64,000 nucleotides of DNA from Rhodocyclaceae bacterium (GTDB lineage Bacteria; Pseudomonadota; Gammaproteobacteria; Burkholderiales; Rhodocyclaceae), in NCBI GenBank assembly GCA_018262775.1, contig JADFDU010000022.1:62001-126000 (forward strand). Direction: 5' to 3'. The notes beneath the pieces are model-generated. The model was not told the origin of the DNA. It did not search any database and saw nothing but the letters and a program-made list of their open reading frames with translations. The position numbers were made by a program, and so were the translations under genes. This document shows positions 1 to 64,000 of the stretch, piece after piece. Each line of letters starts with the position of its first letter. Position 1 is the stretch's first letter.

Positions 1-29
1 GTGTCGGTGCCCGTGACAAAGAGGTTCAT
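1..29 (-). CDS. bioD: dethiobiotin synthetase, N-terminal fragment (cut by window edge)
   Basis: Only the first nine or so codons are in the window. They read MNLFVTGTD, which matches the start of BioD, where the P-loop motif GTDTxxGKT follows. The ATG (27-29) overlaps the bioF stop by four bases (ATGA), so it is the third gene of a leftward bioA-bioF-bioD run with translational coupling. BioD carboxylates 7,8-diaminopelargonic acid to dethiobiotin using ATP. The identification rests on the short N-terminus plus the operon position. Confidence 0.75.
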
Positions 30-1183
30 GCAAGCTCGCCTTCGAGTTGCATCAGTGCGGCGGCGAGCTGCCCGACCTGATTCCCACTATGCGCGGCGGA
101 AAGCGCGATGCGCAGCCGTGCCGTGCCGGCCGGCACGGTGGGCGGGCGGATACCCGGCACCCACAAGCCGCGCTCGAACAGCTTGTTCGCCACGTCCATC
201 GTCTCGGCGTTGTCGCCGATCAGCAGTGGCTGGATGGCGGTGTCGGACGGCAGCAGTTGCCAGCGCCTGAGCTTGAGTGCGCCGCGCAGTTGCGCGATGA
301 GCCCGGCGAGATGGCGGCGGCGCGCATCGCCCTGCTCGATGAGATCGATGCCCGTCAGCAGGGCGTGGGCGATCAGCGGCGGCTCGGCGGTGCTGAAGAT
401 GTAGCTGCGCGCCTTCTGCAGAATCCACTCGATGGTGTTCCCCGCGCCGGCGACGAAGGCGCCCGCCGCGCCCGCCGCCTTGCCCAGGGTGCCCATGAGC
501 AGCAGTCGCGGCGAGGCGAGGCCGAAATGCGCCACCGCGCCGCGCCCCTGCGGCCCGAGCACGCCGAAGCCGTGGGCGTCGTCCACCAGCAGCCAGGCAT
601 CGTGGCGCTCGGCGAGTTGCAGCAGACCGGGCAATGGCGCGAGGTCGCCGTCCATGCTGAAGACGGCATCGGTAACGATGAGCTTGCGCTTTGCCCGCGT
701 GGCGGTGAGCGCAGTTTCGAGTGCGGCGAGGTCGAGGTGTGGATAGACATGCAGCTCGGCGCGCGACAGGCGAGCGGCATCGATGAGCGAGGCGTGGTTG
801 AGGCGGTCGGAGAAGAGGGCGTCGCCGCGAGAAGTCAGCGCCGGCACCACGCCGAGATTGGCGAGGTAGCCGGTGGAGAAGAGCAGCGCGCGTTCCATGC
901 CGGTGAATTCCGCGAGGCGGCGTTCGAGCCGGGCATGCGGCGCCATGTGGCCGGTGATGAGCGGCGAGGCGCCGGCGCCGACGCCATACAGACGGGCACC
1001 TTCCTGCGCTGCGGCGACGAGCGCCGGGTCGTTGGCGAGGCCGAGGTAGTCGTTGCTGCTGAAGGCGAGGATGCGGCGGCCGCCGACAACGAGTTCCGGC
1101 GCGCAGGGCGAATCGACGAGGCGACGCTGGCGCCGCAGCGCCAGCGTGTCGAGCGCGGCGAGTTCTTCGTAAAAGTCAGTCAC
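26..1183 (-). CDS. bioF: 8-amino-7-oxononanoate synthase
   Basis: BioF is a PLP enzyme that condenses pimeloyl-ACP (or pimeloyl-CoA) with alanine in biotin synthesis. The 385-residue product has the expected family length. It shows FSSNDYLGL near residue 41, the LVDDAHGFG aspartate/histidine segment near 199, and the PLP lysine in GTLGKAAG at about residue 235. The start chosen is GTG at 1181-1183, which overlaps the bioA stop by four bases (GTGA); the open frame continues upstream through bioA but only as a shadow. A copy of the dispersed 25-bp motif covers the bioA/bioF junction, so motif bases form part of the bioF start. The gene is translationally coupled to bioA and bioD. Confidence 0.93.
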   Translation of the reverse strand: MTDFYEELAALDTLALRRQRRLVDSPCAPELVVGGRRILAFSSNDYLGLANDPALVAAAQEGARLYGVGAGASPLITGHMAPHARLERRLAEFTGMERALLFSTGYLANLGVVPALTSRGDALFSDRLNHASLIDAARLSRAELHVYPHLDLAALETALTATRAKRKLIVTDAVFSMDGDLAPLPGLLQLAERHDAWLLVDDAHGFGVLGPQGRGAVAHFGLASPRLLLMGTLGKAAGAAGAFVAGAGNTIEWILQKARSYIFSTAEPPLIAHALLTGIDLIEQGDARRRHLAGLIAQLRGALKLRRWQLLPSDTAIQPLLIGDNAETMDVANKLFERGLWVPGIRPPTVPAGTARLRIALSAAHSGNQVGQLAAALMQLEGELA

Positions 1184-1195
1184 TGGAATACGGCG
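1171..1195 (+). repeat. dispersed 25-bp motif, copy 1 (bioA/bioF junction)
   Basis: AAAAGTCAGTC, eight bases, ACGGCG. It lies antisense to the bio genes and covers the end of bioA and the bioF start codon. Confidence 0.8.
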
Positions 1196-2496
1196 TCGAG
1201 TGCCGCCTGTGTGCCGCTGACGAGCAGCTTGATCTCCTCGCCGCCGATGACATAGGGCGGCATGAAGTACACGGTGTTGCCGAGCGGGCGCAGCAGCAGG
1301 CCGCGTTCCATCGCTGCCTGGTGGAAGCGGCGCGCGAAGAGCGGGTCGTCGGTATTGACGTCGAAGGCCCAGATCATGCCCGTGTTGCGGAAGTGGCGCA
1401 CACGCGGATCGGCGGCGAGCGGCGCCGAGGCGGCATTGAGCTGTGCGGCGAGGCGACGATTGGCGGCGATGACGCCGTCCGTCTCGAAGATGTCCAGCGT
1501 TGCCAGCGCGGCGCGGCAGGCGAGTGGGTTGCCGGTGTAGGAGTGCGAGTGAAGGAAGCCGCGCGCCGTGCTGTCGTCGTAGAAGGCGGCATACACGGCG
1601 TCCGTCGCCATCACCACCGACAGCGGCAGCGTGCCGCCGGAAATGCCCTTCGACAGACAGAGGAAATCCGGCACGATGCCGGCCTGCTCGTGGGCGAAGA
1701 AGGTGCCGCTGCGGCCGCAGCCGACGGCGATCTCGTCGGCGATCAGGTGTACATCGTGGTGGTCGCACAGGGCGCGTGCGCGGCGCAGGTATTCCGCATC
1801 GTGCATGGCCATGCCGCTGGCGCATTGCACCAGCGGTTCGACGATGAGGGCCGCGATTTCGTGGTGGTGCTCGGCGAGCCATGCTTCCAGTGCGGCGGCG
1901 GCCGCTACTGCCGCGTCGCGCGGCGTCTGACCGGGCGCGGCCTGCCGCCAATCGGGGCTGGGCACGGTGTCGCTGGCGCGCAACAGCGGCGCGTAGGCGT
2001 CACGGAAGAGGGCGACGTCGGTGACTGCCAGCGCGCCGAGGGTCTCGCCGTGGTAGCTGCCGGTGAGGCTGAGGAAGCGCGTCTTGTTCGGCCGGCCGCT
2101 GTTGCGCCAGAAGTGGAAACTCATCTTCAGGGCGATCTCCACCGCCGAGGCGCCGTCGGAGGCGTAGAAGCAGTGGCCCAGTTGGTGGCCGGTGAGTGCG
2201 GCGAGTTTTTCCGAGAGTTCCACCACCGGCTCGTGGGTGAAGCCGGCCAGCATGACGTGGTCGAGTCGTTCGAGCTGCTCGCGCAGGGCGACATTGATGC
2301 GCGGGTTGGCGTGGCCGAAGAGGTTCACCCACCAGGAGCTGATGGCGTCCAGGTAGCGGCGGCCCTCGAAGTCGATCAGCCAAGGCCCTTCGCCCGAGCG
2401 GATCGGCACCAGCGGCAGGGTTTCGTGCAGCTTCATTTGCGTACACGGGTGCCAGACGGCGTCGAGGCTGCGGCGGAGGAGGGAATCGTTGTGCAT
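1180..2496 (-). CDS. bioA: adenosylmethionine-8-amino-7-oxononanoate aminotransferase
   Basis: BioA is a class III PLP aminotransferase that makes 7,8-diaminopelargonic acid with S-adenosylmethionine as amino donor. The 438-residue protein begins with a WHPCTQMK segment typical of BioA, has the conserved SSWWVNLFGHANP stretch near residue 53, a DEIAVGCGRSG motif, and the PLP lysine in LCLSKGISGG near residue 280. It is the first gene of the leftward bioA-bioF-bioD run and shares a 177-bp divergent upstream region with the rightward hydroxybutyryl-CoA dehydrogenase gene. No BirA-type operator was recognised in that region. Confidence 0.94.
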   Translation of the reverse strand: MHNDSLLRRSLDAVWHPCTQMKLHETLPLVPIRSGEGPWLIDFEGRRYLDAISSWWVNLFGHANPRINVALREQLERLDHVMLAGFTHEPVVELSEKLAALTGHQLGHCFYASDGASAVEIALKMSFHFWRNSGRPNKTRFLSLTGSYHGETLGALAVTDVALFRDAYAPLLRASDTVPSPDWRQAAPGQTPRDAAVAAAAALEAWLAEHHHEIAALIVEPLVQCASGMAMHDAEYLRRARALCDHHDVHLIADEIAVGCGRSGTFFAHEQAGIVPDFLCLSKGISGGTLPLSVVMATDAVYAAFYDDSTARGFLHSHSYTGNPLACRAALATLDIFETDGVIAANRRLAAQLNAASAPLAADPRVRHFRNTGMIWAFDVNTDDPLFARRFHQAAMERGLLLRPLGNTVYFMPPYVIGGEEIKLLVSGTQAALDAVFQ

Positions 2497-2562
2497 GGAG
2501 GGCGTTCGGCGTGAATCGCGATTTTACGGGAGTTGGCCGTATTGCAGTGTTTGTGTCCCGAA

Positions 2563-2582
2563 GGGATTTCCTACGGTCATAA
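2563..2582 (+). promoter_or_regulatory. 20-bp box shared with pyc leader (copy 1)
   Basis: GGGATTTCCTACGGTCATAA lies 111 bp before the hbd start. The same 20 bases with one change lie 114 bp before the pyc start (6031-6050). Conserved sequence and position suggest a common control site or promoter element; the factor is unknown. Confidence 0.5.
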
Positions 2583-2673
2583 TCGCGGCGACAAATTGCC
2601 CGCCTGACTCCTGTACACTTGCAGGTTGTCGGGGCGCCGGGTGGGCGCAGCCGCGGAAACGGAAAGGAATCGT

Positions 2674-3525
2674 ATGGAAATCAAAAAAATCGGCGTCGTC
2701 GGCGCCGGCACGATGGGCAACGGCATTGCGCAGGCCTGCGCCGCCGCCGGGCTGGAGGTGATCATGACCGACGTGGCGCAAGCCGCGCTCGAGCGTGCCG
2801 TGAGTACCATTTCCGGCAGCTTCGACCGCCTCATCAAGAAGGAAAAGATGACCGCCGAGCAGAAGGCGGCGGCACTGGCGCACATCCAGACGGCCACCGA
2901 CCTGGCGGCGCTGAAGGACAGCGACCTCATCATCGAGGCCGCCACCGAGAACCTCGAGCTCAAGCTGAAGATCTTCAAGCAGCTCGACGCGCTGGCGAAG
3001 GCCGAGGCCGTCATTGCCAGCAACACCTCGTCGATCTCCATCACCAAGCTGGCGGCGGCAACGCAGCGCCCGGAGAAGGTGATCGGTATGCACTTCTTCA
3101 ATCCGGTGCCGCTGATGGCGCTGGTGGAACTGATCCGCGGCCTGCAGACGTCCGACGCCACCTACGCGGCGGTCGAGGCCGTGTCGAAGAAGGTCGGCAA
3201 GTCGCCGGTGCAGGTGAGGAACAGCCCGGGCTTCGTCGTGAACCGCATGCTCTGCCCGATGATCAACGAGGCCATCTTCGCCCTCGGCGAGAATCTCGCC
3301 ACCGCCGCGCAGATCGACGAGGCGATGAAACTCGGCGCCAACCACCCGATCGGCCCGCTGGCGCTGTGCGACATGATCGGCCTCGACGTGCAACTGGCGG
3401 TGATGAACGTGCTCTTCGACGGCTTCAAGGACCCGAAATACCGCCCCGCGCCGCTACTGGTGGAGATGGTCGAGGCGGGTTACCTCGGGCGCAAGACGGG
3501 CAAGGGCTTTTTCAGCTACGCGTAA
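2674..3525 (+). CDS. hbd: 3-hydroxybutyryl-CoA dehydrogenase
   Basis: This enzyme oxidises or reduces 3-hydroxyacyl-CoA with NAD(P), in butyrate/PHB metabolism or beta-oxidation. The 283-residue protein is the usual size for the stand-alone family (Hbd/PaaH). It has the Rossmann motif [13 protein letters not shown] at residues 7-19, the [12 protein letters not shown] segment near 86, SNTSS at 116-120, and the catalytic histidine in [11 protein letters not shown] at about residue 140. The start is ATG 2674, supported by a GGAAAGGAA ribosome site; an in-frame ATG further upstream gives an unrelated N-terminal extension and is rejected. A REP-like palindrome follows the stop codon. Confidence 0.93.
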
Positions 3526-3534
3526 GCAAATGAT

Positions 3535-3606
3535 CGTCATTCACGCGAACGCGGGAATCCAGGGTTTTCCGCATGCCGCTGGATCCTCGCTTGCGCGGGG
3601 ATGACG
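3535..3606. repeat. REP-like palindromic element, copy 1
   Basis: Imperfect palindrome of about 72 bp. Arms are of the type CGTCATTC(C)CGCGNAAGCGGGAATCC and its inverse GGATTCCCGCTTGCGCGGG-ATGACG. Two more copies lie at 12319-12392 and 37990-38064. The right end runs into the first in-frame ATG of dusC. Confidence 0.85.
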
Positions 3607-3621
3607 GCTGCCCCCCACTCT

Positions 3622-4578
3622 ATGTCCCGCCTCATCCTCGCCCCCATGGAAGGCCTCGCCGACGACATCCTGCGCGGCGTGCTGACGCGCACTGGGCGCT
3701 ATGACTGGGCCGTCACCGAGTTCGTGCGCGTCTCCGGCACACTGCTGCCGCGCAAGAGCTTCATGCGCGTCAGCCCGGAGTTGCTGAACGGCGCGCGCAC
3801 TGAATCGGGTACCCCGGTGCGGGTGCAGTTGATGGGCTCGGATCCGGTCTGCCTGGCGGAGAACGCCGCGCGCCTGGCCGAACTCAATCCGGCCGGCATC
3901 GACCTCAACTTTGGCTGCCCGGCGCCGCTGGTGAATCGCCACCGCGGCGGTGCGTCGCTGCTCGACGAACCGGAGCTGCTGCAGCGCATTGCCGCCGCCG
4001 TGCGCGCGGCCGTGCCGCAGGCGATTCCCGTCACTGCCAAGATGCGCCTGGGCATCGCCGACACTGCGCGCGCCCTCGACTGTGCGCGGGCGCTGGAAGC
4101 CGGTGGCGTGCAGGCGCTGGCGGTGCATGCGCGTACCCGCAGCGATGGCTACCGGCCGCAGGTGCGCTGGGAATGGGTGGCGCGCATCCGCGAGGCGGTG
4201 GCGCTGCCGGTGATCGCCAATGGCGAGGTGTGGGACGTCGCCGGCTGGCGCGCCATCCGTGCCGTCACCGGCTGTTCAGATGTCATGCTCGGCCGTGGCG
4301 CGGTCGCCGATCCTTTCCTGTCGCAGCGCATCCGCGGCGAACGTGACGAAGCCGTCGGCGCCGCCGACTGGCACGCGCTGCAGCCGCTGCTGGCGACGTT
4401 CTGGCGGCAAGTACGGGCGAAGCTGGCGCCGCGCCACGCCCCGGGCCGGTTCAAGCAGTGGCTCGGCCTGCTGCGGCGCAATTACCCCGAGGCGGAAGCC
4501 CTGTACCGTCGCGTACGCGAACTGGAGCGTGCGGAGGCACTTGACACGGTTGACACGGCCCTGGAGGCAATGGCCTGA
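3622..4578 (+). CDS. dusC: tRNA-dihydrouridine synthase (DusC type)
   Basis: Dus enzymes reduce specific uridines in the tRNA D-loop using FMN and NADPH. The 318-residue TIM-barrel protein starts MSRLILAPMEGL, the FMN-binding N-terminus, and carries the catalytic cysteine in LNFGCPAP at about residue 99, KMRLG near 143, HARTRSDGY, and a C-terminal ANGEVWD...MLGRGAVADP phosphate-binding segment. The HARTRSDGY and short C-terminus fit the DusC subfamily (U16 modification) rather than DusA or DusB. ATG 3622 is chosen because it matches the family N-terminus; the upstream ATG at 3601 is contributed by the end of the REP-like repeat. Confidence 0.88.
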   Translation: MSRLILAPMEGLADDILRGVLTRTGRYDWAVTEFVRVSGTLLPRKSFMRVSPELLNGARTESGTPVRVQLMGSDPVCLAENAARLAELNPAGIDLNFGCPAPLVNRHRGGASLLDEPELLQRIAAAVRAAVPQAIPVTAKMRLGIADTARALDCARALEAGGVQALAVHARTRSDGYRPQVRWEWVARIREAVALPVIANGEVWDVAGWRAIRAVTGCSDVMLGRGAVADPFLSQRIRGERDEAVGAADWHALQPLLATFWRQVRAKLAPRHAPGRFKQWLGLLRRNYPEAEALYRRVRELERAEALDTVDTALEAMA

Positions 4579-4579
4579 C

Positions 4580-5743
4580 TCAGGCGGGTCCCGTGTCGGC
4601 CATGACGCAATTGCGCCCGGCCTGTTTGGCGGCGTACATCGTGGCGTCGGCGCGGCCGACGAGAGTGTCCTGGTCTTCGCCGTCCTCGGGGAAGGTCGAC
4701 ACGCCGTAGCTCGCCGTCAGGATCATGCCGTCGCCGCGATCGATGTTGAGGGCCTCGACCCGCTTGCGCAGACGCTGCGCCGTGTCGATGGCGTGCGCCT
4801 TGTCTGCGTCGGGCAGGATGACGACGAATTCCTCCCCGCCGTAGCGCGCCAGCTGGTCGGTGGCGCGCAGTTGCTGCAGCGTGACGGCAGTGACGCGCTT
4901 CAAGGCCGCATCACCGGCCTGATGGCCGAGGCGATCGTTGAGTGTCTTGAAACGATCCAGGTCGAACATCAGCAGCGACAGCGGCTGCTTGCCGCGACGC
5001 GCGCGGGCGAGTTCGCGCGCGAGGGTTTCGTCCAGCGCCAGGCGGTTCATGGCACCCGTGAGTGGATCGGTGCGGGCCAGTTGTTCCAGCTCCTCGGCCA
5101 GGTAGGCGGAGACCATCCAGACGCAGCCGAAGGACGTCACCACCAGCAGGAAGAAGATCGAGAGGAAGGTCATGGCCTGCACCGGCCCGGCCGCCATCAG
5201 TTCGGCGGGAGGGTAGATCAGCGTGTGGATGGCGCGGACGACCGAGACGGCGGCAAACTGGGCGAAGCCGGCGGCGGTGAAGTAATGCGAAGACCGCAGG
5301 CTGCGCGGAATCTCTCTGACGAGCAGCCGCGCTGCGAGGATGGCCGGGATCGCATTGATCAGCGTCACGGCCAGGATGCGCGCCGCCACGCTCGGCGCGG
5401 AATATGTGCAGTACAGCAGCAGCAGCGTAAGGACGACGAGCAGCAGCGGAAAGAGCCACCGAGCGTAAGCGCCCGCCTGGCGGCGGAAGCGGGCGACGCC
5501 TTCGTGGAAAAAGCACAGGGCCACCAGCAGCAGATCGTTGGCGACGATGATCGAGAGAAAATCCGGGATGCTGTCGCGCAGTGCCAGCAGCAGGAAGCCC
5601 GCACCGGCGGCGACGATCGCCGCCGACCACCAGCGCAGGGCGTGCAGGCGCGGCTGGCTGCGCTGCAGCAGGAAAATGCCGATGGCAAAAACCAGCGCGA
5701 ACAGCAGCAGGTTGAAGATCAGGGTGCGGATGTCGAGCTGCAA
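4580..5743 (-). CDS. membrane-bound diguanylate cyclase (GGDEF)
   Basis: This is a predicted cyclic-di-GMP synthase of 387 residues. The N-terminal ~200 residues are hydrophobic and hold about six membrane segments with no recognised sensor domain. The GGDEF domain follows (from about residue 220) with an intact GGEEF active site at residues 302-306 and an I-site RxxD (RATD) five residues before it, so product feedback inhibition is expected. It converges with dusC and ends two bases from the dusC stop. What it senses cannot be told from sequence. Confidence 0.9.
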   Translation of the reverse strand: MQLDIRTLIFNLLLFALVFAIGIFLLQRSQPRLHALRWWSAAIVAAGAGFLLLALRDSIPDFLSIIVANDLLLVALCFFHEGVARFRRQAGAYARWLFPLLLVVLTLLLLYCTYSAPSVAARILAVTLINAIPAILAARLLVREIPRSLRSSHYFTAAGFAQFAAVSVVRAIHTLIYPPAELMAAGPVQAMTFLSIFFLLVVTSFGCVWMVSAYLAEELEQLARTDPLTGAMNRLALDETLARELARARRGKQPLSLLMFDLDRFKTLNDRLGHQAGDAALKRVTAVTLQQLRATDQLARYGGEEFVVILPDADKAHAIDTAQRLRKRVEALNIDRGDGMILTASYGVSTFPEDGEDQDTLVGRADATMYAAKQAGRNCVMADTGPA

Positions 5744-5873
5744 TTCTTCTTCTTCAGGTCAGGCCAGAATGGATGAGCGCAGGCCATTTTATAGAATGTC
5801 CTCTGCCCTGTCGCCGCCGCAATGATCCTCACGACCAACGAGATCAAGGAACGCGCCGTACCCGTGCCGCCCT

Positions 5874-5898
5874 CGCCGTGCTGCCGGGACTGACTTTC
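5874..5898 (-). repeat. dispersed 25-bp motif, copy 2 (intergenic)
   Basis: On the minus strand it reads GAAAGTCAGTC, eight bases, ACGGCG. It lies between the diguanylate cyclase and pyc. Confidence 0.8.
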
Positions 5899-6030
5899 CC
5901 TGATTGGCGCTAGCGGGAAAGCCAGCACCACAGAAACAAGGGCCGGCACTCGCCGCGGCGGGACGGCGACACCCGCTCCAGGCGATGAAGGCAGGCCGCC
6001 CCAAGCCTGCCTTGGGGAATACATCCCACG

Positions 6031-6050
6031 GGGATTTCCTGCGGTCATAA
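6031..6050 (+). promoter_or_regulatory. 20-bp box shared with hbd upstream region (copy 2)
   Basis: GGGATTTCCTGCGGTCATAA, one mismatch to the copy at 2563-2582. It lies 114 bp before the pyc ATG, the same distance as the other copy has to hbd within 3 bp. Confidence 0.5.
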
Positions 6051-6100
6051 ATACCCTAAATGCGGCGTTGCAGCTTGCTGGGGTAAACTCGCACGCGATA

Positions 6101-6122
6101 CGGGCCACCGGCCCGTTTTTCT
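6101..6122 (+). terminator. terminator-like hairpin in the pyc leader
   Basis: A six-base stem CGGGCC/GGCCCG with an ACC loop is followed by TTTTTCTT. Its place, 22 bp before the pyc start codon and downstream of the shared 20-bp box, would let it act as an attenuator for pyc; it could also end transcription arriving from upstream. Confidence 0.6.
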
Positions 6123-6144
6123 TGTCCGCCTGCCCACTTTAACC

Positions 6145-9100
6145 ATGAAGAAAATCCGCAGCCTCCTCGTCGCCAACCGCAGCGAAATCGCCATCCGCGT
6201 CATGCGCGCCGCGTCCGAGCTGGGCATCCGCACGGTGGCCATCTATTCCAACGAGGACCGCTTCGCGCTGCACCGCTTCAAGGCGGACGAGTCCTACCTC
6301 GTCGGCGCCGGCAAGAAGCCGATCCAGGCCTATCTCGACATCGAGGACATCATCCGCGTGGCGAAGGAGGCGCATGCCGACGCCATCCATCCGGGCTACG
6401 GCTTCCTCTCCGAGAACCCGGATTTTGCCGCGGCCTGCGCCGCGGCCGGCATCGTTTTCATCGGGCCGCAGCCGGCGGTGATGCGCACCCTGGGCAACAA
6501 GGTGTCGGCGCGCGAACTGGCGCAGAGGGCCGGCGTGCCGGTGATGCCGGCCACCGGCGCCCTGCCGGCCGACCCGGAGGCGGCGAAGAAGCTGGCAGCG
6601 CAGGTCGGCTACCCGCTCATGCTCAAGGCGAGCTGGGGCGGCGGCGGCCGCGGCATGCGCGTGGTGGAGACGGAGGCCGAGCTGGCCCCGGCGATGGAAG
6701 TGGCGCGGCGCGAGGCGGCCGCGGCCTTCGGCAACGACGAGGTGTACCTGGAGAAGCTGGTGCGCCGCGCGCGCCACGTCGAGGTGCAGGTGCTCGGTGA
6801 TACCCACGGCGCACTGGTGCATGCCTTCGAACGCGACTGCTCGGTGCAGCGGCGCAACCAGAAGGTCGTCGAACGCGCCCCGGCGCCCTACCTTCGCGAT
6901 GAACGCCGTGCCGAGCTGTGCGACGCGGCCCTCAAGCTGGCCCGCGCCGCGCACTACACGCACGCCGGCACGGTGGAGTTCCTCATGGACGCCGACACCG
7001 ACGCGTTCTACTTCATCGAGGTGAACCCGCGCATCCAGGTCGAGCACACGGTGACCGAGCAGGTGACGGGCATCGACATCGTCAAGGCGCAGATCCGCCT
7101 CTCCGAGGGAAAGCGCATCGGCGACGAGGACAGCTATGTGCCGCGCCAGGAAGACATCAGGCTGAACGGCCATGCCGTGCAGTGCCGCGTCACCACGGAG
7201 GACCCGGAGAACGGCTTCACGCCGGACTACGGCCGCATCGCCGTGTATCGCAGCGCCGCCGGTTTCGGCATCCGCCTCGACGGCGGCACCGCCTATGCCG
7301 GCGCGGTCATCACGCCGTACTACGATTCGCTGCTGGTGAAGGTGACGGCCTGGGGCCACACACCCGACGAGGCGGGCGCACGCATGGACCGCGCGCTGCG
7401 CGAGTTCCGCATCCGCGGCGTCGCCACCAACCTGCAGTTCCTCGAGAACGTCATCGACCATCCGCTGTTCCGCTCGGGCGAGTGCACCACGCGCTTTATC
7501 GACGAGACGCCGGAGCTGTTCAGGTTCCAGCGCCGCCGCGACCGCGCCACGCGGCTGCTGAAGTTCCTCGGTGAAGTGGCGGTGAACGGCAACCCGGAGA
7601 TGAAGGGCCGAGTGTTGACGGGCGTGCCGGTGCTGCCGCTGGCGAAGCCCATCAAGCCACGCTGCGATCTCGCTGCCGCGCCGCCCGCCGGCACGCGCGA
7701 CCGCCTGCAGGAACTCGGCGCCGAAAAGTTTGCCGCCTGGATGAAGTCCGAGAAACGCGTGCTGCTCACCGACACCACGCTGCGCGATGCGCACCAGAGC
7801 CTGTTCGCCACGCGCATGCGCTCGCACGACATGCTGGAGATCGCGCCGCACTATGCGCGCCTGCTGCCGGATTTGTTCTCGCTCGAATGCTGGGGCGGGG
7901 CGACCTTCGACGTGGCGTTGCGCTTCCTCAAGGAAGACCCGTGGGAGCGCCTGGCGCGCCTGCGCGAGGCCGTGCCCAACGTGCTGCTGCAAATGCTGCT
8001 GCGCGCCTCCAACGCGGTCGGCTACACCAACTACGCCGACAACGTCGTGCGCTACTTCGTCAAACAGGCGGCGAAGGAGGGCGTCGATGTCTTCCGTGTC
8101 TTCGATTCGCTCAACTGGGTGGACAACATGCGCGTGGCGATGGACGCCGTGCGCGCGGAGGGTGCCCTGTGCGAGGCGGCCATCTGCTACACCGGCGATC
8201 TGTTCGATGCGAAGCGGCCGAAATACAACCTGAAGTACTACGTCGATCTGGCCAAGCAGCTGGAGAAGGCCGGCGCGCACATCCTCGGCATCAAGGACAT
8301 GGCCGGCGTGTGCAAGCCGCGTGCCGCTGCCGAGCTGGTGCGTGTGCTGAAGCAGGAGGTCGGTCTGCCCATCCACTTCCACACTCACGACACCAGCGGC
8401 ATTGCCGCGGCCAGCGTGCTGGCGGCGGTGGAAGCGGGCGTCGATGCCGTCGACGGCGCGCTGGATGCCATGAGCGGGCTCACCTCGCAGCCCAACCTCG
8501 GCTCGATCGCCGCCGCGCTCGCCGGTTCGCCGCGCGACTCCGGCGTGGATCTCGATGCCATGCAGGCACTGTCGCTCTACTGGGAGGGCGTGCGCCGCTA
8601 CTACGCGCCCTTCGAGGCGGACATCCGCTCCGGCACCGCCGACGTCTACCGCCACGAGATGCCGGGCGGCCAATACACCAACCTGCGCGAGCAGGCGCGC
8701 GCCATGGGCCTCGAGCACCGCTGGGCCGAGGTGTCGAAGGCCTACGCCGAGGTGAACCTGCTCTTCGGCGACATCGTCAAGGTGACGCCGACCTCCAAGG
8801 TGGTGGGCGACATGGCCCTCTTCATGGTGGCCAACGACCTCACGCCGGCGCAGGTGCGCGACCCGGCGCGCGAGATCGCCTTTCCCGAATCGGTGATCTC
8901 GCTCATGAAGGGCGAACTGGGCTACCCGCCCGATGGTTTCCCCGAGGCATTGCAGAAGAAGGTATTGCGCGGCGACACACCGCTTCCCGGACGCGCCGGC
9001 GACTCCATGCCCGACGTCGACCTCGAGGCGAAGCGCACCGAGGCCGAGGCGGCGGTGGGGCGCAAGGTGGGCGACACCGACCTCGCTTCCTACTTGATGT

Positions 9101-9597
9101 ATCCGAAGGTATTCAAGGACTATGCCGCGCACCGCAGCCACTACGGCGATGTCTCCCTGCTGCCGACGCCGGCCTTTTTCTACGGCCTCGCCGAGTGTGA
9201 GGAGATCGCCGTCGAGATCGATCGCGGCAAGACCCTGATAGTCAGTCTCCAGGGTACGGCGGGACCGGACCAGGATGGCCACGTGCGGGCGACCTTCGAA
9301 CTCAATGGCCAGTCGCGCACCCTGAAGATCGCCAAGGCCGGCATGGCCGCGGTGAAGGAGAAGCCGCGCGCCGAGGAAGGCAACCCGAAGCATGTCGGCG
9401 CGCCGATGCCGGGCTCGGTGGTCACCGTCGCCGTGAAGGCGGGGCAGAAGGTCGCCAAGGGCGATCCGCTGTTGTCCATCGAAGCGATGAAGATGGAGAC
9501 CATGCTCACCGCCGAACGCGATGCCGTCATCGCCGCCATCCACGCCCGTCCGGGCGAGGCGGTGAATGCCAAGGACCTGCTGGTCGAGTACGTCTGA
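6145..9597 (+). CDS. pyc: pyruvate carboxylase
   Basis: This single-chain biotin enzyme makes oxaloacetate from pyruvate, HCO3- and ATP, refilling the TCA cycle. The 1150-residue protein has the full order: biotin carboxylase (about 1-450, with SWGGGGRGMRVV and EVNPRIQVEHTVTE), carboxyltransferase (about 530-800, with LLTDTTLRDAHQSL, IKDMAGVCKP and HFHTHDTSG), PC tetramerisation region, and a biotinyl domain with EAMKMETM (biotinyl lysine about 1116). A copy of the 25-bp motif encodes VSLQGTA in the linker before the biotinyl domain. No strong ribosome site is visible. It sits alone, behind a leader with a shared box and a hairpin. Confidence 0.97.
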   Translation: MKKIRSLLVANRSEIAIRVMRAASELGIRTVAIYSNEDRFALHRFKADESYLVGAGKKPIQAYLDIEDIIRVAKEAHADAIHPGYGFLSENPDFAAACAAAGIVFIGPQPAVMRTLGNKVSARELAQRAGVPVMPATGALPADPEAAKKLAAQVGYPLMLKASWGGGGRGMRVVETEAELAPAMEVARREAAAAFGNDEVYLEKLVRRARHVEVQVLGDTHGALVHAFERDCSVQRRNQKVVERAPAPYLRDERRAELCDAALKLARAAHYTHAGTVEFLMDADTDAFYFIEVNPRIQVEHTVTEQVTGIDIVKAQIRLSEGKRIGDEDSYVPRQEDIRLNGHAVQCRVTTEDPENGFTPDYGRIAVYRSAAGFGIRLDGGTAYAGAVITPYYDSLLVKVTAWGHTPDEAGARMDRALREFRIRGVATNLQFLENVIDHPLFRSGECTTRFIDETPELFRFQRRRDRATRLLKFLGEVAVNGNPEMKGRVLTGVPVLPLAKPIKPRCDLAAAPPAGTRDRLQELGAEKFAAWMKSEKRVLLTDTTLRDAHQSLFATRMRSHDMLEIAPHYARLLPDLFSLECWGGATFDVALRFLKEDPWERLARLREAVPNVLLQMLLRASNAVGYTNYADNVVRYFVKQAAKEGVDVFRVFDSLNWVDNMRVAMDAVRAEGALCEAAICYTGDLFDAKRPKYNLKYYVDLAKQLEKAGAHILGIKDMAGVCKPRAAAELVRVLKQEVGLPIHFHTHDTSGIAAASVLAAVEAGVDAVDGALDAMSGLTSQPNLGSIAAALAGSPRDSGVDLDAMQALSLYWEGVRRYYAPFEADIRSGTADVYRHEMPGGQYTNLREQARAMGLEHRWAEVSKAYAEVNLLFGDIVKVTPTSKVVGDMALFMVANDLTPAQVRDPAREIAFPESVISLMKGELGYPPDGFPEALQKKVLRGDTPLPGRAGDSMPDVDLEAKRTEAEAAVGRKVGDTDLASYLMYPKVFKDYAAHRSHYGDVSLLPTPAFFYGLAECEEIAVEIDRGKTLIVSLQGTAGPDQDGHVRATFELNGQSRTLKIAKAGMAAVKEKPRAEEGNPKHVGAPMPGSVVTVAVKAGQKVAKGDPLLSIEAMKMETMLTAERDAVIAAIHARPGEAVNAKDLLVEYV
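9238..9261 (+). repeat. dispersed 25-bp motif, copy 3 (inside pyc)
   Basis: ATAGTCAGTC, eight bases, ACGGCG. Sense orientation inside pyc, read as I-V-S-L-Q-G-T-A. Confidence 0.75.
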
Positions 9598-9618
9598 GCC
9601 GGCTGCCGCGCGTCCGCC

Positions 9619-11172
9619 TCAGGACAGCGTGAAGCGGATGGTGGTGTGCACGTCCGGCGCGGATTCCGCCCAGACGCGCCCGCCATGGCGGCGCACGATG
9701 CGCGCCACTGTGGCCAGGCCGACGCCGTTGCCTGCGAACTCCTCCGGCTTGTGCAGGCGCTGAAAGGGGACGAAGAGGCGGTCGGCATACTTCATATCGA
9801 AGCCGACGCCATTGTCCCGCATGAAATAAACCCGTTCCCCATCGAGCCACTCGTGTCCGAATTCGATCTTCGGCGACGCCTTCTTGCCTGAATACTTCAG
9901 GGCATTTTCCATGAGGTTCTGCATCATCACACGCAGCAGCTGCGGGTCGCCGTGGACCGTACACCCGGTTGCAAGCGCGACTTCGACACACGGTGCGGGG
10001 CTGGCACGTGATTGTTCTTCGAACAGTTCCGCCGCGAGTTGCCCCAGGTCGACGCCGACGCGGCGCATTTCCTGGCGCGTGACGCGCGACATCTCGAGGA
10101 TGTCGTCGATGAGCGAGCCCATGCGCTGGGCCGCGCGGCGCACGCGCTCGAGGTAGCCGCGGCCCTGGTCGTCGAGCTTGTCGCCGTACTCTTCTGCGAG
10201 GAGGTGGCTGAAGCCGTCGATGCCACGCAAGGGCGCGCGCAGGTCGTGGGAGATGGAATAGGCGAAGGATTCGAGCTCGTGGTTGGCGGCCGTCAGTTCC
10301 GCTGTGCGTTCCTGCACTCTTTGCTCCAGTCCGGCGTTCAGCCGCTTAATCTCCGCCCTCGCCTGCTCCTGCTCGGTGATGTCCTCGGCCATGGCGATCA
10401 CGACCTCCTGGCCGAACCAGACGCTCCGCACCAGGCGGACATTCTTGGGGAATATCTCGCCGTTTGCGCGCAAGCCCCAGAACTCGAAACGTTGCGGTTC
10501 GCCGGCGAATGCGCGCTCCACCCTGGCGCCGACCGCGGCGAGATCGTTCATGCCGGGCGCGGCCACGAATTCCGGCGTCTGGCCGATGAAGCGCTCGCGT
10601 GGGTGGCCGTACATGCGTGCTGCGCCGTCGTTGATATCCAGGAAACGCCCCTGTCGGTCATGAATGTAGATGGCTTCATTGACGCTGTCGAACAGTCCGC
10701 GATAGCTGGCCTCGCTGGCGGCGAGCGCCTGGACCCGTTCGTCGAGTTCGCTGCCGAGGCTTTCCACCTCCTTGAGGCGCGTCTGATAACTGCGGACGAT
10801 GCGGCCGATCATGATGGCCGAGAAGTGAAGGACGCCAGCCTGGATGATCAGCATCGCTGCCAGCGGGGTAGTGGGAAGCGTGAGCGCCTGTTGCGACTCG
10901 GCCAGGGCCAGGCCGAGCACTGCAGCAATCGACATCAGGGCCACGGTGTAGGCCGTGCGCGTACCAAGCAGCCAGCCGGCCAGGAAGATGATGGGAAAAT
11001 AGAGGAAGATTGCCGGCGCATGCACGCCACCGGCGATCAGGGACGCACGGGCGACTTCTCCCCAGATGCCGAAGACCAGCACCTGGATCGCGACGCGCGT
11101 ACGGCCGCGGGAATGGCAGTACTTCACCGTTGCCGCAATCAATGCAATTACGCACGGCCCGATCAGGCGCAA
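9619..11172 (-). CDS. PAS-domain sensor histidine kinase (5' part interrupted by amber codon)
   Basis: This is a membrane sensor kinase with no response regulator beside it. The open frame of 517 codons begins at a TTG with no ribosome site. It holds several membrane segments (about 1-130), a PAS domain (about 155-270), a short coiled coil, a HisKA domain with SISHDLRAPLRGIDGF, and a HATPase_c domain with NALKYS, DNGVGFDM and GNGVGLA. The same frame continues upstream past a TAG at 11176-11178 into a further hydrophobic segment with a GGAGG ribosome site (11315-11319) before a TTG/ATG at 11310/11301. The native gene is therefore probably about 563 codons with a nonsense codon at position 45. 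It resembles the second kinase at 14760-16721 in its kinase core. Confidence 0.8.
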   Translation of the reverse strand: MRLIGPCVIALIAATVKYCHSRGRTRVAIQVLVFGIWGEVARASLIAGGVHAPAIFLYFPIIFLAGWLLGTRTAYTVALMSIAAVLGLALAESQQALTLPTTPLAAMLIIQAGVLHFSAIMIGRIVRSYQTRLKEVESLGSELDERVQALAASEASYRGLFDSVNEAIYIHDRQGRFLDINDGAARMYGHPRERFIGQTPEFVAAPGMNDLAAVGARVERAFAGEPQRFEFWGLRANGEIFPKNVRLVRSVWFGQEVVIAMAEDITEQEQARAEIKRLNAGLEQRVQERTAELTAANHELESFAYSISHDLRAPLRGIDGFSHLLAEEYGDKLDDQGRGYLERVRRAAQRMGSLIDDILEMSRVTRQEMRRVGVDLGQLAAELFEEQSRASPAPCVEVALATGCTVHGDPQLLRVMMQNLMENALKYSGKKASPKIEFGHEWLDGERVYFMRDNGVGFDMKYADRLFVPFQRLHKPEEFAGNGVGLATVARIVRRHGGRVWAESAPDVHTTIRFTLS

Positions 11173-11175
11173 ACG

Positions 11176-11310
11176 CTACTCGGGCGCGCTGATCAACAGG
11201 ACAATCGCGAAAGCGGCGGAGCAGAATATCAGAAAGGTGGTTGCCAGTTGCAGGAATGCAACTGCATGGGTGTCGATTTGATCGGCGGCTTTGCCCTGCA
11301 TGTCCTTCAA
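11176..11310 (-). pseudogene. upstream segment of the histidine kinase gene, ending in an in-frame TAG
   Basis: Forty-four codons in frame with the kinase at 9619-11172. From TTG 11310 (or ATG 11301), preceded by GGAGG, they encode a polar start and a hydrophobic helix that ends SAPE, then TAG. The kinase frame resumes two codons later with more hydrophobic sequence. This looks like the true N-terminus cut off by a nonsense mutation, or by a sequencing error. Confidence 0.55.
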
Positions 11311-11640
11311 GGGTCCTCCGGCTCCATGAAATGCAATTGGGGCGAAATACACCTGTGGCGCTGCTTTGTCGGCGCACCATCTATATCCGAGTATGTTAGT
11401 CCAAATGGCTCATCGGTAAAAGTGGTGAAACAGGGGCTTCAGGTCGCATACGCCTGATTCTGTTGCGGGCGGCAATTCCTGCCGCCCGCCTCGCTGCCTG
11501 ACCGGCAAGCGTTGCAGGGTGCTTTGACCGGCTGTGCTTTATTCGCGCCCATTTCGCCCCTTTTGGCATTGGCAGGGATCTTGCAATGCAGTTGCCGTGC
11601 GCCGGCGTGAGGCGCGGAACAGGCATGCGGGAGATCGGAT
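11311..11640. other. 330-bp divergent intergenic region
   Basis: No gene seen. It contains a 10-bp hairpin (GCGGGCGGCA/TGCCGCCCGC, 11465-11489) and a sigma-54-type promoter (11569-11585) pointing at the EF-hand gene. Confidence 0.6.
11569..11585 (+). promoter_or_regulatory. sigma-54-type (-24/-12) promoter for the EF-hand gene
   Basis: TTGGCAGGGATCTTGCA fits the YTGGCACG-N4-TTGCW consensus at every fixed position but one, with ten bases between the GG and GC. Expected transcription start is about 44 bp before the start codon at 11641. Confidence 0.6.
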
Positions 11641-12309
11641 ATGGGCATAGGCGTGATTATCGGAATCATTTCGTCGGTGATACAGGCCGCGCGGGCCTTC
11701 AGCCCGCCGGAGCCGCCGCCGTCACAAATGGCGGACAAGCTGTTCTCGAAGCTCGACGTTATGGGGCAGGGCGAGATCGGCGGTGCCGACCTGCAGACGG
11801 CTTTCGAGAAGATCAAGTCAGATGTGAGCGGCGGCGCCGACAAACTCTTCACGAAACTCGACGGCGATGGCGATGGCAAGCTCACGCGGAGCGAGTTTTC
11901 CAGTTCGGTGAATCAGCTCGCGGAACAGCTCGACCAGCATTACCAGCATGTGCGCCTGCACGGCGAGGGCGGCATGCCGCCACCTGCTAGCGATGTGGGC
12001 TTCACCCAGGAGGACCTGGGCGGCTTGGTATCGGGCATTGTCAACAACTTCAACAAGGCGGATGCCGATGGCGACGGGCGCGTCAGCCTGAAAGAGGCGC
12101 GGAGCTTTGGCCAGGCCAGCGGCAGCGCGGCACAGATGCAGACGGCTGCAACGGACAGCCGCAACGTGGAGATGATGCTGATGGTGGTGCGACTGATGCA
12201 GGCCTACGGTGTTGTCCAGGGTACGAGCACCACGGCCGGCGCCAACAACGACAGCAACAACGACAGCAACAACACTGCCGCCGCCTCGAAAATCTCGATC
12301 CTGGGTTAA
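11641..12309 (+). CDS. EF-hand calcium-binding protein
   Basis: A 222-residue protein with two clear calcium-binding loops, DGDGDGKLTRSEF (about residue 78) and DADGDGRVSLKEA (about 141), and a weaker first loop (LDVMGQGEIGGADL, about 39). The N-terminus is hydrophobic (IGVIIGIISSVIQA) without a clear cleavage site, so it may be exported or membrane-attached. The C-terminus is low complexity (DSNNDSNN repeats). A GGGAGAT ribosome site precedes ATG 11641. A sigma-54-type promoter upstream suggests control by a signal-responsive activator. The biological role is unknown; it may be a calcium sensor or a structural calcium binder. A REP-like repeat follows the stop. Confidence 0.82.
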   Translation: MGIGVIIGIISSVIQAARAFSPPEPPPSQMADKLFSKLDVMGQGEIGGADLQTAFEKIKSDVSGGADKLFTKLDGDGDGKLTRSEFSSSVNQLAEQLDQHYQHVRLHGEGGMPPPASDVGFTQEDLGGLVSGIVNNFNKADADGDGRVSLKEARSFGQASGSAAQMQTAATDSRNVEMMLMVVRLMQAYGVVQGTSTTAGANNDSNNDSNNTAAASKISILG

Positions 12310-12318
12310 CCGCTTGGC

Positions 12319-12392
12319 CGTCATTCCCGCGCAAGCGGGAATCCACTGCCTTTGAATGCGCTTCCTGGATTCCCGCTTGCGCGGGAATGACG
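12319..12392. repeat. REP-like palindromic element, copy 2
   Basis: The best-preserved copy: CGTCATTCCCGCGCAAGCGG on the left, mirrored by CCGCTTGCGCGGGAATGACG on the right. It lies between the convergent EF-hand and MBL-fold genes and could serve as a bidirectional transcript end. Confidence 0.88.
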
Positions 12393-12394
12393 CG

Positions 12395-13282
12395 TTACAA
12401 AAGCCGCCGGTAGCGACCGTCCTCCAGCACGATGGCGCCGTTCTTCAGCAACCGCTCCAGGTGCTTGCCCATGATGGCGCCTTCGCCCCATTCGAAGAAG
12501 GCGCGCGGTTCGCGCGGCTTGCGATAGACGATGCTGGCGGCAACTACATCCGCCAGCGTGCGCGGTGCGGCGAGGAAATCCAGCAGCTTCGCCTCGCGCT
12601 GATCGATGACGCCGAGGTAGCGGTCGAAGGTATCGGAAACATCCCCCTCGAAGCAGCCGTCCTCGTGACTGGTCAGCCACACTTTCGCCGGCAGCCGCTG
12701 CAGGCGCCGCACCGAGGCGATGGTCTCGTCGATGGAGCCGTCGCGGTCGCCGTACCAGGGGCCGAAGCGGGTGAGGTCGTAGTCGCCCATGAACAGCACC
12801 GCCGGCTCGCGGAAGAAGAAGGCGGTGAAACCCGGCGTGTGGCCGGGGGCGTGGATGACATCGACCGTGCAGGAACCCAAGTCGATGACCTCGCCCGGCG
12901 TGAATTGCTGGGTCGCTTGACGCGGCCTGAAGTGAAAGTCAGTCGCCAGGGTACGGCGCCAGTAGTCGCGGTGCGCTTCCTGGCCGATGCCGTACCAGTC
13001 GAGAAAGGCCTCGAGGTCAGAGAGCGGCTCCGCTTCGATCGCCATCTGCCGCAGCGGCAGGCCCGCGAAGAGGTCGAGGTAGATCAGGTGATCTTCGTGC
13101 CAGTGCGACAGCCAGACTTCCTTCACGCCGGGGCCGGCGAGCAGTTCGCGGTAGCGCGCTTCGTCCGCACCGGCGTCGATGAGCACGCCGGCGCCGTCGA
13201 CGTAGACGGAGTTCGAGTGCGGATAGCGGCCGGCGTTGGCGCCGGGGATGAGGCGGATCGGGCCGAAGCGCCGCTCGCTCAT
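12395..13282 (-). CDS. metallo-beta-lactamase-fold hydrolase
   Basis: The 295-residue protein has the MBL metal motif HWHEDH near residue 60, a HAPGHTPG motif (third metal histidine) near 145, GDYD near 165, and SHEDG near 205. This is the glyoxalase II/RNase-like MBL class, and the C-terminal ~80 residues look like the winged-helix tail of MBL proteins related to LACTB2. The substrate cannot be named. A 25-bp motif copy lies antisense inside it (encoding RRTLATDF). It is followed 14 bp downstream of its start region by the separate cytochrome b561 gene on the same strand, so the two may be co-transcribed. Confidence 0.85.
   Translation of the reverse strand: MSERRFGPIRLIPGANAGRYPHSNSVYVDGAGVLIDAGADEARYRELLAGPGVKEVWLSHWHEDHLIYLDLFAGLPLRQMAIEAEPLSDLEAFLDWYGIGQEAHRDYWRRTLATDFHFRPRQATQQFTPGEVIDLGSCTVDVIHAPGHTPGFTAFFFREPAVLFMGDYDLTRFGPWYGDRDGSIDETIASVRRLQRLPAKVWLTSHEDGCFEGDVSDTFDRYLGVIDQREAKLLDFLAAPRTLADVVAASIVYRKPREPRAFFEWGEGAIMGKHLERLLKNGAIVLEDGRYRRLL
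12934..12958 (+). repeat. dispersed 25-bp motif, copy 4 (antisense inside MBL gene)
   Basis: GAAAGTCAGTC, eight bases, ACGGCG, on the strand opposite to the coding strand. Confidence 0.8.
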
Positions 13283-13295
13283 GCCCGTGCGGCCC

Positions 13296-13868
13296 TCAGC
13301 GGGCGCTGCGGCCGAAGTTCGCCAGCCACGGCGGCAGCATGCGTCCCAGCGTGTCGCCGCGCTTGACGAAGTGGTGCCAAAAGGAGGCGGCGGCGTGGAA
13401 GGCGATCATCCAGATGACCACGTTGCCGATGGTCTCGTGCACTTCCTTCAGCGTCTTGCCGAGCGCCTTGTCCTCTGCGAGGAAAAGCGGCAGCGGCATG
13501 CCGAAGAAGGTGAGCGGCTTGCCGCCGGCCTGCATCATGGCGACGCCGAGCACCGGCAAGGCCAGCAACGTCACATAGAACGCCACGTGCATGAGGGTTG
13601 CCAGGTGGGCTTCCCAGGCCCGTGGCGGCGGTGTGATCGCCGGTGGCGGATTGGCCATGCGCCAGGCCAGCCGCAGCCAGATCAGGCCGAAGATCAGCAG
13701 CCCGAGCTGGGTGTGCACGAGCTTGACCGCCTCGCGCGGTTCGCTGCCTTTCGGGAACAGGCTGTGGATTTCGACAAACACGATGGCCGCGATGACCAGC
13801 ACGGCGATGCCCCAGTGCAGGGCGCGCGAAACCGCGCCGTAGCGGTGCGTATCGTTTTTCATGGACAT
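13296..13868 (-). CDS. cytochrome b561 family protein
   Basis: A 190-residue inner-membrane di-haem cytochrome. It has RYGAVSRALHWGIAVLV at the N-terminus (haem histidine in ALHW), a second histidine in KLVHTQLGL, four hydrophobic segments, and the C-terminal HETIGNVVIWMIAFHAAASFWHHF segment with the remaining histidines. Members pass electrons from quinol, for example to superoxide, or accept them from dehydrogenases. The start at 13868 has an AAGGAAGATCACC ribosome region; a second ATG two codons on is also possible. It is upstream of and parallel to the MBL-fold gene. Confidence 0.9.
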   Translation of the reverse strand: MSMKNDTHRYGAVSRALHWGIAVLVIAAIVFVEIHSLFPKGSEPREAVKLVHTQLGLLIFGLIWLRLAWRMANPPPAITPPPRAWEAHLATLMHVAFYVTLLALPVLGVAMMQAGGKPLTFFGMPLPLFLAEDKALGKTLKEVHETIGNVVIWMIAFHAAASFWHHFVKRGDTLGRMLPPWLANFGRSAR

Positions 13869-14075
13869 GGTGATCTTCCTTCAGTATGGCTGGCGCAGCA
13901 GAGGCTAAGCCTGCTCCCTTAACCGCGGCTTAAGGCGACATTAGGTCTGCCTTATCGTCCGCCTTATTGTCCGCCTTATTGCGCCTACTCGATGATACCG
14001 CGATACCGCATGTGCCGGCTGGGGCAGGGGGCAGTATTGCCCATTGCGCCAATTCACTGCATCATCATCTGCGCC

Positions 14076-14624
14076 ATGTTCACCCTTCCCAACCTCATCA
14101 CCATCGGCCGTGTGCTGCTGATCCCGGTGGTGGCCTTCCTGCTGCTCGACCACGACTACACGCTGGCCTTCGCCGTCTTCGTAGTCGCCGCCGTCGGCGA
14201 CTGGGCGGACGGCTTCCTCGCGCGGCGCCTGAACCAGATGTCGCAGCTGGGCGCAGTGCTCGATCCGGTCGCCGACAAGATGACCATGATGATCGTTGCC
14301 ATCCTCATGGCGGCGCAGGGCATGCTGCCGATCTGGCTGGCGGTGGTGATCGTCATGCGCGATGCCATCATCGTTGCCGGCGCGGTCGCCTACCGCTTCG
14401 TCGTCGGCCGCATCGAGATGGCGCCGACGCGTTTGTCGAAGGCCAATACCTTCCTCGAATTCGGCGTCATCTCGCTCGTCATGGCACAGGCGGCGCAACT
14501 GGTCGCACTCCAGGCCTGGCTGATGCCGCTGTTCATCCTGCTCTTTGCCTCGGTGTTGATTTCCGGCGCGCACTACGTCTGGCTGTGGCGGCGCAAGGCG
14601 ATCGAGGACAGCCGGCGCGGCTGA
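14076..14624 (+). CDS. CDP-alcohol phosphatidyltransferase family protein
   Basis: A 182-residue integral membrane enzyme with the complete CDP-alcohol phosphotransferase signature at about residues 46-70: D-x2-D-G-x2-A-R-x8-G-x3-D-x3-D (DWADGFLARR...LGAVLDPVADK). MFTLPNLITIGRVLLIP is a typical N-terminus for PgsA-like enzymes and sets the start at 14076, inside a longer open frame. The likely reaction is transfer of a phosphatidyl group from CDP-diacylglycerol to a small alcohol such as glycerol-3-phosphate. It is shorter than housekeeping PgsA and may be a paralogue. Confidence 0.85.
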   Translation: MFTLPNLITIGRVLLIPVVAFLLLDHDYTLAFAVFVVAAVGDWADGFLARRLNQMSQLGAVLDPVADKMTMMIVAILMAAQGMLPIWLAVVIVMRDAIIVAGAVAYRFVVGRIEMAPTRLSKANTFLEFGVISLVMAQAAQLVALQAWLMPLFILLFASVLISGAHYVWLWRRKAIEDSRRG

Positions 14625-14655
14625 ATGTGGCTGGGTGTGGCCGTACCGGGAAAGG

Positions 14656-14680
14656 AAAAGTCAGTCCCCGCAGTACGGCG
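14656..14680 (+). repeat. dispersed 25-bp motif, copy 5 (intergenic)
   Basis: AAAAGTCAGTC, eight bases, ACGGCG. It lies between the convergent phosphatidyltransferase and histidine kinase genes. Confidence 0.8.
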
Positions 14681-14759
14681 CCCGTAGCTTGCTGTAACGT
14701 GCCGTGGCGCGCTGTGGTGTCGCTGTGGCGTTATAGCCCTGCGGAGAGGGTGTGCGATC

Positions 14760-16721
14760 TCAGCCGAGGGTAAAGAAGAAGGTCGTGCCTTCCCCCTCCT
14801 TGCTCTCCACCCAGACCTTGCCCTCATGGCGCGTGACGATGCGGTGCACGATACTCAGGCCAATCCCGGTTCCCTCGAAGTCGTCGCGGTGGTGCAGGCG
14901 CTGAAAAGGCTTGAACAATTTTTCAGCGTAGGCCATGTCGAACCCGACGCCGTTGTCGCGCACGAAATAGACGCTTTCGCCGTTCTGTTCGAAGCTGCCG
15001 AATTCGATCCGCGCCGCGAGCGCCTTGCCAGTATATTTCCAGGCGTTGCTCAGCAGGTTGTCGAGCAGGATGCGGGCAAGAAAGTGATCGGCTTGCGTTG
15101 GGAGGGTTTTCGAAGCAGAGAAAAGGATGTCCCGGTCGACTTGCGCCCCTTGCAGTGCGGCCATGACTTCCCGGGCCATCTGCGCCAGGTCCACAGGCTG
15201 CTTGTTCAGGTCCGAGCGCGAGACGAGCGCCAGTTCGAGCAGGTCATCGATCAGCTCGCCCAGTCTCTGCGCCGCCGCGCGCACGCGCTGCAGGTGGCTG
15301 ATTGACAGTGAATCCAGCTTGTCCGCGTTGTCGCTGAGGACGATCTGGCTGAAACCGTCGATGGCCCTCAGGGGGCCTCGAAGATCGTGCGCCACGGAGT
15401 AACTGAAGGCTTCCAGTTCACGCGTTCGCTCGGCGACCCGTTGTTCAAGCGTATCGTTGAGCTCGTGCAGCGCATCTTCCGCCCGCTTGCGCTCGCTGAT
15501 GTCCTGCACGACCCATACCACCCCCTGGTCCAGATCGTTCGGGTTGAGCGCGCCAAGGCTGTAGTTGCAGGGGAAAATGCTGCCGTCCTGGCGTTGCAGT
15601 TCCGCATCGGTAAAGACCTTTCCGGTGCGCCCGACCTGCGCATAGCTTTCCACGCCGTACCGTTGGTAGATCTCCTCGGAAATATGCACGAGTCGTGTCG
15701 ATTGTCCCTGCAGCGCTTCGGGCGTGTAGCCGAGCATCTCGGCGAAATGGCGATTGCAACGCACGATCACGCGGTTCTTGAGGAAGGCGATGCCGACCAG
15801 GGCGTTATCCAGAAGGATCTTCTGCTCGGCAAGCAGCGCACCGATTTCTTCTTCTGCCTGCTTGCGCACGGTCAGGTCCGCAATCACCCCCACCAGCCCG
15901 GCAAGTTTGCCGTCGGCGTCATGCAGCCGCCGTCCGGTCAGATGGCCCCAGAACTGCGAGCCGTCGTCGCGCATATAGTGCCGCTCGTGGTTCACCAACT
16001 GGATATCACTAGCCAGCAGTGCGAGCATCTTCTGCCTGCCGGTCTCCCTTTCCGAGGGGTGGATATGGGCGACGTACTCGCTGCCGATCAACTTCTCCAT
16101 GGGGCAGGCGAACATCTCGGTCATGCGCTGATTGGCATGCGTGATGACACCTTGCGTGTCCACATTGAATATCGCGGCGTTGGCGGTGTCGTAAATGAGC
16201 CGCAGTTGCGTGGCGTTTTCCTGTAGCGCCTGCTCGGCCAGCTTGCGCCCGGTGATGTCCGTGCCGGTTCCCCGGTAACCCAGGAATTTTCCGTTATTGT
16301 CGAAGAACGGTTTGCCGCTGATCGAAAACCAGAGCAGGTTGCCGGGTTGCACCTCGACTTGATAGACCAGATTCCTGAATGATTCGTGGCGCTCGAGCGT
16401 CTGCCGATGCGCCAGCCAGTCCGCTTCGGTCATGCTCTTGATAGGCAGCTCCCAGCGTGTCTTGCCGATCCTGTCTTTGGGGCTGATCGCTCCCTCGGAC
16501 ATGTCCCTGAAACGGAATTCAGCATCCTGTTCCCAGTACCAGTCCGATGTCAGCTCCGTGAAATCGCGAAAGCGTGCCTCGCTTTCACGCAGGGCCGCCT
16601 CTGTTCGCCTGCGTGTGCCGAAGAAGAATAGTGCGTACCCCGCAAGGACGAAGGCGAGGGTGATGAATGCCAGGGTGTTGAGCATATCGGGCAATGCGGA
16701 CTCCCATGTAACTCCGCTCAT
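14760..16721 (-). CDS. multi-PAS sensor histidine kinase
   Basis: A 653-residue kinase with one N-terminal membrane helix (about residues 14-35), three PAS/PAC units (starting near 50, 185 and 305), a coiled coil (LNDTLEQRVAERTRELEAF), a HisKA domain with SYSVAHDLRGPLRAIDGF, and HATPase_c with NAWKYT, DNGVGFDM and GTGIGLS. It strongly resembles the kinase at 9619-11172 and the phytochrome-like HWE-free class used for redox or small-ligand sensing. There is no cognate regulator next to it. The start MSGVTW (16721) is chosen because the extra residues upstream look non-coding; no clear ribosome site is seen, so the start is uncertain. Confidence 0.87.
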   Translation of the reverse strand: MSGVTWESALPDMLNTLAFITLAFVLAGYALFFFGTRRRTEAALRESEARFRDFTELTSDWYWEQDAEFRFRDMSEGAISPKDRIGKTRWELPIKSMTEADWLAHRQTLERHESFRNLVYQVEVQPGNLLWFSISGKPFFDNNGKFLGYRGTGTDITGRKLAEQALQENATQLRLIYDTANAAIFNVDTQGVITHANQRMTEMFACPMEKLIGSEYVAHIHPSERETGRQKMLALLASDIQLVNHERHYMRDDGSQFWGHLTGRRLHDADGKLAGLVGVIADLTVRKQAEEEIGALLAEQKILLDNALVGIAFLKNRVIVRCNRHFAEMLGYTPEALQGQSTRLVHISEEIYQRYGVESYAQVGRTGKVFTDAELQRQDGSIFPCNYSLGALNPNDLDQGVVWVVQDISERKRAEDALHELNDTLEQRVAERTRELEAFSYSVAHDLRGPLRAIDGFSQIVLSDNADKLDSLSISHLQRVRAAAQRLGELIDDLLELALVSRSDLNKQPVDLAQMAREVMAALQGAQVDRDILFSASKTLPTQADHFLARILLDNLLSNAWKYTGKALAARIEFGSFEQNGESVYFVRDNGVGFDMAYAEKLFKPFQRLHHRDDFEGTGIGLSIVHRIVTRHEGKVWVESKEGEGTTFFFTLG

Positions 16722-16870
16722 TGTCGCTTGTGCTTCAAGGGATAGGCAACTGATGTACTGGGCCTGCCGGGTGACGTTTCTCGTCCGAAGTTGGCATTCA
16801 GCGGCACCTCGGATCGCCATGCTATTTGGATAGTCCTTTTAACATCAACAAGTTGGATATTATTCCGGAA

Positions 16871-16887
16871 TTGGCATGTGGATTGCA
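16871..16887 (+). promoter_or_regulatory. sigma-54-type (-24/-12) promoter for small membrane protein
   Basis: TTGGCATGTGGATTGCA fits YTGGCACG-N4-TTGCW with one mismatch. It would start transcription about 40 bp before the 84-residue protein gene. Confidence 0.6.
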
Positions 16888-16938
16888 AAGTATCCAGCCA
16901 ATTGATGCAATCGACACGAACCCGGGAAGGAACGCGCA

Positions 16939-17193
16939 ATGGCAAACAAGAAAAAGGGTTCGGCGAAATCCGGCAGCCGCATGCTGACGATCATCTGGCT
17001 ACTGGTATCGGCCGGCCTCGCCTACCCGATGTATTCGATGCTGATGTCGTGGGGGGTTCATTCGGCATTGGCGGTGACGATCGTCTTCATCGGCATCTGC
17101 CTGCTGTACGACATTCCCTATCGCGCCCGCGTCAAGACACAAAATGAGTTGGCCATGCGCCAGTCGGATCAGTGGCGCGGCAAACACTGCTGA
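16939..17193 (+). CDS. small two-helix membrane protein, function unknown
   Basis: An 84-residue protein with a lysine-rich start (MANKKKGSAKSG), two hydrophobic helices (about residues 15-35 and 40-58) and a charged tail. A strong ribosome site (GGGAAGGAA) precedes the ATG, a sigma-54-type promoter lies further upstream, and a perfect 12-bp hairpin follows the stop, so this looks like a complete single-gene transcription unit. No family was recognised. Confidence 0.75.
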   Translation: MANKKKGSAKSGSRMLTIIWLLVSAGLAYPMYSMLMSWGVHSALAVTIVFIGICLLYDIPYRARVKTQNELAMRQSDQWRGKHC

Positions 17194-17226
17194 CACCGGT
17201 TTCGCATCCTCAAGTTACAACTCCGG

Positions 17227-17252
17227 ACAACCCCGCCATTTGGCGGGGTTGT
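17227..17252 (+). terminator. strong hairpin downstream of small membrane protein
   Basis: Perfect 12-bp stem ACAACCCCGCCA/TGGCGGGGTTGT with a two-base loop. Only a weak T tract follows (CGCTTATA), so it may be a transcript-end stabiliser rather than a classical terminator. Confidence 0.65.
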
Positions 17253-17266
17253 CGCTTATACGCGGC

Positions 17267-17291
17267 GAAAGTCAGTCCCTGCGAGACGGCG
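17267..17291 (+). repeat. dispersed 25-bp motif, copy 6 (intergenic)
   Basis: GAAAGTCAGTC, eight bases, ACGGCG, 15 bp after the hairpin at 17227-17252. Confidence 0.78.
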
Positions 17292-17503
17292 GCTGAACCG
17301 CATGATGATGAGGCCCGTCACGCAAGGATGCCAGCGGAACGATGAAGCCCAGACCGGTTCGGAATGCAGTGGCTTGCGCTCATTTTTGAACGGTGCTCTT
17401 GTCAGGGCGCAATGCAAGTTGTCTAATAGAAATGTTCCCACTCAAGCCATTTGCATTTTCCGTATCGGGAAGATTTCACAGACCTGAATCGAGAGACCGC
17501 ATC

Positions 17504-18196
17504 ATGGACGCCGACTTTCCCCAAATTGCCACTCATCTTCTGTCCGCGCTCATGGCTGGCGGCATCATCGGACTCGAGAGGAGTTTCCACGGCCGGCCTG
17601 CCGGCTTCCGCACCCATGCGCTGGTATGTATGGCATCGAGCCTGCTGATGCTGGTCACGGTGTATCAGGGGAAGTGGCTGCCCGGCATCCCGCTCGAAGC
17701 AGTGCGCACGGATCCGACGCGCATGGCACAGGGCATCATGACGGGCATCGGCTTTCTCGGCGCAGGCGTGATCTTCAAGGAGGGCTTGTCGGTTCGTGGC
17801 CTGACCACTGCCGCATCCATCTGGATCACTGCCGCCATCGGTATCCTCATGGGCGTCGGTTTCTACATGCCCGCGCTCCTGGCCACGGCCCTTACGCTCG
17901 CCACGCTGTCGATTTTTCGCTGGATCGAAGCGAGGATGCCGTCGCATTTCTACGCCCAACACTACGTCCGCTTCAGCCGTGACAGCGTCATGCCCGAGGC
18001 GGAGCTGGACAGCTTCCTTGCGAACCATGGATTTGCCGTGACCAACAAGAGCCACAGGCTGTCCGACGATGGCCTGTCGTTCGAATACCGTATGGTGATC
18101 CGCACCAACAACCCCAAAAATCTGTCGGAGCTTGCGGTGGCCTTGCGCGAATTGAAGAACGTCCGCGCCTTCCGCATTTCCCCGACCGGGGATTAG
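17504..18196 (+). CDS. MgtC/SapB family membrane protein
   Basis: A 230-residue protein. The N-terminal ~145 residues hold the MgtC/SapB domain: AGGIIGLERSFHGRPAGFRTH near residue 17, MTGIGFLGAGVIFKEG near 75, and RGLTTAASIWITAAIG near 92, with four membrane segments. The C-terminal ~80 residues resemble an ACT-like regulatory tail. Family members are linked to magnesium homeostasis and modulation of membrane ATPases. ATG 17504 follows a GAGAG ribosome site and fits the family start; the open frame extends further upstream without similarity. Confidence 0.87.
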   Translation: MDADFPQIATHLLSALMAGGIIGLERSFHGRPAGFRTHALVCMASSLLMLVTVYQGKWLPGIPLEAVRTDPTRMAQGIMTGIGFLGAGVIFKEGLSVRGLTTAASIWITAAIGILMGVGFYMPALLATALTLATLSIFRWIEARMPSHFYAQHYVRFSRDSVMPEAELDSFLANHGFAVTNKSHRLSDDGLSFEYRMVIRTNNPKNLSELAVALRELKNVRAFRISPTGD

Positions 18197-18200
18197 AGCA

Positions 18201-19049
18201 TCAACCACGCAGGAAAAACAGCACTGTCATGACCAGGCCGGTTGCAACGATGCCGGCGCGCAAGGCCGGCGCGGGTATCCGCCGCGCCACCCGTGCGCCA
18301 AAATAGCCGCCCGCGGTTGCCGCAATCATCATCACCAATGCCTGCGGCCAGGCGACGAGGCCGCCCCAGGCATAGACCACGACTGCGATCGCGGTCAGCA
18401 ATAGCGAAGCCAGGTTCTTGACCCCGTTCATCGCATTCAGATTGGTTTGACCGAGCAGGCCGAACAGCGCCAGCAGCAGAATGCCGAGGCCGCCATTGAA
18501 GTACCCGCCGTAGATCGAGACGGCCATCATGCCCGCGGCGGAGCGGCCGATCGAGACATGACCGCCCTGACCACCCTTGGCTTTGCGTATCAGCGTTGGC
18601 CCGACCGCAAAAAGCAGGGTCGCCGCCAGCAGCAGCCAGGGCACGATGATGCGAAAGGTACGGTCGTCGGTGTTCAACAGCAGGACTGCGCCAATCGTCC
18701 CGCCTGCCAGACTCAAGAGGGTCAGGGCGCGCAAGGACAAGCCGGGCGGCGCCTGCAAGTCCTCGCGAAAACCCAGTGCGCCTGCAGCATAGCCCGGCAG
18801 CAGGGCGACGGTGCCTGTCGCATTCGCGGCGATGGTGGGCACGCCGGTGAACACCAGCGCCGGCAGCGTCAGAAAACTGCCGCCCCCCGCCACGGCATTC
18901 AATGCACCGGCGACGAAGGCCGCTGCGAGCAGCAGCGCGAGGTTCAAGGGATCGTTGAGCACTTGAGAGAAGGATAACGTATCGGGAACGGGTCCAGTCG
19001 GCAGTATGGCGTGATTTACGATGATGGATTTATTGGGGGTGTTCGCCAT
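18201..19049 (-). CDS. TSUP family permease (TauE/SafE type)
   Basis: A 282-residue integral membrane protein with about eight hydrophobic segments. It has the duplicated family motif: AGALNAVAGGGSFLTLPAL near residue 48 and GYFNGGLGILLLALF near 180. TSUP proteins move sulfite, sulfoacetate or similar anions. The neighbours do not suggest a substrate. It ends five bases from the MgtC-like gene, with which it converges. Confidence 0.88.
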   Translation of the reverse strand: MANTPNKSIIVNHAILPTGPVPDTLSFSQVLNDPLNLALLLAAAFVAGALNAVAGGGSFLTLPALVFTGVPTIAANATGTVALLPGYAAGALGFREDLQAPPGLSLRALTLLSLAGGTIGAVLLLNTDDRTFRIIVPWLLLAATLLFAVGPTLIRKAKGGQGGHVSIGRSAAGMMAVSIYGGYFNGGLGILLLALFGLLGQTNLNAMNGVKNLASLLLTAIAVVVYAWGGLVAWPQALVMMIAATAGGYFGARVARRIPAPALRAGIVATGLVMTVLFFLRG

Positions 19050-19207
19050 CCCTCCGAGATGCGTCCGGCTTGCGCTACCGCAATGCCAATGGGTGTTCTT
19101 GTGAGCGTTCAGCCGACGTGCGAAGTGCTAGACTTTTCAACTCAGCGCCGCCTCGATTCAGGCCATTGAGTCTGGCCAGGCCAGTTCATTCTCGTAAGGA
19201 GACCGTC

Positions 19208-19759
19208 ATGAGCAAATTCCAAGTCGCAGTGGTTGTCGGCAGCCTTCGCAAGGATTCATTCAATCGCAAGTTGGCTACCGCCATTGTAAAACTGGCGCCT
19301 GCCGAATTCTCGTTCAAACAAGTCCAGATCGGTGATTTGCCGCTCTACAACCAGGATGATGACGCGCATCAGGCGGAGTCCGTCAAACGACTGAAGGCTG
19401 AAATCCTCGCTGCGCAGGGACTGCTGTTCGTTACGCCCGAATACAACCGCTCGATCCCCGGCGTGCTCAAGAATGCCATTGACCACGCCTCGCGCCCCTA
19501 CGGTCAGAACGCCTGGGCGGGCAAGCCCGCTGCTGTGCTGGGCGTGTCGACCGGCGCCATCGGTACGGCCATGGCGCAACAGCATTTGCGCAACGTTCTC
19601 GCTTACCTGGATGTCCCCACACTTGGCCAGCCTGAAGCATTCATCCAGGCAAAGGATGAGTTGTTTGATGGAGATGGAAATATCGGAATGGCCAGTAAAA
19701 AATTCCTTCAGAACTGGATTGATCGGTATGTGATCTGGGTGAAGAAGCATGCTGGCTGA
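19208..19759 (+). CDS. NADPH-dependent FMN reductase
   Basis: A 183-residue flavodoxin-fold reductase. It has VVVGSLRKDSFNRKLA (FMN phosphate loop, residues 8-23), LPLYNQDD, and the family hallmark FVTPEYNRSIPGVLKNAIDHASRP near residue 78. It resembles quinone/azo/chromate reductases such as ChrR/YieF. ATG 19208 follows AAGGAGACC; the open frame upstream lacks similarity. A bidirectional terminator follows. Confidence 0.92.
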   Translation: MSKFQVAVVVGSLRKDSFNRKLATAIVKLAPAEFSFKQVQIGDLPLYNQDDDAHQAESVKRLKAEILAAQGLLFVTPEYNRSIPGVLKNAIDHASRPYGQNAWAGKPAAVLGVSTGAIGTAMAQQHLRNVLAYLDVPTLGQPEAFIQAKDELFDGDGNIGMASKKFLQNWIDRYVIWVKKHAG

Positions 19760-19813
19760 TTCAGGCGTAACGCATGGCCGGCATGAAGCTGCGCGTATGA
19801 GTGCCTAAAAACA

Positions 19814-19843
19814 AAAACCCGCATCAGTCACGATGCGGGTTTT
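19814..19843. terminator. bidirectional rho-independent terminator
   Basis: A 12-bp stem AAAACCCGCATC/GATGCGGGTTTT with a six-base loop lies between the convergent FMN reductase and acnB genes. A-rich on one side and T-rich on the other, it can work for both. Confidence 0.88.
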
Positions 19844-19873
19844 CGAGGGGTCATCCAGCGGATTATTCAGACG

Positions 19874-22483
19874 TTACACCGTAACTTCCTTGGCAATATC
19901 GGCGAATTCGGCGATCTGGTCGAAGTTCATGTAGCGGTAGACGTCGGCGGCCTTGGCATTCACCGCCTTGACCTGCTCCAGGTACTCGGCCACGGTCGGA
20001 ATCTTGCCCATCAGCGCGCATACCGCGGCGAGTTCGGCCGAGCCGAGATAGACGTTGGTGTCGATGCCGAGGCGGTTGGGGAAGTTGCGCGTCGAGGTGG
20101 ACATCGCCGTACTGCCTTTCCTGATCTGCGCCTGGTTGCCCATGCACAGCGAGCAGCCGGGCATTTCCATGCGCGCACCACTCTTGCCGAGGATGGCGTA
20201 ATAGCCTTCCTCATTAAGGATCATGGCGTCCATCTTCGTCGGTGGAGCGATCCACAGGCGCGTGGGGATGTCGCTCTTGCCTTCAAGCACCTTGCCGGCG
20301 GCGCGGAAGTGGCCGATGTTGGTCATGCACGAGCCGATGAACACTTCATCGATCTTCACGCCGGCGACTGCGGAGAGCGTCTTGACGTCGTCCGGATCGT
20401 TGGGGCAGGCGACCAGTGGTTCCTTGACGTCGGCCAGATCGATCTCGATTACCGCGGCGTATTCGGCGTCGGCGTCGGCCTTGAGCAGCTGCGGCTTGGC
20501 GATCCAGGCTTCCATGGCCTGGATGCGGCGGCCGAGCGTGCGCTTGTCCTCGTAGCCGTTGGCGATCATCCACTTCATGAGGACGATGTTCGAACGCATG
20601 TATTCGATGATCGGCGCCTTGTCCAGGTGCACCGAGCAGGCGGCGGCGGAGCGCTCGGCGGCGGCGTCCGACAACTCGAAGGCCTGTTCCACCTTGAGGT
20701 CGGGCAGGCCCTCGATTTCAAGGATGCGGCCGGAGAAGACGTTCTTCTTGCCCTTCTTTTCGACGGTGAGCAGGCCGGCCTTGATGGCGTAGTAGGGGAT
20801 GGCGTTCACCAGGTCGCGCAGCGTGACGCCGCGCTTGCCGGCCTCCTGCAGCGAGCCCTTGAAGCGCACCAGCACCGACTCCGGCATGTCGAGCGGCATG
20901 ACACCGGTGGCGGCGGCGAAGGCGACGAGGCCCGAGCCGGCGGGGAAGGAGATGCCGATGGGGAAGCGGGTGTGCGAGTCGCCGCCGGTGCCCACCGTGT
21001 CGGGCAGCAACAGGCGGTTCAGCCAGGAGTGGATGACGCCGTCGCCAGGGCGCAGCGCGACGCCGCCGCGGGTGCTGATGAAGGACGGCAGCTCGCGGTG
21101 CATGCGCACGTCGACCAGCTTCGGATAGGCGGCAGTGTGGCAGAAGGACTGCATCACCATGTCGGCGGAGAAGCCGAGGCAGGCGAGGTCCTTCAGCTCG
21201 TCGCGCGTCATCGGCCCGGTGGTGTCCTGCGAGCCGACGGTGGTCATCTTCGGCTCGCAGTAGGTGCCGGGGCGGATGCCTTGTTGCTTCCCATTCGCCT
21301 CCGGTAGGCCGCAGGCGCGGCCTACCATCTTCTGCGCCAGCGAATAGCCCTTGCCGGAATCCTGCGGCGCCTGCGGCAGGCGGAACAGCGTCGACACGGG
21401 CAGGCCGAGCGCTTCGCGCGCGCGGGCGGTGAGGCCGCGGCCGATGATGAGGTTGATGCGGCCGCCGGCACGCACTTCGTCGAGCAGCACTTCCGACTTG
21501 TAGTCGAATGTAGTAATGACCTTGCCGTCCTTCTCGATTCTCTTCTCGTAGGGGTAGATGTCGATGACGTCGCCCATCGCCATCTGCGCGACGTCGCACT
21601 CGATGGGGAAGGCGCCGGCATCTTCCTGGGTGTTGAAGAAGATCGGCGCGATCTTGCCGCCGAGGCAGAAGCCGCCGTAGCGCTTGTTCGGCACGTAGGG
21701 AATGTCCTCGCCGGTCCACCAGATCACCGAGTTGGTGGCGGACTTGCGCGAGGAGCCGGTGCCGACGACGTCGCCGACGTAGGCGACCGCATGGCCTTTT
21801 TTCTTCAGGTCCTCGATGAGCTGCATCGGGCCGCGTTCGCCGGGCTTCTCCGGCATGATGCCTTCGCGCGCATTTTTCAGCATGGCCAGGCCGTGCAGCG
21901 GGATGTCGGGGCGGCTCCAGGCGTCGGGGGCGGGCGAGAGGTCGTCGGTGTTGGTCTCGCCGGTGACCTTGAAGACGGTGACGCTGATCTTCTGCGGTAC
22001 TTCAGGGCGCGAAGTGAACCACTCGGCATCGGCCCAGGACTGCATCACGGCCTTGGCATTGACATTGCCTTTCTTGGCCATCTCGGCGACGTCGTGGAAA
22101 AAATCGAACATCAGCAGCGTGCCCTTGAGGCCTTTCGCCGCGATGGCGCCGACGGCGGCATCGCCGAGCAGGTCGATGAGCGGCTTGACGTTGAAGCCGC
22201 CGAGCATGGTGCCGAGCAGTTCAGTGGCCTTTTCGCGGGAGATCAATGCGCACGCCGTATCGCCGCGACTGACTTTTGCGAGGAAGGCGGCCTTCACCTT
22301 GGCGGCGTCGTCCACGCCGGCTGGCACGCGATGGGTAATCAGATCGACGAGGAAGGCCTCCTCGCCCTTGGGTGGTGTTTGCAGCAGCGCGACCAGTTCC
22401 TCGGTCTGCCTGGCGGTCAGGGGTAGTGGTGGGATGCCGAGCGCGGCGCGCTCGGCGACATGCTGACGATAGGCTTCTAGCAC
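19874..22483 (-). CDS. acnB: aconitate hydratase B
   Basis: AcnB interconverts citrate and isocitrate in the TCA cycle and uses a 4Fe-4S cluster. The 869-residue length is standard. The N-terminal HEAT-like domain includes [13 protein letters not shown] (residues about 84-96); the catalytic part has [11 protein letters not shown] and [11 protein letters not shown], which supply the three cluster cysteines. The start is GTG 22483 with AGAGGA eight bases before it. A copy of the 25-bp motif on the coding strand encodes KVSRGDTA in the N-terminal domain, where it replaces rather than lengthens the family sequence. The gene runs in the same direction as the CitE-like gene and mdh. Confidence 0.96.
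22253..22277 (-). repeat. dispersed 25-bp motif, copy 7 (inside acnB)
   Basis: On the coding (minus) strand: AAAAGTCAGTC, eight bases, ACGGCG. Read as K-V-S-R-G-D-T-A. Confidence 0.82.
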
Positions 22484-22506
22484 GGAAGTGTCCTCTCGAT
22501 TGGGGG

Positions 22507-23520
22507 TTAATCAGGTGGTAAATGTGTTGCGGAAAAGAAGTTGAGGCGCGCGGCGGGCGGCAGGTTCATGCCGGTCGCGTGGGCGCGCTGCAGCAGCTCC
22601 CAGTAGTAGCGGTACGAGGCGCGGTCGTGCAGGCGGCCGTCGTGGCGGATCGGGCCCCAGCCGGCAGCCTGCGCGGCAAGCAGGATGCCGGCGGCGGTGT
22701 CGACCTCGTCGAAATTGGGGCGCATGGCCTCGACGATGGGCTGCACCTGATTCGGATGGATGCTCCACATGCGCAGGAAGCCGAACTGCTCGCGCGCGCG
22801 CCGGGCATCGGCGTAGACCACCTGCGTGTCGTGCAATTCGGTCGTGACGTTGTGTGCCGGCACCACGCCGTGGCCGAGAGCGGCGGCGGCGATGGCGCAC
22901 TTGGCGCGCGCCACCAGCGGATGTTCGAACTGGCCCGGGCTCTTCATGGCCGCGGCGGGAATGGCGCCGTGATGGCCGCTGACGAAATCCATCAGGCCGA
23001 AATCGAGCGTCTCGACGCCGGGCAGGGCGGCGATATCCTCCACCTCGCGCAGTGCGCCGTGGGTCTCGATCAGCACGTGCGCAGGAATCTGCCGTGTCAG
23101 GCCGCAGTTCTTTGTGATGGCGGCGAGCGCCATGAGCAGGGTCTGCACATCCTGCCGGCCGGCGGCCTTGGGCAGGGTGACGTAGGCGAGGCGCTGGCCG
23201 GCTCCGCCGACGATGGTTTCCAGGTCGCTGCGCCAGTGCGGGTGGGTGATGTCGTGGATGCGCGCGCCGACGCGGTCGTAGCGGTTGTCCGCGCCGTTGA
23301 TGGCGGCAGCGACCATTTCGGCGTGGGCCTTTTCCGCGCCGGCGGGCGCGCCGTCCTCGCAGTCGCAGGTGACGTCGAAGACCGGTCCGAGCGTGCGCTG
23401 CAGTGCGAGCGCCTTGCCGATCAGCTTCTCGCTGCCGGCGAAGTGCTCGCAGGCCGGCAAGGCGGGGAAGGGTTTCGTTTCGCGGTAGAGAACGGCCGCG
23501 GGATGGAGAGGTGCGTTCAT
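22507..23520 (-). CDS. HpcH/HpaI aldolase / citrate lyase beta-like (CitE-like) protein
   Basis: A 337-residue TIM-barrel lyase of the CitE/malyl-CoA lyase family. It shows [21 protein letters not shown] (metal-binding acidic segment) near residue 47, [17 protein letters not shown] near 150, and [13 protein letters not shown] near 175. The family cleaves or forms acyl-CoA thioesters such as malyl-CoA. Its place between acnB and mdh suggests a role in C4/C2 or dicarboxylate metabolism, but the substrate is unknown. ATG 23520 is chosen after AAGG; an upstream ATG lies in a C-rich repeat and is not used. Confidence 0.85.
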
Positions 23521-23521
23521 A

Positions 23522-23580
23522 AGCCTTCCCCCCAGCCCCCTTCCCATGGAAGGGGGTGACGGTTGTTCGCCGCTTCGCAG
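23522..23580. repeat. C-rich palindromic repeat, copy 1
   Basis: CCCCCTTCCCATGGAAGGGG core with GTGACGGTTGTTCGC to its right. Related copies lie inside moeA (57481-57541) and between moaD and moaE (58147-58287). Confidence 0.65.
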
Positions 23581-23664
23581 CTCCATGCAGTTGGCGGCGC
23601 CATCCTTGGGGCGGCCCGGCGGATGTCGCTCATGCCAGCAGCCGTTCCATCCCGCGGTTTGCTA

Positions 23665-24654
23665 TCAGCCGAGCATGGATGCCACGCCGGCCTGCTCTTC
23701 CTGCAGTTCGGCGAGCGTCTTGTCCATCATGGTGCGCGAGTAGTCGTCGATGGCGAGATCCTTGACGCGGGTGTACTCGCCATTGGCGCAGGTGACGGGC
23801 ACGCCGTAGATGATGTCCTTGGGAATGCCGTAGGAACCGTCTGAGGGGATGCCCATGGTGACCCATTTGCCGTTGGTGCCCAGCGCCCAGTCGCGCATGT
23901 GGTCGATGGCGGCGTTGGCGGCAGAAGCAGCGGAGGAGGCGCCGCGCGCCTCGATGATGGCAGCGCCGCGCTTGCCGACCTTGGGGATGTATTCGTTGCG
24001 GTACCAGGCTTCGTCGTTGACTGCCTGCGGCGCCGGCTGGCCGGCGACGGTGGCGAAGCGGATGTCCGGATACATGGTCGGCGAATGGTTGCCCCAGACA
24101 ACCATCTTCTCGATCTCCGAGACGGCCTTGCCGGTGCGTGTGGCGATTTGCGAGGTGGCGCGGTTGTGGTCGAGGCGCAGCATAGCAGTGAAGTTCTGCT
24201 GCGGCAGGTCCGGCGCCGATTTCATGGCGATGTAGGCATTGGTATTGGCCGGGTTGCCGACCACTAGCACGCGCACCTTGCGCGAGGCGACGGCGTTGAG
24301 CGCCTTGCCCTGCTCGATGAAGATCTTGGCGTTTTCCAGCAGCAGGTCCTTGCGCTCCATGCCCGGGCCGCGCGGCTTCGAGCCGACCAGCAGGGCGTAG
24401 TCGGTATCCTTGAAGGCCACCAGCGGGTCGGCCGTGCCGATCATGCCGGTCAACAGCGGGAAAGCGCAGTCGTCGAGTTCCATCATGACGCCCTTCAGCG
24501 CGGCCTGGGCCTTTTCCATCGGTAGTTCGAGCATCTGCAGGAAGATCGGCTGGTCCTTGCCGAGCATTTCACCGCTGGCGATGCGGAAAACCAGGGCGTA
24601 GCCGATTTGACCGGCGGCGCCGGTGACGGTGACACGAACGGGGGCTTTGGCCAT
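23665..24654 (-). CDS. mdh: malate dehydrogenase
   Basis: Mdh oxidises malate to oxaloacetate with NAD in the TCA cycle. The 329-residue protein is of the cytoplasmic-type MDH group common in Betaproteobacteria. It has [19 protein letters not shown] (NAD fold) at residue 8, [21 protein letters not shown], and the catalytic [11 protein letters not shown] histidine near residue 190. A sigma-70 promoter (24733-24761) and a 24-bp palindrome lie upstream, shared divergently with gntR. Confidence 0.96.
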
Positions 24655-24732
24655 TGAAGTGACTCCTCGATACAGGTTGTTCGAAAATACAAGTCCGGAC
24701 GATGGGACAAGGGTAGGCCGGGAATGACGAAA

Positions 24733-24761
24733 ATGTTAGAATCCTTTTCGCAGTGTGTCAA
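24733..24761 (-). promoter_or_regulatory. sigma-70 promoter of mdh
   Basis: On the minus strand TTGACA, 17 bases, TAACAT. The spacing and the -35 hexamer are ideal. Confidence 0.75.
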
Positions 24762-24768
24762 TAGCTAA

Positions 24769-24792
24769 CTTATATCTTATATAAGACATAAG
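24769..24792. promoter_or_regulatory. palindromic operator between mdh and gntR
   Basis: The centre TCTTATATAAGA (24775-24786) is a perfect 12-bp palindrome, and the flanks CTTATA and CATAAG extend it to 24 bp with one mismatch. It lies seven bases above the mdh -35 box and near the gntR promoter. It is likely the site of the adjacent GntR regulator, consistent with autoregulation. A half-site AAGACATA recurs at 25571-25578 ahead of sdhC. Confidence 0.65.
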
Positions 24793-24835
24793 AGAGACTA
24801 TAGACGATAAGGTTTTTTTGTGGTGAAATTCCCGC

Positions 24836-25564
24836 ATGGCGCAAGTGTCCCCGACCTTCAGTCCGCTCTATCGCCAGATCAAGGACCTGATCATGCAGGG
24901 CCTTGCATCAGGCGAGTGGCGCCCCGGCGAAGCTATCCCCAGCGAGGCCGAGCTGGCCATACGTTTCAATGTCAGCCAGGGTACCGTGCGCAAGGCTATT
25001 GATGAGATGGCGGCCGAAAACCTCGTCGTGCGCAAGCAGGGCAAGGGTACTTATGTTGCTTCGCACAACGATCCACGCGCATTTTTCCGTTTCCTCCGTG
25101 TCGTCCCCAATGAAGGCGGCGTCAGCGTGCCGCAGAGCGTACCGCTGGAATGCTGGCGTGCCAAGGCCGGCCAGGAAGCCGCGCGCATCCTCGACATCGC
25201 ACCGGGTGCGCCCATCACCATCGTGCGCCGCGTGCTCAAGTTCAACGGCAAACCGGTCGTTGTCGACGAAATCTACCTGCCGGGCGATATCTTCCAGGGA
25301 CTTTCCCTGGAAGTGCTGCAGGAATACCAGGCGTCTCTCTACAGCCTGTTCGAGACGCGCTTTGGCGTGCGCATGATCCGCGCCGAGGAACGCCTCCGCG
25401 CCATTGCGGCGGACCGGACGTCTGCGGAACTGCTGGCGGTAGCCGAGGGCAGCCCGCTGCTGTCGGTGGAGCGCGTCACCTATACCTACGGCGACAAGCC
25501 CGTGGAGTGGCGGCGCGGCCTGTATTCCACCACTGAGCACTACTATCTGAATGAGCTGATTTGA
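24836..25564 (+). CDS. GntR family transcriptional regulator (HutC/UTRA type) of the TCA cluster
   Basis: A 242-residue regulator. The N-terminal winged helix (about 10-75) has LYRQIKDLIMQGLASGEWRP and FNVSQGTVRKAIDEM; the C-terminal UTRA ligand domain follows (about 95-240). It sits divergently from mdh and just before sdhC, with a palindrome between it and mdh. The family and context suggest control of mdh/sdh/gltA-type genes by a TCA metabolite. The ligand is not predictable from sequence. Confidence 0.88.
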   Translation: MAQVSPTFSPLYRQIKDLIMQGLASGEWRPGEAIPSEAELAIRFNVSQGTVRKAIDEMAAENLVVRKQGKGTYVASHNDPRAFFRFLRVVPNEGGVSVPQSVPLECWRAKAGQEAARILDIAPGAPITIVRRVLKFNGKPVVVDEIYLPGDIFQGLSLEVLQEYQASLYSLFETRFGVRMIRAEERLRAIAADRTSAELLAVAEGSPLLSVERVTYTYGDKPVEWRRGLYSTTEHYYLNELI

Positions 25565-25668
25565 GGGTGCAAGACATAGCCGATAGCCGCTGAGACGCTA
25601 TAATTTACAATTTATCGGGGTATCGCGGCGCCTTATGATGCGCCGCACAGCGTAGAGGAAGATCGCAT

Positions 25669-26070
25669 ATGACAGAAGCCACCATGAAGAAGGAACGGCC
25701 GAAACAACGTCCGAAACACCTGGACTTGCTGGTCATCAAGCAGCCGGCACCCGCCATTGCGTCAGTCTTGCATCGCCTCAGCGGCGCGGGACTGTTTCTC
25801 ATGCTCCCACTCCTGATTTTTCTGTTCGAGCTGAGCCTGGATTCGTCCCTGGGTTTCGCGATGTTCAAGGCCTTCGTTGGCTACCCCCTGGTCAAACTGA
25901 TCCTGATCGGCCTGCTGTGGGCCTTTTTGCATCATGTCTTCATGGGCATCCGCATCCTCCTGTCCGACCTGAACATCGGCACGGATATCAAGCCGGGGCA
26001 GGCCAGCGCCAAGGCCGTCATCATCATCAGCCTGGTTCTGACAGCCATCCTGGGAGCAAAGCTATGGTGA
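25669..26070 (+). CDS. sdhC: succinate dehydrogenase cytochrome b556 subunit
   Basis: A 133-residue membrane anchor subunit of complex II with three hydrophobic helices. RPKHLDLLVIKQPAPAIASVLHRLSG carries the quinone-site serine/arginine segment, and the LHHVFMGIRILLSD helix holds the haem-ligand histidine. It is the first gene of sdhCDAB. A TATAAT box at 25599-25604 precedes it without a good -35, and an AAGACATA half-operator lies further up. The stop overlaps the sdhD start by seven bases. Confidence 0.92.
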   Translation: MTEATMKKERPKQRPKHLDLLVIKQPAPAIASVLHRLSGAGLFLMLPLLIFLFELSLDSSLGFAMFKAFVGYPLVKLILIGLLWAFLHHVFMGIRILLSDLNIGTDIKPGQASAKAVIIISLVLTAILGAKLW

Positions 26071-26411
26071 AAGACATCATCGTTGGCGCGCACTACGGCC
26101 TCAAGGACTGGCTGGGGCAGCGCATCACCGCCGCATTCATGGTGATTTATACCGTCATCGTGCTGGCCCTGCTGATCGGCCAGGAGCCACTGACTTATGA
26201 AGTCTGGTACGCCTTCATGGCGGACGGTTTCATGCGCTTTTTTACCTTCCTTTTTATCCTCAGCCTCATGTTCCATGCCTGGGTCGGCGTGCGTGACATC
26301 TGGATGGACTATGCCAAGCCGACGAGCGTGCGCCTTGCGCTGCACGTCATTACGCTCCTTGCCCTGCTCGGCTACACCGGCTGGGCTGTGTCGATTCTCT
26401 GGAGGCTGTAG
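26064..26411 (+). CDS. sdhD: succinate dehydrogenase membrane anchor subunit
   Basis: A 115-residue three-helix anchor subunit. It starts MVKDIIVGAHYGLKDWLGQR, a typical SdhD N-terminus, and has MFHAWVGVRDIWMDY with the haem histidine and quinone-site tyrosine region. The ATG lies inside the end of sdhC (ATGGTGA overlap), showing translational coupling. The TAG stop abuts the left end of a 268-bp inverted-repeat element that separates it from sdhA. Confidence 0.92.
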   Translation: MVKDIIVGAHYGLKDWLGQRITAAFMVIYTVIVLALLIGQEPLTYEVWYAFMADGFMRFFTFLFILSLMFHAWVGVRDIWMDYAKPTSVRLALHVITLLALLGYTGWAVSILWRL

Positions 26412-26678
26412 GAGCTTATCCATGATGAATTCACGGATTACGTTGCTGCCAGAAAGCCCGAATGCAAGGCGCGGCGACGCAGCAATGCCCATCGCCTTGC
26501 AAGAAGCCGTAACGCCGCAGTCGGGCTTTCTGGCAGCAACCCTCCGGGACGCGGGAATCTGGCCCGCATGGCAGCGTTGCTCGTTGTTTATTTGGAATAA
26601 CCAAACTTCTCTCCTCGCGCCTTGCCCTGCGGGCCAGATTCCCGCGTCGCAACCGCGAATTCATCATGGATAAGCTCC
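26411..26678. mobile_element. MITE-like element with three inverted-repeat pairs between sdhD and sdhA
   Basis: The 268-bp element has perfect 22-bp terminal inverted repeats (26411-26432 and 26657-26678; GGAGCTTATCC at the outer end). Inside are two further inverted-repeat pairs: 20 bp at 26442-26461/26521-26540 and 21 bp at 26548-26568/26628-26648. No open frame of note lies inside. It begins in the last base of the sdhD stop and ends one base before the sdhA ATG. No clear target duplication was seen. Confidence 0.85.
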
Positions 26679-26679
26679 A

Positions 26680-28446
26680 ATGAAGATCACCCAACGCACC
26701 TTTGACGCGGTCATCGTCGGCGCCGGCGGCGCCGGCCTGCGATCCGCTATCCAACTTTCCGAATCCGGACTCAAGACGGCCGTCATCACCAAGGTCTTCC
26801 CGACGCGCTCGCACACCGTTGCGGCGCAGGGCGGCGTCGCCGCCTCGCTGGGCAACTCCGAGGAGGACCACTGGCACTGGCACATGTACGACACCGTCAA
26901 GGGGTCGGACTGGCTGGGCGACCAGGACGCCATCGAGTTCATGTGCCGCAAGGCGAATGAAGTCGTTATCGAACTCGAGCACTACGGCATGCCCTTCGAC
27001 CGCACCGATGCCGGCAAGATCTACCAGCGCCCCTTCGGCGGACATATGTCCAATTTCGGTGAGAAGCCGGTGCGCCGCGCCTGTGCGGCGGCCGACCGCA
27101 CCGGCCATGCCATGCTGCACGCCCTCTACCAGCGCAACGTGCGCGCCAATACCCAGTTCTTCGTCGAGTGGATGGCGCTCGACCTGATTCGTGGTGCCGA
27201 AGGTGAGGTGCTCGGCGTCGTCGCCATGGAAATGGAGACCGGCGAGATCAGCATCTTCCAGGCCAAGGCCACCATCTTCGCCACGGGGGGCTCGGGTCGC
27301 ATGTTCTATTCCTCGACCAACGCCTTCATCAACACCGGCGACGGCCTCGGCATGACGGCCCGCGCCGGCCTGCCCATTCAGGACATGGAGTTTTTTCAGT
27401 TTCACCCGACTGGCGTTTATGGCGCCGGCGTGCTCATCACCGAAGGGGTGCGCGGGGAGGGCGGCATCCTGCGCAACAGTGCCGGGGAACGCTTCATGGA
27501 GCGTTACGCGCCCAACGCCAAGGACCTTGCCTCGCGTGACGTCGTCTCGCGCGCTATGGCCACCGAGATCAAGGAAGGCCGCGGTTGCGGGCCGAACCGG
27601 GACCACGTCCTGCTCGACCTGTCCCACCTCGACCCGAAAGTGATCATGCAGCGCCTGCCGGGCATCCGCGAGATATCCATCCAGTTCGCCGGCGTCGACC
27701 CCATACGAGAGCCGATTCCGGTGGTGCCCACCGCCCACTACCAGATGGGCGGCATCCCGACGCACTACAGCGGCCGGGTGGTTGCACCGCGGGACGGCGA
27801 TCCGGACGCCATCGTCCCCGGCTTCTATGCTGCGGGCGAGTGTGCCTGTGCCTCGGTGCATGGCGCCAATCGGCTCGGCACCAACTCGCTGCTCGACCTG
27901 CTGGTGTTCGGCAAGTCAGCCGGCGACAGCGTGATAGAGGACGTGGCCAGCCATCCGAAGTCACTGCCGGACCTGCCCGCGAACGCCGCCGACTATTCGC
28001 TGTCGCGCCTGGCCCGGCTTGACGGCCAGGTCGATGGCGAGAGCGTGCACGAGGTGCAGCTTGCGTTGCGTCGCACGATGCAGGACCACTGCGGTGTATT
28101 TCGCTTCCCCGACCTGCTTAAAGAGGGCGTTAGCGAGATCATGGCCGTGGCCGAACGCGTCGGCCGCAGTGGCATCAAGGACAAATCGAAGGTCTTCAAC
28201 ACGGCGCGCATCGAGGCGCTGGAGCTGGACAACCTGATCGAAGCGGCCAAAGCGACCATGATCGGCGCCGCCACCCGCCAGGAATCGCGCGGCGCCCAGG
28301 CACGTGCAGATTTCCCCGAACGCGATGACATCAACTGGCTCAAGCATACGTTGTGGTATCGCGAGGACAACCGCATCGATTCCCGGCCGGTGCATCTGAA
28401 GCCGCTGACGGTCGACACCATCGAACTGAAGAAGCGCACGTACTGA
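26680..28446 (+). CDS. sdhA: succinate dehydrogenase flavoprotein subunit
   Basis: The catalytic subunit of complex II, 588 residues, oxidising succinate with covalently bound FAD. It has [14 protein letters not shown] (FAD fold) at residue 10, [12 protein letters not shown] with the FAD-linked histidine near 46, HPTGVYGAG near 245, the active-site arginine segment [15 protein letters not shown] near 345, and [15 protein letters not shown] near 400. It is the third gene of sdhCDAB but separated from sdhD by a 268-bp structured element, whose right end has replaced the usual ribosome-site region: only GGA remains about 10 bases upstream. Confidence 0.97.
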
Positions 28447-28457
28447 GGATTCCGGAC

Positions 28458-29168
28458 ATGACCACGAGAACCATTCAATTCAAGATCTACCGCTACGATC
28501 CGGACAAGGACGCCAAGCCGTACATGCAGGACATCTCGGTCGAGGTGGACAGCGCCGACCGCAAGCTGCTTGACGCCATGGTGAAACTGAAAGCCAAGGA
28601 TGACTCCCTCTCCTTTCGCCGCTCCTGCCGCGAAGGCGTCTGCGGCTCCGATGCGCTCAACATCAACGGCAAGAACGGCCTCGCCTGCCTCACCGACCTG
28701 AAGAGTCTTTCCGGGACGGTGGTGCTACGCCCGCTGCCCGGCCTGCCCATCATCCGCGACCTGATCGTGGACATGACGCAGTTCTTCAAGCAATACCACT
28801 CGATCAAGCCGTATCTGATCAACAACGATCCGCCGCCGGAGACCGAGCGGCTGCAAACACCGGAGGAACGCGACGAGCTGAACGGCCTCTACGAGTGCAT
28901 CCTCTGCGCCTGCTGTTCGACTGCCTGCCCGTCGTTCTGGTGGAACCCGGACAAGTACGTCGGCCCGGCCGGTCTGCTGCAGGCCTACCGTTTCATTGCT
29001 GACACCCGGGATCAGGCGACCAGCGAGCGCCTCGACAACCTCGAGGACCCATATCGCCTGTTCCGCTGCCACAGCATCATGAACTGTGTCGACACATGTC
29101 CGAAGGGCCTCAATCCGATGCGGGCGATCGGCAAAATCAAGGACGCGATGGTGAGGCGCGCCGTCTAG
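28458..29168 (+). CDS. sdhB: succinate dehydrogenase iron-sulfur subunit
   Basis: A 236-residue electron-transfer subunit. The 2Fe-2S cysteines are in SCREGVCGSDALNINGKNGLAC (about residues 56-77), and the 4Fe-4S and 3Fe-4S clusters use CILCACCSTACPSFWW near 150 and CHSIMNCVDTCPKGLNP near 205. It starts 11 bp after the sdhA stop and is followed after four bases by sdhE. Confidence 0.97.
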   Translation: MTTRTIQFKIYRYDPDKDAKPYMQDISVEVDSADRKLLDAMVKLKAKDDSLSFRRSCREGVCGSDALNINGKNGLACLTDLKSLSGTVVLRPLPGLPIIRDLIVDMTQFFKQYHSIKPYLINNDPPPETERLQTPEERDELNGLYECILCACCSTACPSFWWNPDKYVGPAGLLQAYRFIADTRDQATSERLDNLEDPYRLFRCHSIMNCVDTCPKGLNPMRAIGKIKDAMVRRAV

Positions 29169-29172
29169 CGGC

Positions 29173-29418
29173 ATGGACGAGCACGCCGCGCGGCTGCACC
29201 GACTGCGCTGGCACTGCCGGCGTGCGCTGCTGGAGCTGGACCTGGTGTTCCAGCGCTACTGGCAGCGGGTCGGTGACGACGTGGATGCGGAGCAGGCGGC
29301 AGCGCTGGAACGGCTGCTGGAAATGGAAGACCACGACCTGTGGGAACTGGTGAGCGGGCGGTGCGAGACGACCGATCCGCAACTGAATGGCCTAGTCGAG
29401 CGTTTGCGCCAAGTGTGA
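29173..29418 (+). CDS. sdhE: FAD assembly factor SdhE
   Basis: An 81-residue SdhE/YgfY protein, needed to attach FAD covalently to SdhA. The fold region [23 protein letters not shown] matches the family, but the conserved RGxxE motif reads RALLE (glycine replaced by alanine, codon GCG). The rest ([17 protein letters not shown]) is typical. It lies four bases after sdhB and 38 bp before gltA, as expected. Confidence 0.9.
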
Positions 29419-29456
29419 CACGGGAGAGTTTCAACGTTTTTTTCGGGAATGCAGAC

Positions 29457-30749
29457 ATGAACAAACAACGCAATGCAACGCTGACCGTCGACGGCAAGTC
29501 CATCGACCTGCCCATCTACACCGGCAGCATCGGTCCGGAAGTGATCGACATCCGCCCGTTGTATGCCAAGACTGGTATGTTCACCTTCGACCCGGGCTTC
29601 GTCTCCACCGCCGCCTGCAAATCGGCCATCACCTATATCGACGGCGACGAAGGAATTCTGCTCTACCGCGGCTATCCGATCGAGCAATTGGCGCACACGT
29701 GCGACTTTCTCGAGGTGGCCTATCTGATCCTCAAGGGCGAACTGCCCAACCCCGCGCAAAAGGCCGAATTCGACAATATCATCAAGAACCACACCATGGT
29801 GCACGAGCAGCTCACCCGCTTTTACGCGGGTTTCCGCCGCGACGCACATCCGATGGCGGTGATGGTTGGCGTCGTCGGCGCATTGTCGGCCTTCTACCAC
29901 GACGCCATGGACATCAGTGACGAGTATCACCGCACCGTGTCGGCGCACCGCCTCATCGCCAAGATGCCCAACATCGTTGCCATGACGTACAAGTACAACG
30001 CTGGCCAGCCCTTCATGTATCCGTGTAACGGCTTGTCGTACACGGAGAACTTCATGCACATGATGTTCGGCACGCCGTGCGAGAAATACGAACCGAACCC
30101 GGTGCTGGTGCGTGCGCTCGACCGCATCCTCATCCTGCATGCCGACCATGAGCAGAACGCCTCCACCTCGACGGTGCGCCTGGCCGGGTCAAGCGGCGCC
30201 AATCCCTTTGCCTGCATTTCCTCGGGCATCGCCTGCCTGTGGGGCCCGGCGCATGGCGGCGCCAACGAGGCCTGCCTCAACATGCTCGAGGAAATCGGCG
30301 ATGTCTCCCGCGTCGGCGAGTACATCAGGCGCGCCAAGGACAAGGACGACCCCTTCAAGCTGATGGGCTTCGGCCACCGCGTGTACAAGAACTTCGATCC
30401 GCGCGCCAAGCTGATGCGCGAGACCTGCCACGAGGTGCTCAACGAACTCGGCCTGCAGGACGACCCGCTTTTCAAACTGGCCATTGCACTGGAGAAGATC
30501 GCCCTCGAGGACGACTACTTCATCCAGAAGAAACTTTATCCGAACGTCGATTTCTACTCGGGCATCGTGCAGCGCGCACTGGGCATTCCGGTCAAGCTGT
30601 TTACCGGCATTTTCGCCCTGGCGCGCACCGTCGGCTGGATCGCCCAGTGGAACGAGATGATCGGCGACCCCGAGCAGAAGATCGGCCGCCCGCGCCAGTT
30701 GTTTACCGGTGCCCCGCAACGCGACGTGATCCCCATGGACAAACGTTGA
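29457..30749 (+). CDS. gltA: citrate synthase
   Basis: A hexameric type II citrate synthase of 430 residues that condenses oxaloacetate with acetyl-CoA. It contains [18 protein letters not shown] near residue 62, the substrate histidine region [15 protein letters not shown] near 225, the catalytic histidine in [14 protein letters not shown] near 305, and the catalytic aspartate in PNVDFYSG near 362. The ATG 29457 lies well inside a longer open frame, and the N-terminus matches the family. It follows sdhE and precedes sucA. Confidence 0.96.
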
Positions 30750-30764
30750 GAATCAGCCAGGAAC

Positions 30765-30793
30765 GGGGGTGAGGGGCGGGGGTGAGGAGCGGG
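30765..30793 (+). other. possible G-quadruplex between gltA and sucA
   Basis: Four G runs (GGGGG, GGGG, GGGGG, GGG) with loops of 3, 1 and 8 bases lie on the coding strand, 16 bp after the gltA stop. Folding is a prediction from sequence only. Confidence 0.35.
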
Positions 30794-30865
30794 ATGCAGC
30801 TCTCGCCAGAGTTCCCGCCCACTTTTCTCTTCGTTCCTCTCTACCCCCCCTACAGAGGGTCCCCT

Positions 30866-33703
30866 ATGAGCGTGATGAAGCAGATGCAAGACAACTCCTA
30901 CCTCTTCGGCGCCAACGCGCCCTTCATCGAGGAGCTCTACGAGTCGTATCTTGTGAATCCGGCGTCCGTCACCGATGTTTGGCGCGATTATTTCGACCGC
31001 CTGCAGAACCTGCCCGGCACCGGCACCGGCAGCGGCCGCGACGTCCCCCACGCCCCGATCGTCGCCTCGTTCGCGCAGCGCGCCAAGCTCGGCACGTTGC
31101 GCGTCGCGCCGAGCGGTGCGGGCAGCGGCGCCGAGCAGAAGCAGGTCGCCGTCCTGCAGCTCATCAATGCCTACCGCTTCCTCGGCAACCGCTGGGCGCA
31201 GCTCGATCCGCTCAAGCGCATCGAACGGCCCGCCATCGCGGAACTGGACCCGGCCCACTACGGTTTTACCGAAGCCGACCTCGGCCACACCTTCGCCACC
31301 GGCAGCTTCGCCGGCGCGCCCGAGCAGGCAACGCTGCGCGAGATACTCGAGGCGCTGCGCCAGACCTACTGCGGCACCATCGGCGCCGAGTACATGTACC
31401 TCTCCGAGGTGGCGCAGAAGCGCTGGATCCAAAACAAGCTGGAACCCATCCGTTCCTTGCCCGGCTACAGTGATGAAGAGCGGAAGCGGTTCCTGCGGCT
31501 AATTACCCAGGCCGAGACACTGGAACGCTACCTGCACACGCGCTACGTCGGCCAGAAGCGCTTTTCGCTGGAGGGCAGCGAATCCCTCATCCTCGCCATG
31601 GACCAGCTCATCCGCACCGCCGGCATCGTCGGCGTGCAGGAGATGGTCATCGGCATGGCCCATCGCGGCCGCCTCAACGTGCTGGTGAATACCCTTGGCA
31701 AGCAGCCCGGCATGCTGTTCGAGGAGTTCGAAGGCAAGAAGGCCAGCCTACTGTCCGCCGGCGACGTGAAGTACCACATGGGCTATTCTTCCGATGTCGC
31801 CACCCCGGGCGGCCCGATGCACCTGACCCTGGCCTTCAACCCGTCCCACCTGGAAATCGTCAACCCCGTCGTCGCCGGCTCGGTGTATGCGCGCCAGGTG
31901 CGCCGCGGTCCGAACGGCAAGGCCGAGGCGCTGCCGGTGCTCATCCACGGCGACGCCGCGGTGGCCGGCCAGGGCGTCAACCAGGAGATGCTCAATTTCT
32001 CGCAGACGCGCGGCTTCGGCACCGGCGGCACGGTGCACCTGATCGTGAACAACCAGATCGGCTTCACCACCTCCGATCTGCGCGACTACCGCTCCTCGCT
32101 CTATTGCTCCGACCTCTTCAAGATGGTCGAGGCGCCGATCTTCCACGTGAACGGCGACGATCCGGAGGCGGTGGCGCTGGTGACGCAGATGGCCATGGAG
32201 TTCCGCCAGGAATTCCGCAAGGATGTCGTCGTGGACATCGTCTGCTTTCGCAAGCTCGGCCACAACGAGCAGGACGAACCCATGGTGACCCAGCCGCTCA
32301 TGTACAAGAAGATTGCCCAGCATCCTGGTACACGCAAGCTCTACGCTGACAGGCTGGAGGCGCAGGGTGTCATCGGCAAAGGCGATGCCGAGCAGAAGAT
32401 CAAGGACTACCGCGCTGCGCTCGACGAAGGCCGCCACCTCATCGACCCCGTCATCACCGATTACCACAGCAAGTACGCCATCGACTGGACGCCGCACATC
32501 AACGTGCCCTACACGGAGGCGTGCGACACCACCGTGCCGATGAAGGAGCTCAAGCGCATCGCGGCGCGGCTGACCGCCATCCCGGAGAACTTCACGCTGC
32601 AATCGCGCGTACAGAAGATCATCGACGATCGTCGGGCGATGGGAGCGGGCACGTTGCCGGTCGACTGGGGCATGGGCGAGAACCTCGCCTATGCGACGCT
32701 GCTCGCCGCCGGCTTCAACGTGCGCCTGTCCGGCGAAGACATCGCGCGCGGCACCTTCTTCCATCGCCACGCAGCGTTGCACGACCAGAACCGCGAGAAA
32801 TGGGACGAGGGCATCTACTGGCCGCTGGCCCACATCCAGGAGAAACAGGGCTGGTTCCATTGCTTCGACTCGGTGCTCTCCGAGGAGGCCGTGCTGGCCT
32901 TCGAGTACGGTTTCGCCACCGCCAGTCCCGACGAGCTCGTCGTGTGGGAGGCGCAGTTCGGCGATTTCGCCAACGGTGCGCAGGTGGTCATCGACCAGTT
33001 CCTGTCCTCGGGCGAGGCGAAATGGGGGCGCGGCTGCGGCCTGGTGATGCTGCTGCCGCACGGCTACGAGGGGCAGGGCCCCGAGCATTCCTCCGGGCGC
33101 CTGGAACGCTACATGCAGTTGTCGGCGGAATTCAACTGGGAAGTCTGCATGCCGTCGAGCGCCGGCCAGATGTACCACCTGCTGCGCCGGCAGATGCTGC
33201 GCAAGCAGCGCAAGCCGCTCATCGTGTTCACCCCCAAGTCCCTGCTGCGCCACAAGGACGCCACGACGACGCTCGAGGACATCGCCAAGGATACCTTCAA
33301 CACCGTCATCGGCGAGATCGATGCGCTTGAGCCGAAGAAGGTGACGCGCGTCGTCGCCTGCGCCGGCAAGGTCTATTTCGACCTGCTGGCGGCGCGCCGC
33401 GAGCGCAAGATCGGCAACGTCGCGCTGCTGCGCGTCGAGCAGTTGTATCCGTTCGATGACCGGCGTTTCGCCGACGAACTCAAGCGCTATCCCAATGCCC
33501 GGGAGCTCGTGTGGTGCCAGGAAGAGCCGCTCAACCAGGGCGCCTGGTACGCCAAGGCGCATCGCCTGGACGGCGTCCTGCGCAAGGGTCAGGAACTGCT
33601 GGTGGTATCGCGCCCGGCTTCGGCTTCGCCGGCTGTGGGTTATGCCGCCAAGCACATGGAACAGCAGAAGGCCCTCATCGACGAGGCCCTCAGCACGAAA
33701 TAG
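30866..33703 (+). CDS. sucA: 2-oxoglutarate dehydrogenase E1 component
   Basis: The thiamine-diphosphate enzyme that decarboxylates 2-oxoglutarate, 945 residues. It has DNSYLFGANAPFIEELYESY (E2-binding N-terminus) at residue 8, MAHRGRLNVL near 265, GDAAVAGQG near 370, the TDP/Mg motif GDDPEAV near 430, and PHGYEGQGPEHSS near 730. The ATG 30866 follows AGAGGG; an earlier in-frame ATG gives a non-conserved extension. It leads the sucA-sucB-lpd group. Confidence 0.96.
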   Translation: MSVMKQMQDNSYLFGANAPFIEELYESYLVNPASVTDVWRDYFDRLQNLPGTGTGSGRDVPHAPIVASFAQRAKLGTLRVAPSGAGSGAEQKQVAVLQLINAYRFLGNRWAQLDPLKRIERPAIAELDPAHYGFTEADLGHTFATGSFAGAPEQATLREILEALRQTYCGTIGAEYMYLSEVAQKRWIQNKLEPIRSLPGYSDEERKRFLRLITQAETLERYLHTRYVGQKRFSLEGSESLILAMDQLIRTAGIVGVQEMVIGMAHRGRLNVLVNTLGKQPGMLFEEFEGKKASLLSAGDVKYHMGYSSDVATPGGPMHLTLAFNPSHLEIVNPVVAGSVYARQVRRGPNGKAEALPVLIHGDAAVAGQGVNQEMLNFSQTRGFGTGGTVHLIVNNQIGFTTSDLRDYRSSLYCSDLFKMVEAPIFHVNGDDPEAVALVTQMAMEFRQEFRKDVVVDIVCFRKLGHNEQDEPMVTQPLMYKKIAQHPGTRKLYADRLEAQGVIGKGDAEQKIKDYRAALDEGRHLIDPVITDYHSKYAIDWTPHINVPYTEACDTTVPMKELKRIAARLTAIPENFTLQSRVQKIIDDRRAMGAGTLPVDWGMGENLAYATLLAAGFNVRLSGEDIARGTFFHRHAALHDQNREKWDEGIYWPLAHIQEKQGWFHCFDSVLSEEAVLAFEYGFATASPDELVVWEAQFGDFANGAQVVIDQFLSSGEAKWGRGCGLVMLLPHGYEGQGPEHSSGRLERYMQLSAEFNWEVCMPSSAGQMYHLLRRQMLRKQRKPLIVFTPKSLLRHKDATTTLEDIAKDTFNTVIGEIDALEPKKVTRVVACAGKVYFDLLAARRERKIGNVALLRVEQLYPFDDRRFADELKRYPNARELVWCQEEPLNQGAWYAKAHRLDGVLRKGQELLVVSRPASASPAVGYAAKHMEQQKALIDEALSTK

Positions 33704-33747
33704 TGGCACGCAAAGGCACACATAGACACGCATAAGCGGAGAGAAAA

Positions 33748-35004
33748 ATGCTGATTGACGTCAAAGTCCCCCAACTGTCCGAATCCGTCGCCGAAGCGAC
33801 GCTGGTCACCTGGCACAAGCAGGAAGGCCAGGCCGTCGCCCGCGACGAGAATCTCATCGACATCGAAACCGACAAGGTGGTGCTCGAACTGCCAGCCTCC
33901 GACGACGGCGTACTGGTGAAAATTCTCAAGGGCAACGGCGAAACCGTCGTTGCCGGTGAAGTCATCGCCCAGATCGACACCGAAGCGAAGGCTGCGGCGG
34001 GTGCTCCGGCAGTTGCCGCGCCAGCGGAGGCGGCTCCTGCGAAGGCGGAGGCCGCCCCCGCCGCCGCTGCCCCGGCCGGGCCGGCCGCGCGCAAGCTGCT
34101 GGCCGAAAAAGGCCTCGACGCCGCTACCGTCGAAGGCTCCGGCCGTGGCGGCCGTATTACCAAATCGGATGTACTCGAAGCCGGTCAGCGCCCTGCCGCA
34201 CCTCCTTCCTTTGGCAAAGGGGTGGCGGCGGGAACAGCCACGCTGGCGCGCCCCGCCCTGGCACAGCCCACGGCGCCGGTGAACGTCGACGCCATCGTCG
34301 GCGAGCGCACCGAGCAGCGCGTGCCCATGAGCCGCCTGCGCGCCCGCGTCGCCGAGCGCCTCGTGCAGTCGCAATCGACCGCCGCCATCCTCACCACCTT
34401 CAACGAGGTGAACATGGCGCCGGTGATGGAACTGCGCAACAGGTACAAGGACAAGTTCGAAAAAGAGCACGGCGCCAAGCTCGGCTTCATGTCCTTCTTC
34501 GTCAAGGCAGCCGTCGCCGCGCTGAAAAAATATCCGATCATCAACGCCTCCATCGATGGCAACGACATCGTCTACCACGGCTATTTCGATGTCGGCATCG
34601 CCGTCGGCAGTCCGCGCGGCCTGGTGGTGCCGATCCTGCGCGATGCCGATCAACTCTCGCTCGCCGAAATCGAGAAAAAAATCGCCGAATTCGGCGCCAA
34701 GGCCAAGGATGGCAAGCTCTCCATCGAGGAGCTCACCGGCGGCACCTTCTCCATTTCCAACGGCGGCGTCTTTGGTTCGATGCTGTCGACGCCCATCATC
34801 AACCCGCCGCAGTCGGCCATCCTCGGCATCCACGCCACCAAGGAACGCGCCGTGGTGGAGAACGGCCAGATCGTCATCCGCCCGATGAACTACCTGGCGC
34901 TGTCCTACGACCACCGCATCATTGACGGCCGTGAGGCAGTGCTCGGCCTCGTCGCCATGAAGGACGCGCTGGAAGATCCGGCGCGCCTGCTGCTGGAGAT
35001 TTGA
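33748..35004 (+). CDS. sucB: 2-oxoglutarate dehydrogenase E2 (dihydrolipoyl succinyltransferase)
   Basis: A 418-residue acyltransferase. It has an N-terminal lipoyl domain with the lipoyl lysine in ETDKVVLE (about residue 43), an Ala/Pro-rich linker (about 85-115), a peripheral-subunit-binding domain with [11 protein letters not shown]...[11 protein letters not shown] (about 115-150), and a catalytic domain ending with [13 protein letters not shown] (active-site histidine about 388). It starts 44 bp after sucA. Confidence 0.96.
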
Positions 35005-35012
35005 GAGGCGCT

Positions 35013-35124
35013 TTCGACACAGAGGGCACAGAGACACGGAGAACACAGAGGTAATGCTTGTGTGTCTTCTCTGTGCCCTCTGTGCCCTCTGTGCCTCTCT
35101 GTCTCTGTGTACTCTGTGTTAGAA
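35013..35124. repeat. CACAGAG-type inverted repeat, copy A
   Basis: One arm holds several CACAGAG-like heptamers and the other several CTCTGTG heptamers, forming a long imperfect hairpin. The right end (GTTAGAAGAGGTT) supplies the likely lpd ribosome site. Related copies are at 56004-56096 and 58752-58844. Confidence 0.8.
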
Positions 35125-35137
35125 GAGGTTAACGATC

Positions 35138-36574
35138 ATGTCCAAGCAATTTGATGTCTTAGTCATCGGCGCCGGTCCCGGCGGCTATATCGCTGCCATT
35201 CGCGCCGCGCAGCTCGGTTTTTCCACCGCCTGCATCGAGTCCGAGGCCTACAACGACCCGAAGGGCGAGGTGCGCCTCGGCGGCACCTGTCTCAACGTCG
35301 GCTGCATTCCCTCCAAGGCTCTGCTGCAGTCCTCCGAGCATTACGACAACGCCCGCCACGGCTTCGTCATGCACGGCATCACCGCCGACGACGTCAGGAT
35401 CGACGTCAAGACGATGGTCAAGCGCAAGGACAACATCGTCACGCAGCTCACCAGCGGCATCAAGGGCCTCTTCAAGAAGAACAAGGTGACGCTGCTGCCC
35501 GGCCACGGCAAATTCGTTGGCGGTGGCGAGGACGGCTGGGAAGTCGACGTCGCCGGCGAGGTCGTCACGGCCAAGCATGTCATCGTCGCCACCGGCTCGC
35601 ATCCGCGCCACCTCGACGGCGTGCCGGTCGACAACAAGCTGGTGTGTGACAACGCCGGTGCGCTGGCCTTCGACGCCGTGCCCAAGCGCCTTGGTGTCAT
35701 TGGCGCCGGCGTCATCGGCCTCGAACTGGGCAGCGTCTGGAAGCGCCTCGGCGCCCATGTCACCATTCTCGAAGCCCTGCCGGACTTTCTCGCCGCGGCC
35801 GATGCCGCCGTCGCCAAGGAGGCCTGGAAGGTGTTCACGCAGAAGCAGGGCCTCGACATCCGGCTCGGCGCCAACATCACCGCCGTGAAAGTCGGCAAGA
35901 AAAGCCAAGGTATGCAAATTCGCGTGGAATACGAGGCAGGCGACGAAAGCCATGTGCTGGAATGCGACAAGCTCATTGTGTCCGTTGGCCGCGTGCCGAA
36001 TACCGAAGGGCTCGGCTGTGAAACCGTCGGCCTCAAGCTGGACGAGCGCGGCCGCGTCGCCGTCGACGAGCATTGCCGCAGCAACCTGCCCAATGTCTGG
36101 GCGGTGGGCGACGTCGTGCGTGGCCCCATGCTGGCGCACAAGGGCATGGAGGAGGGCGTCATGGTTGCCGAACTCATCGCCGGCCAGGCCGGCCACTGCA
36201 ACTACGATGCCGTGCCGTGGGTCATCTACACCCACCCCGAAATCGCCTGGGTCGGCAAGACCGAGCAGCAGTTAAAAAGCGCCGGCATCGCCTACCGTGC
36301 CGGCCAGATCCCCTTCGCCGCCAATGGCCGCGCGCTCGGGCAGGGCGACACCACCGGCTTCGTCAAGATGCTGGCCGACGCGAATACCGACCGCATCCTT
36401 GGCGTGCACATCATCGGCACGAATGCCTCCGAACTCATTTCCGAGGCCGTCGTGGCGATGGAATTCCAGGCCAGTTCCGAGGATATCGCCCGCATCGTGC
36501 ACGCCCATCCGACGCTCTCCGAAGTCATGCACGAGACGGCCCTCGCCGTCGACAAGCGCCCACTGCACTTCTGA
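35138..36574 (+). CDS. lpd: dihydrolipoyl dehydrogenase (E3)
   Basis: A 478-residue flavoenzyme that reoxidises dihydrolipoamide for the 2-oxoglutarate dehydrogenase complex. It has [18 protein letters not shown] (FAD) at residue 7, the redox disulfide [13 protein letters not shown] near 47, [20 protein letters not shown] (NAD) near 187, VWAVGDV near 318, and the C-terminal HAHPTLSE with the catalytic histidine. It is the last gene of sucA-sucB-lpd. Confidence 0.96.
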
Positions 36575-36582
36575 TGGATTTC

Positions 36583-36626
36583 CCTCTCCCCGCACTGCGG
36601 GGAGAGGGTTAGGGTGAGGGGCCGCT
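36583..36626. repeat. palindrome between lpd and zapE
   Basis: CCCTCTCCCCGCACTGCGGG, then GAGAGGGTTAGGGTGAGGGG. The stem CCCTCTCCCCGCA/TGCGGGGAGAGGG can act as a transcript-end or stabilising hairpin. Confidence 0.65.
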
Positions 36627-36643
36627 GGTAAAATCACGCCACC

Positions 36644-37756
36644 ATGACTTACCCCGCATCACGCTCCCAAAAGCAAGGCATGCTGCGCGCCCTGGATGCC
36701 CAGTTCCAGTCGCGCCAGATCATTCCCGACGCCGCCCAGCAGGCCGCCGCCGAGCGCCTGCAACGCCTCTACGACGACCTCGTCGCCTTCAAGCACCAGC
36801 GCCGCAGCACGTTGCGCAAGCTCGTCGTCCATCCGCCGCTGCCGCGCGGCACCTATCTGTGGGGCGGGGTGGGGCGCGGCAAGAGCCTGCTGATGGATTG
36901 TTTCTTCGACACCGTGCCCTACCAGCGCAAACGACGCGTGCATTTCCACGCCTTCATGCGCGAGGTGCACGAACGCCTGCGCGCACTCAAGGCCGAGGAC
37001 GACCCGCTGCTCAAGGCCGCCGATGCCATCGCCCGGCAGACGCGCCTGATGTGCTTCGATGAATTCCACGTCTCCGACATCGCTGACGCCATGATCCTCG
37101 GCCGCCTGATGGAAGCGCTGTTCGAGCGCGGCGTGGTGTTCTGCCTGACGTCCAACTATCCGCCCGACGGCCTCTATCCCAATGGGCTGCAGCGGCAGAA
37201 CTTCCTGCCCACCATCCAGTTATTGAAGGATAGCCTTGACGTGCTGGAGGTCGACGGTGGCATCGACTACCGCCTGCGCGCATTGGAGAAGGTTGAGGTC
37301 TACCATGTCCCGGCGGACGCCGAAGGCGAAGCCAGGATGGAAGCCGCCTTCCGCGAAATCTCCGGCGGCGAGGGCCACTCGCGTCCGGTGAACATCCTCG
37401 AACGCGAGCTGCCGGTGAAGCGCCGCGCCATCGGCGTCATCTGGTTCGACTTCGCCACGCTGTGCATGGGGCCGCGCTCGCAGAACGACTATCTGGAGAT
37501 CGCCCGCCGCTACCACACCGTGTTCCTCTCCGGTGTGCCGCGCATGGGCCGCGAGCAGGCCTCCGAGGCACGCCGCTTCACCTGGCTGGTCGATGTCTTC
37601 TACGACCACAAGGTCAAGCTCGTCATGACTGCCGAGTGCGAAGCCGGCGCACTTTACCGCGAAGGTGTCCAGGCCGGCGAGTTCCACCGCACCGCCAGCC
37701 GCCTCGCCGAGATGCGCACGCGCGACTACCTCGGCGCCCGGCACCGGGCGGAATAG
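36644..37756 (+). CDS. zapE: AFG1-family ATPase ZapE
   Basis: A 370-residue AAA-like ATPase related to yeast Afg1 and E. coli ZapE, which acts at the division ring under low oxygen and in protein quality control. It has Walker A GGVGRGKSLLMD near residue 73, Walker B LMCFDEFHVSDIADAMIL near 136, the sensor LTSNYPPDGLYPNGLQR near 170, and FDFATLC near 268. ZapE is often found beside lpd/sucAB in Betaproteobacteria. It is 69 bp after lpd and may be co-transcribed. Confidence 0.92.
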   Translation: MTYPASRSQKQGMLRALDAQFQSRQIIPDAAQQAAAERLQRLYDDLVAFKHQRRSTLRKLVVHPPLPRGTYLWGGVGRGKSLLMDCFFDTVPYQRKRRVHFHAFMREVHERLRALKAEDDPLLKAADAIARQTRLMCFDEFHVSDIADAMILGRLMEALFERGVVFCLTSNYPPDGLYPNGLQRQNFLPTIQLLKDSLDVLEVDGGIDYRLRALEKVEVYHVPADAEGEARMEAAFREISGGEGHSRPVNILERELPVKRRAIGVIWFDFATLCMGPRSQNDYLEIARRYHTVFLSGVPRMGREQASEARRFTWLVDVFYDHKVKLVMTAECEAGALYREGVQAGEFHRTASRLAEMRTRDYLGARHRAE

Positions 37757-37792
37757 GGCAGGCAGCCTGCCGCCACACGACGAAAGGCCCAT

Positions 37793-37817
37793 CGCCGTAT
37801 CCTGGCGACTGACTTTC
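37793..37817 (-). repeat. dispersed 25-bp motif, copy 8 (intergenic)
   Basis: On the minus strand GAAAGTCAGTC, eight bases, ACGGCG, just downstream of zapE. Confidence 0.82.
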
Positions 37818-37841
37818 CACGATTCGTCGTTCAGCGGGATT

Positions 37842-37938
37842 GAGTAACGCCAGTGAGTTCGGACAGTTGGCTCTGGTCCGGCTCCTGAAGCTTCCGCAGG
37901 ATGCGGACGGACCCCACTGAGACTGAAAGCTGTTAGCC
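37842..37938 (-). other. possible degenerate attC site at the distal end of the cassette array
   Basis: In cassette sense it runs from GGCTAAC (37938-37932) to GTTACTC (37848-37842), 97 bp, with an internal GGTCCG/CGGACC pairing. The core boxes fit the other attC sites in the array, but the inner arms pair poorly. Confidence 0.35.
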
Positions 37939-37989
37939 TGCCAGAGTATTGAGTTTCATAAATTTGGCTGACTATTTCACAGACCGTGC

Positions 37990-38064
37990 CGTCATTCCCG
38001 CGTAAGCGGGAATCCAGTGCCTTAGCGTGAACGTTGCTGGGTACCCGCTTCCGCGGGTACGACG
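37990..38064. repeat. REP-like palindromic element, copy 3
   Basis: Same family as 3535-3606 and 12319-12392: CGTCATTCCCGCGTAAGCGG on the left; the right arm has diverged (GTACCCGCTTCCGCGGGTAC). Confidence 0.8.
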
Positions 38065-38082
38065 GCCATTTGTTCAGGTGTT

Positions 38083-38409
38083 TTATAGGCTGGAGAGCTC
38101 GATGATCTCCTGGCCCATGAGCAGACAGTCGCCGCCTACGGGGTAATAGAGAAACCTCATGCGGTAATTGGCTTTGTAGACGTATCCCATCACTTCCAGA
38201 ATCAGGAATCGTTGTTTTTTGTTCGCGGGATTGATGATGGCAGGCAACGTCTTGGCGTGCGCTTCAACCCCGGCCCGATTGTCGCTGTCGCTATGGAAGG
38301 CAAGAAGCTTCCCGGCTTGGGCAATCGCCTCTGTCTCGCATTGGAGCGGTGCCGCAAGGCAGGGCGCAGACAAGAACAGTGATAGCAGGATGAATGTCTT
38401 GATCTTCAT
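38083..38409 (-). CDS. small secreted protein, function unknown
   Basis: A 108-residue product. It begins MKIKTFILLSLFLSAPCLAAP, a clear Sec signal peptide with cleavage after ALA-type residues. The mature part has two cysteines (LQCETEA and GGDCLLMG) that could pair. No family was recognised. ATG 38409 is preferred over an upstream start because it begins the signal peptide. It lies 71 bp after the alpha/beta hydrolase on the same strand and may share its cassette. Confidence 0.6.
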   Translation of the reverse strand: MKIKTFILLSLFLSAPCLAAPLQCETEAIAQAGKLLAFHSDSDNRAGVEAHAKTLPAIINPANKKQRFLILEVMGYVYKANYRMRFLYYPVGGDCLLMGQEIIELSSL

Positions 38410-38480
38410 GGCTACCTGGATTTGCACCGCTTCCTCGAACGCCATGCTGGGCGACAACCTTGCCAGCCGGGGTTTCATGA

Positions 38481-39251
38481 CTATTTCCTCTGTGACTTGA
38501 GCCAGGCGACGACATACTCAGCAACCTCTTGCCACTGCGGCTCCGCCACGACCCAGTGGGCGTGGTTCTCGAACTCCTTGTAGGTCGACACGGCCTTGTA
38601 CTTTCTCGCTACGCGTCGAACGACCGATGCCGGGGTAATTCGGTCTTGCGCACCCGCAACCACCAGCACTGGACAAGTTACTTTAGACGCATCGACCCTT
38701 GACGCACCTCGCGAGTCGAAAAGCCAGTAGCCGATCTCAAACGCTGCCCTTCCGGATTCATAGACGAACTTGCTGTAGGTTTCCTTCTGTTCCTCCTCTG
38801 GCAGCAGGTGCAGCATCGAGTAAGCCGCCTCTGCAAATGTTTGGCGCATCGGTTTTTTCCAGAAACCCCACGTAGTCAGAGTGCTCCAAAAGCTGCGGAT
38901 CACGGAAGGCGTAAGGGCCACGATGCCAGCAGGCGACGCAGGCGTGAGCAACACAAGCGCATTTGCCAGCCCGCGCGCGCCAAGAATCTGAGCCAGCAAT
39001 CCTCCCATCGAGTGGCCGATCACGATTGGCTTTTCGCCGAGTTGCCCGAGCTCTCGTTCGAGAGCATCGGCGTAGTCCAGCAAGCTGGCAGTCCCGAGAC
39101 GAGGATCTGGCACGCCGCGCGGATCCATGTTGTGGTATGGCAACGTCGTCGCGACGCAGCGGTATCCCTCCGCCTCAAAGACGCGCTGGTAGTTTTCCCA
39201 GTACCACGGTGCACCCCACATTCCGTGAATCATGAAGATCGTATTGGCCAT
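38481..39251 (-). CDS. alpha/beta hydrolase (probable integron cassette gene)
   Basis: A 256-residue alpha/beta-hydrolase. The oxyanion region is MIHGMWGAPWYW at residue 7, the nucleophile elbow is GHSMGG near 79, the acid is in VAGAQDRITP near 203, and the histidine is in FENHAHWV near 230, so the triad is complete. A GGAGG site precedes the ATG, which lies about 30 bp from an attC core, as expected for a cassette gene. The substrate is unknown (ester, lactone or similar). Confidence 0.85.
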   Translation of the reverse strand: MANTIFMIHGMWGAPWYWENYQRVFEAEGYRCVATTLPYHNMDPRGVPDPRLGTASLLDYADALERELGQLGEKPIVIGHSMGGLLAQILGARGLANALVLLTPASPAGIVALTPSVIRSFWSTLTTWGFWKKPMRQTFAEAAYSMLHLLPEEEQKETYSKFVYESGRAAFEIGYWLFDSRGASRVDASKVTCPVLVVAGAQDRITPASVVRRVARKYKAVSTYKEFENHAHWVVAEPQWQEVAEYVVAWLKSQRK

Positions 39252-39279
39252 TTCTTATCGCCCTCCTGAGTTGACTGAC

Positions 39280-39350
39280 GCCCGACGTTCGAGTTCAGGG
39301 ACGCTCCGCCGGCTTTTCGGCGGAGCGTCCCCTGCAACGAAGGGTTGGGG
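39280..39350 (-). other. attC site (end of GrlR-like cassette)
   Basis: 71 bp bounded by GCCCGAC and GTTGGGG. The central arms GGGACGCTCCGCCG and CGGCGGAGCGTCCC pair perfectly around a short loop. Confidence 0.82.
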
Positions 39351-39352
39351 GT

Positions 39353-39691
39353 CTACGGCAACTCGACACGGCGCACAGCCTTGATGGTGATTTGAAGTTG
39401 CGGCTGCTCGACCACACTACCAGTGAGCACCATTTCCTTCGGATCGGCCTTACCGGAAACCTTGAGATTGAAGCTCGTGAGCGGGCCAAAAATGGACTGC
39501 ATGCCGGAGAGGTTGTTGTACTTCGTGACGTGGATTTCGGAGTGGACAACACCGTTGTCGGTCTTGAAGTTCCCGACGTACATGAATGCGCTGTCACCTC
39601 CGAGAACGCGCCCAGTTTCAAACACAGCGACACCGGCACCGATACTGCCGACGTTTGAACCAAACTCAACTGACCAGAGGGCTTCAAGCAT
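39353..39691 (-). CDS. GrlR-like protein in integron cassette
   Basis: A 112-residue protein resembling the GrlR family, small beta-barrel regulators first known as negative regulators of the LEE type III system. The N-terminus MLEALWSVEFGSNVG, VFETGRVLGGDSAFMYVGNF near residue 25, and SEIHVTKYN fit the family's lipocalin-like fold. No GrlA partner is next to it, so a role in secretion control is not supported; many environmental homologues are orphan. Its stop lies next to an attC core. Confidence 0.65.
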   Translation of the reverse strand: MLEALWSVEFGSNVGSIGAGVAVFETGRVLGGDSAFMYVGNFKTDNGVVHSEIHVTKYNNLSGMQSIFGPLTSFNLKVSGKADPKEMVLTGSVVEQPQLQITIKAVRRVELP

Positions 39692-39835
39692 GATTTACCT
39701 CAACAATGTAATTGCATGGACGGCGTGGAAATTGAGCGGCAAGGACAAGGAACACTACGGGCTTCTGTTCGAGTGGTACTAGTTCCTCTCGCGCTCAACA
39801 TGGAAAGCAGCTTGGTATGCGCTACGCGATAAGAC

Positions 39836-39901
39836 CCCCAACGTAGAAGTGAGCGGTCTGCGCGGCTTTTCGCGCAGGTCCGCTCGACTGCCGGGTTGGG
39901 C
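39836..39901 (-). other. attC site (end of P-loop ATPase cassette)
   Basis: 66 bp bounded by CCCCAAC and GTTGGGC, with paired arms GCGGTCTGCGCG and CGCGCAGGTCCGC around GCTTTT. Confidence 0.85.
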
Positions 39902-39914
39902 CTCGGGCTCACTA

Positions 39915-41468
39915 TCACCGGAATCTGTTCTTCTTTTGCTGGTCGACAACATACGTATGAAACGTCGGGTGTATTTGCCAAGCGTACTTTTGAAGATCGT
40001 TAAACTTGGCCATATCGACGATATTGGGGTAGTCGTTGTAGTTGAGGTGATCGTAGTTGTTGTCAGGGCCAATTCGCGGATTGATGAAGCAAGCCATGTG
40101 AAGGAGTCGCAGCAAGTTTATGGCGTGCTCATTTGTCTGTTGCATTCCAATACCATCGATGAGAGTCGCTCTTCTGCTCGGGGTCTTCTTTAGTAAGTCG
40201 AGAATCTCGACGAATGTGTATGATGTTTTTTCTGTCAGGTCGTTGATTACTTCTTTGATCTGAGGACATATTTGGCCGTACTCATCGACGATGTTGTCAA
40301 TGCGCTGAGTGCCGAAATCAAGCAGGATCGAATGCGCTTGTGCGTCCCCGATTACGTCACTTTTATTTTCCTTTGCTGCCGTGATTAGCATCTGAACGGC
40401 CTTCACCATATCCCTTGGGCGGAATCGAGCGATCTTCGCAAGCCATTGATCCCAGGTCCGCTTGTCACCCTTTACGCCAGGAAGCGTAATGGCGCTGTTT
40501 TGGAAGAACGTCGATATACCGCCCCGCGATTTAGCGTGTGTGGCAGCAAGGTTGATGCGCTTGTTAAAGATGCTACGAAGCTCATCCTCACTAAATTTGA
40601 GCTCATGTATTTGACCCAGTTTGTCCCGCCTCTCGGTGCCGTGGCCGTGAGTACGCGTCATCAAATGCCAAATGTCAGATCGAACTGAGACAACGCATTT
40701 AAGAGACGAGACATCTTCGGATAGCTCAATTGCCGCCGAGACAATAGCCCAACAGGCGCCATAGTCGAATACTCCTCTTGAATTCTTTGAGACCGCCTCG
40801 TCTATATCGTCGATGAACAACCATAGTGTGCGGCCTCGATCTGTGAGGTATTTGTCGACCACATCGGCAAGATTGTTCTTCCCAAGGCTATTCGCCTGTT
40901 CAGCCAATAGCGCTTGAGCAATCTTTCCTCCGTGAGGCGTGACCTTTGCCAGAATTTTTGAAAACTTCGAAACTAGGTCTGGCTTTGAGAATCCATCTTG
41001 GATTGCCAATTTCTGGAGTGCCACTACATCGGCATTAATGGCAATTTCGTTTTCGTTCGAGTGTTTTCCGATAATCCCTGCGGCTGAACGCAATATCTGG
41101 CCGTAAGCCGCAGCCTTCCTGTCGGCAAGTGTCTTCTTGGACAGAATGGGGTCGCATTCCAAATCGCTTGGCGTTACGAGTACGGAAAGTTCGCCATTTC
41201 GCAAGTAAGCCTCGTGAAGCACATTTACGAATATCGACTTACCAACGCCCTTATTTCCCAGAAGGATTACGCTGGAGTGAAAATCAAAGCTAAGGAGCGA
41301 GCTTAGGTTGCTAGGCGGAACGAACACCTCTCCGCGAATCTCCTGCTCCTCTTCTGCACTGCCTCCCTTGAAATACTTAACCAAGCTCTGAAGATGGGGC
41401 ACGATGTGTTTCCTTAATTGGTTGGTGGCTAGAGATAGGTGGGGGAAGTGAGGCCCAACGTCTGACAT
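39915..41468 (-). CDS. P-loop ATPase in integron cassette (Sll1717-like)
   Basis: A 517-residue ATPase. Walker A is LLGNKGVGKSIF near residue 69 and Walker B is TLWLFIDDIDEAV near 218. An arginine-rich RFRPRDMVKAVQML segment near 345 resembles the sensor/arginine-finger area of STAND/ORC-like P-loop proteins. The overall pattern fits the Sll1717-type P-loop ATPases, several of which are thought to act in defence or conflict systems, but no effector domain is visible. Base composition is clearly lower in GC than the backbone. The ATG lies inside the upstream attC site. Confidence 0.7.
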   Translation of the reverse strand: MSDVGPHFPHLSLATNQLRKHIVPHLQSLVKYFKGGSAEEEQEIRGEVFVPPSNLSSLLSFDFHSSVILLGNKGVGKSIFVNVLHEAYLRNGELSVLVTPSDLECDPILSKKTLADRKAAAYGQILRSAAGIIGKHSNENEIAINADVVALQKLAIQDGFSKPDLVSKFSKILAKVTPHGGKIAQALLAEQANSLGKNNLADVVDKYLTDRGRTLWLFIDDIDEAVSKNSRGVFDYGACWAIVSAAIELSEDVSSLKCVVSVRSDIWHLMTRTHGHGTERRDKLGQIHELKFSEDELRSIFNKRINLAATHAKSRGGISTFFQNSAITLPGVKGDKRTWDQWLAKIARFRPRDMVKAVQMLITAAKENKSDVIGDAQAHSILLDFGTQRIDNIVDEYGQICPQIKEVINDLTEKTSYTFVEILDLLKKTPSRRATLIDGIGMQQTNEHAINLLRLLHMACFINPRIGPDNNYDHLNYNDYPNIVDMAKFNDLQKYAWQIHPTFHTYVVDQQKKNRFR

Positions 41469-41523
41469 AACCGGCGCTGCGCGGCTTCATCGCGCAGCGT
41501 CCGTGTTGATGGATGGGTTAGCC
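41453..41523 (-). other. attC site (end of DUF4145-like cassette)
   Basis: 71 bp bounded by GCCCAAC and GTTAGCC, with arms GCGCTGCGCG and CGCGCAGCGTCC. The stop of the upstream cassette gene and the start codon of the next both lie in it. Confidence 0.85.
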
Positions 41524-42276
41524 CGCACTTGGGTTCCCTTTCGACTCAGGAACAAGCTCGCTCTTGAGTGACAGAATCGATTTCCGGCGGTCTGCTCGAA
41601 GTGCTGGTACTACATAGATTTCGTGGAGTACATCTGAGAGAGCTAAAAGAATTACTCGAAGGTGCTTGGCTTCCCATCCGTCGTACGAATTCTCATGAAC
41701 CTTGGTGCTTGTGACCTGCTGAATCGTAAGAAGAGTGTCAAAGAATTCGGGGTCCACTTCGGAGTGAATGCTCTTCAAGGACTTGATTCGATCTTCGTAG
41801 TTCTCGCCAATAGCCTCATTGAGAACACCAAGCTCATAGACAATCTTTCGGGCACACGCAGATGCACCAGTGAGGAAGTTGCTTTTCAAGCAGCCTTCCG
41901 CTTCGGTCAGTAGCTCTCTGAGTACTCTAGGAACACGCTCATCAAGGACAAAGAAGGAAGTTGGAACCGAGTAGAAGAACGCTTGATCGAGCATTGCTCC
42001 GGCATCAACATCCTTTTCCGTCTGGAACCGATACGCTCGCCCACCCCTTCCACTTTGAATCTCATACACGCTGAGGTCTTCAAACGTCAGATGCATTGAC
42101 TTGTTGCCGCAAGAATCACATGCCACGTAGAACGCCCTGCAAGGTTTCGTGTCCGTCCAGTCGAACGAGACTAGGTTGTACACGGTGTACGAGACATGCC
42201 GGCGATTACAGAAGGGGCAGTTATAGACCCGTTCATCGACGAAATATCGTGAGTCAAGATGCGATTGATCAGTCAT
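41518..42276 (-). CDS. DUF4145-like protein with zinc ribbon in integron cassette
   Basis: A 252-residue protein. The N-terminal ~75 residues carry two CxxC pairs (NCPFCNRRH and CDSCGNKS), a zinc ribbon. The C-terminal half (LTEAEGCLKSNFLTGASACARKIV...) is helical and resembles DUF4145, a domain often found in restriction and defence proteins. The start MTDQSH (42276) is chosen because the longer frame runs back through the attC site. Function unknown. Confidence 0.65.
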   Translation of the reverse strand: MTDQSHLDSRYFVDERVYNCPFCNRRHVSYTVYNLVSFDWTDTKPCRAFYVACDSCGNKSMHLTFEDLSVYEIQSGRGGRAYRFQTEKDVDAGAMLDQAFFYSVPTSFFVLDERVPRVLRELLTEAEGCLKSNFLTGASACARKIVYELGVLNEAIGENYEDRIKSLKSIHSEVDPEFFDTLLTIQQVTSTKVHENSYDGWEAKHLRVILLALSDVLHEIYVVPALRADRRKSILSLKSELVPESKGNPSAG

Positions 42277-42294
42277 AGATGCTCCGTTTGTGCG

Positions 42295-42358
42295 GGCTAA
42301 CGTTTGAATTGAGGGGCAGCCCGCTTCTGGGCTGTCCCTCTCGAATGATGGGTTAGCC
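42295..42358 (-). other. attC site (end of HNH cassette)
   Basis: 64 bp bounded by GGCTAAC and GTTAGCC. Central arms GGGGCAGCCC and GGGCTGTCCC. Confidence 0.88.
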
Positions 42359-42364
42359 ATATGC

Positions 42365-42937
42365 TCATTTTCGGAGGAGCCCATCCATAGTATTCGACTT
42401 CTTTCGATTGCAGGTGCGACATAGTAAGCGAAGGTTTTGTACAGTTGTAGCTCCGCCCTTTGAGAATGGGATTACATGATCAAACTCAACTTGATCATCT
42501 GGTACATACCCATGACACACCTGACAGACATGATTGTCTCGGCGCACTACTTTTAACATTACATCTCGTGGAATATAGCGACCTTCAGGGCGACCGTCGG
42601 CTGTTTCTGTTGCTCCACTCTGTGTAAAAAAGACAGGGCATGAATGCCCAAATATCTTGCACTGAACATCTTCCGGCTCATAAGACTCGAGCGCCTCAAA
42701 CAGGTAGGGGCGTGTGTAGTGGAGACTACCAATTGCATCCCATACATCCTTTTCTGACTGGAGTTTGCCTTCTAGAAACGCATCCAGCGCCTCTTTGTGC
42801 TGCTGTTCTGCCTCCGCTACTGTCCAGTTCCCGCCGGGTCCGGGGAAATATTCGACGAGCGTGCCGTACGGGCAGTATTTCAACTCCCAGCATGGTTTAC
42901 AGACTGCACCTTTAGGATATGGCTTACGCTTTGGCAT
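42365..42937 (-). CDS. HNH endonuclease family protein in integron cassette
   Basis: A 190-residue protein with a C-terminal HNH nuclease domain: CQVCHGYVPDD, then FDHVIPFSKGG and NLRLLCRTCNRKKSN (about residues 137-182), with two CxxC pairs for zinc and the catalytic histidine in DHVIP. The N-terminal part has its own cysteines (CKPCWELKYCPYG) and no recognised domain. ATG 42937 lies 16 bp from the cassette boundary at GTTAGCC (42959-42953). It may be a defence nuclease, but no partner methylase is seen. Confidence 0.8.
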   Translation of the reverse strand: MPKRKPYPKGAVCKPCWELKYCPYGTLVEYFPGPGGNWTVAEAEQQHKEALDAFLEGKLQSEKDVWDAIGSLHYTRPYLFEALESYEPEDVQCKIFGHSCPVFFTQSGATETADGRPEGRYIPRDVMLKVVRRDNHVCQVCHGYVPDDQVEFDHVIPFSKGGATTVQNLRLLCRTCNRKKSNTMDGLLRK

Positions 42938-42956
42938 GTCTGAGATTGAGATGGCT

Positions 42957-42960
42957 AACG
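42957..42960. repeat. target-site duplication, left (AACG)
   Basis: AACG repeats at 44770-44773 on the other side of the insertion sequence. Confidence 0.7.
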
Positions 42961-43053
42961 AGGCTGTAGAAAAAGTCTTCTCATAGCCGCATTCTGCTGT
43001 GAACCAAATGGAATAACAAGACTCCAACCGGCAGTTCAAATGGAGTTACTGCC

Positions 43054-44631
43054 ATGGCGCGTTACAAGCACATCGACACCAGCCCGCGCTTCATTGCCGT
43101 CGATCTTGAACGGCAACTGCTGCCCGGCACGCTTGAGCATGCCCTGAACCACCTGATCGACCACGAGATTGACCTCAGCCGTTTCGATACCCGCTACAAG
43201 AACGACCTCACTGGCGCCAGCGCCTTTCCGCCGGGCATGCTGCTCAAGGTCATCCTCTTCGCCTACAGCCAGGGCATCGTCAGCTCGCGCGGCATCGAAC
43301 GCGCCTGCACGGAGCACATCACCTTCATTGCCCTGTCCGGCGACAGCGTCCCGCACTTCACCACCATCGCCACGTTTGTCTCCGGCCTCGGCGATGACAT
43401 CGCCCACCTCTTCAGCCAGATCCTCTACCTGTGCGACCGGCAAGGGCTCATCGGCCGCGAGATGTTCGCCACTGGTGCCCGCTTCTGGGTCTAGGGTATT
43501 GACGGCGTCAAGCTGCCCAGCAATGCCAGCAAGGCCAGGAGCGGCACCCGCGCCGACTTCCAGCGTCAGGCCGGCAAACTCGAAGCCGCCGCCCAGGCCA
43601 TGCTCGCCCGCCACCGCGAGAACGATGCCCTGCCGATTGAGCCGGGGCTGGGCGCCAAAGCCGTGCAGCGCGTCGAGCGTCTGCAAGCCGATGCTGCCGA
43701 ACTGCGGCACTGGCTCACGCAGAACCCGGACGACCGTCGTGGCACAAAGGGCAGTATCAGGAAGAGCAACCGCACCGACCCGGACAGCGCCAAGATGGCC
43801 ACCAGCAAGGGCGTGATCCAGGGCTACTGCGGTGTCGCCGCTGTCGATGACCGGCACCAGATCATCGTCGACGCACAAGCCCACGGCACCGGCTCAGAGC
43901 ACGAACTGCTGCTGCCGATGGTCAGGGCCACCGCACCAATGCGGGCCCCGGACACGCTCATCACGGCGGATGCCGGCTATCACTCCGAGGCGAACCTTCA
44001 GCATCTGGCCAAGCAGCAGATCCCGGCGCTGATCGCCGACAACGGCATGCGCAAGCGCGATGAGCGTTTCAAGGATCAGGGCAAGTACAAGGCGCTACCC
44101 GATCCGCTCTACGACAAGGCGCATCCTGCGAAGAAGGCCAAGCACTACCTCCCCAGGGACTTCGCCTATGACGCGGAACACGGCACCTGCATCTGCCCGG
44201 CGGGCAAATCGCTTTACCAGAATGGGACGAACTGCATCCACAACGGGCAGATCGGCACCAAGTTCCAGGGCGCGCAGCGCGATTGCATTCCGTGCGAGCA
44301 GCGTGACAAGTGTCTGAGGAAGCCGGACCAGACCAAGGCCCGGCAGGTGTGTTTCTTTCGCGGCAAGGCGGACCCGGCGGCCATCAACGTCATGGACCTG
44401 ATGAAGCGGGTCATCGATTCGGAACGCGGACGGGAACTTTACGGAGGACGCTTCGCCACGGTGGAGCCAGTCTTCGCCAACATCCGGCATAATGACCGAA
44501 GGAAATCCCTGTGGGACAAGCGGCTGAACCGCTTCACGCTGCGCGGGCAGAAGAAGGTGGATGGGCAGTGGAAGCTGTTCTGCCTGGTGCACAACATCGA
44601 GAAGCTGGCGCATCACGGGTTCGGAAGGTAA
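43054..44631 (+). pseudogene. IS1182 family transposase with in-frame amber codon
   Basis: A 525-codon frame with the DUF772-type N-terminus (FPPGMLLKVILFAYSQG near residue 64) and a DDE transposase domain, including ADAGYHSEANL near 307, a cysteine-rich segment (DCIPCEQRDKC) and VEPVFANIRHNDRRK near 470. Codon 147 is TAG (43492-43494), in the phrase ARFWV-stop-GIDGVKLPSNAS, with the same frame on both sides. The transposase is therefore probably inactive unless the codon is read through. RNA-free, otherwise full-length. Confidence 0.85.
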
Positions 44632-44647
44632 GAATTCCCGCCCGGAC

Positions 44648-44672
44648 AAAAGTCAGTCGCCGCAATACGGCG
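44648..44672 (+). repeat. dispersed 25-bp motif, copy 9 (inside the IS)
   Basis: AAAAGTCAGTC, eight bases, ACGGCG, 17 bp after the transposase stop. The tail can form a CGCCG/CGGCG stem. Confidence 0.82.
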
Positions 44673-44690
44673 AGAAATCCCGGCAGAAAC

Positions 44691-44726
44691 AAAAAGCGGC
44701 GCGGAAATTATCCACGCCGCTTTTTT
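44691..44726 (+). terminator. rho-independent terminator at the right end of the IS
   Basis: Stem AAAAAGCGGCG/CGCCGCTTTTT with a 13-base loop and a run of T. Confidence 0.8.
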
Positions 44727-44765
44727 GTTGCTCGATTCAGAGAGGAAATTTGGGTTTTTCTACAG

Positions 44766-44831
44766 CTTCAACGTGAAGTTGAGGCGACTGCGCGGCTTTT
44801 CGCGCAGGTCGCCTCGAACGCAGAGTTATGC
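44766..44831 (-). other. attC site (end of lipoprotein cassette), split by the IS
   Basis: The arms GCGACTGCGCGG and CGCGCAGGTCGC and the core GTTATGC (44825-44831) are here. The other core (GGCTAAC, 42953-42959) lies on the far side of the IS. Joining 42959 to 44772 by the shared AACG gives a normal attC. Confidence 0.78.
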
Positions 44832-44838
44832 ATTTCGG

Positions 44839-45390
44839 CTACTTCGGCATGCTATCAAATGGCAATATTTCAGGAGCCGAATACAGACCTAGAAACTTAT
44901 CACCCGCGTTGCATAGTGGCTTTCCACTTGAAACAAAGGCGCTTGATTTAATTTCCCCATAAGGCGCCTTAACAAACGGCAATACTGCCGCCAAGTCCTT
45001 TAACGCAGATGTTGGGTCGGATTCGGAATTAACTGAAGCGACAACACCATCTTTAAGTGTCAGCCCGAACTTGTTCTTTTCTAGAAGACCAGGGGCATAA
45101 CCAACAAGCTGTGGTTTGTTGTAGTCAGCACGAGTCGAGAACTTAATTTTTTTGTCCTCGGCGCAGTCACCATTGGCAGCCGATCCCATGACGTTTCCAG
45201 ACTTCTCATCAACGAGGATTGTTGTCTTGTATAACTCGATCACGTTCACTGGTTGATACGTGATTACCCCTTCTACTTTTTTGTCCTTTCCATCTAGAGA
45301 TGGGGAGACCACGGTGTACAAGTGTCCGGAACAACCACTGAGACCCGTAGCAAAGAATGCAATTGCCGTTAATCTAGAAACAGAAGCCAT
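44839..45390 (-). CDS. putative lipoprotein in integron cassette
   Basis: A 183-residue product with an N-terminal lipobox (IAFFATGLSGCSG, lipid cysteine about residue 20), so it is likely anchored in the membrane. A GGAGG ribosome site precedes the ATG. The mature part is beta-rich with two cysteines (NGDCAED and KPLCNAGD) and no recognised domain. Lower GC than the backbone. Confidence 0.78.
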   Translation of the reverse strand: MASVSRLTAIAFFATGLSGCSGHLYTVVSPSLDGKDKKVEGVITYQPVNVIELYKTTILVDEKSGNVMGSAANGDCAEDKKIKFSTRADYNKPQLVGYAPGLLEKNKFGLTLKDGVVASVNSESDPTSALKDLAAVLPFVKAPYGEIKSSAFVSSGKPLCNAGDKFLGLYSAPEILPFDSMPK

Positions 45391-45410
45391 TTAATCCTCC
45401 TATTAGAGAT

Positions 45411-45482
45411 GCATAACGTTCAAGGTCAGGGACGCTGCGCGACGCTTTATCGCGCAGCGTCCCCTGCACCGCAGGGTTAGCC
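45411..45482 (-). other. attC site (end of first cassette)
   Basis: 72 bp bounded by GCATAAC and GTTAGCC, with long pairing arms GGGACGCTGCGCGA and TCGCGCAGCGTCCC. Confidence 0.88.
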
Positions 45483-46365
45483 CGCATTTGCACGGGCAAA
45501 CTCAATGAGATATTCAGAGTACATATCGCGAAATGTATTTCCATCGAACTTCCTGTCAATGCCGCGGGATGCGAGTTGAATCTGCATAGTGACCGCAGCA
45601 AACGCGAAAACCTCGTCATCTTCCGGGACCCCTGCGGCGGTCAAGCAGTAATCGATGCGTTCAAACGTTGACGGATGAGTCTTCAAAGTGACGAATTGAT
45701 CTGGACTACGGAAGTCCTTGCAGGGCCAGTATGGCCGCTGCTATTCCGAAGGTTCGCTTTCGTGACTCCTGTTGTACCGTGCTCTTGTCTAGAATCCATT
45801 TGGTGGCGGCGACATCAGCATCCTTTTCCTCTGCAATAGAGCATGTGGTGACCAGTGCTTGATGATTCAGCCGGATGTGGGCGATTTCATGGTGAATGAT
45901 CCAGGCAAGCGCACAGAGAAATAGCTCATTCGTAACGTGCCCATCACTTTTTTCGGCAGGGAAGCGTTCCGGTCTAGGAAGGGCTGTAGGCCATAGGTCT
46001 GTGCCGTTCACCAAGGCATTTCGGCCAGCCCAAGCGAGCAGTTCCATAGCCTTCCTGCTTCGATCAGTGCCGCCAGTATCGAAAGTGCTTGAGCCACTGC
46101 GCTGCGCAAGGCCGTACTCGTTGTAGAGAATCAAATGCGCATGAGCGCTGGCCCATAGAAACTCAAGAGCAGCGACGTTTATCATGATTTCCCGTTCAAC
46201 CAAGCGAACACGAATATTGAATCCCGGCTCGTCCACAAGAGTGAGCATCAGGTTGTTCACGTCCCGTAATTCAGCAAGTTCACTTTCGCGTTCCGGTGCA
46301 ATACGAAAGGCGCATCCGGCTATCGCTTTTTCCAACTCAAGGACAGGAGAACGGGGATGTTCCAT
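45477..46365 (-). pseudogene. Lit-like (peptidase U49) metallopeptidase, broken by a frameshift
   Basis: Two frames make one gene. The first (45706-46365, 219 codons) contains the zinc motif HHEIAHIRLNH near residue 160 followed by SIAEEKDADVAATKWIL, the pattern of the Lit/U49 phage-exclusion peptidases (Lit cleaves EF-Tu). The second (TTG start at 45686, open upstream to about 45708 without a start) reads THPSTFERIDYCL...EVFAFAAVTMQIQLASRGI, which looks like the family's C-terminus, in the +1 frame. Joined length is about 294 residues, close to Lit's 297. It is the cassette nearest attI, so the most recent by position. If the second frame is separate, it is a 69-residue protein of unknown role. 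Confidence 0.62.
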
Positions 46366-46369
46366 TGCT

Positions 46370-46488
46370 GGCTAACGTTATTTAGTTACCGAAAACGATA
46401 ATAAAACATTATTGGACTGCCTGATAAAAACTACTAGACTCGTATTATGCTGTTATTCATGATAATTCAAGTCAAATAGGATATCTAG
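46370..46488. other. attI region and intI leader
   Basis: The first cassette ends here at GGCTAACG (46370-46377, read as GTTAGCC in cassette sense). The AT-rich stretch from there to the intI start holds the presumed attI site and the intI promoter. No LexA-type CTG-N10-CAG box was found. Confidence 0.6.
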
Positions 46489-47496
46489 ATGTCCAATAAA
46501 ACTGAAATTCACGAAAGCGGGAATGCTTCCGTCGAAGCCCCCAGACTGCTGGATCAGGTGCGTGATCGCCTGCGGCTGAGGCATTACAGCCTGCGTACTG
46601 AAACAGCATATATCGGCTGGATTAAACGCTACATTTTCTTTCATGGCAAGCGCCACCCACGCGAGTTGAACAAGGCGGAGGTGGAGGCTTTTCTCACCAG
46701 TCTGGCGGTGGAGCGCAACGTTAGCGCGTCCACACAAAGCCAGGCGCTGGCGGCGTTGCTGTTTCTTTATGGGGAAGTGCTGGGGATCGAGTTGCCCTGG
46801 CTCGACGAGATCACGCGGGCGAAGAAGCCGGTGCGCCTGCCGACCGTGCTGACGCGGGACGAGACGCTGGCGCTGCTGGAGCAGATCGGGGATGCGGAAC
46901 TGCATCTTGTCGTGAGCCTGTTGTACGGCAGCGGCCTGCGCCTGCTGGAGGGCTTGCGCCTGCGGGTGAAGGACGTGGAGCTGGCGCGCAACGAGATCGT
47001 CGTGCGCGACGGCAAGGGCGGCAAGGATCGCGTCACCATGGTGCCGCAGAGCCTGGTTGCGCCGCTGCGCGCGCAGATTGCGAAGACGAAGCGGGTGCAT
47101 GAGGCGGATGTGGCGCGTGGCAAGGGCGAGGTGTGGTTGCCGGATGCACTGGCGGTGAAGTATCCGAATGCGGCGAAGGCCTGGGGCTGGCAGTATGTAT
47201 TCCCCGCGGCGGGGTTCTCGACGGACCCGCGCTCGGGCGCGGTGCGCCGCCACCACGTGGACGAGAAGCGCGTGCAGCGGGCGGTGAAGGCGGCGGCGCA
47301 GAAAGCGGGCATCGTCAAGCCGGTGTCGCCGCACACGCTGCGCCATTCCTTTGCCACGCATCTGCTGGAGGGCGGCTACGACATCCGCACGGTGCAGGGA
47401 CTGCTCGGCCATGCCGACGTGAGCACGACGATGATCTACACCCACGTGCTGAACAAGGGCGGACGAGGGGTGACGAGCCCGCTGGACCGGGTTTGA
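46489..47496 (+). CDS. intI: integron integrase IntI
   Basis: A 335-residue tyrosine recombinase. The N-terminal core-binding domain has [20 protein letters not shown] near residue 26; the catalytic domain has the arginine in [24 protein letters not shown] and the tyrosine in [13 protein letters not shown]. The IntI-specific extra segment ([17 protein letters not shown], about residues 222-238, with RRHHVDE) separates it from XerC/D and phage integrases. It is read towards the right, opposite to the cassettes, as in classical integrons. All catalytic residues are present. Confidence 0.95.
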
Positions 47497-47497
47497 G

Positions 47498-47643
47498 CTA
47501 GGGAAACGCTGAACAAGTTGATTCCGCTCATGGTTCGACAAGCTCACCACGAACGGAATCAACAACTCGCCGTTCGTCCTGAGCCTGTCGAAGGAAGCTT
47601 GTCGAAGGAAGCCTGTCGAAGGACTTGTTCAGCGTTTCCCTAG
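47498..47643. repeat. 146-bp inverted-repeat element after intI
   Basis: Perfect 21-bp terminal inverted repeats (47498-47518 and 47623-47643; outer bases CTAGGGAAACGCTGAACAAG). Inside are about three tandem copies of a CTGTCGAAGGAAG-type unit and its inverse-like GTTCGACAAGCTCACCACGAA. It begins one base after the intI stop codon. Confidence 0.8.
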
Positions 47644-47648
47644 GCGCT

Positions 47649-47673
47649 GAAAGTCAGCTTGCGCAGGACGGCG
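47649..47673 (+). repeat. dispersed 25-bp motif, copy 10 (degenerate)
   Basis: GAAAGTCAGCT, eight bases, ACGGCG, immediately after the 146-bp element. The core has two changes from consensus. Confidence 0.6.
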
Positions 47674-47729
47674 ATTCGGGCTATTTGTGAGTCGTATTTA
47701 ATGCGCAACGCAATCCGGGGGAAAGTCTT

Positions 47730-48593
47730 ATGCCCATGCACAAATTCATTCTGACCTTGACCTGCCTGCTGGCGCTCCTCGCCGGCACGGCCCACGCCCA
47801 GCAGCAGCTGGAGATCATCAAGCTGCAAAGCCGCACGGCGGAGCAGGTGCTGCCGCAGCTGCGGCCCTTCGTCGAACCGGGCGGGGCGCTCTCCGGCATG
47901 AACAACCAGATCTTCATCCGCGCCTCCGATGCCAACCGGCGGCAGATCAAGGAGCTGCTTGGCGCCCTCGACCGGCCGCCGCGCCGGCTGGTGATCAGCG
48001 TACGGCAGGATGCGGACAGCGCTACCCTTGCGCGCGGCGGCGAGGTGTCCGGCAGCGTCGGCTCGGACAAGGTGCGCGTCGAGAGCCGCCGTACCATCGT
48101 CGGCGGCGCGGGGGTGACGGTGCGCAGCGGCAACGACGTGGTGCGCGGCCAGGTCTACGATTCGCGCAACAGTGGCTCGGAGCGCGTCGCCCAGCAGGTG
48201 CAGGTGGTGGAGGGTGGCAGCGCCTGGATCAATGTCGGCACCTCGGTGCCGGTGCCGCTGCGACAGGTGGTGCTGACGCCCGGCGGCGCCATCGTTTCCG
48301 ATTCGGTGGTGTACCGCGACATCGGCACGGGTTTTTATGCCGAGCCGCAGCTCTCCGGGGATACGGTCACACTGACCATCAGCCCGACGCACGACACGCC
48401 GGGCAGCCACGGCCCGGGCAGTGTCAACGTGCAGCGCCTGACCACCACCGTGTCGGCGCGGCTGGGGGAGTGGATGCAGATCGGCGGCAGCGTGCAGGAA
48501 GAAAGCTCGGACCGCGACGGCGCCATGCGCTATTCCACGCGCCACGGCAGCACTGGCCGCAGCGTGCAGCTGAAAGTCGAAGAGCTGCCCTGA
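47730..48593 (+). CDS. secretin-N (NolW-like) domain periplasmic protein
   Basis: A 287-residue exported protein. The signal peptide (MPMHKFILTLTCLLALLAGTAHA) ends after AHA. A NolW/secretin-N-like domain follows (QQLEIIKLQSRTAEQVLPQLRPFVEPGG...IFIRASDANRRQIKELLGALD, residues 24-82). The C-terminal half is beta-rich (GSAWINVGTSVPVPLRQVVL) and resembles the secretin beta-domain leader, but there is no full secretin gate. It could be a pilotin-like or accessory protein of type II/IV secretion, though no secretion genes are next to it. Confidence 0.75.
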   Translation: MPMHKFILTLTCLLALLAGTAHAQQQLEIIKLQSRTAEQVLPQLRPFVEPGGALSGMNNQIFIRASDANRRQIKELLGALDRPPRRLVISVRQDADSATLARGGEVSGSVGSDKVRVESRRTIVGGAGVTVRSGNDVVRGQVYDSRNSGSERVAQQVQVVEGGSAWINVGTSVPVPLRQVVLTPGGAIVSDSVVYRDIGTGFYAEPQLSGDTVTLTISPTHDTPGSHGPGSVNVQRLTTTVSARLGEWMQIGGSVQEESSDRDGAMRYSTRHGSTGRSVQLKVEELP

Positions 48594-48635
48594 TCCGGCC
48601 TGATCTGGCAGAGGGGCAAGGTACAATCGCCCCCT

Positions 48636-50423
48636 ATGCAACACACCGTCTTTCAGATCGCCGCGGTGGTCCTGCTCGGCATCGCCTGCCAGTGGGTTGC
48701 CTGGTGGAGCAAGCTGCCGGCCATCCTCTTCCTGCTGCTGACCGGCCTCGTCATCGGCCCGGGCATCGGCTGGCTGGACCCGGATGCGGTGTTCGGTCCG
48801 GTGTTGCTGCCGATCGTCTCGCTGGCAGTGGCGGTGATTCTCTTCGAGGGCGCGCTCACCCTGCGCTTCGCGGACATCCGCGGCCTGGAGCAGGTCGTGC
48901 GGCGTATGGTCAGCAGCGGCCTGCTGGTGACCTGGCTGGTGCTGGCGCTGGCGGCGCGCTATCTCGTCGGCTTCCCTTGGGAGGTGGCCCTGCTGTTCGG
49001 CGCGCTGGTGGTGGTGACCGGCCCCACCGTCATCGTGCCGATGCTGCGCACCGTGCGGCCGACGGCGCGCATCGCCGAGCTGCTGCGCTGGGAGGGCATC
49101 GTCATCGATCCGATCGGCGCCCTGCTGGCGGTGCTGGTGTTCGAGTTCATCGTCGCCCGCAGCGAAGACCAGGCACTGCTGCACACGCTGACGACCTTCG
49201 CCGAGATGCTGGCCACCGGCGTCCTGCTGGGGGCTTTCGCCGGCTGGCTGCTCGGCCTCATGCTGCGCGGCCACTGGGTGCCGGACTACCTGCGCAATGT
49301 CACCATATTGGCCGCAGTGTGGGCCGCCTTCGCGCTGGCCAATACCCTCGAGTCGGAATCCGGCCTGCTGACGGTGACCGTCATGGGCATGTGGCTAGCG
49401 AACATGAAACGCGTGCCGCTGGACGAGGTCATCGGCTTCAAGGAAACCCTGACGATACTGCTGATCTCGGTGTTGTTCATCGTGCTGGCGGCACGCCTGC
49501 ACTTTTCCGATCTCGTGCCGCTCGGCTGGGGCGCGCTGGGCGTGCTGCTGGTGGCGCAGTTCGTTGCGCGGCCGCTGAAGATCCTTGTTACGACCTGGGG
49601 CTCGACGCTGAAATGGCAGGAGAAGGCGTTGCTGGCGTGGATCGCGCCGCGCGGCATCGTCGCTGCCGCCGTCTCGGCGATCTTCGCGCCGCGTCTGGAA
49701 CAACTCGGTTATGCGCAGGCGTCGCTGCTGGTGCCGATGACCTTCGTCATCATCATCGGCACGGTGGTGCTGCAGAGCGCGACGGCAGGACTGCTCGCAC
49801 GCCTGCTTGGCGTGTCGGAGCCGGAACCGCACGGCGTGCTGATCGTCGGCGGCAGCGGCGTGGCGCGCAGCCTGGGTAAGGCGCTGCAGGAGGCCGGCTT
49901 CCGCGTGCTGTTGTGTGACACATATTGGGACAACGTGCGGGCGGCGCGCATGGAGGGGCTGCAGGCGCGCTTCGTCAATGCGGTCTCCGAAGAGGCCGAC
50001 CGCAAGCTCGATCTGGTTGGCATCGGCCAGATGCTGGGGATGTCGCCGCGGGCCGAATTCAACGCCCTGGCGGCGCTGCGCTACCGCGGTGAATTCGGCC
50101 GCCAGGGCGCCTATCGCCTGGCCAGCGGCGCCAAGGAGGGCAAGGAGGATGTCGATACCGGCCGCGTGCTCTTCTCGGCCGACGCTACCCATGTCAGTCT
50201 TACGGCGAGCCTCGCCCGTTCCGGGGAAATCCGCGCCACGGGGCTGACCGAACAGTTCGACTGGGAAGATTTCCGCGACAAGTACCCGGATTCGCTGCCC
50301 CTGTTCGTGCGCGATGCACGCGGCAACCTGCGCTTCTTCACGGCGGACGGGGAACTTGAACCCGGCGCCGGCGCGCATATCTATGCATTGCATCCGGGCG
50401 AGGGCGGGGAGGCTGCGGCCTGA
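48636..50423 (+). CDS. cation/proton antiporter with C-terminal TrkA-N-like domain
   Basis: A 595-residue transporter. The N-terminal ~390 residues hold about twelve membrane segments of the CPA (NhaP/KefB-like) fold, with conserved FGALVVVTGPTVIVPML (about 125-142) and EGIVIDPIGALLAV (about 153-166). A Rossmann TrkA-N domain follows (HGVLIVGGSGVARSLGKALQ, about 405-425). It exchanges Na+ or K+ for H+. It starts 42 bp after the previous gene and may be co-transcribed. Confidence 0.85.
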   Translation: MQHTVFQIAAVVLLGIACQWVAWWSKLPAILFLLLTGLVIGPGIGWLDPDAVFGPVLLPIVSLAVAVILFEGALTLRFADIRGLEQVVRRMVSSGLLVTWLVLALAARYLVGFPWEVALLFGALVVVTGPTVIVPMLRTVRPTARIAELLRWEGIVIDPIGALLAVLVFEFIVARSEDQALLHTLTTFAEMLATGVLLGAFAGWLLGLMLRGHWVPDYLRNVTILAAVWAAFALANTLESESGLLTVTVMGMWLANMKRVPLDEVIGFKETLTILLISVLFIVLAARLHFSDLVPLGWGALGVLLVAQFVARPLKILVTTWGSTLKWQEKALLAWIAPRGIVAAAVSAIFAPRLEQLGYAQASLLVPMTFVIIIGTVVLQSATAGLLARLLGVSEPEPHGVLIVGGSGVARSLGKALQEAGFRVLLCDTYWDNVRAARMEGLQARFVNAVSEEADRKLDLVGIGQMLGMSPRAEFNALAALRYRGEFGRQGAYRLASGAKEGKEDVDTGRVLFSADATHVSLTASLARSGEIRATGLTEQFDWEDFRDKYPDSLPLFVRDARGNLRFFTADGELEPGAGAHIYALHPGEGGEAAA

Positions 50424-50426
50424 TCG

Positions 50427-52358
50427 CTATTGCGGTAGCTTATAGCCCTTCTCGCGGAATAGCCTGAGGCAGGCGCTGGCGACCAGCGGGTCGTACAGGC
50501 GGCCGCTGTTCTGCTCGATTTCCTCCAGCGCCTTGTCGATGCCTAGCGCCTGCCGGTAGGGGCGGTGCGAGGCCATCGACTCGACCACGTCGGCCACGGC
50601 CATGATGCGCGCTTCCAGAATGATCAGGTCGCCCTTCAGGTGCTGCGGATAACCACTGCCGTCCATGCGCTCGTGATGCTGCAGGATGATTTCCAGCAGC
50701 GGCCAGGGGAATTCCACGCCTTTCAGTATGTCGTAACCGCTACGGGGATGGTTTTTAATGAGTTCGAATTCGATCTCGCTGAGCCGGCCAGGTTTGCTGA
50801 GGATTTCCGCCGGTACGCTGATCTTGCCGATGTCGTGCACCAGGCCGGTCATGCGCAGCCCTGTGACTGATTCCTCAGGCAGGCCCATTTCGCTGCCGAG
50901 GGCCGCCGCCAGTTCGCCGACGCGGCGCTCATGGCCAGCGGTGTAGGGGTCGCGCATCTCGACCATGGCGGAGACCGCCTCGACGGTGGCCAGCATGGAG
51001 CGCTCGAGCTGCTTCACGTGGCGCAGGATTTCCTCCTGCGCCTTCTTGCGCTCGCCGATGTCCTGTGCCACTGCGAGGAGCACCGGCTTGTTGTCGAGCA
51101 GGACGCGCGTGGCGCGCGCGCCGACGTCCGCCAGGCTGCCGTCCTTGCGCAGGCAGATGAAATTGCGCTCGACGGCTTCCGTTTCGCCAGTAGCAACTTT
51201 GCGCATCATCTCGGCGACGTCGGCACGGTCCGGTTCGGCGACCAGTTGCAGCACCTCACGGCGGTCCAGTTCGCCAGGCGCGTAGCCAAGGATCTCGCAG
51301 ATTCTGGGATTGGCGAAGACCATACGGCCATTGCTGCCGACCATGAAAATCGCAACGATGTTCTGCTGCACGACGCAGCGGAACAACTGTTCGCTCTCAC
51401 GCAGATCGGCTTCGGCCTGCCGGCGCAGGGCTTCGCGGTCGTAGTTCTCGAGGGCGAAGGAGATGTCCTTGGCCATCTCCTCCAGCAGGGCGCACGTTTG
51501 AGCATTGAATGTATTGGCTTCGGCGGAATACAGCATCAGCGCGCCAATGACGAAATTCCGCCGCCGCAGCGGCAACGCTGCCGAGGCGCGAATGCCGAAT
51601 TCCCGCGCCAGATCGTGCCAGGGTGCGGTGGTAGGGTCCGTGAGGAAATCGTCGCAGAAAACCGGACGATTCTCGCGCAGGGCGATTGCGATGGGTCCGT
51701 GTCCTTCGGGCAGGGCGGGATCGGTGCGGATGTCGATGCGCTGGAAGTACGCATCCAGGATGCCGGCGCTGTAGTCCTGTGACTGCAGTGCGCCGGCGTC
51801 GTCGAACAGACCGATGCGAGCGCCCAGGTAGCCGCCGGTGTTGACGGCAATATGGCAGATGCGTGGAAACAGCTCAGCCTGGCTGGCTATGCGGACGATG
51901 GCCTCGTTGGTCTGGCTGAGGGTGGCGTAAGCCGTATTCAGGCGGCGGATCTGCACCTCTGCCTGTCGGTGTTCATGACGCACCCTGGCTTCCGCGATTT
52001 CGCGCGTCACCGCCGGGGCCAGGCGCGACAGGTTGCTCTTCAGCAGGTAATCGTGGGCCCCGCTGCGCATCAGCTCGATGGCGGCTTCTTCCCTGATGAC
52101 GCCCGAGACGACGATGAAGGGGATGTCGAGGCCGCTGTCGCGCACCATCGCCAGCGCCTCGCCGGCACTGAAGTTCGGCAGGCTGAAATCGGCCAGCACA
52201 AGATCACAGGCATGCCTGTCCAGCGAGGCCGACATCTTCTCGGCGGTTTCGACACGCTCATATGTGACTTCGAAGCCGGCCTGACGCAGCTGCCGCACCA
52301 TCAGTACGGCATCGTTGTCGGAATCCTCGACGATCAGTACGGATAGAGGGTTTTGCAT
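50427..52358 (-). CDS. response regulator with GAF, PAS and HD-GYP domains
   Basis: A 643-residue protein that likely degrades cyclic di-GMP. It starts with a receiver domain (VLIVEDSDNDAVL, phospho-aspartate in LVLADFSLP, about residue 55), then GAF (about 160-300), PAS/PAC (about 320-440), and a C-terminal HD-GYP domain with HDIGKISVP near 520 and HHERMDGSGYP near 582. ATG 52358 (MQNPLSVL) follows AGGGGA; a longer start at 52391 is less likely. It converges with the antiporter gene. Confidence 0.88.
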   Translation of the reverse strand: MQNPLSVLIVEDSDNDAVLMVRQLRQAGFEVTYERVETAEKMSASLDRHACDLVLADFSLPNFSAGEALAMVRDSGLDIPFIVVSGVIREEAAIELMRSGAHDYLLKSNLSRLAPAVTREIAEARVRHEHRQAEVQIRRLNTAYATLSQTNEAIVRIASQAELFPRICHIAVNTGGYLGARIGLFDDAGALQSQDYSAGILDAYFQRIDIRTDPALPEGHGPIAIALRENRPVFCDDFLTDPTTAPWHDLAREFGIRASAALPLRRRNFVIGALMLYSAEANTFNAQTCALLEEMAKDISFALENYDREALRRQAEADLRESEQLFRCVVQQNIVAIFMVGSNGRMVFANPRICEILGYAPGELDRREVLQLVAEPDRADVAEMMRKVATGETEAVERNFICLRKDGSLADVGARATRVLLDNKPVLLAVAQDIGERKKAQEEILRHVKQLERSMLATVEAVSAMVEMRDPYTAGHERRVGELAAALGSEMGLPEESVTGLRMTGLVHDIGKISVPAEILSKPGRLSEIEFELIKNHPRSGYDILKGVEFPWPLLEIILQHHERMDGSGYPQHLKGDLIILEARIMAVADVVESMASHRPYRQALGIDKALEEIEQNSGRLYDPLVASACLRLFREKGYKLPQ

Positions 52359-52731
52359 AATATTCCCCTGCATATCGTCTGGCTTCATCATGGAGGTATT
52401 TCAATTGGGTGGAGAGGCCGGTTTGTCAGTGAAGAGTAGGGGCACCGGCAGAGGACCCGGTATGATGCAGACCCGACGTGATAGAGACTTTGCTGTCATC
52501 TTGTATCGCTATATAAGCCGATGGAATACATGACCGGAATCCTCGATGGAGGAGGGGAACCTGTTGTCAATATGGCAAGTTTGACAGCTTTCGCAAGGAA
52601 AGTTTACTCATAAATGATTCAATATCATAAATTTGATGTGAAACTGGATGATTGACAAGGCATGATGGCTTGAGCCGCCGGTGCCTCGCCCCGGGCGTGC
52701 TAACATTCAGCGCATCGTCCCCGCACTAGAA
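52359..52731. other. 373-bp intergenic region
   Basis: AT-richer than its flanks. A possible sigma-70 promoter (TTGACA 52581-52586, 16 bases, TTTACT) points towards the helicase gene. No gene or repeat seen otherwise. Confidence 0.4.
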
Positions 52732-54690
52732 ATGCCTGAACTTTCCTCTGTTTTTGCCGCCGATGGCGCACTCGCCCGCGCTATCTCCGGCTATCGCGTG
52801 CGCCCGCAGCAGATCGAAATGGCCGAGCGCATCGCCGCCGCCATCGGCAAGCATGGCGTGCTGGTGGCGGAGGCGGGCACCGGTACCGGCAAGACCTTCG
52901 CCTATCTGGTGCCGGCGCTCATGGCCGGCGGCAAGGTGATCGTGTCCACCGGCACCAAGACCCTGCAGGACCAGCTCTTCCAGCGCGACCTGCCGATGGT
53001 GCGCAATGCCCTCAAGGCGCCAGCCACCATCGCCCTGCTCAAGGGCCGCGCCAACTACGTCTGCCACTACCACCTCGAACGCGCACGTACGGAAGGGCGC
53101 TTCCTTTCGCGCGAGGAGGCCGGCCACATCCTCGCCATTGCTCGTTTTGCCAAGACGTCGACGACGGGCGACAAGGCCGAGTGTTCTGCCGTGCCGGAGG
53201 ATTCCGCCGCCTGGGCGGCGGCGACGTCCACGCGCGACAACTGCCTCGGCCAGGAATGCCCCAACGCCAAGGAGTGCTTCGTCACTGCCGCACGGCGCGA
53301 GGCGCAGGCGGCCGATGTGGTGGTGGTGAACCACCACCTCTTTTTCGCCGACGTGATGCTGCGCGACACCGGCGTCGCCGAGTTACTGCCGGCCTGCAAC
53401 ACGGTGATCTTCGACGAGGCACACCAATTGCCGGAAACGGCCAGCCTGTTCTTCGGCGAGAACGTGTCGACCGGGCAGTTGCTCGACCTGGCGCGCGATG
53501 CGCGCATGGAGGGCCTGGCGGCGGCGAAGGACTTCGCCGATTTGCCGGACGGCGCACGGGCGCTGGAGAAGGCGGTGCGCGACCTGCGCCTGAGCATATC
53601 CGGCGAGAACGCGCGCTTTTCCCTGGTGCAACTGGCGCCGGTCTTTCACGAAGCGCTCGAGACGATGGTGGAGGAACTGGTCCGCTTCGGCGCACTGCTG
53701 GAGTCGCAGGCCGAGCGCTCGGAAGGCCTGGAGCATTGCTGGCGTCGTTCGCAGGAGCTGGGCCTGACACTCAAGCGCTGGCGGCAGACGGAGGACACCG
53801 GCCTGGTGCGCTGGGTCGAGGTGTTCAACCAGGCGCTGTCGCTGAATGCCACGCCGCTGCACATCGCCGACATCTTCAGGAAACAGATGGGTGGCCCAAA
53901 TAGTCAACATGGTCAACATCCCCGCGCCTGGATCTTCACTTCCGCCACGCTGGCGGTGGAGAGCGACTTCTCGCACTACTGCAGCGAACTCGGCCTGGAC
54001 AGCGGAGAAAATGCGGCCGACACCGGCTGCTGGGGCAGCCCCTTTGATTATCCCAACCAGGCGGTGCTCTACGTGCCGCAGGACCTGCCCGACCCGAACA
54101 GCCGCGACTACCCAGATGAAGTTGCCAAGGCAGCCTGGCCGGTGATCCATGCCAGCCGCGGCCGCGCCTTCGTGTTGTGCACCAGCCTGCGCGCCATGCG
54201 CCGCATCCATGAATTGCTGAAGGCACGTTTCGAGGCGGAAGGTTTTGATCACCCCTTGCTGTTGCAGGGCGAGGGCTCGCGCAGCGAATTGCTGGCGCGC
54301 TTCCGCCGCCTCGGCAACGCCGTGCTGGTCGGCAGCCAAAGCTTCTGGGAGGGCGTGGACGTGCGCGGCGAGGCCCTGCAGCTCGTCATCATCGACAAGC
54401 TGCCCTTCGCGCCGCCCGATGACCCGGTACTGGCAGCGCGCATCGAGCACATGAAAAAGGAAGGCCGCAACGCCTTCATGGAATACCAGCTGCCGCGTGC
54501 CGTCATCAATATCAAGCAGGGCGCCGGTCGCCTCATCCGCGACGAGAGCGACCGTGGCGTGCTGATGCTCTGCGATCCGCGCCTGATCACCAAGCCCTAC
54601 GGCAAGCGCGTCTGGCGCTCGCTGCCGCCGATGCGACGCACGCGCGAGCTGGATGAAGTGGTGGATTTTTTCTCGGTGGAAACCGCATGA
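52732..54690 (+). CDS. ATP-dependent DNA helicase, DinG/YoaA family
   Basis: A 652-residue superfamily 2 helicase related to XPD/Rad3. It has Walker A AEAGTGTGKTFAYLVP near residue 44, four iron-sulfur cysteines (YVCHYH, AECSAV, CLGQECPNAKEC, about 107-182), the DEAH box FDEAHQLPE near 225, and QGAGRLIRDESDRG near 595. The cluster and length are closer to E. coli YoaA than DinG. It acts in repair or restart by unwinding 5'-to-3'. The start MPELSS (52732) fits the family. The next gene overlaps its stop by four bases. Confidence 0.9.
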   Translation: MPELSSVFAADGALARAISGYRVRPQQIEMAERIAAAIGKHGVLVAEAGTGTGKTFAYLVPALMAGGKVIVSTGTKTLQDQLFQRDLPMVRNALKAPATIALLKGRANYVCHYHLERARTEGRFLSREEAGHILAIARFAKTSTTGDKAECSAVPEDSAAWAAATSTRDNCLGQECPNAKECFVTAARREAQAADVVVVNHHLFFADVMLRDTGVAELLPACNTVIFDEAHQLPETASLFFGENVSTGQLLDLARDARMEGLAAAKDFADLPDGARALEKAVRDLRLSISGENARFSLVQLAPVFHEALETMVEELVRFGALLESQAERSEGLEHCWRRSQELGLTLKRWRQTEDTGLVRWVEVFNQALSLNATPLHIADIFRKQMGGPNSQHGQHPRAWIFTSATLAVESDFSHYCSELGLDSGENAADTGCWGSPFDYPNQAVLYVPQDLPDPNSRDYPDEVAKAAWPVIHASRGRAFVLCTSLRAMRRIHELLKARFEAEGFDHPLLLQGEGSRSELLARFRRLGNAVLVGSQSFWEGVDVRGEALQLVIIDKLPFAPPDDPVLAARIEHMKKEGRNAFMEYQLPRAVINIKQGAGRLIRDESDRGVLMLCDPRLITKPYGKRVWRSLPPMRRTRELDEVVDFFSVETA

Positions 54691-55997
54691 GCAAAGAATG
54701 CAGCGTGATTGCCGAACAGCTCAACCGCAATTGCCAGTGCATCTCGCTGGACCGTGTGGCGCTGACGCGTGCCTTGGCCGGCGGCGAATCCGGCGCCGAC
54801 CTGGCGGCCCTGATCGACGCCGGCCGCCCGAACCTGTTCTCCGATTCGGCGGTGTTCGTCGGCGCCGCCTGCCTGCAACGCATGGCGGACATCATTGCCG
54901 CCATCGAAAGCGTGGTGGCGATGCCGGCCTGGCGTGAGCGCGTGCTGGCCTGGGCGCCGTCGGCGGCGCGCTACGCGCCGAAGGCCAGCGGCGTCTTTCT
55001 CGGCTACGATTTCCATCTGAGCCCCGGCGGGCCGCAGCTCATCGAGATCAACACCAACGCCGGCGGCGGCCTGCTCAACGCTGCGCTGGCGCAGGCGCAG
55101 AAGGCTTGTTGCGAAGAGGTATCCGCCGTGCTGCCAGGCGTGCATCCTGCCGCCACGATCGAGCAGGACTATGTCGACATGTTCATCGAGGAGTGGCGCG
55201 CAGAAAGGGGTACAAATGGGGGCACAAATGGCGGCGAAGCGCCCCTGCGGCGCATCGCCATCGTCGATGAGCGGCCGTCGGAGCAGTTTCTCTACCCGGA
55301 GTTCCTGCTGTTCCAGAAGCTGTTCGAACGCCACGGCATTGCGGCAGTCATCTGCGATCCGGGCGAACTGCGCTTCGAGGGCGGGGCACTGTGGCAAGGC
55401 GGCGAGCGCATCGACCTGGTCTACAATCGCCTGACGGATTTCGGCCTGGACGCGCCGGCGAATGCCGCCTTGCGCGAGGCGTATCTCGCCGGTGCCGTGG
55501 TGGTGACGCCGCACTCGCGCGCGCATGCCCTCTACGCCGACAAGCGCAACCTGACCCTGCTGACGGATGAGGGGTTTCTGGCGGAACTGGGTGTCGATGC
55601 CAATGTGCGCGCAGTGCTGCTCGGCGGCATTCCGCACACGCGGCTGGTGCGGCGCGAAGATGCGCAGGATCTGTGGGCGCGTCGCAAGCAGCTCTTCTTC
55701 AAGCCGGCGGCGGGCTTCGGCAGCCGCGCAGCCTACCGCGGCGAAAAGCTGACAAAGCGCGTCTTCGAGGAGACCCTCGAGGGCGGCTACATCGCCCAGG
55801 CGCTGGTGCCGCCTTCGGAGCGTGTGGTGGGTGTGGAGGGCCAGCGCATCGGCCTCAAGCTCGACCTGCGCAACTTCGTTTATCGCGGCCGCGTGCAACT
55901 GGTGATCGCGCGGCTGTATCAGGGACAGACGACGAATTTCCGTACGGCCGGCGGCGGCTTTGCGCCGGTGCTGACGGTGCCCAAAGGATTAGGGTGA
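54687..55997 (+). CDS. ATP-grasp-like protein, function unknown
   Basis: A 436-residue protein. A nucleotide-binding-like segment (LFFKPAAGFGSRAAYRGEKLTKRVF, about residues 337-362) and IEINTNAGGG near 117 are of ATP-grasp type, similar to glutathionylspermidine-synthase-like or RimK-like proteins. The catalysed ligation is unknown. A short repeat (GTNGGTNGG) lies near residue 175. It is translationally coupled to the helicase gene (ATGA overlap). Confidence 0.7.
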   Translation: MSKECSVIAEQLNRNCQCISLDRVALTRALAGGESGADLAALIDAGRPNLFSDSAVFVGAACLQRMADIIAAIESVVAMPAWRERVLAWAPSAARYAPKASGVFLGYDFHLSPGGPQLIEINTNAGGGLLNAALAQAQKACCEEVSAVLPGVHPAATIEQDYVDMFIEEWRAERGTNGGTNGGEAPLRRIAIVDERPSEQFLYPEFLLFQKLFERHGIAAVICDPGELRFEGGALWQGGERIDLVYNRLTDFGLDAPANAALREAYLAGAVVVTPHSRAHALYADKRNLTLLTDEGFLAELGVDANVRAVLLGGIPHTRLVRREDAQDLWARRKQLFFKPAAGFGSRAAYRGEKLTKRVFEETLEGGYIAQALVPPSERVVGVEGQRIGLKLDLRNFVYRGRVQLVIARLYQGQTTNFRTAGGGFAPVLTVPKGLG

Positions 55998-56003
55998 ACC
56001 GCA

Positions 56004-56096
56004 TTCAACACAGAGGTCACAGAGGCACAGAGGGCACAGAGGTTTTTTTCTGTTCTTCTCCGTGCCCTCTGTGTCTCTGTGTTCTCCGTGTTGAAA
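56004..56096. repeat. CACAGAG-type inverted repeat, copy B
   Basis: 93 bp from TTCAACAC to GTGTTGAA, with CACAGAG-type heptamers in one arm and CTCTGTG-type in the other. GTTGAAAGAGG at its right end supplies the likely mobB ribosome site. Confidence 0.85.
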
Positions 56097-56103
56097 GAGG
56101 TTT

Positions 56104-56601
56104 ATGAAGGTTTTCGGATTCGCAGGTTACAGTGGCAGCGGCAAGACGACGCTGATCGAGCAGCTGATCCCGCGTTTCGTCATGGAGGGCCTGAGGGTCT
56201 CGCTCATCAAACACGCCCACCACGATTTCGACATAGACCGGCCGGGCAAGGACTCCTGGCGCCACCGCGAGGCGGGCTGTAGCGAAGTGCTGCTGACTTC
56301 CGAGCAGCGCTGGGTGCTGATGCACGAACTGCGCGGGGCGACGGAACCGACGCTGGAAGAACAGATCAAAATGCTCTCGCCCTGCGATCTGGCGCTGGTG
56401 GAAGGCTACAAGACGAACGACCTCATTCCCAAGCTGGAGGTGTATCGGCCGTCGCACGGCAGACCGCCGCTCCACTCGGAACACCCCAATATCGTCGCTA
56501 TTGCCAGCGATGCACCGTTAGAGACGACGCTGCCGCTGCTGGACATCAACGATGCGGACGGCATTGCCGAATTCATCATGCGCTATCTGGAATTGAAATG
56601 A
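56104..56601 (+). CDS. mobB: molybdopterin-guanine dinucleotide biosynthesis adaptor protein
   Basis: A 165-residue GTP-binding adaptor in molybdenum-cofactor maturation. It has the P-loop GYSGSGKTTLIEQLIP at residue 8, IKHAHHDFDIDRPGKDSWRHREAG near 39, and a Walker B-like DLALVEGYK near 96, typical of MobB. Its stop overlaps the moeA start by four bases (ATGA). Confidence 0.92.
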   Translation: MKVFGFAGYSGSGKTTLIEQLIPRFVMEGLRVSLIKHAHHDFDIDRPGKDSWRHREAGCSEVLLTSEQRWVLMHELRGATEPTLEEQIKMLSPCDLALVEGYKTNDLIPKLEVYRPSHGRPPLHSEHPNIVAIASDAPLETTLPLLDINDADGIAEFIMRYLELK

Positions 56602-57887
56602 GCCTTTTATCCTTCGACGACACCCTCGCAAAACTTCTCGCTGCCGCTCGCGTGGTGAACGAAATCGAGGAGGTGGATACGCTCGCCGCCGCCGGCCGCA
56701 CGCTGGCGCGCGCGCAGACGAGCGGCATCACGGTGCCGCCGCTGGACAACTCGTCCATGGACGGCTATGCCGTGCGCCTGGCAGACGTGCCCGTTGCCGG
56801 CACGCGGCTGCCGGTGTCGCAGCGCATCCCCGCCGGCAGCGTCGGCACGCCGCTGCAGCCGGGCACGACGGCACGCATCTTCACCGGCGCGCCGCTGCCG
56901 CAGGGCGCCGACGCCGTGGTCATGCAGGAGTTGTGTGAGCATGCCGACGGCGCGGTGGCATTCAACCATGTGCCGCACGCCGGCGAGAATATTCGCCGCG
57001 CCGGCGAGGACATCTGCGCCGGTGCCGAAATCCTTGCCGCCGGCACGCGCCTGGCACCGCAGGATGTCGGGCTGGCGGCTTCGGTCGGCCTGGCGAAGCT
57101 GCCGGTGTTCCGTCGCCTGCGCGTGGCGGTGTTCTTCACCGGCGACGAACTGTCCCTGCCGGGCGAGGCACTCAAGCCCGGCGGCATCTACAACTCCAAC
57201 CGCTACACCCTGCGCGGACTGCTCGATGCACTTGGCTGCGAGGTGTGCGATCTCGGCATCGTGCCGGACAATCTGGCCGCTACGCGCACTGCGCTACGCG
57301 AGGCGGCGGCGAGTGACATCATCATCACCAGCGGCGGCGTCTCGGTCGGCGAGGAGGATCACGTCAGGGCAGCGGTGCAGGCGGAAGGCGCGCTCGACCT
57401 GTGGAAGATCGCCATCAAACCGGGCAAGCCGCTGGCCTTCGGCAAAGTCAGTCGCCGTGGTACGGCGCAGGTGAGCGCCATCCCCCCGGCCCCCTCCCCG
57501 GGGAAGGGGGTGACGGAGGTTCGCGGGCAGAGCCCGCTCGGAGATGAGGCGGCCTTCATCGGCCTGCCCGGCAACCCGGTGTCGACCTTCGTCACCTTCA
57601 TCATGCTGGTGCGGCCTTTCCTGCTCGCCATGCAGGGGGCGCGCGAAACCGCGCCGCGCAGCCTGACGATGCGTGCCGACTTCGACTGGCCGAAGCCTGA
57701 CCGGCGGCGCGAGTTCCTCAGGGTGCGCATCAACGCCGCGGGCGGCCTCGACCTGTTTCCCAACCAGAGCTCGGGTGTGCTCACTTCCTGCACCTGGGCC
57801 GACGGCCTGGTGGATACGCCGGCGGGCCAGGTACTGAAACGCGGCGATGCCGTGCGCTTCATTCCGTTTTCCGAGTTGCTATACTGA
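56598..57887 (+). CDS. moeA: molybdopterin molybdotransferase, with repeat-derived insert
   Basis: MoeA inserts molybdate into adenylylated molybdopterin. The 429-residue protein has VPPLDNSSMDGYAVR near residue 46, RIFTGAPLPQGADAVVMQE near 92, TGDELSLPGE near 180 and SGGVSVGEEDHV near 246. Between AFGK and FIGLPGNPVS, which in relatives are only a few residues apart, there are about 35 extra residues (roughly 283-317). The first part is encoded by a 25-bp motif copy (KVSRRGTA) and the rest by a C-rich palindromic repeat, in frame. The insert sits just before the conserved LPGNPV segment. Confidence 0.92.
   Translation: MSLLSFDDTLAKLLAAARVVNEIEEVDTLAAAGRTLARAQTSGITVPPLDNSSMDGYAVRLADVPVAGTRLPVSQRIPAGSVGTPLQPGTTARIFTGAPLPQGADAVVMQELCEHADGAVAFNHVPHAGENIRRAGEDICAGAEILAAGTRLAPQDVGLAASVGLAKLPVFRRLRVAVFFTGDELSLPGEALKPGGIYNSNRYTLRGLLDALGCEVCDLGIVPDNLAATRTALREAAASDIIITSGGVSVGEEDHVRAAVQAEGALDLWKIAIKPGKPLAFGKVSRRGTAQVSAIPPAPSPGKGVTEVRGQSPLGDEAAFIGLPGNPVSTFVTFIMLVRPFLLAMQGARETAPRSLTMRADFDWPKPDRRREFLRVRINAAGGLDLFPNQSSGVLTSCTWADGLVDTPAGQVLKRGDAVRFIPFSELLY
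57443..57467 (+). repeat. dispersed 25-bp motif, copy 11 (inside moeA)
   Basis: CAAAGTCAGTC, eight bases, ACGGCG; the tail forms a perfect CGCCGT/ACGGCG stem. Read as G-K-V-S-R-R-G-T-A. Confidence 0.82.
57481..57541. repeat. C-rich palindromic repeat inside moeA, copy 2
   Basis: CCCCCTCCCCGGGGAAGGGG core, then GTGACGGAGGTTCGC and a small GGGCAGAGCCC hairpin. It matches the copy at 23522-23580 and is read in frame through moeA. Confidence 0.75.
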
Positions 57888-57891
57888 AACC

Positions 57892-58146
57892 ATGAGTGTG
57901 AAAGTCCTCTATTTCGCCGGCCTGCGCGAAGCGGTCGGCCAGCCTTCCGAGCAGTTTGTTCTGCAGGCGGGGGTGGGCAATGTCGGCCAGTTGCATGCCC
58001 GGCTTGCTGCTCGCGGCGGCGCATGGGAAGCGCTGGCGAAGACGAAGAACCTGCGTATCGCGGTGAACCAGCGGATGGCGGCAATGGATGCCCCGATACA
58101 GGACGGCGATGAGGTAGCGTTCTTCCCGCCGGTGACGGGAGGGTGA
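57892..58146 (+). CDS. moaD: molybdopterin synthase small subunit (MoaD)
   Basis: An 84-residue ubiquitin-like sulfur carrier of molybdopterin synthase. It starts MSVKVLYFAGLREAVG and ends in FFPPVTGG, the C-terminal Gly-Gly that carries the thiocarboxylate. It begins five bases after moeA and is separated from moaE by a repeat region. Confidence 0.93.
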   Translation: MSVKVLYFAGLREAVGQPSEQFVLQAGVGNVGQLHARLAARGGAWEALAKTKNLRIAVNQRMAAMDAPIQDGDEVAFFPPVTGG

Positions 58147-58287
58147 GATGACAACAACCTATCCCCTAGCCCCTTTTAGTTCCGGCATAACACCTGCTGC
58201 GCAGGTATTAGCCTCCACTGAAACGCTAAAGCGTTTTCCGAGGAAAGGGGTAACGACGGTTCAGCCGCTGCGCGGCTTCCGGTTTAT
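58147..58287. repeat. C-rich repeat with hairpins between moaD and moaE, copy 3
   Basis: Arms CCCCTAGCCCC and GGAAAGGGG flank small hairpins (ACCTGCTGCGCAGGT, AACGCTAAAGCGTT), then GTAACGACGGTTCAG and CCGCTGCGCGG. Related to the copies at 23522 and 57481 but longer. Confidence 0.6.
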
Positions 58288-58740
58288 ATGAAAGTCTCCG
58301 TTCAAGCCGAGGATTTCGATCTCGGCGCCGAATGCGCCGCGATGGCGCGCGGGCGCAGCGACATCGGTGCGCTGGCGAGCTTCGTCGGCCTGGTGCGCGA
58401 TACGAACGACGGCGCCGGCGTGGTGAAGTTGGCGCTGGAACACTATCCCGGCATGACGGAGAAGTCGCTCGCGGCAATTGTCGAAGAGGCGCGCGGCCGC
58501 TGGAACGTCATGGATGCGACGGTGATCCACCGCATCGGCGAACTGCAGCCGGGCGACAACATCGTGCTGGTGATCGTGGCGAGCACGCATCGTGGCGATG
58601 CCTTTGCCGCCTGCGAGTTCATCATGGACTACCTGAAAACCCATGCGCCGTTCTGGAAGAAGGAAGAGACGCCGCAAGGCGGGCGCTGGGTGGATGCGCG
58701 CGAGTCGGACGATGAATCGGCGGCGCGCTGGAAGGCTTGA
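58288..58740 (+). CDS. moaE: molybdopterin synthase catalytic subunit (MoaE)
   Basis: A 150-residue protein that, with MoaD, converts cyclic pyranopterin monophosphate to molybdopterin. It has ALASFVGLVRDTNDG near residue 28, LALEHYPGMTEKSL, VIHRIGEL near 80, and FMKxHAPFWKKE-type active-site lysines (THAPFWKKEE near 125). No moaA or moaC is in the window. Confidence 0.93.
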   Translation: MKVSVQAEDFDLGAECAAMARGRSDIGALASFVGLVRDTNDGAGVVKLALEHYPGMTEKSLAAIVEEARGRWNVMDATVIHRIGELQPGDNIVLVIVASTHRGDAFAACEFIMDYLKTHAPFWKKEETPQGGRWVDARESDDESAARWKA

Positions 58741-58751
58741 GGCCAAGCACC

Positions 58752-58844
58752 TTCAACACAGAGGGCACAGAGGCACGGAGAGCACAGAGAAAGCTATTCA
58801 AAAGAACTCTGTGTCCTCTGTGCCTCTGTGCCCTCTGTGTTGAA
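58752..58844. repeat. CACAGAG-type inverted repeat, copy C
   Basis: 93 bp from TTCAACAC to GTGTTGAA, same length and ends as copy B. It lies between the convergent moaE and phasin genes. Confidence 0.85.
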
Positions 58845-58852
58845 AGAGGTTC

Positions 58853-59377
58853 TTACTCCACCTTCACGCTCTTGCCCTTGCCGGCCCCGCCCATTCCGCT
58901 CATGTTGCCGAAGGCGGCGGTGGAGGCCTTGGCGATCTGCTCGAAGGCGTCCTTGGCGTTGCCGAAGGCCTTCTGCATGGTGGCGAAGGCGTCCTGGCCG
59001 CCAGCGGGCAGGCCGCTCACCGACATCATCTTCTTGAAGTTCTCCATCATTTCCTGATTGCTGCCGGCCATCTGCTGGCCAAGCATGCGGTTGAACTCGG
59101 CCTGCGCCTCGGCCGTAATCTCCGCCATCTGGCGCATCGCCTCCATCATCTGCGTGGAGGTCTCCTGGGCGAACTGGGTGCGCAGGGCAAGCGCGTTCTG
59201 CGGATCCTTCGCCTCGGTCAGCGCACGCGCATTCTTCACGCTGCCCTCGAACAGGGCGCGCGCCGTTTCCACCTGCAGGTCCATGATGCGCTTGGAGTTC
59301 TCCAGGGACATCTGCGTCAGCTTCATGGCCGCATCGATGCTTTTTTGGTGCATCTCGGTGATCTGTTCCTTGCCCAT
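58853..59377 (-). CDS. phasin family protein
   Basis: A 174-residue helical protein that coats polyhydroxyalkanoate granules. It has the phasin pattern MHQKSIDAAMKLTQMSLENSKRIMDLQVETARALFEGSVKNARAL, glutamine/methionine-rich amphipathic helices and a glycine-rich tail. ATG 59377 follows AAGGAG; an ATG 24 bases upstream has no ribosome site. Together with 3-hydroxybutyryl-CoA dehydrogenase it hints at PHB storage. Confidence 0.9.
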   Translation of the reverse strand: MGKEQITEMHQKSIDAAMKLTQMSLENSKRIMDLQVETARALFEGSVKNARALTEAKDPQNALALRTQFAQETSTQMMEAMRQMAEITAEAQAEFNRMLGQQMAGSNQEMMENFKKMMSVSGLPAGGQDAFATMQKAFGNAKDAFEQIAKASTAAFGNMSGMGGAGKGKSVKVE

Positions 59378-59438
59378 TGTGCTCTCCTTGATAATTGTCA
59401 TTAAACCCTGTCCGCTTATGATGCGCTGATCGGGGCGT

Positions 59439-59467
59439 CTTGAAAACCCCCGCTGTCAGCCCCATTT
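59439..59467 (+). promoter_or_regulatory. sigma-32 heat-shock promoter of clpB
   Basis: CTTGAAA, 14 bases, CCCCATTT: a full match to the sigma-32 consensus, 33 bp before the clpB start. Confidence 0.88.
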
Positions 59468-59499
59468 AGCAGCAAGACAACATATTCCGGATGAAAATC

Positions 59500-62079
<2,580 letters not shown>

Positions 62080-62120
62080 AGGAAAACCTGCAGGAAGACC
62101 TGAAGCGATCAGGGTTATTG

Positions 62121-62154
62121 AAACGGCGGGTGCTACCCGCCGTTTCTTCTTTTT
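62121..62154 (+). terminator. rho-independent terminator of clpB
   Basis: 11-bp stem AAACGGCGGGT/ACCCGCCGTTT with a three-base loop, then CTTCTTTTT. Confidence 0.88.
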
Positions 62155-62204
62155 CCGCCAGCGGGGATAATGCAGGTCATAACAACGAACGCTGCCTGCC
62201 CGAC

Positions 62205-63458
62205 ATGAACAGTACCGCCACCACCGCCCCCATGCGCAGTGACCTGCGTGTCATCAGCCTCATCAGCTTTGCCCACGGCACCTCGCATTTCTTCCACCTG
62301 CTGTTGCCGCCGCTGTTTCCCTGGCTGATGCCGGAGTTCGGCCTGAACTTCACCCAGGCCGGCATGATGATGACGGTTTTCTTCATTGTCTCCGGCGTCG
62401 GTCAGGCGCTGTCCGGCTTTATCGTCGACCGCGTCGGGCCGCGCCAGGTGCTACTCGCCGGTATCGCCTGCTTCATCCTCGCCGCGCTGCTGCTCAGCGT
62501 GGCGAACGGCTACGCCATGCTGCTCGTCGTCGGCGGATTGGCGGGTCTGGGCAACAGCGTCTTCCATCCGGCCGACTTCACGGTGCTCAATCGCAAGGTG
62601 AGCCACGCGCGCCTGGGCCATGCCTTTTCGGCGCACGGCCTGTCGGGCAACCTCGGCTGGGCGATTGCGCCGGTGTTCCTCACCGGCATCGCTGCGGCAG
62701 CGGGTTGGCGTACGGCAGCATTGGGTGCGGCGGCATTGGGTGCGGCGGCCTGGGCGGTGGTCTGGTTTGGCCGTAATGCGACGGAGATGGAAACGGCTGA
62801 AGCGAATACCATGAATACAGAGGCTGGCACCAGAGTCAGTTCCGGCGGGACGGCGTCGACCTTCGGTTTTCTCGGCGTCGGCGCGGTGTGGATGTGCTTC
62901 ATGTTCTTCCTGCTTGTCACCACCGCTTTCGGCGCGCTGCAGAACTATGCCACGCCGCTCATGCAGAACGTGTATGGCCTGCCGGTGGCGGCGGCTGCAG
63001 CGACGCTGTCGTTCTTCCTGCTCGGTGGCGCGGCGGGTATTGCGGTGGGTGGCGCGCTGGCCATTCGCGGTGCGGCGCACGACCGGCTGATCGCCGCAGC
63101 GCTGAGCGCCGCGGCATTGGTCGCCGTACTGATCGCCAGCGGCGCCTTGCCGCCCTGGAGCGTCTCGCTGGCGATGGGCACGATGGGCTTCTTCGGCGGC
63201 ATCGCCGGTCCCTCGCGCGATCTGCTGGTGCGTCAGGCGGCGACGGCGCGTTTTGGCCAGCAGGCCTTCGGCCGCGTGTATGGTTTCGTCTATTCGGGTC
63301 TGGACACCGGGCTGGCGATATCACCGCTGGTGTTCGGCCCGCTCATGGATGCCGGGCGCTTCGGCGTCGTACTGGGCGGCGTGGCGTTGCTGCAGGCGCT
63401 GGCGATCCTGACGGCGCTGAATGTCGGCCGGCAGAGCCGTTCGTCTCAGGCTGCTTGA
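62205..63458 (+). CDS. MFS transporter
   Basis: A 417-residue transporter with about twelve membrane segments in two halves. It has DRVGPRQVLL (the loop 2-3 MFS motif) near residue 72 and HPADFTVLNRKV near 120, resembling the fosmidomycin-resistance/CynX-like MFS group. The central cytoplasmic loop (about 200-220) contains a 25-bp motif copy (RVSSGGTA). A repeat AALGAA occurs twice near residue 175. The start MNSTATTAPMRSDL (62205) is chosen over an upstream ATG inside the clpB terminator region. The substrate is unknown. Confidence 0.87.
   Translation: MNSTATTAPMRSDLRVISLISFAHGTSHFFHLLLPPLFPWLMPEFGLNFTQAGMMMTVFFIVSGVGQALSGFIVDRVGPRQVLLAGIACFILAALLLSVANGYAMLLVVGGLAGLGNSVFHPADFTVLNRKVSHARLGHAFSAHGLSGNLGWAIAPVFLTGIAAAAGWRTAALGAAALGAAAWAVVWFGRNATEMETAEANTMNTEAGTRVSSGGTASTFGFLGVGAVWMCFMFFLLVTTAFGALQNYATPLMQNVYGLPVAAAAATLSFFLLGGAAGIAVGGALAIRGAAHDRLIAAALSAAALVAVLIASGALPPWSVSLAMGTMGFFGGIAGPSRDLLVRQAATARFGQQAFGRVYGFVYSGLDTGLAISPLVFGPLMDAGRFGVVLGGVALLQALAILTALNVGRQSRSSQAA
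62831..62855 (+). repeat. dispersed 25-bp motif, copy 13 (inside MFS gene)
   Basis: CAGAGTCAGTT, eight bases, ACGGCG. Sense orientation, read as R-V-S-S-G-G-T-A in the central loop. Confidence 0.72.
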
Positions 63459-64000
63459 GCGTCCGTGGCGGCTGGGCCGGTTGCGTCGCCGGCCATGACG
63501 ACGCGGTTGCGTCCCGTTTCCTTGGCGTGATAGAGGGCCGCGTCCGCGGCGCTGACGAGTTGTGCTGCCACGCCTTGCGTCGTCACGGCCACGGAGGCGA
63601 CGCCGACGCTGACGGTGACGTGGCCGGCGATGGTCGCGCCGCTGTGCGGCAGCTGCAGTGATGCCACCGCGGTGCGGACGCGCTCGGCGACGAGGCAGGC
63701 GCCTTCCGGGTCCGTGGTGGGCAGCAGGATGGCGAATTCCTCGCCGCCGTAGCGGGCGACGGCGTCGCTCGAGCGCATAACCACCCCCGACATGGCCGCA
63801 GCCACCTGCCGCAGGCATTCGTCGCCGCCCTGGTGGCCGTAGGTGTCGTTGTAGGACTTGAAGAAATCCACGTCGATCATGAGCAGGGAGAGGGTGCGTG
63901 ATTCCCGCGTGGCACGGCGCCACTCGGTGTTCAGGGTCTGGTCAAAGCAGCGGCGGTTGGCCACACTGGTGAGGCCGTCGTGTGTGGCCAGGCGTTCGAG
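63446..64000 (-). CDS. GGDEF diguanylate cyclase, C-terminal part (cut by window edge)
   Basis: Only the C-terminal ~184 residues are in the window. They hold a complete GGDEF domain: HDGLTSVANRRCFD at its start, DVDFFKSYNDTYGHQGGDECLR, the active site RYGGEEF, and an I-site RSSD five residues before it. It predicts an active cyclic-di-GMP synthase with feedback inhibition. The N-terminal sensor part lies beyond the window. Its 3' end overlaps the MFS gene end by 13 bp (convergent). Confidence 0.92.
   Translation of the reverse strand, partial: LERLATHDGLTSVANRRCFDQTLNTEWRRATRESRTLSLLMIDVDFFKSYNDTYGHQGGDECLRQVAAAMSGVVMRSSDAVARYGGEEFAILLPTTDPEGACLVAERVRTAVASLQLPHSGATIAGHVTVSVGVASVAVTTQGVAAQLVSAADAALYHAKETGRNRVVMAGDATGPAATDAQAA

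What the first reader, a model, noticed from the sequence alone, without database searches (positions are those of the whole stretch)
1171..62855. Dispersed 25-bp motif of constant length, 13 copies in 64 kb
The motif RAAAGTCAGTC - 8 variable bases - ACGGCG occurs at 1171, 5874(-), 9238, 12934, 14656, 17267, 22253(-), 37793(-), 44648, 47649, 57443, 61050 and 62831. Spacing between the two conserved blocks never changes. Six copies are outside host genes or in the IS, and seven touch coding sequence. Where it can be compared with family sequence (acnB, pyc) it replaces rather than inserts. This resembles DNA uptake signals or chromosome-organising motifs more than a transposon. I know of no described motif with this sequence. 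It is absent from 22.3-37.8 kb, the core of the TCA cluster.
Basis: seen in the sequence. Interest (0 to 1): 0.85.

Follow-up and report, generated by a model that had tools for sequence, protein, structure and literature searches.

The report
Probable self-DNA uptake tag in Rhodocyclaceae
Short near-identical DNA tags sprinkled through this bacterium's genome, with sister versions in related genera, look like the 'own-kind' labels that some bacteria use to choose which loose DNA to take up, in a bacterial family where I found no such label described.

Summary
The repeat is real: 13 copies in the window (chance 0.3) and 222 exact copies in the genome (reversed control 0). 14 of 15 other genomes of the genus carry 15-354 exact copies; 44 genomes of other genera carry none. 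It is a fixed 25-bp motif of about 32 bits with featureless flanks, in both orientations and randomly spaced. It is enriched between genes but often lies inside them; at acnB it stands in place of other codons at unchanged length. In the sampled relative it is scarce in low-GC DNA. At class level nothing exceeds background. Many phage contigs carry the second version. These are genomic hallmarks of DNA uptake sequences, known from Neisseriaceae and Pasteurellaceae, dialects included. ComEC is found in 15 of 16 genus genomes, ComP-family pilins in all seven tested. Best explanation: a third, family-wide uptake-signal system. Uptake is untested, the receptor unidentified, one complete motif-rich genome gave no DprA hit, and density and inverted pairs are below the known systems.

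The parts
1171..1195 (+). uptake-like motif, exact
   Evidence: overlaps the end of the gene called at 1180-2496(-)
5874..5898 (-). uptake-like motif, exact; intergenic
9237..9261 (+). uptake-like motif, 1 mismatch; inside pyruvate carboxylase gene (6145-9597 +)
12934..12958 (+). uptake-like motif, exact; inside gene called at 12395-13282(-)
14656..14680 (+). uptake-like motif, exact; intergenic
17267..17291 (+). uptake-like motif, exact; intergenic, after a terminator-like stem-loop (seen by eye)
22253..22277 (-). uptake-like motif, exact; inside acnB, reads K-V-S-R-G-D-T-A
37793..37817 (-). uptake-like motif, exact; intergenic
44648..44672 (+). uptake-like motif, exact; just after a DDE transposase gene (ends 44631), before a hairpin at 44691-44725
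47649..47673 (+). uptake-like motif, 2 mismatches; downstream of an integrase gene at the edge of a low-GC island
57443..57467 (+). uptake-like motif, C at the first base; inside a moeA-family gene
61050..61074 (+). uptake-like motif, exact; inside clpB, reads K-V-S-P-Q-D-T-A
62831..62855 (+). uptake-like motif, 3 mismatches; inside an MFS-transporter-like gene
830..854 (+). weak or decayed motif copy found only by the profile (19.3 bits)

Best explanation
The motif is a DNA uptake sequence: a label recognised at the cell surface, probably by a minor type IV pilin, during natural transformation. DNA with the label is taken up preferentially and recombined into the chromosome. The label therefore spreads by biased homologous replacement, turning near-matches into consensus copies at many loci without insertion. 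Genera or groups of genera in the family have their own dialects on a shared 24-bp frame. Shown here: copy number, sequence shape, genomic distribution, length-preserving replacement at two genes, dialects, family restriction among the genomes sampled, presence of competence and pilin genes. Inferred: the uptake function, the receptor, the direction of change and the biased spread.
For: 222 exact copies, reversed control 0. 14 of 15 other same-genus genomes have 15-354; 44 other-genus genomes have 0. 25 bp, 31.9 bits, flanks 1.1 bits over 20 positions; 168 profile hits against 1 in the reversed control in 0.8 Mb of G002. Strong consensus: 100 exact, 39 one-mismatch, 20 two-mismatch, 13 three-mismatch. 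Poisson-like counts, and scarcity in low-GC DNA: 0 sites in 18 kb under 58% GC, 0.33/kb above 71%. 94 of 172 sites inside called genes (random 79%), 61 intergenic (18%), 17 at gene edges (2.7%). acnB: same 25 positions without a gap in 12 other genomes, near-motifs in two. Dialects in seven further genera, not above background in 370 class genomes. ComEC in 15 of 16, DprA in 14 of 16, ComP_DUS-family pilins in 7 of 7. Version B in phage contigs, as known for USS in Pasteurellaceae phages (PMC6776037, passages). Published USS/DUS traits: no significant orientation bias, non-coding preference with many genic copies, not insertions (PMC1626085, passages).
Against: No uptake or binding was measured. 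G001, a single-contig genome 99% complete with 279 copies, gives no DprA hit. ComP_DUS pilins also occur in G008, which has no exact copy, so the candidate receptor does not separate carriers from non-carriers. Same-genus G012 (15 exact) and G013 (34) are poor in copies, and 200 kb of G012 shows no profile excess over its control (5 against 7). Density is about one per 4.7 kb against close to one per kb for USS/DUS, which are also spaced more regularly than random (PMC1626085), unlike here. Opposite-strand pairs under 100 bp are rare, 2 among 172 sites, against about 10% as inverted repeats (PMC1939737, passages). Weak orientation excess, 97 of 159, p=0.007. In bulk orthologue comparisons gaps were commoner at sites (12 of 58) than at controls (21 of 232), though none totals 24-25 bp. 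In the window itself the low-GC island holds two sites.
Confidence: 0.85

Rival explanations
1. Recombination or repair signal (Chi-like) read by a recombinase-nuclease inside the cell.
For: Density near one per 4.7 kb and location in ordinary chromosomal DNA; weak orientation excess 97 of 159.
Against: 25 bp and 32 bits is far longer than any Chi known to me (recalled); no strong polarity; turnover into dialects between sister genera; phage contigs carry version B.
Confidence: 0.05
2. Chromosome-organising or segregation site (KOPS, matS, parS or nucleoid-protein type).
For: Dispersed, chromosomal, shared within a genus.
Against: Counts per 20 kb are Poisson-like with no regional concentration beyond chance variance; weak polarity; not palindromic; copy number runs from 0 (G008) and 15 (G012, 81% complete) to 354 (G002) in one genus.
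Confidence: 0.04
3. Self-marker for a defence system or other DNA-discriminating intracellular machine.
For: In G002 it marks high-GC over low-GC DNA.
Against: No linked machinery was searched for; phage contigs carry version B.
Confidence: 0.03
4. Tiny mobile or palindromic element (REP- or MITE-like) that inserted at many sites.
For: Many near-identical copies; bulk comparisons contain more gaps at sites than at controls (12 of 58 against 21 of 232).
Against: No terminal repeats and no flank conservation; acnB and clpB copies sit in frame where relatives have other codons, with near-motifs; none of the 12 gap totals is 24-25 bp (a gap that broke the alignment would have been missed).
Confidence: 0.02

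Closest known systems
DNA uptake sequence (DUS) of Neisseriaceae, with dialects and ComP receptor
   Same: Hundreds of copies in carrier genomes, dialects among relatives, coding and intergenic copies, ComP-family minor pilins present, stray copies of a dialect in other genera
   Different: Sequence, length (25 against 10-12 bp), lower density, rare inverted pairs, different family; receptor unproven
Uptake signal sequence (USS) of Pasteurellaceae (Hin and Apl types)
   Same: Replacement without insertion, preferred reading frames (here KVSxxxTA and xAVxxxLTF), non-coding preference, phage carriage, extended motif with a weaker part
   Different: Core sequence and spacing; USS has one 9-bp core with AT-rich flanking tracts (recalled), here two strong blocks of 10 and 6 bp with a half-conserved GC-rich middle; lower density
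Chi sites
   Same: Density, chromosomal dispersal
   Different: Length, weak polarity, dialect turnover (Chi features recalled)

Membership tests
uptake sequences (DUS/USS) | DNA with the motif is taken up or transforms preferentially | not testable with these tools
   needs a culture
uptake sequences (DUS/USS) | Large genomic over-representation with strong consensus | tested here: met
   density about one per 4.7 kb is lower than the usual one per kb
uptake sequences (DUS/USS) | Arises by substitution, not insertion | tested here: met
   met at acnB and clpB; bulk set mixed, 46 of 58 gap-free against 211 of 232 controls, no 24-25 bp gap
uptake sequences (DUS/USS) | Both orientations, no replication polarity | tested here: inconclusive
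   108/114 in G000; 97 of 159 one way round in G002, p=0.007
uptake sequences (DUS/USS) | In genes but enriched outside | tested here: met
uptake sequences (DUS/USS) | Related dialects in relatives | tested here: met
uptake sequences (DUS/USS) | Host has competence and type IV pilus genes | tested here: met
   ComEC 15 of 16, DprA 14 of 16 with complete G001 lacking a hit, pilins in 7 of 7; ComEA, PilQ, PilT not tested
Neisseriaceae DUS | Sequence GCCGTCTGAA or a dialect of it | tested here: not met
   consensus differs; of the fixed bases only GCCGT is shared, on the opposite strand
Neisseriaceae DUS | ComP minor pilin as dialect-matched receptor | tested here: inconclusive
   PF16732 pilins in 7 of 7, including motif-less G008
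Neisseriaceae DUS | Frequent inverted pairs at terminators | tested here: not met
   2 opposite-strand pairs under 100 bp among 172 sites
Pasteurellaceae USS | Core AAGTGCGGT (Hin type) or the Apl type (recalled) | tested here: not met
   consensus differs
Chi / KOPS | Strong co-orientation with replication (recalled) | tested here: not met
REP/MITE | Palindromic or bounded inserted unit | tested here: not met

The most novel reading that the evidence does not exclude
A third family of bacteria has a self-specific DNA-uptake code of its own: a bipartite 24-25-bp signal with at least two clear dialects and a probable third across eight genera, read by a pilin whose two contact surfaces bind the AAAGTC and ACGGCG blocks, with the middle encoding the dialect.
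Probability: 0.65. Interest if true: 0.9.

Novelty: new variant of a known kind. Interest (0 to 1): 0.82.

Why it matters
In the papers seen here, uptake signals are described for Neisseriaceae and Pasteurellaceae. A third case in environmental bacteria, with a longer and sequence-distinct signal and several dialects, would let the open question of how uptake specificity arises and drifts be tested by comparison. It would also give a tag for transforming these organisms and a marker for recently acquired DNA and for phage hosts.

Tried and rejected
Replication polarity: a run of only '+' hits in the G002 listing suggested strict polarity; fetched stretches showed 50 and 50 exact copies, mixed along the chromosome, so it was a listing effect. 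My first gene caller put pyc on the wrong strand, as one search showed; it was retrained, and searches are superseded for strand, frame and gene context. Dialect search by raw k-mers in four other genera (60-100 kb each) found no analogous motif; a profile scan of the same DNA then found one in G016 and none in G017, G018 or G020. Presence or absence of pilins as a receptor test: neither the MSHA-like cluster nor the pilin pair about 4 kb apart tracks the motif (cluster names by eye). Trees of comEC, clpB and acnB were too poorly resolved to place G008; the comEC reference frame was longer than the gene. PF07963 and PF16732 are broad families and not evidence of specificity. No structure was predicted. 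Papers: string searches for the motifs listed, judged by title, only unrelated papers (20 of 36 shown; 25 of 129 shown); topical searches listed no uptake sequence in Rhodocyclaceae. The library lacks most subscription journals, so absence from print is not proven.
Full report
Observation. The pattern occurs at the 13 places listed (one off by a base), nine exactly and four with one to three mismatches, against a shuffled mean of 0.32. The window lies in a 3.09-Mb, 57-contig genome with 222 exact copies of AAAGTCAGTC-N8-ACGGCG, 108 forward and 114 reverse, and none of the pattern read backwards.

Organism. G002, a same-genus genome, has exactly the length (3,145,360) of AP021857.1, Candidatus Desulfobacillus denitrificans, and is taken to be it. 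NCBI places that in Betaproteobacteria incertae sedis. That the tools' family f1 is GTDB's Rhodocyclaceae is my recollection.

Range of the exact motif. Of 60 genomes searched, 15 have it: the own genome and 14 of 15 other same-genus genomes (15 to 354 copies; several are incomplete). G008 has none, and neither has any of 44 genomes of other genera. In 369 genomes across the class three besides the own genome have one or two copies.

Shape. In 0.8 Mb of G002 an iterated profile finds 168 sites (one in the reversed control): 25 bp, 31.9 bits, flanks 1.1 bits over 20 positions. The middle eight bases carry 3.4 bits: mostly C at 12, G at 14, C at 15, purines at 16 and 17. The mismatch spectrum 100, 39, 20, 13 falls into a trough before random background rises (43, 331). 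I see no palindrome and no repeat boundary.

Distribution. Counts per 20 kb in G002 are Poisson-like (mean 3.98, variance 3.77). Density rises with local GC from 0 in nine 2-kb blocks under 58% GC to 0.33 per kb above 71%, although the 16 fixed bases are only 56% GC. Against this, the window's own low-GC island (40-48 kb, 53-56% GC) holds one exact and one imperfect site. Of 172 sites with up to two mismatches (159 in G002, 13 in the window), 94 lie inside called genes (random 79%), 61 between genes (18%) and 17 across a gene edge (2.7%). Inside genes two registers are commonest, sense K-V-S-x-x-x-T-A (27) and antisense x-A-V-x-x-x-L-T-F (40); the others hold 13, 10 and 4. Gene calls are my own script's, not an annotation. 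Orientation in the two halves of the G002 record (split at 1.6 Mb, where GC skew changes sign) is 25/41 and 56/37, a weak excess, p=0.007. Close opposite-strand pairs are rare: one at 22 bp and one at 69 bp.

Origin of copies. At acnB the 25 positions align without a gap in 12 other genomes: one exact motif (G002), two at one or two mismatches (G015, G007), nine without it, six of these close to a shared K/T-A-K-G-E-E-like stretch where the window reads KVSRGDTA. At clpB six of eight others share the exact motif, G008 and G013 do not, and a neighbouring one-codon indel is seen. No outgroup was used, so the direction of change is inferred. A broader comparison is less clean: of 58 directed orthologue comparisons (51 source sites; some reciprocal, at least one site counted twice because AP021857.1 loci and G002 stretches overlap) 12 have some gap (controls 21 of 232), none totalling 24-25 bp; many loci there were fetched because they hold the motif, and an alignment broken by a gap would be missed.

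Dialects. Scanning other genomes with the profile showed G016, of another genus, to carry sites like GAAAGTCGGYGCTGRCGRTACGGCG (10 hits above 8 bits in 60 kb, control 1). G008 carries what look like decayed copies (22 against 6 in 354 kb); G012 shows no excess (5 against 7 in 200 kb). A relaxed pattern, AAAGTCNG-N10-ACGGCG, over 150 family genomes gives 76 to 639 copies in 17 genomes of eight genera and at most 22 in the other 133; reversed controls are 0 to 5. Within two of the eight genera not every genome is rich: g19 has one of three, g317 one of two. Version B, AAAGTCGGNNCTGN5ACGGCG, counts 567, 423, 210, 168, 146 and 113 in one genome each of six genera and 5 in G428 of the seventh. G428 instead favours AAAGTCAGC (45 of 76; 29 continue with G), a probable third version. 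In 370 class genomes none but the own exceeds two copies; controls reach three. So in this sample the frame AAAGTC...G...ACGGCG is family-specific and the middle varies by genus, as with DUS dialects (PMC3630211, passages). Scattered version-B copies in other genera recall the stray DUS that paper calls peregrine.

Phages. Version A appears in 24 viral stretches against 17 for the reversed pattern, near chance. Some stretches may be host flank rather than phage. Temperate Pasteurellaceae phages accumulate USS (PMC6776037, passages).

Machinery. ComEC: 15 of 16 genus genomes. DprA: 14 of 16, no hit in the complete G001 or the partial G015. ComP_DUS-family pilins in seven of seven genomes tested, one chosen pilin each, including motif-less G008; minor-pilin clusters beside an ispH-like gene in G000, G008 and G009 by eye. 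The receptor therefore stays open; FimT is another candidate (PMC8897410, title and start of abstract in the listing).

Judgement. The pattern matches what is published of USS and DUS: no significant orientation bias, non-coding preference, 65% of H. influenzae copies in genes, origin by substitution (PMC1626085, passages), a preferred orientation in the reading frame (PMC2346458, abstract). It differs in sequence, length, lower density, lack of over-regular spacing and scarcity of inverted pairs. I hold it to work like an uptake sequence (0.85), but not to be a member of either known sequence family; the defining function is untested.

Noticed in passing
window 38000-47700: Low-GC island with a DDE transposase (43600-44631), a phage-type integrase (46489-47496), an HNH endonuclease and a Peptidase_U49 protein.
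   Followed up: partly
G001 (same genus, single contig): No DprA hit although the genome is 99% complete and rich in the motif; G000 has three DprA-domain hits.
   Followed up: no
G008 (same genus), L170-L189: No exact motif but apparently decayed copies, long branches in the acnB and clpB trees, and its own dispersed repeats (CCCAGCCTAC, long C runs).
   Followed up: partly
window 35069-35119, 56009-56043, 58757-58840: Short arrays of CACAGAGG/CTCTGTG-type units at several places.
   Followed up: no
G400 contig C39, G289, G195, G184: One or two consensus-like copies of version A or B in genomes of other families: recent transfer, mis-binned contigs or chance.
   Followed up: no
L362-L481 (viral contigs): Version-B motif near its full consensus in many viral contigs; could serve as a host marker.
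   Followed up: partly
L036 2240-2272: Two exact copies on opposite strands overlap, spanning 33 bp.
   Followed up: no
L087 (JAJVIC010000036.1): Four exact copies in a 5-kb contig of a Bacteroidia MAG, probably a mis-binned contig.
   Followed up: no
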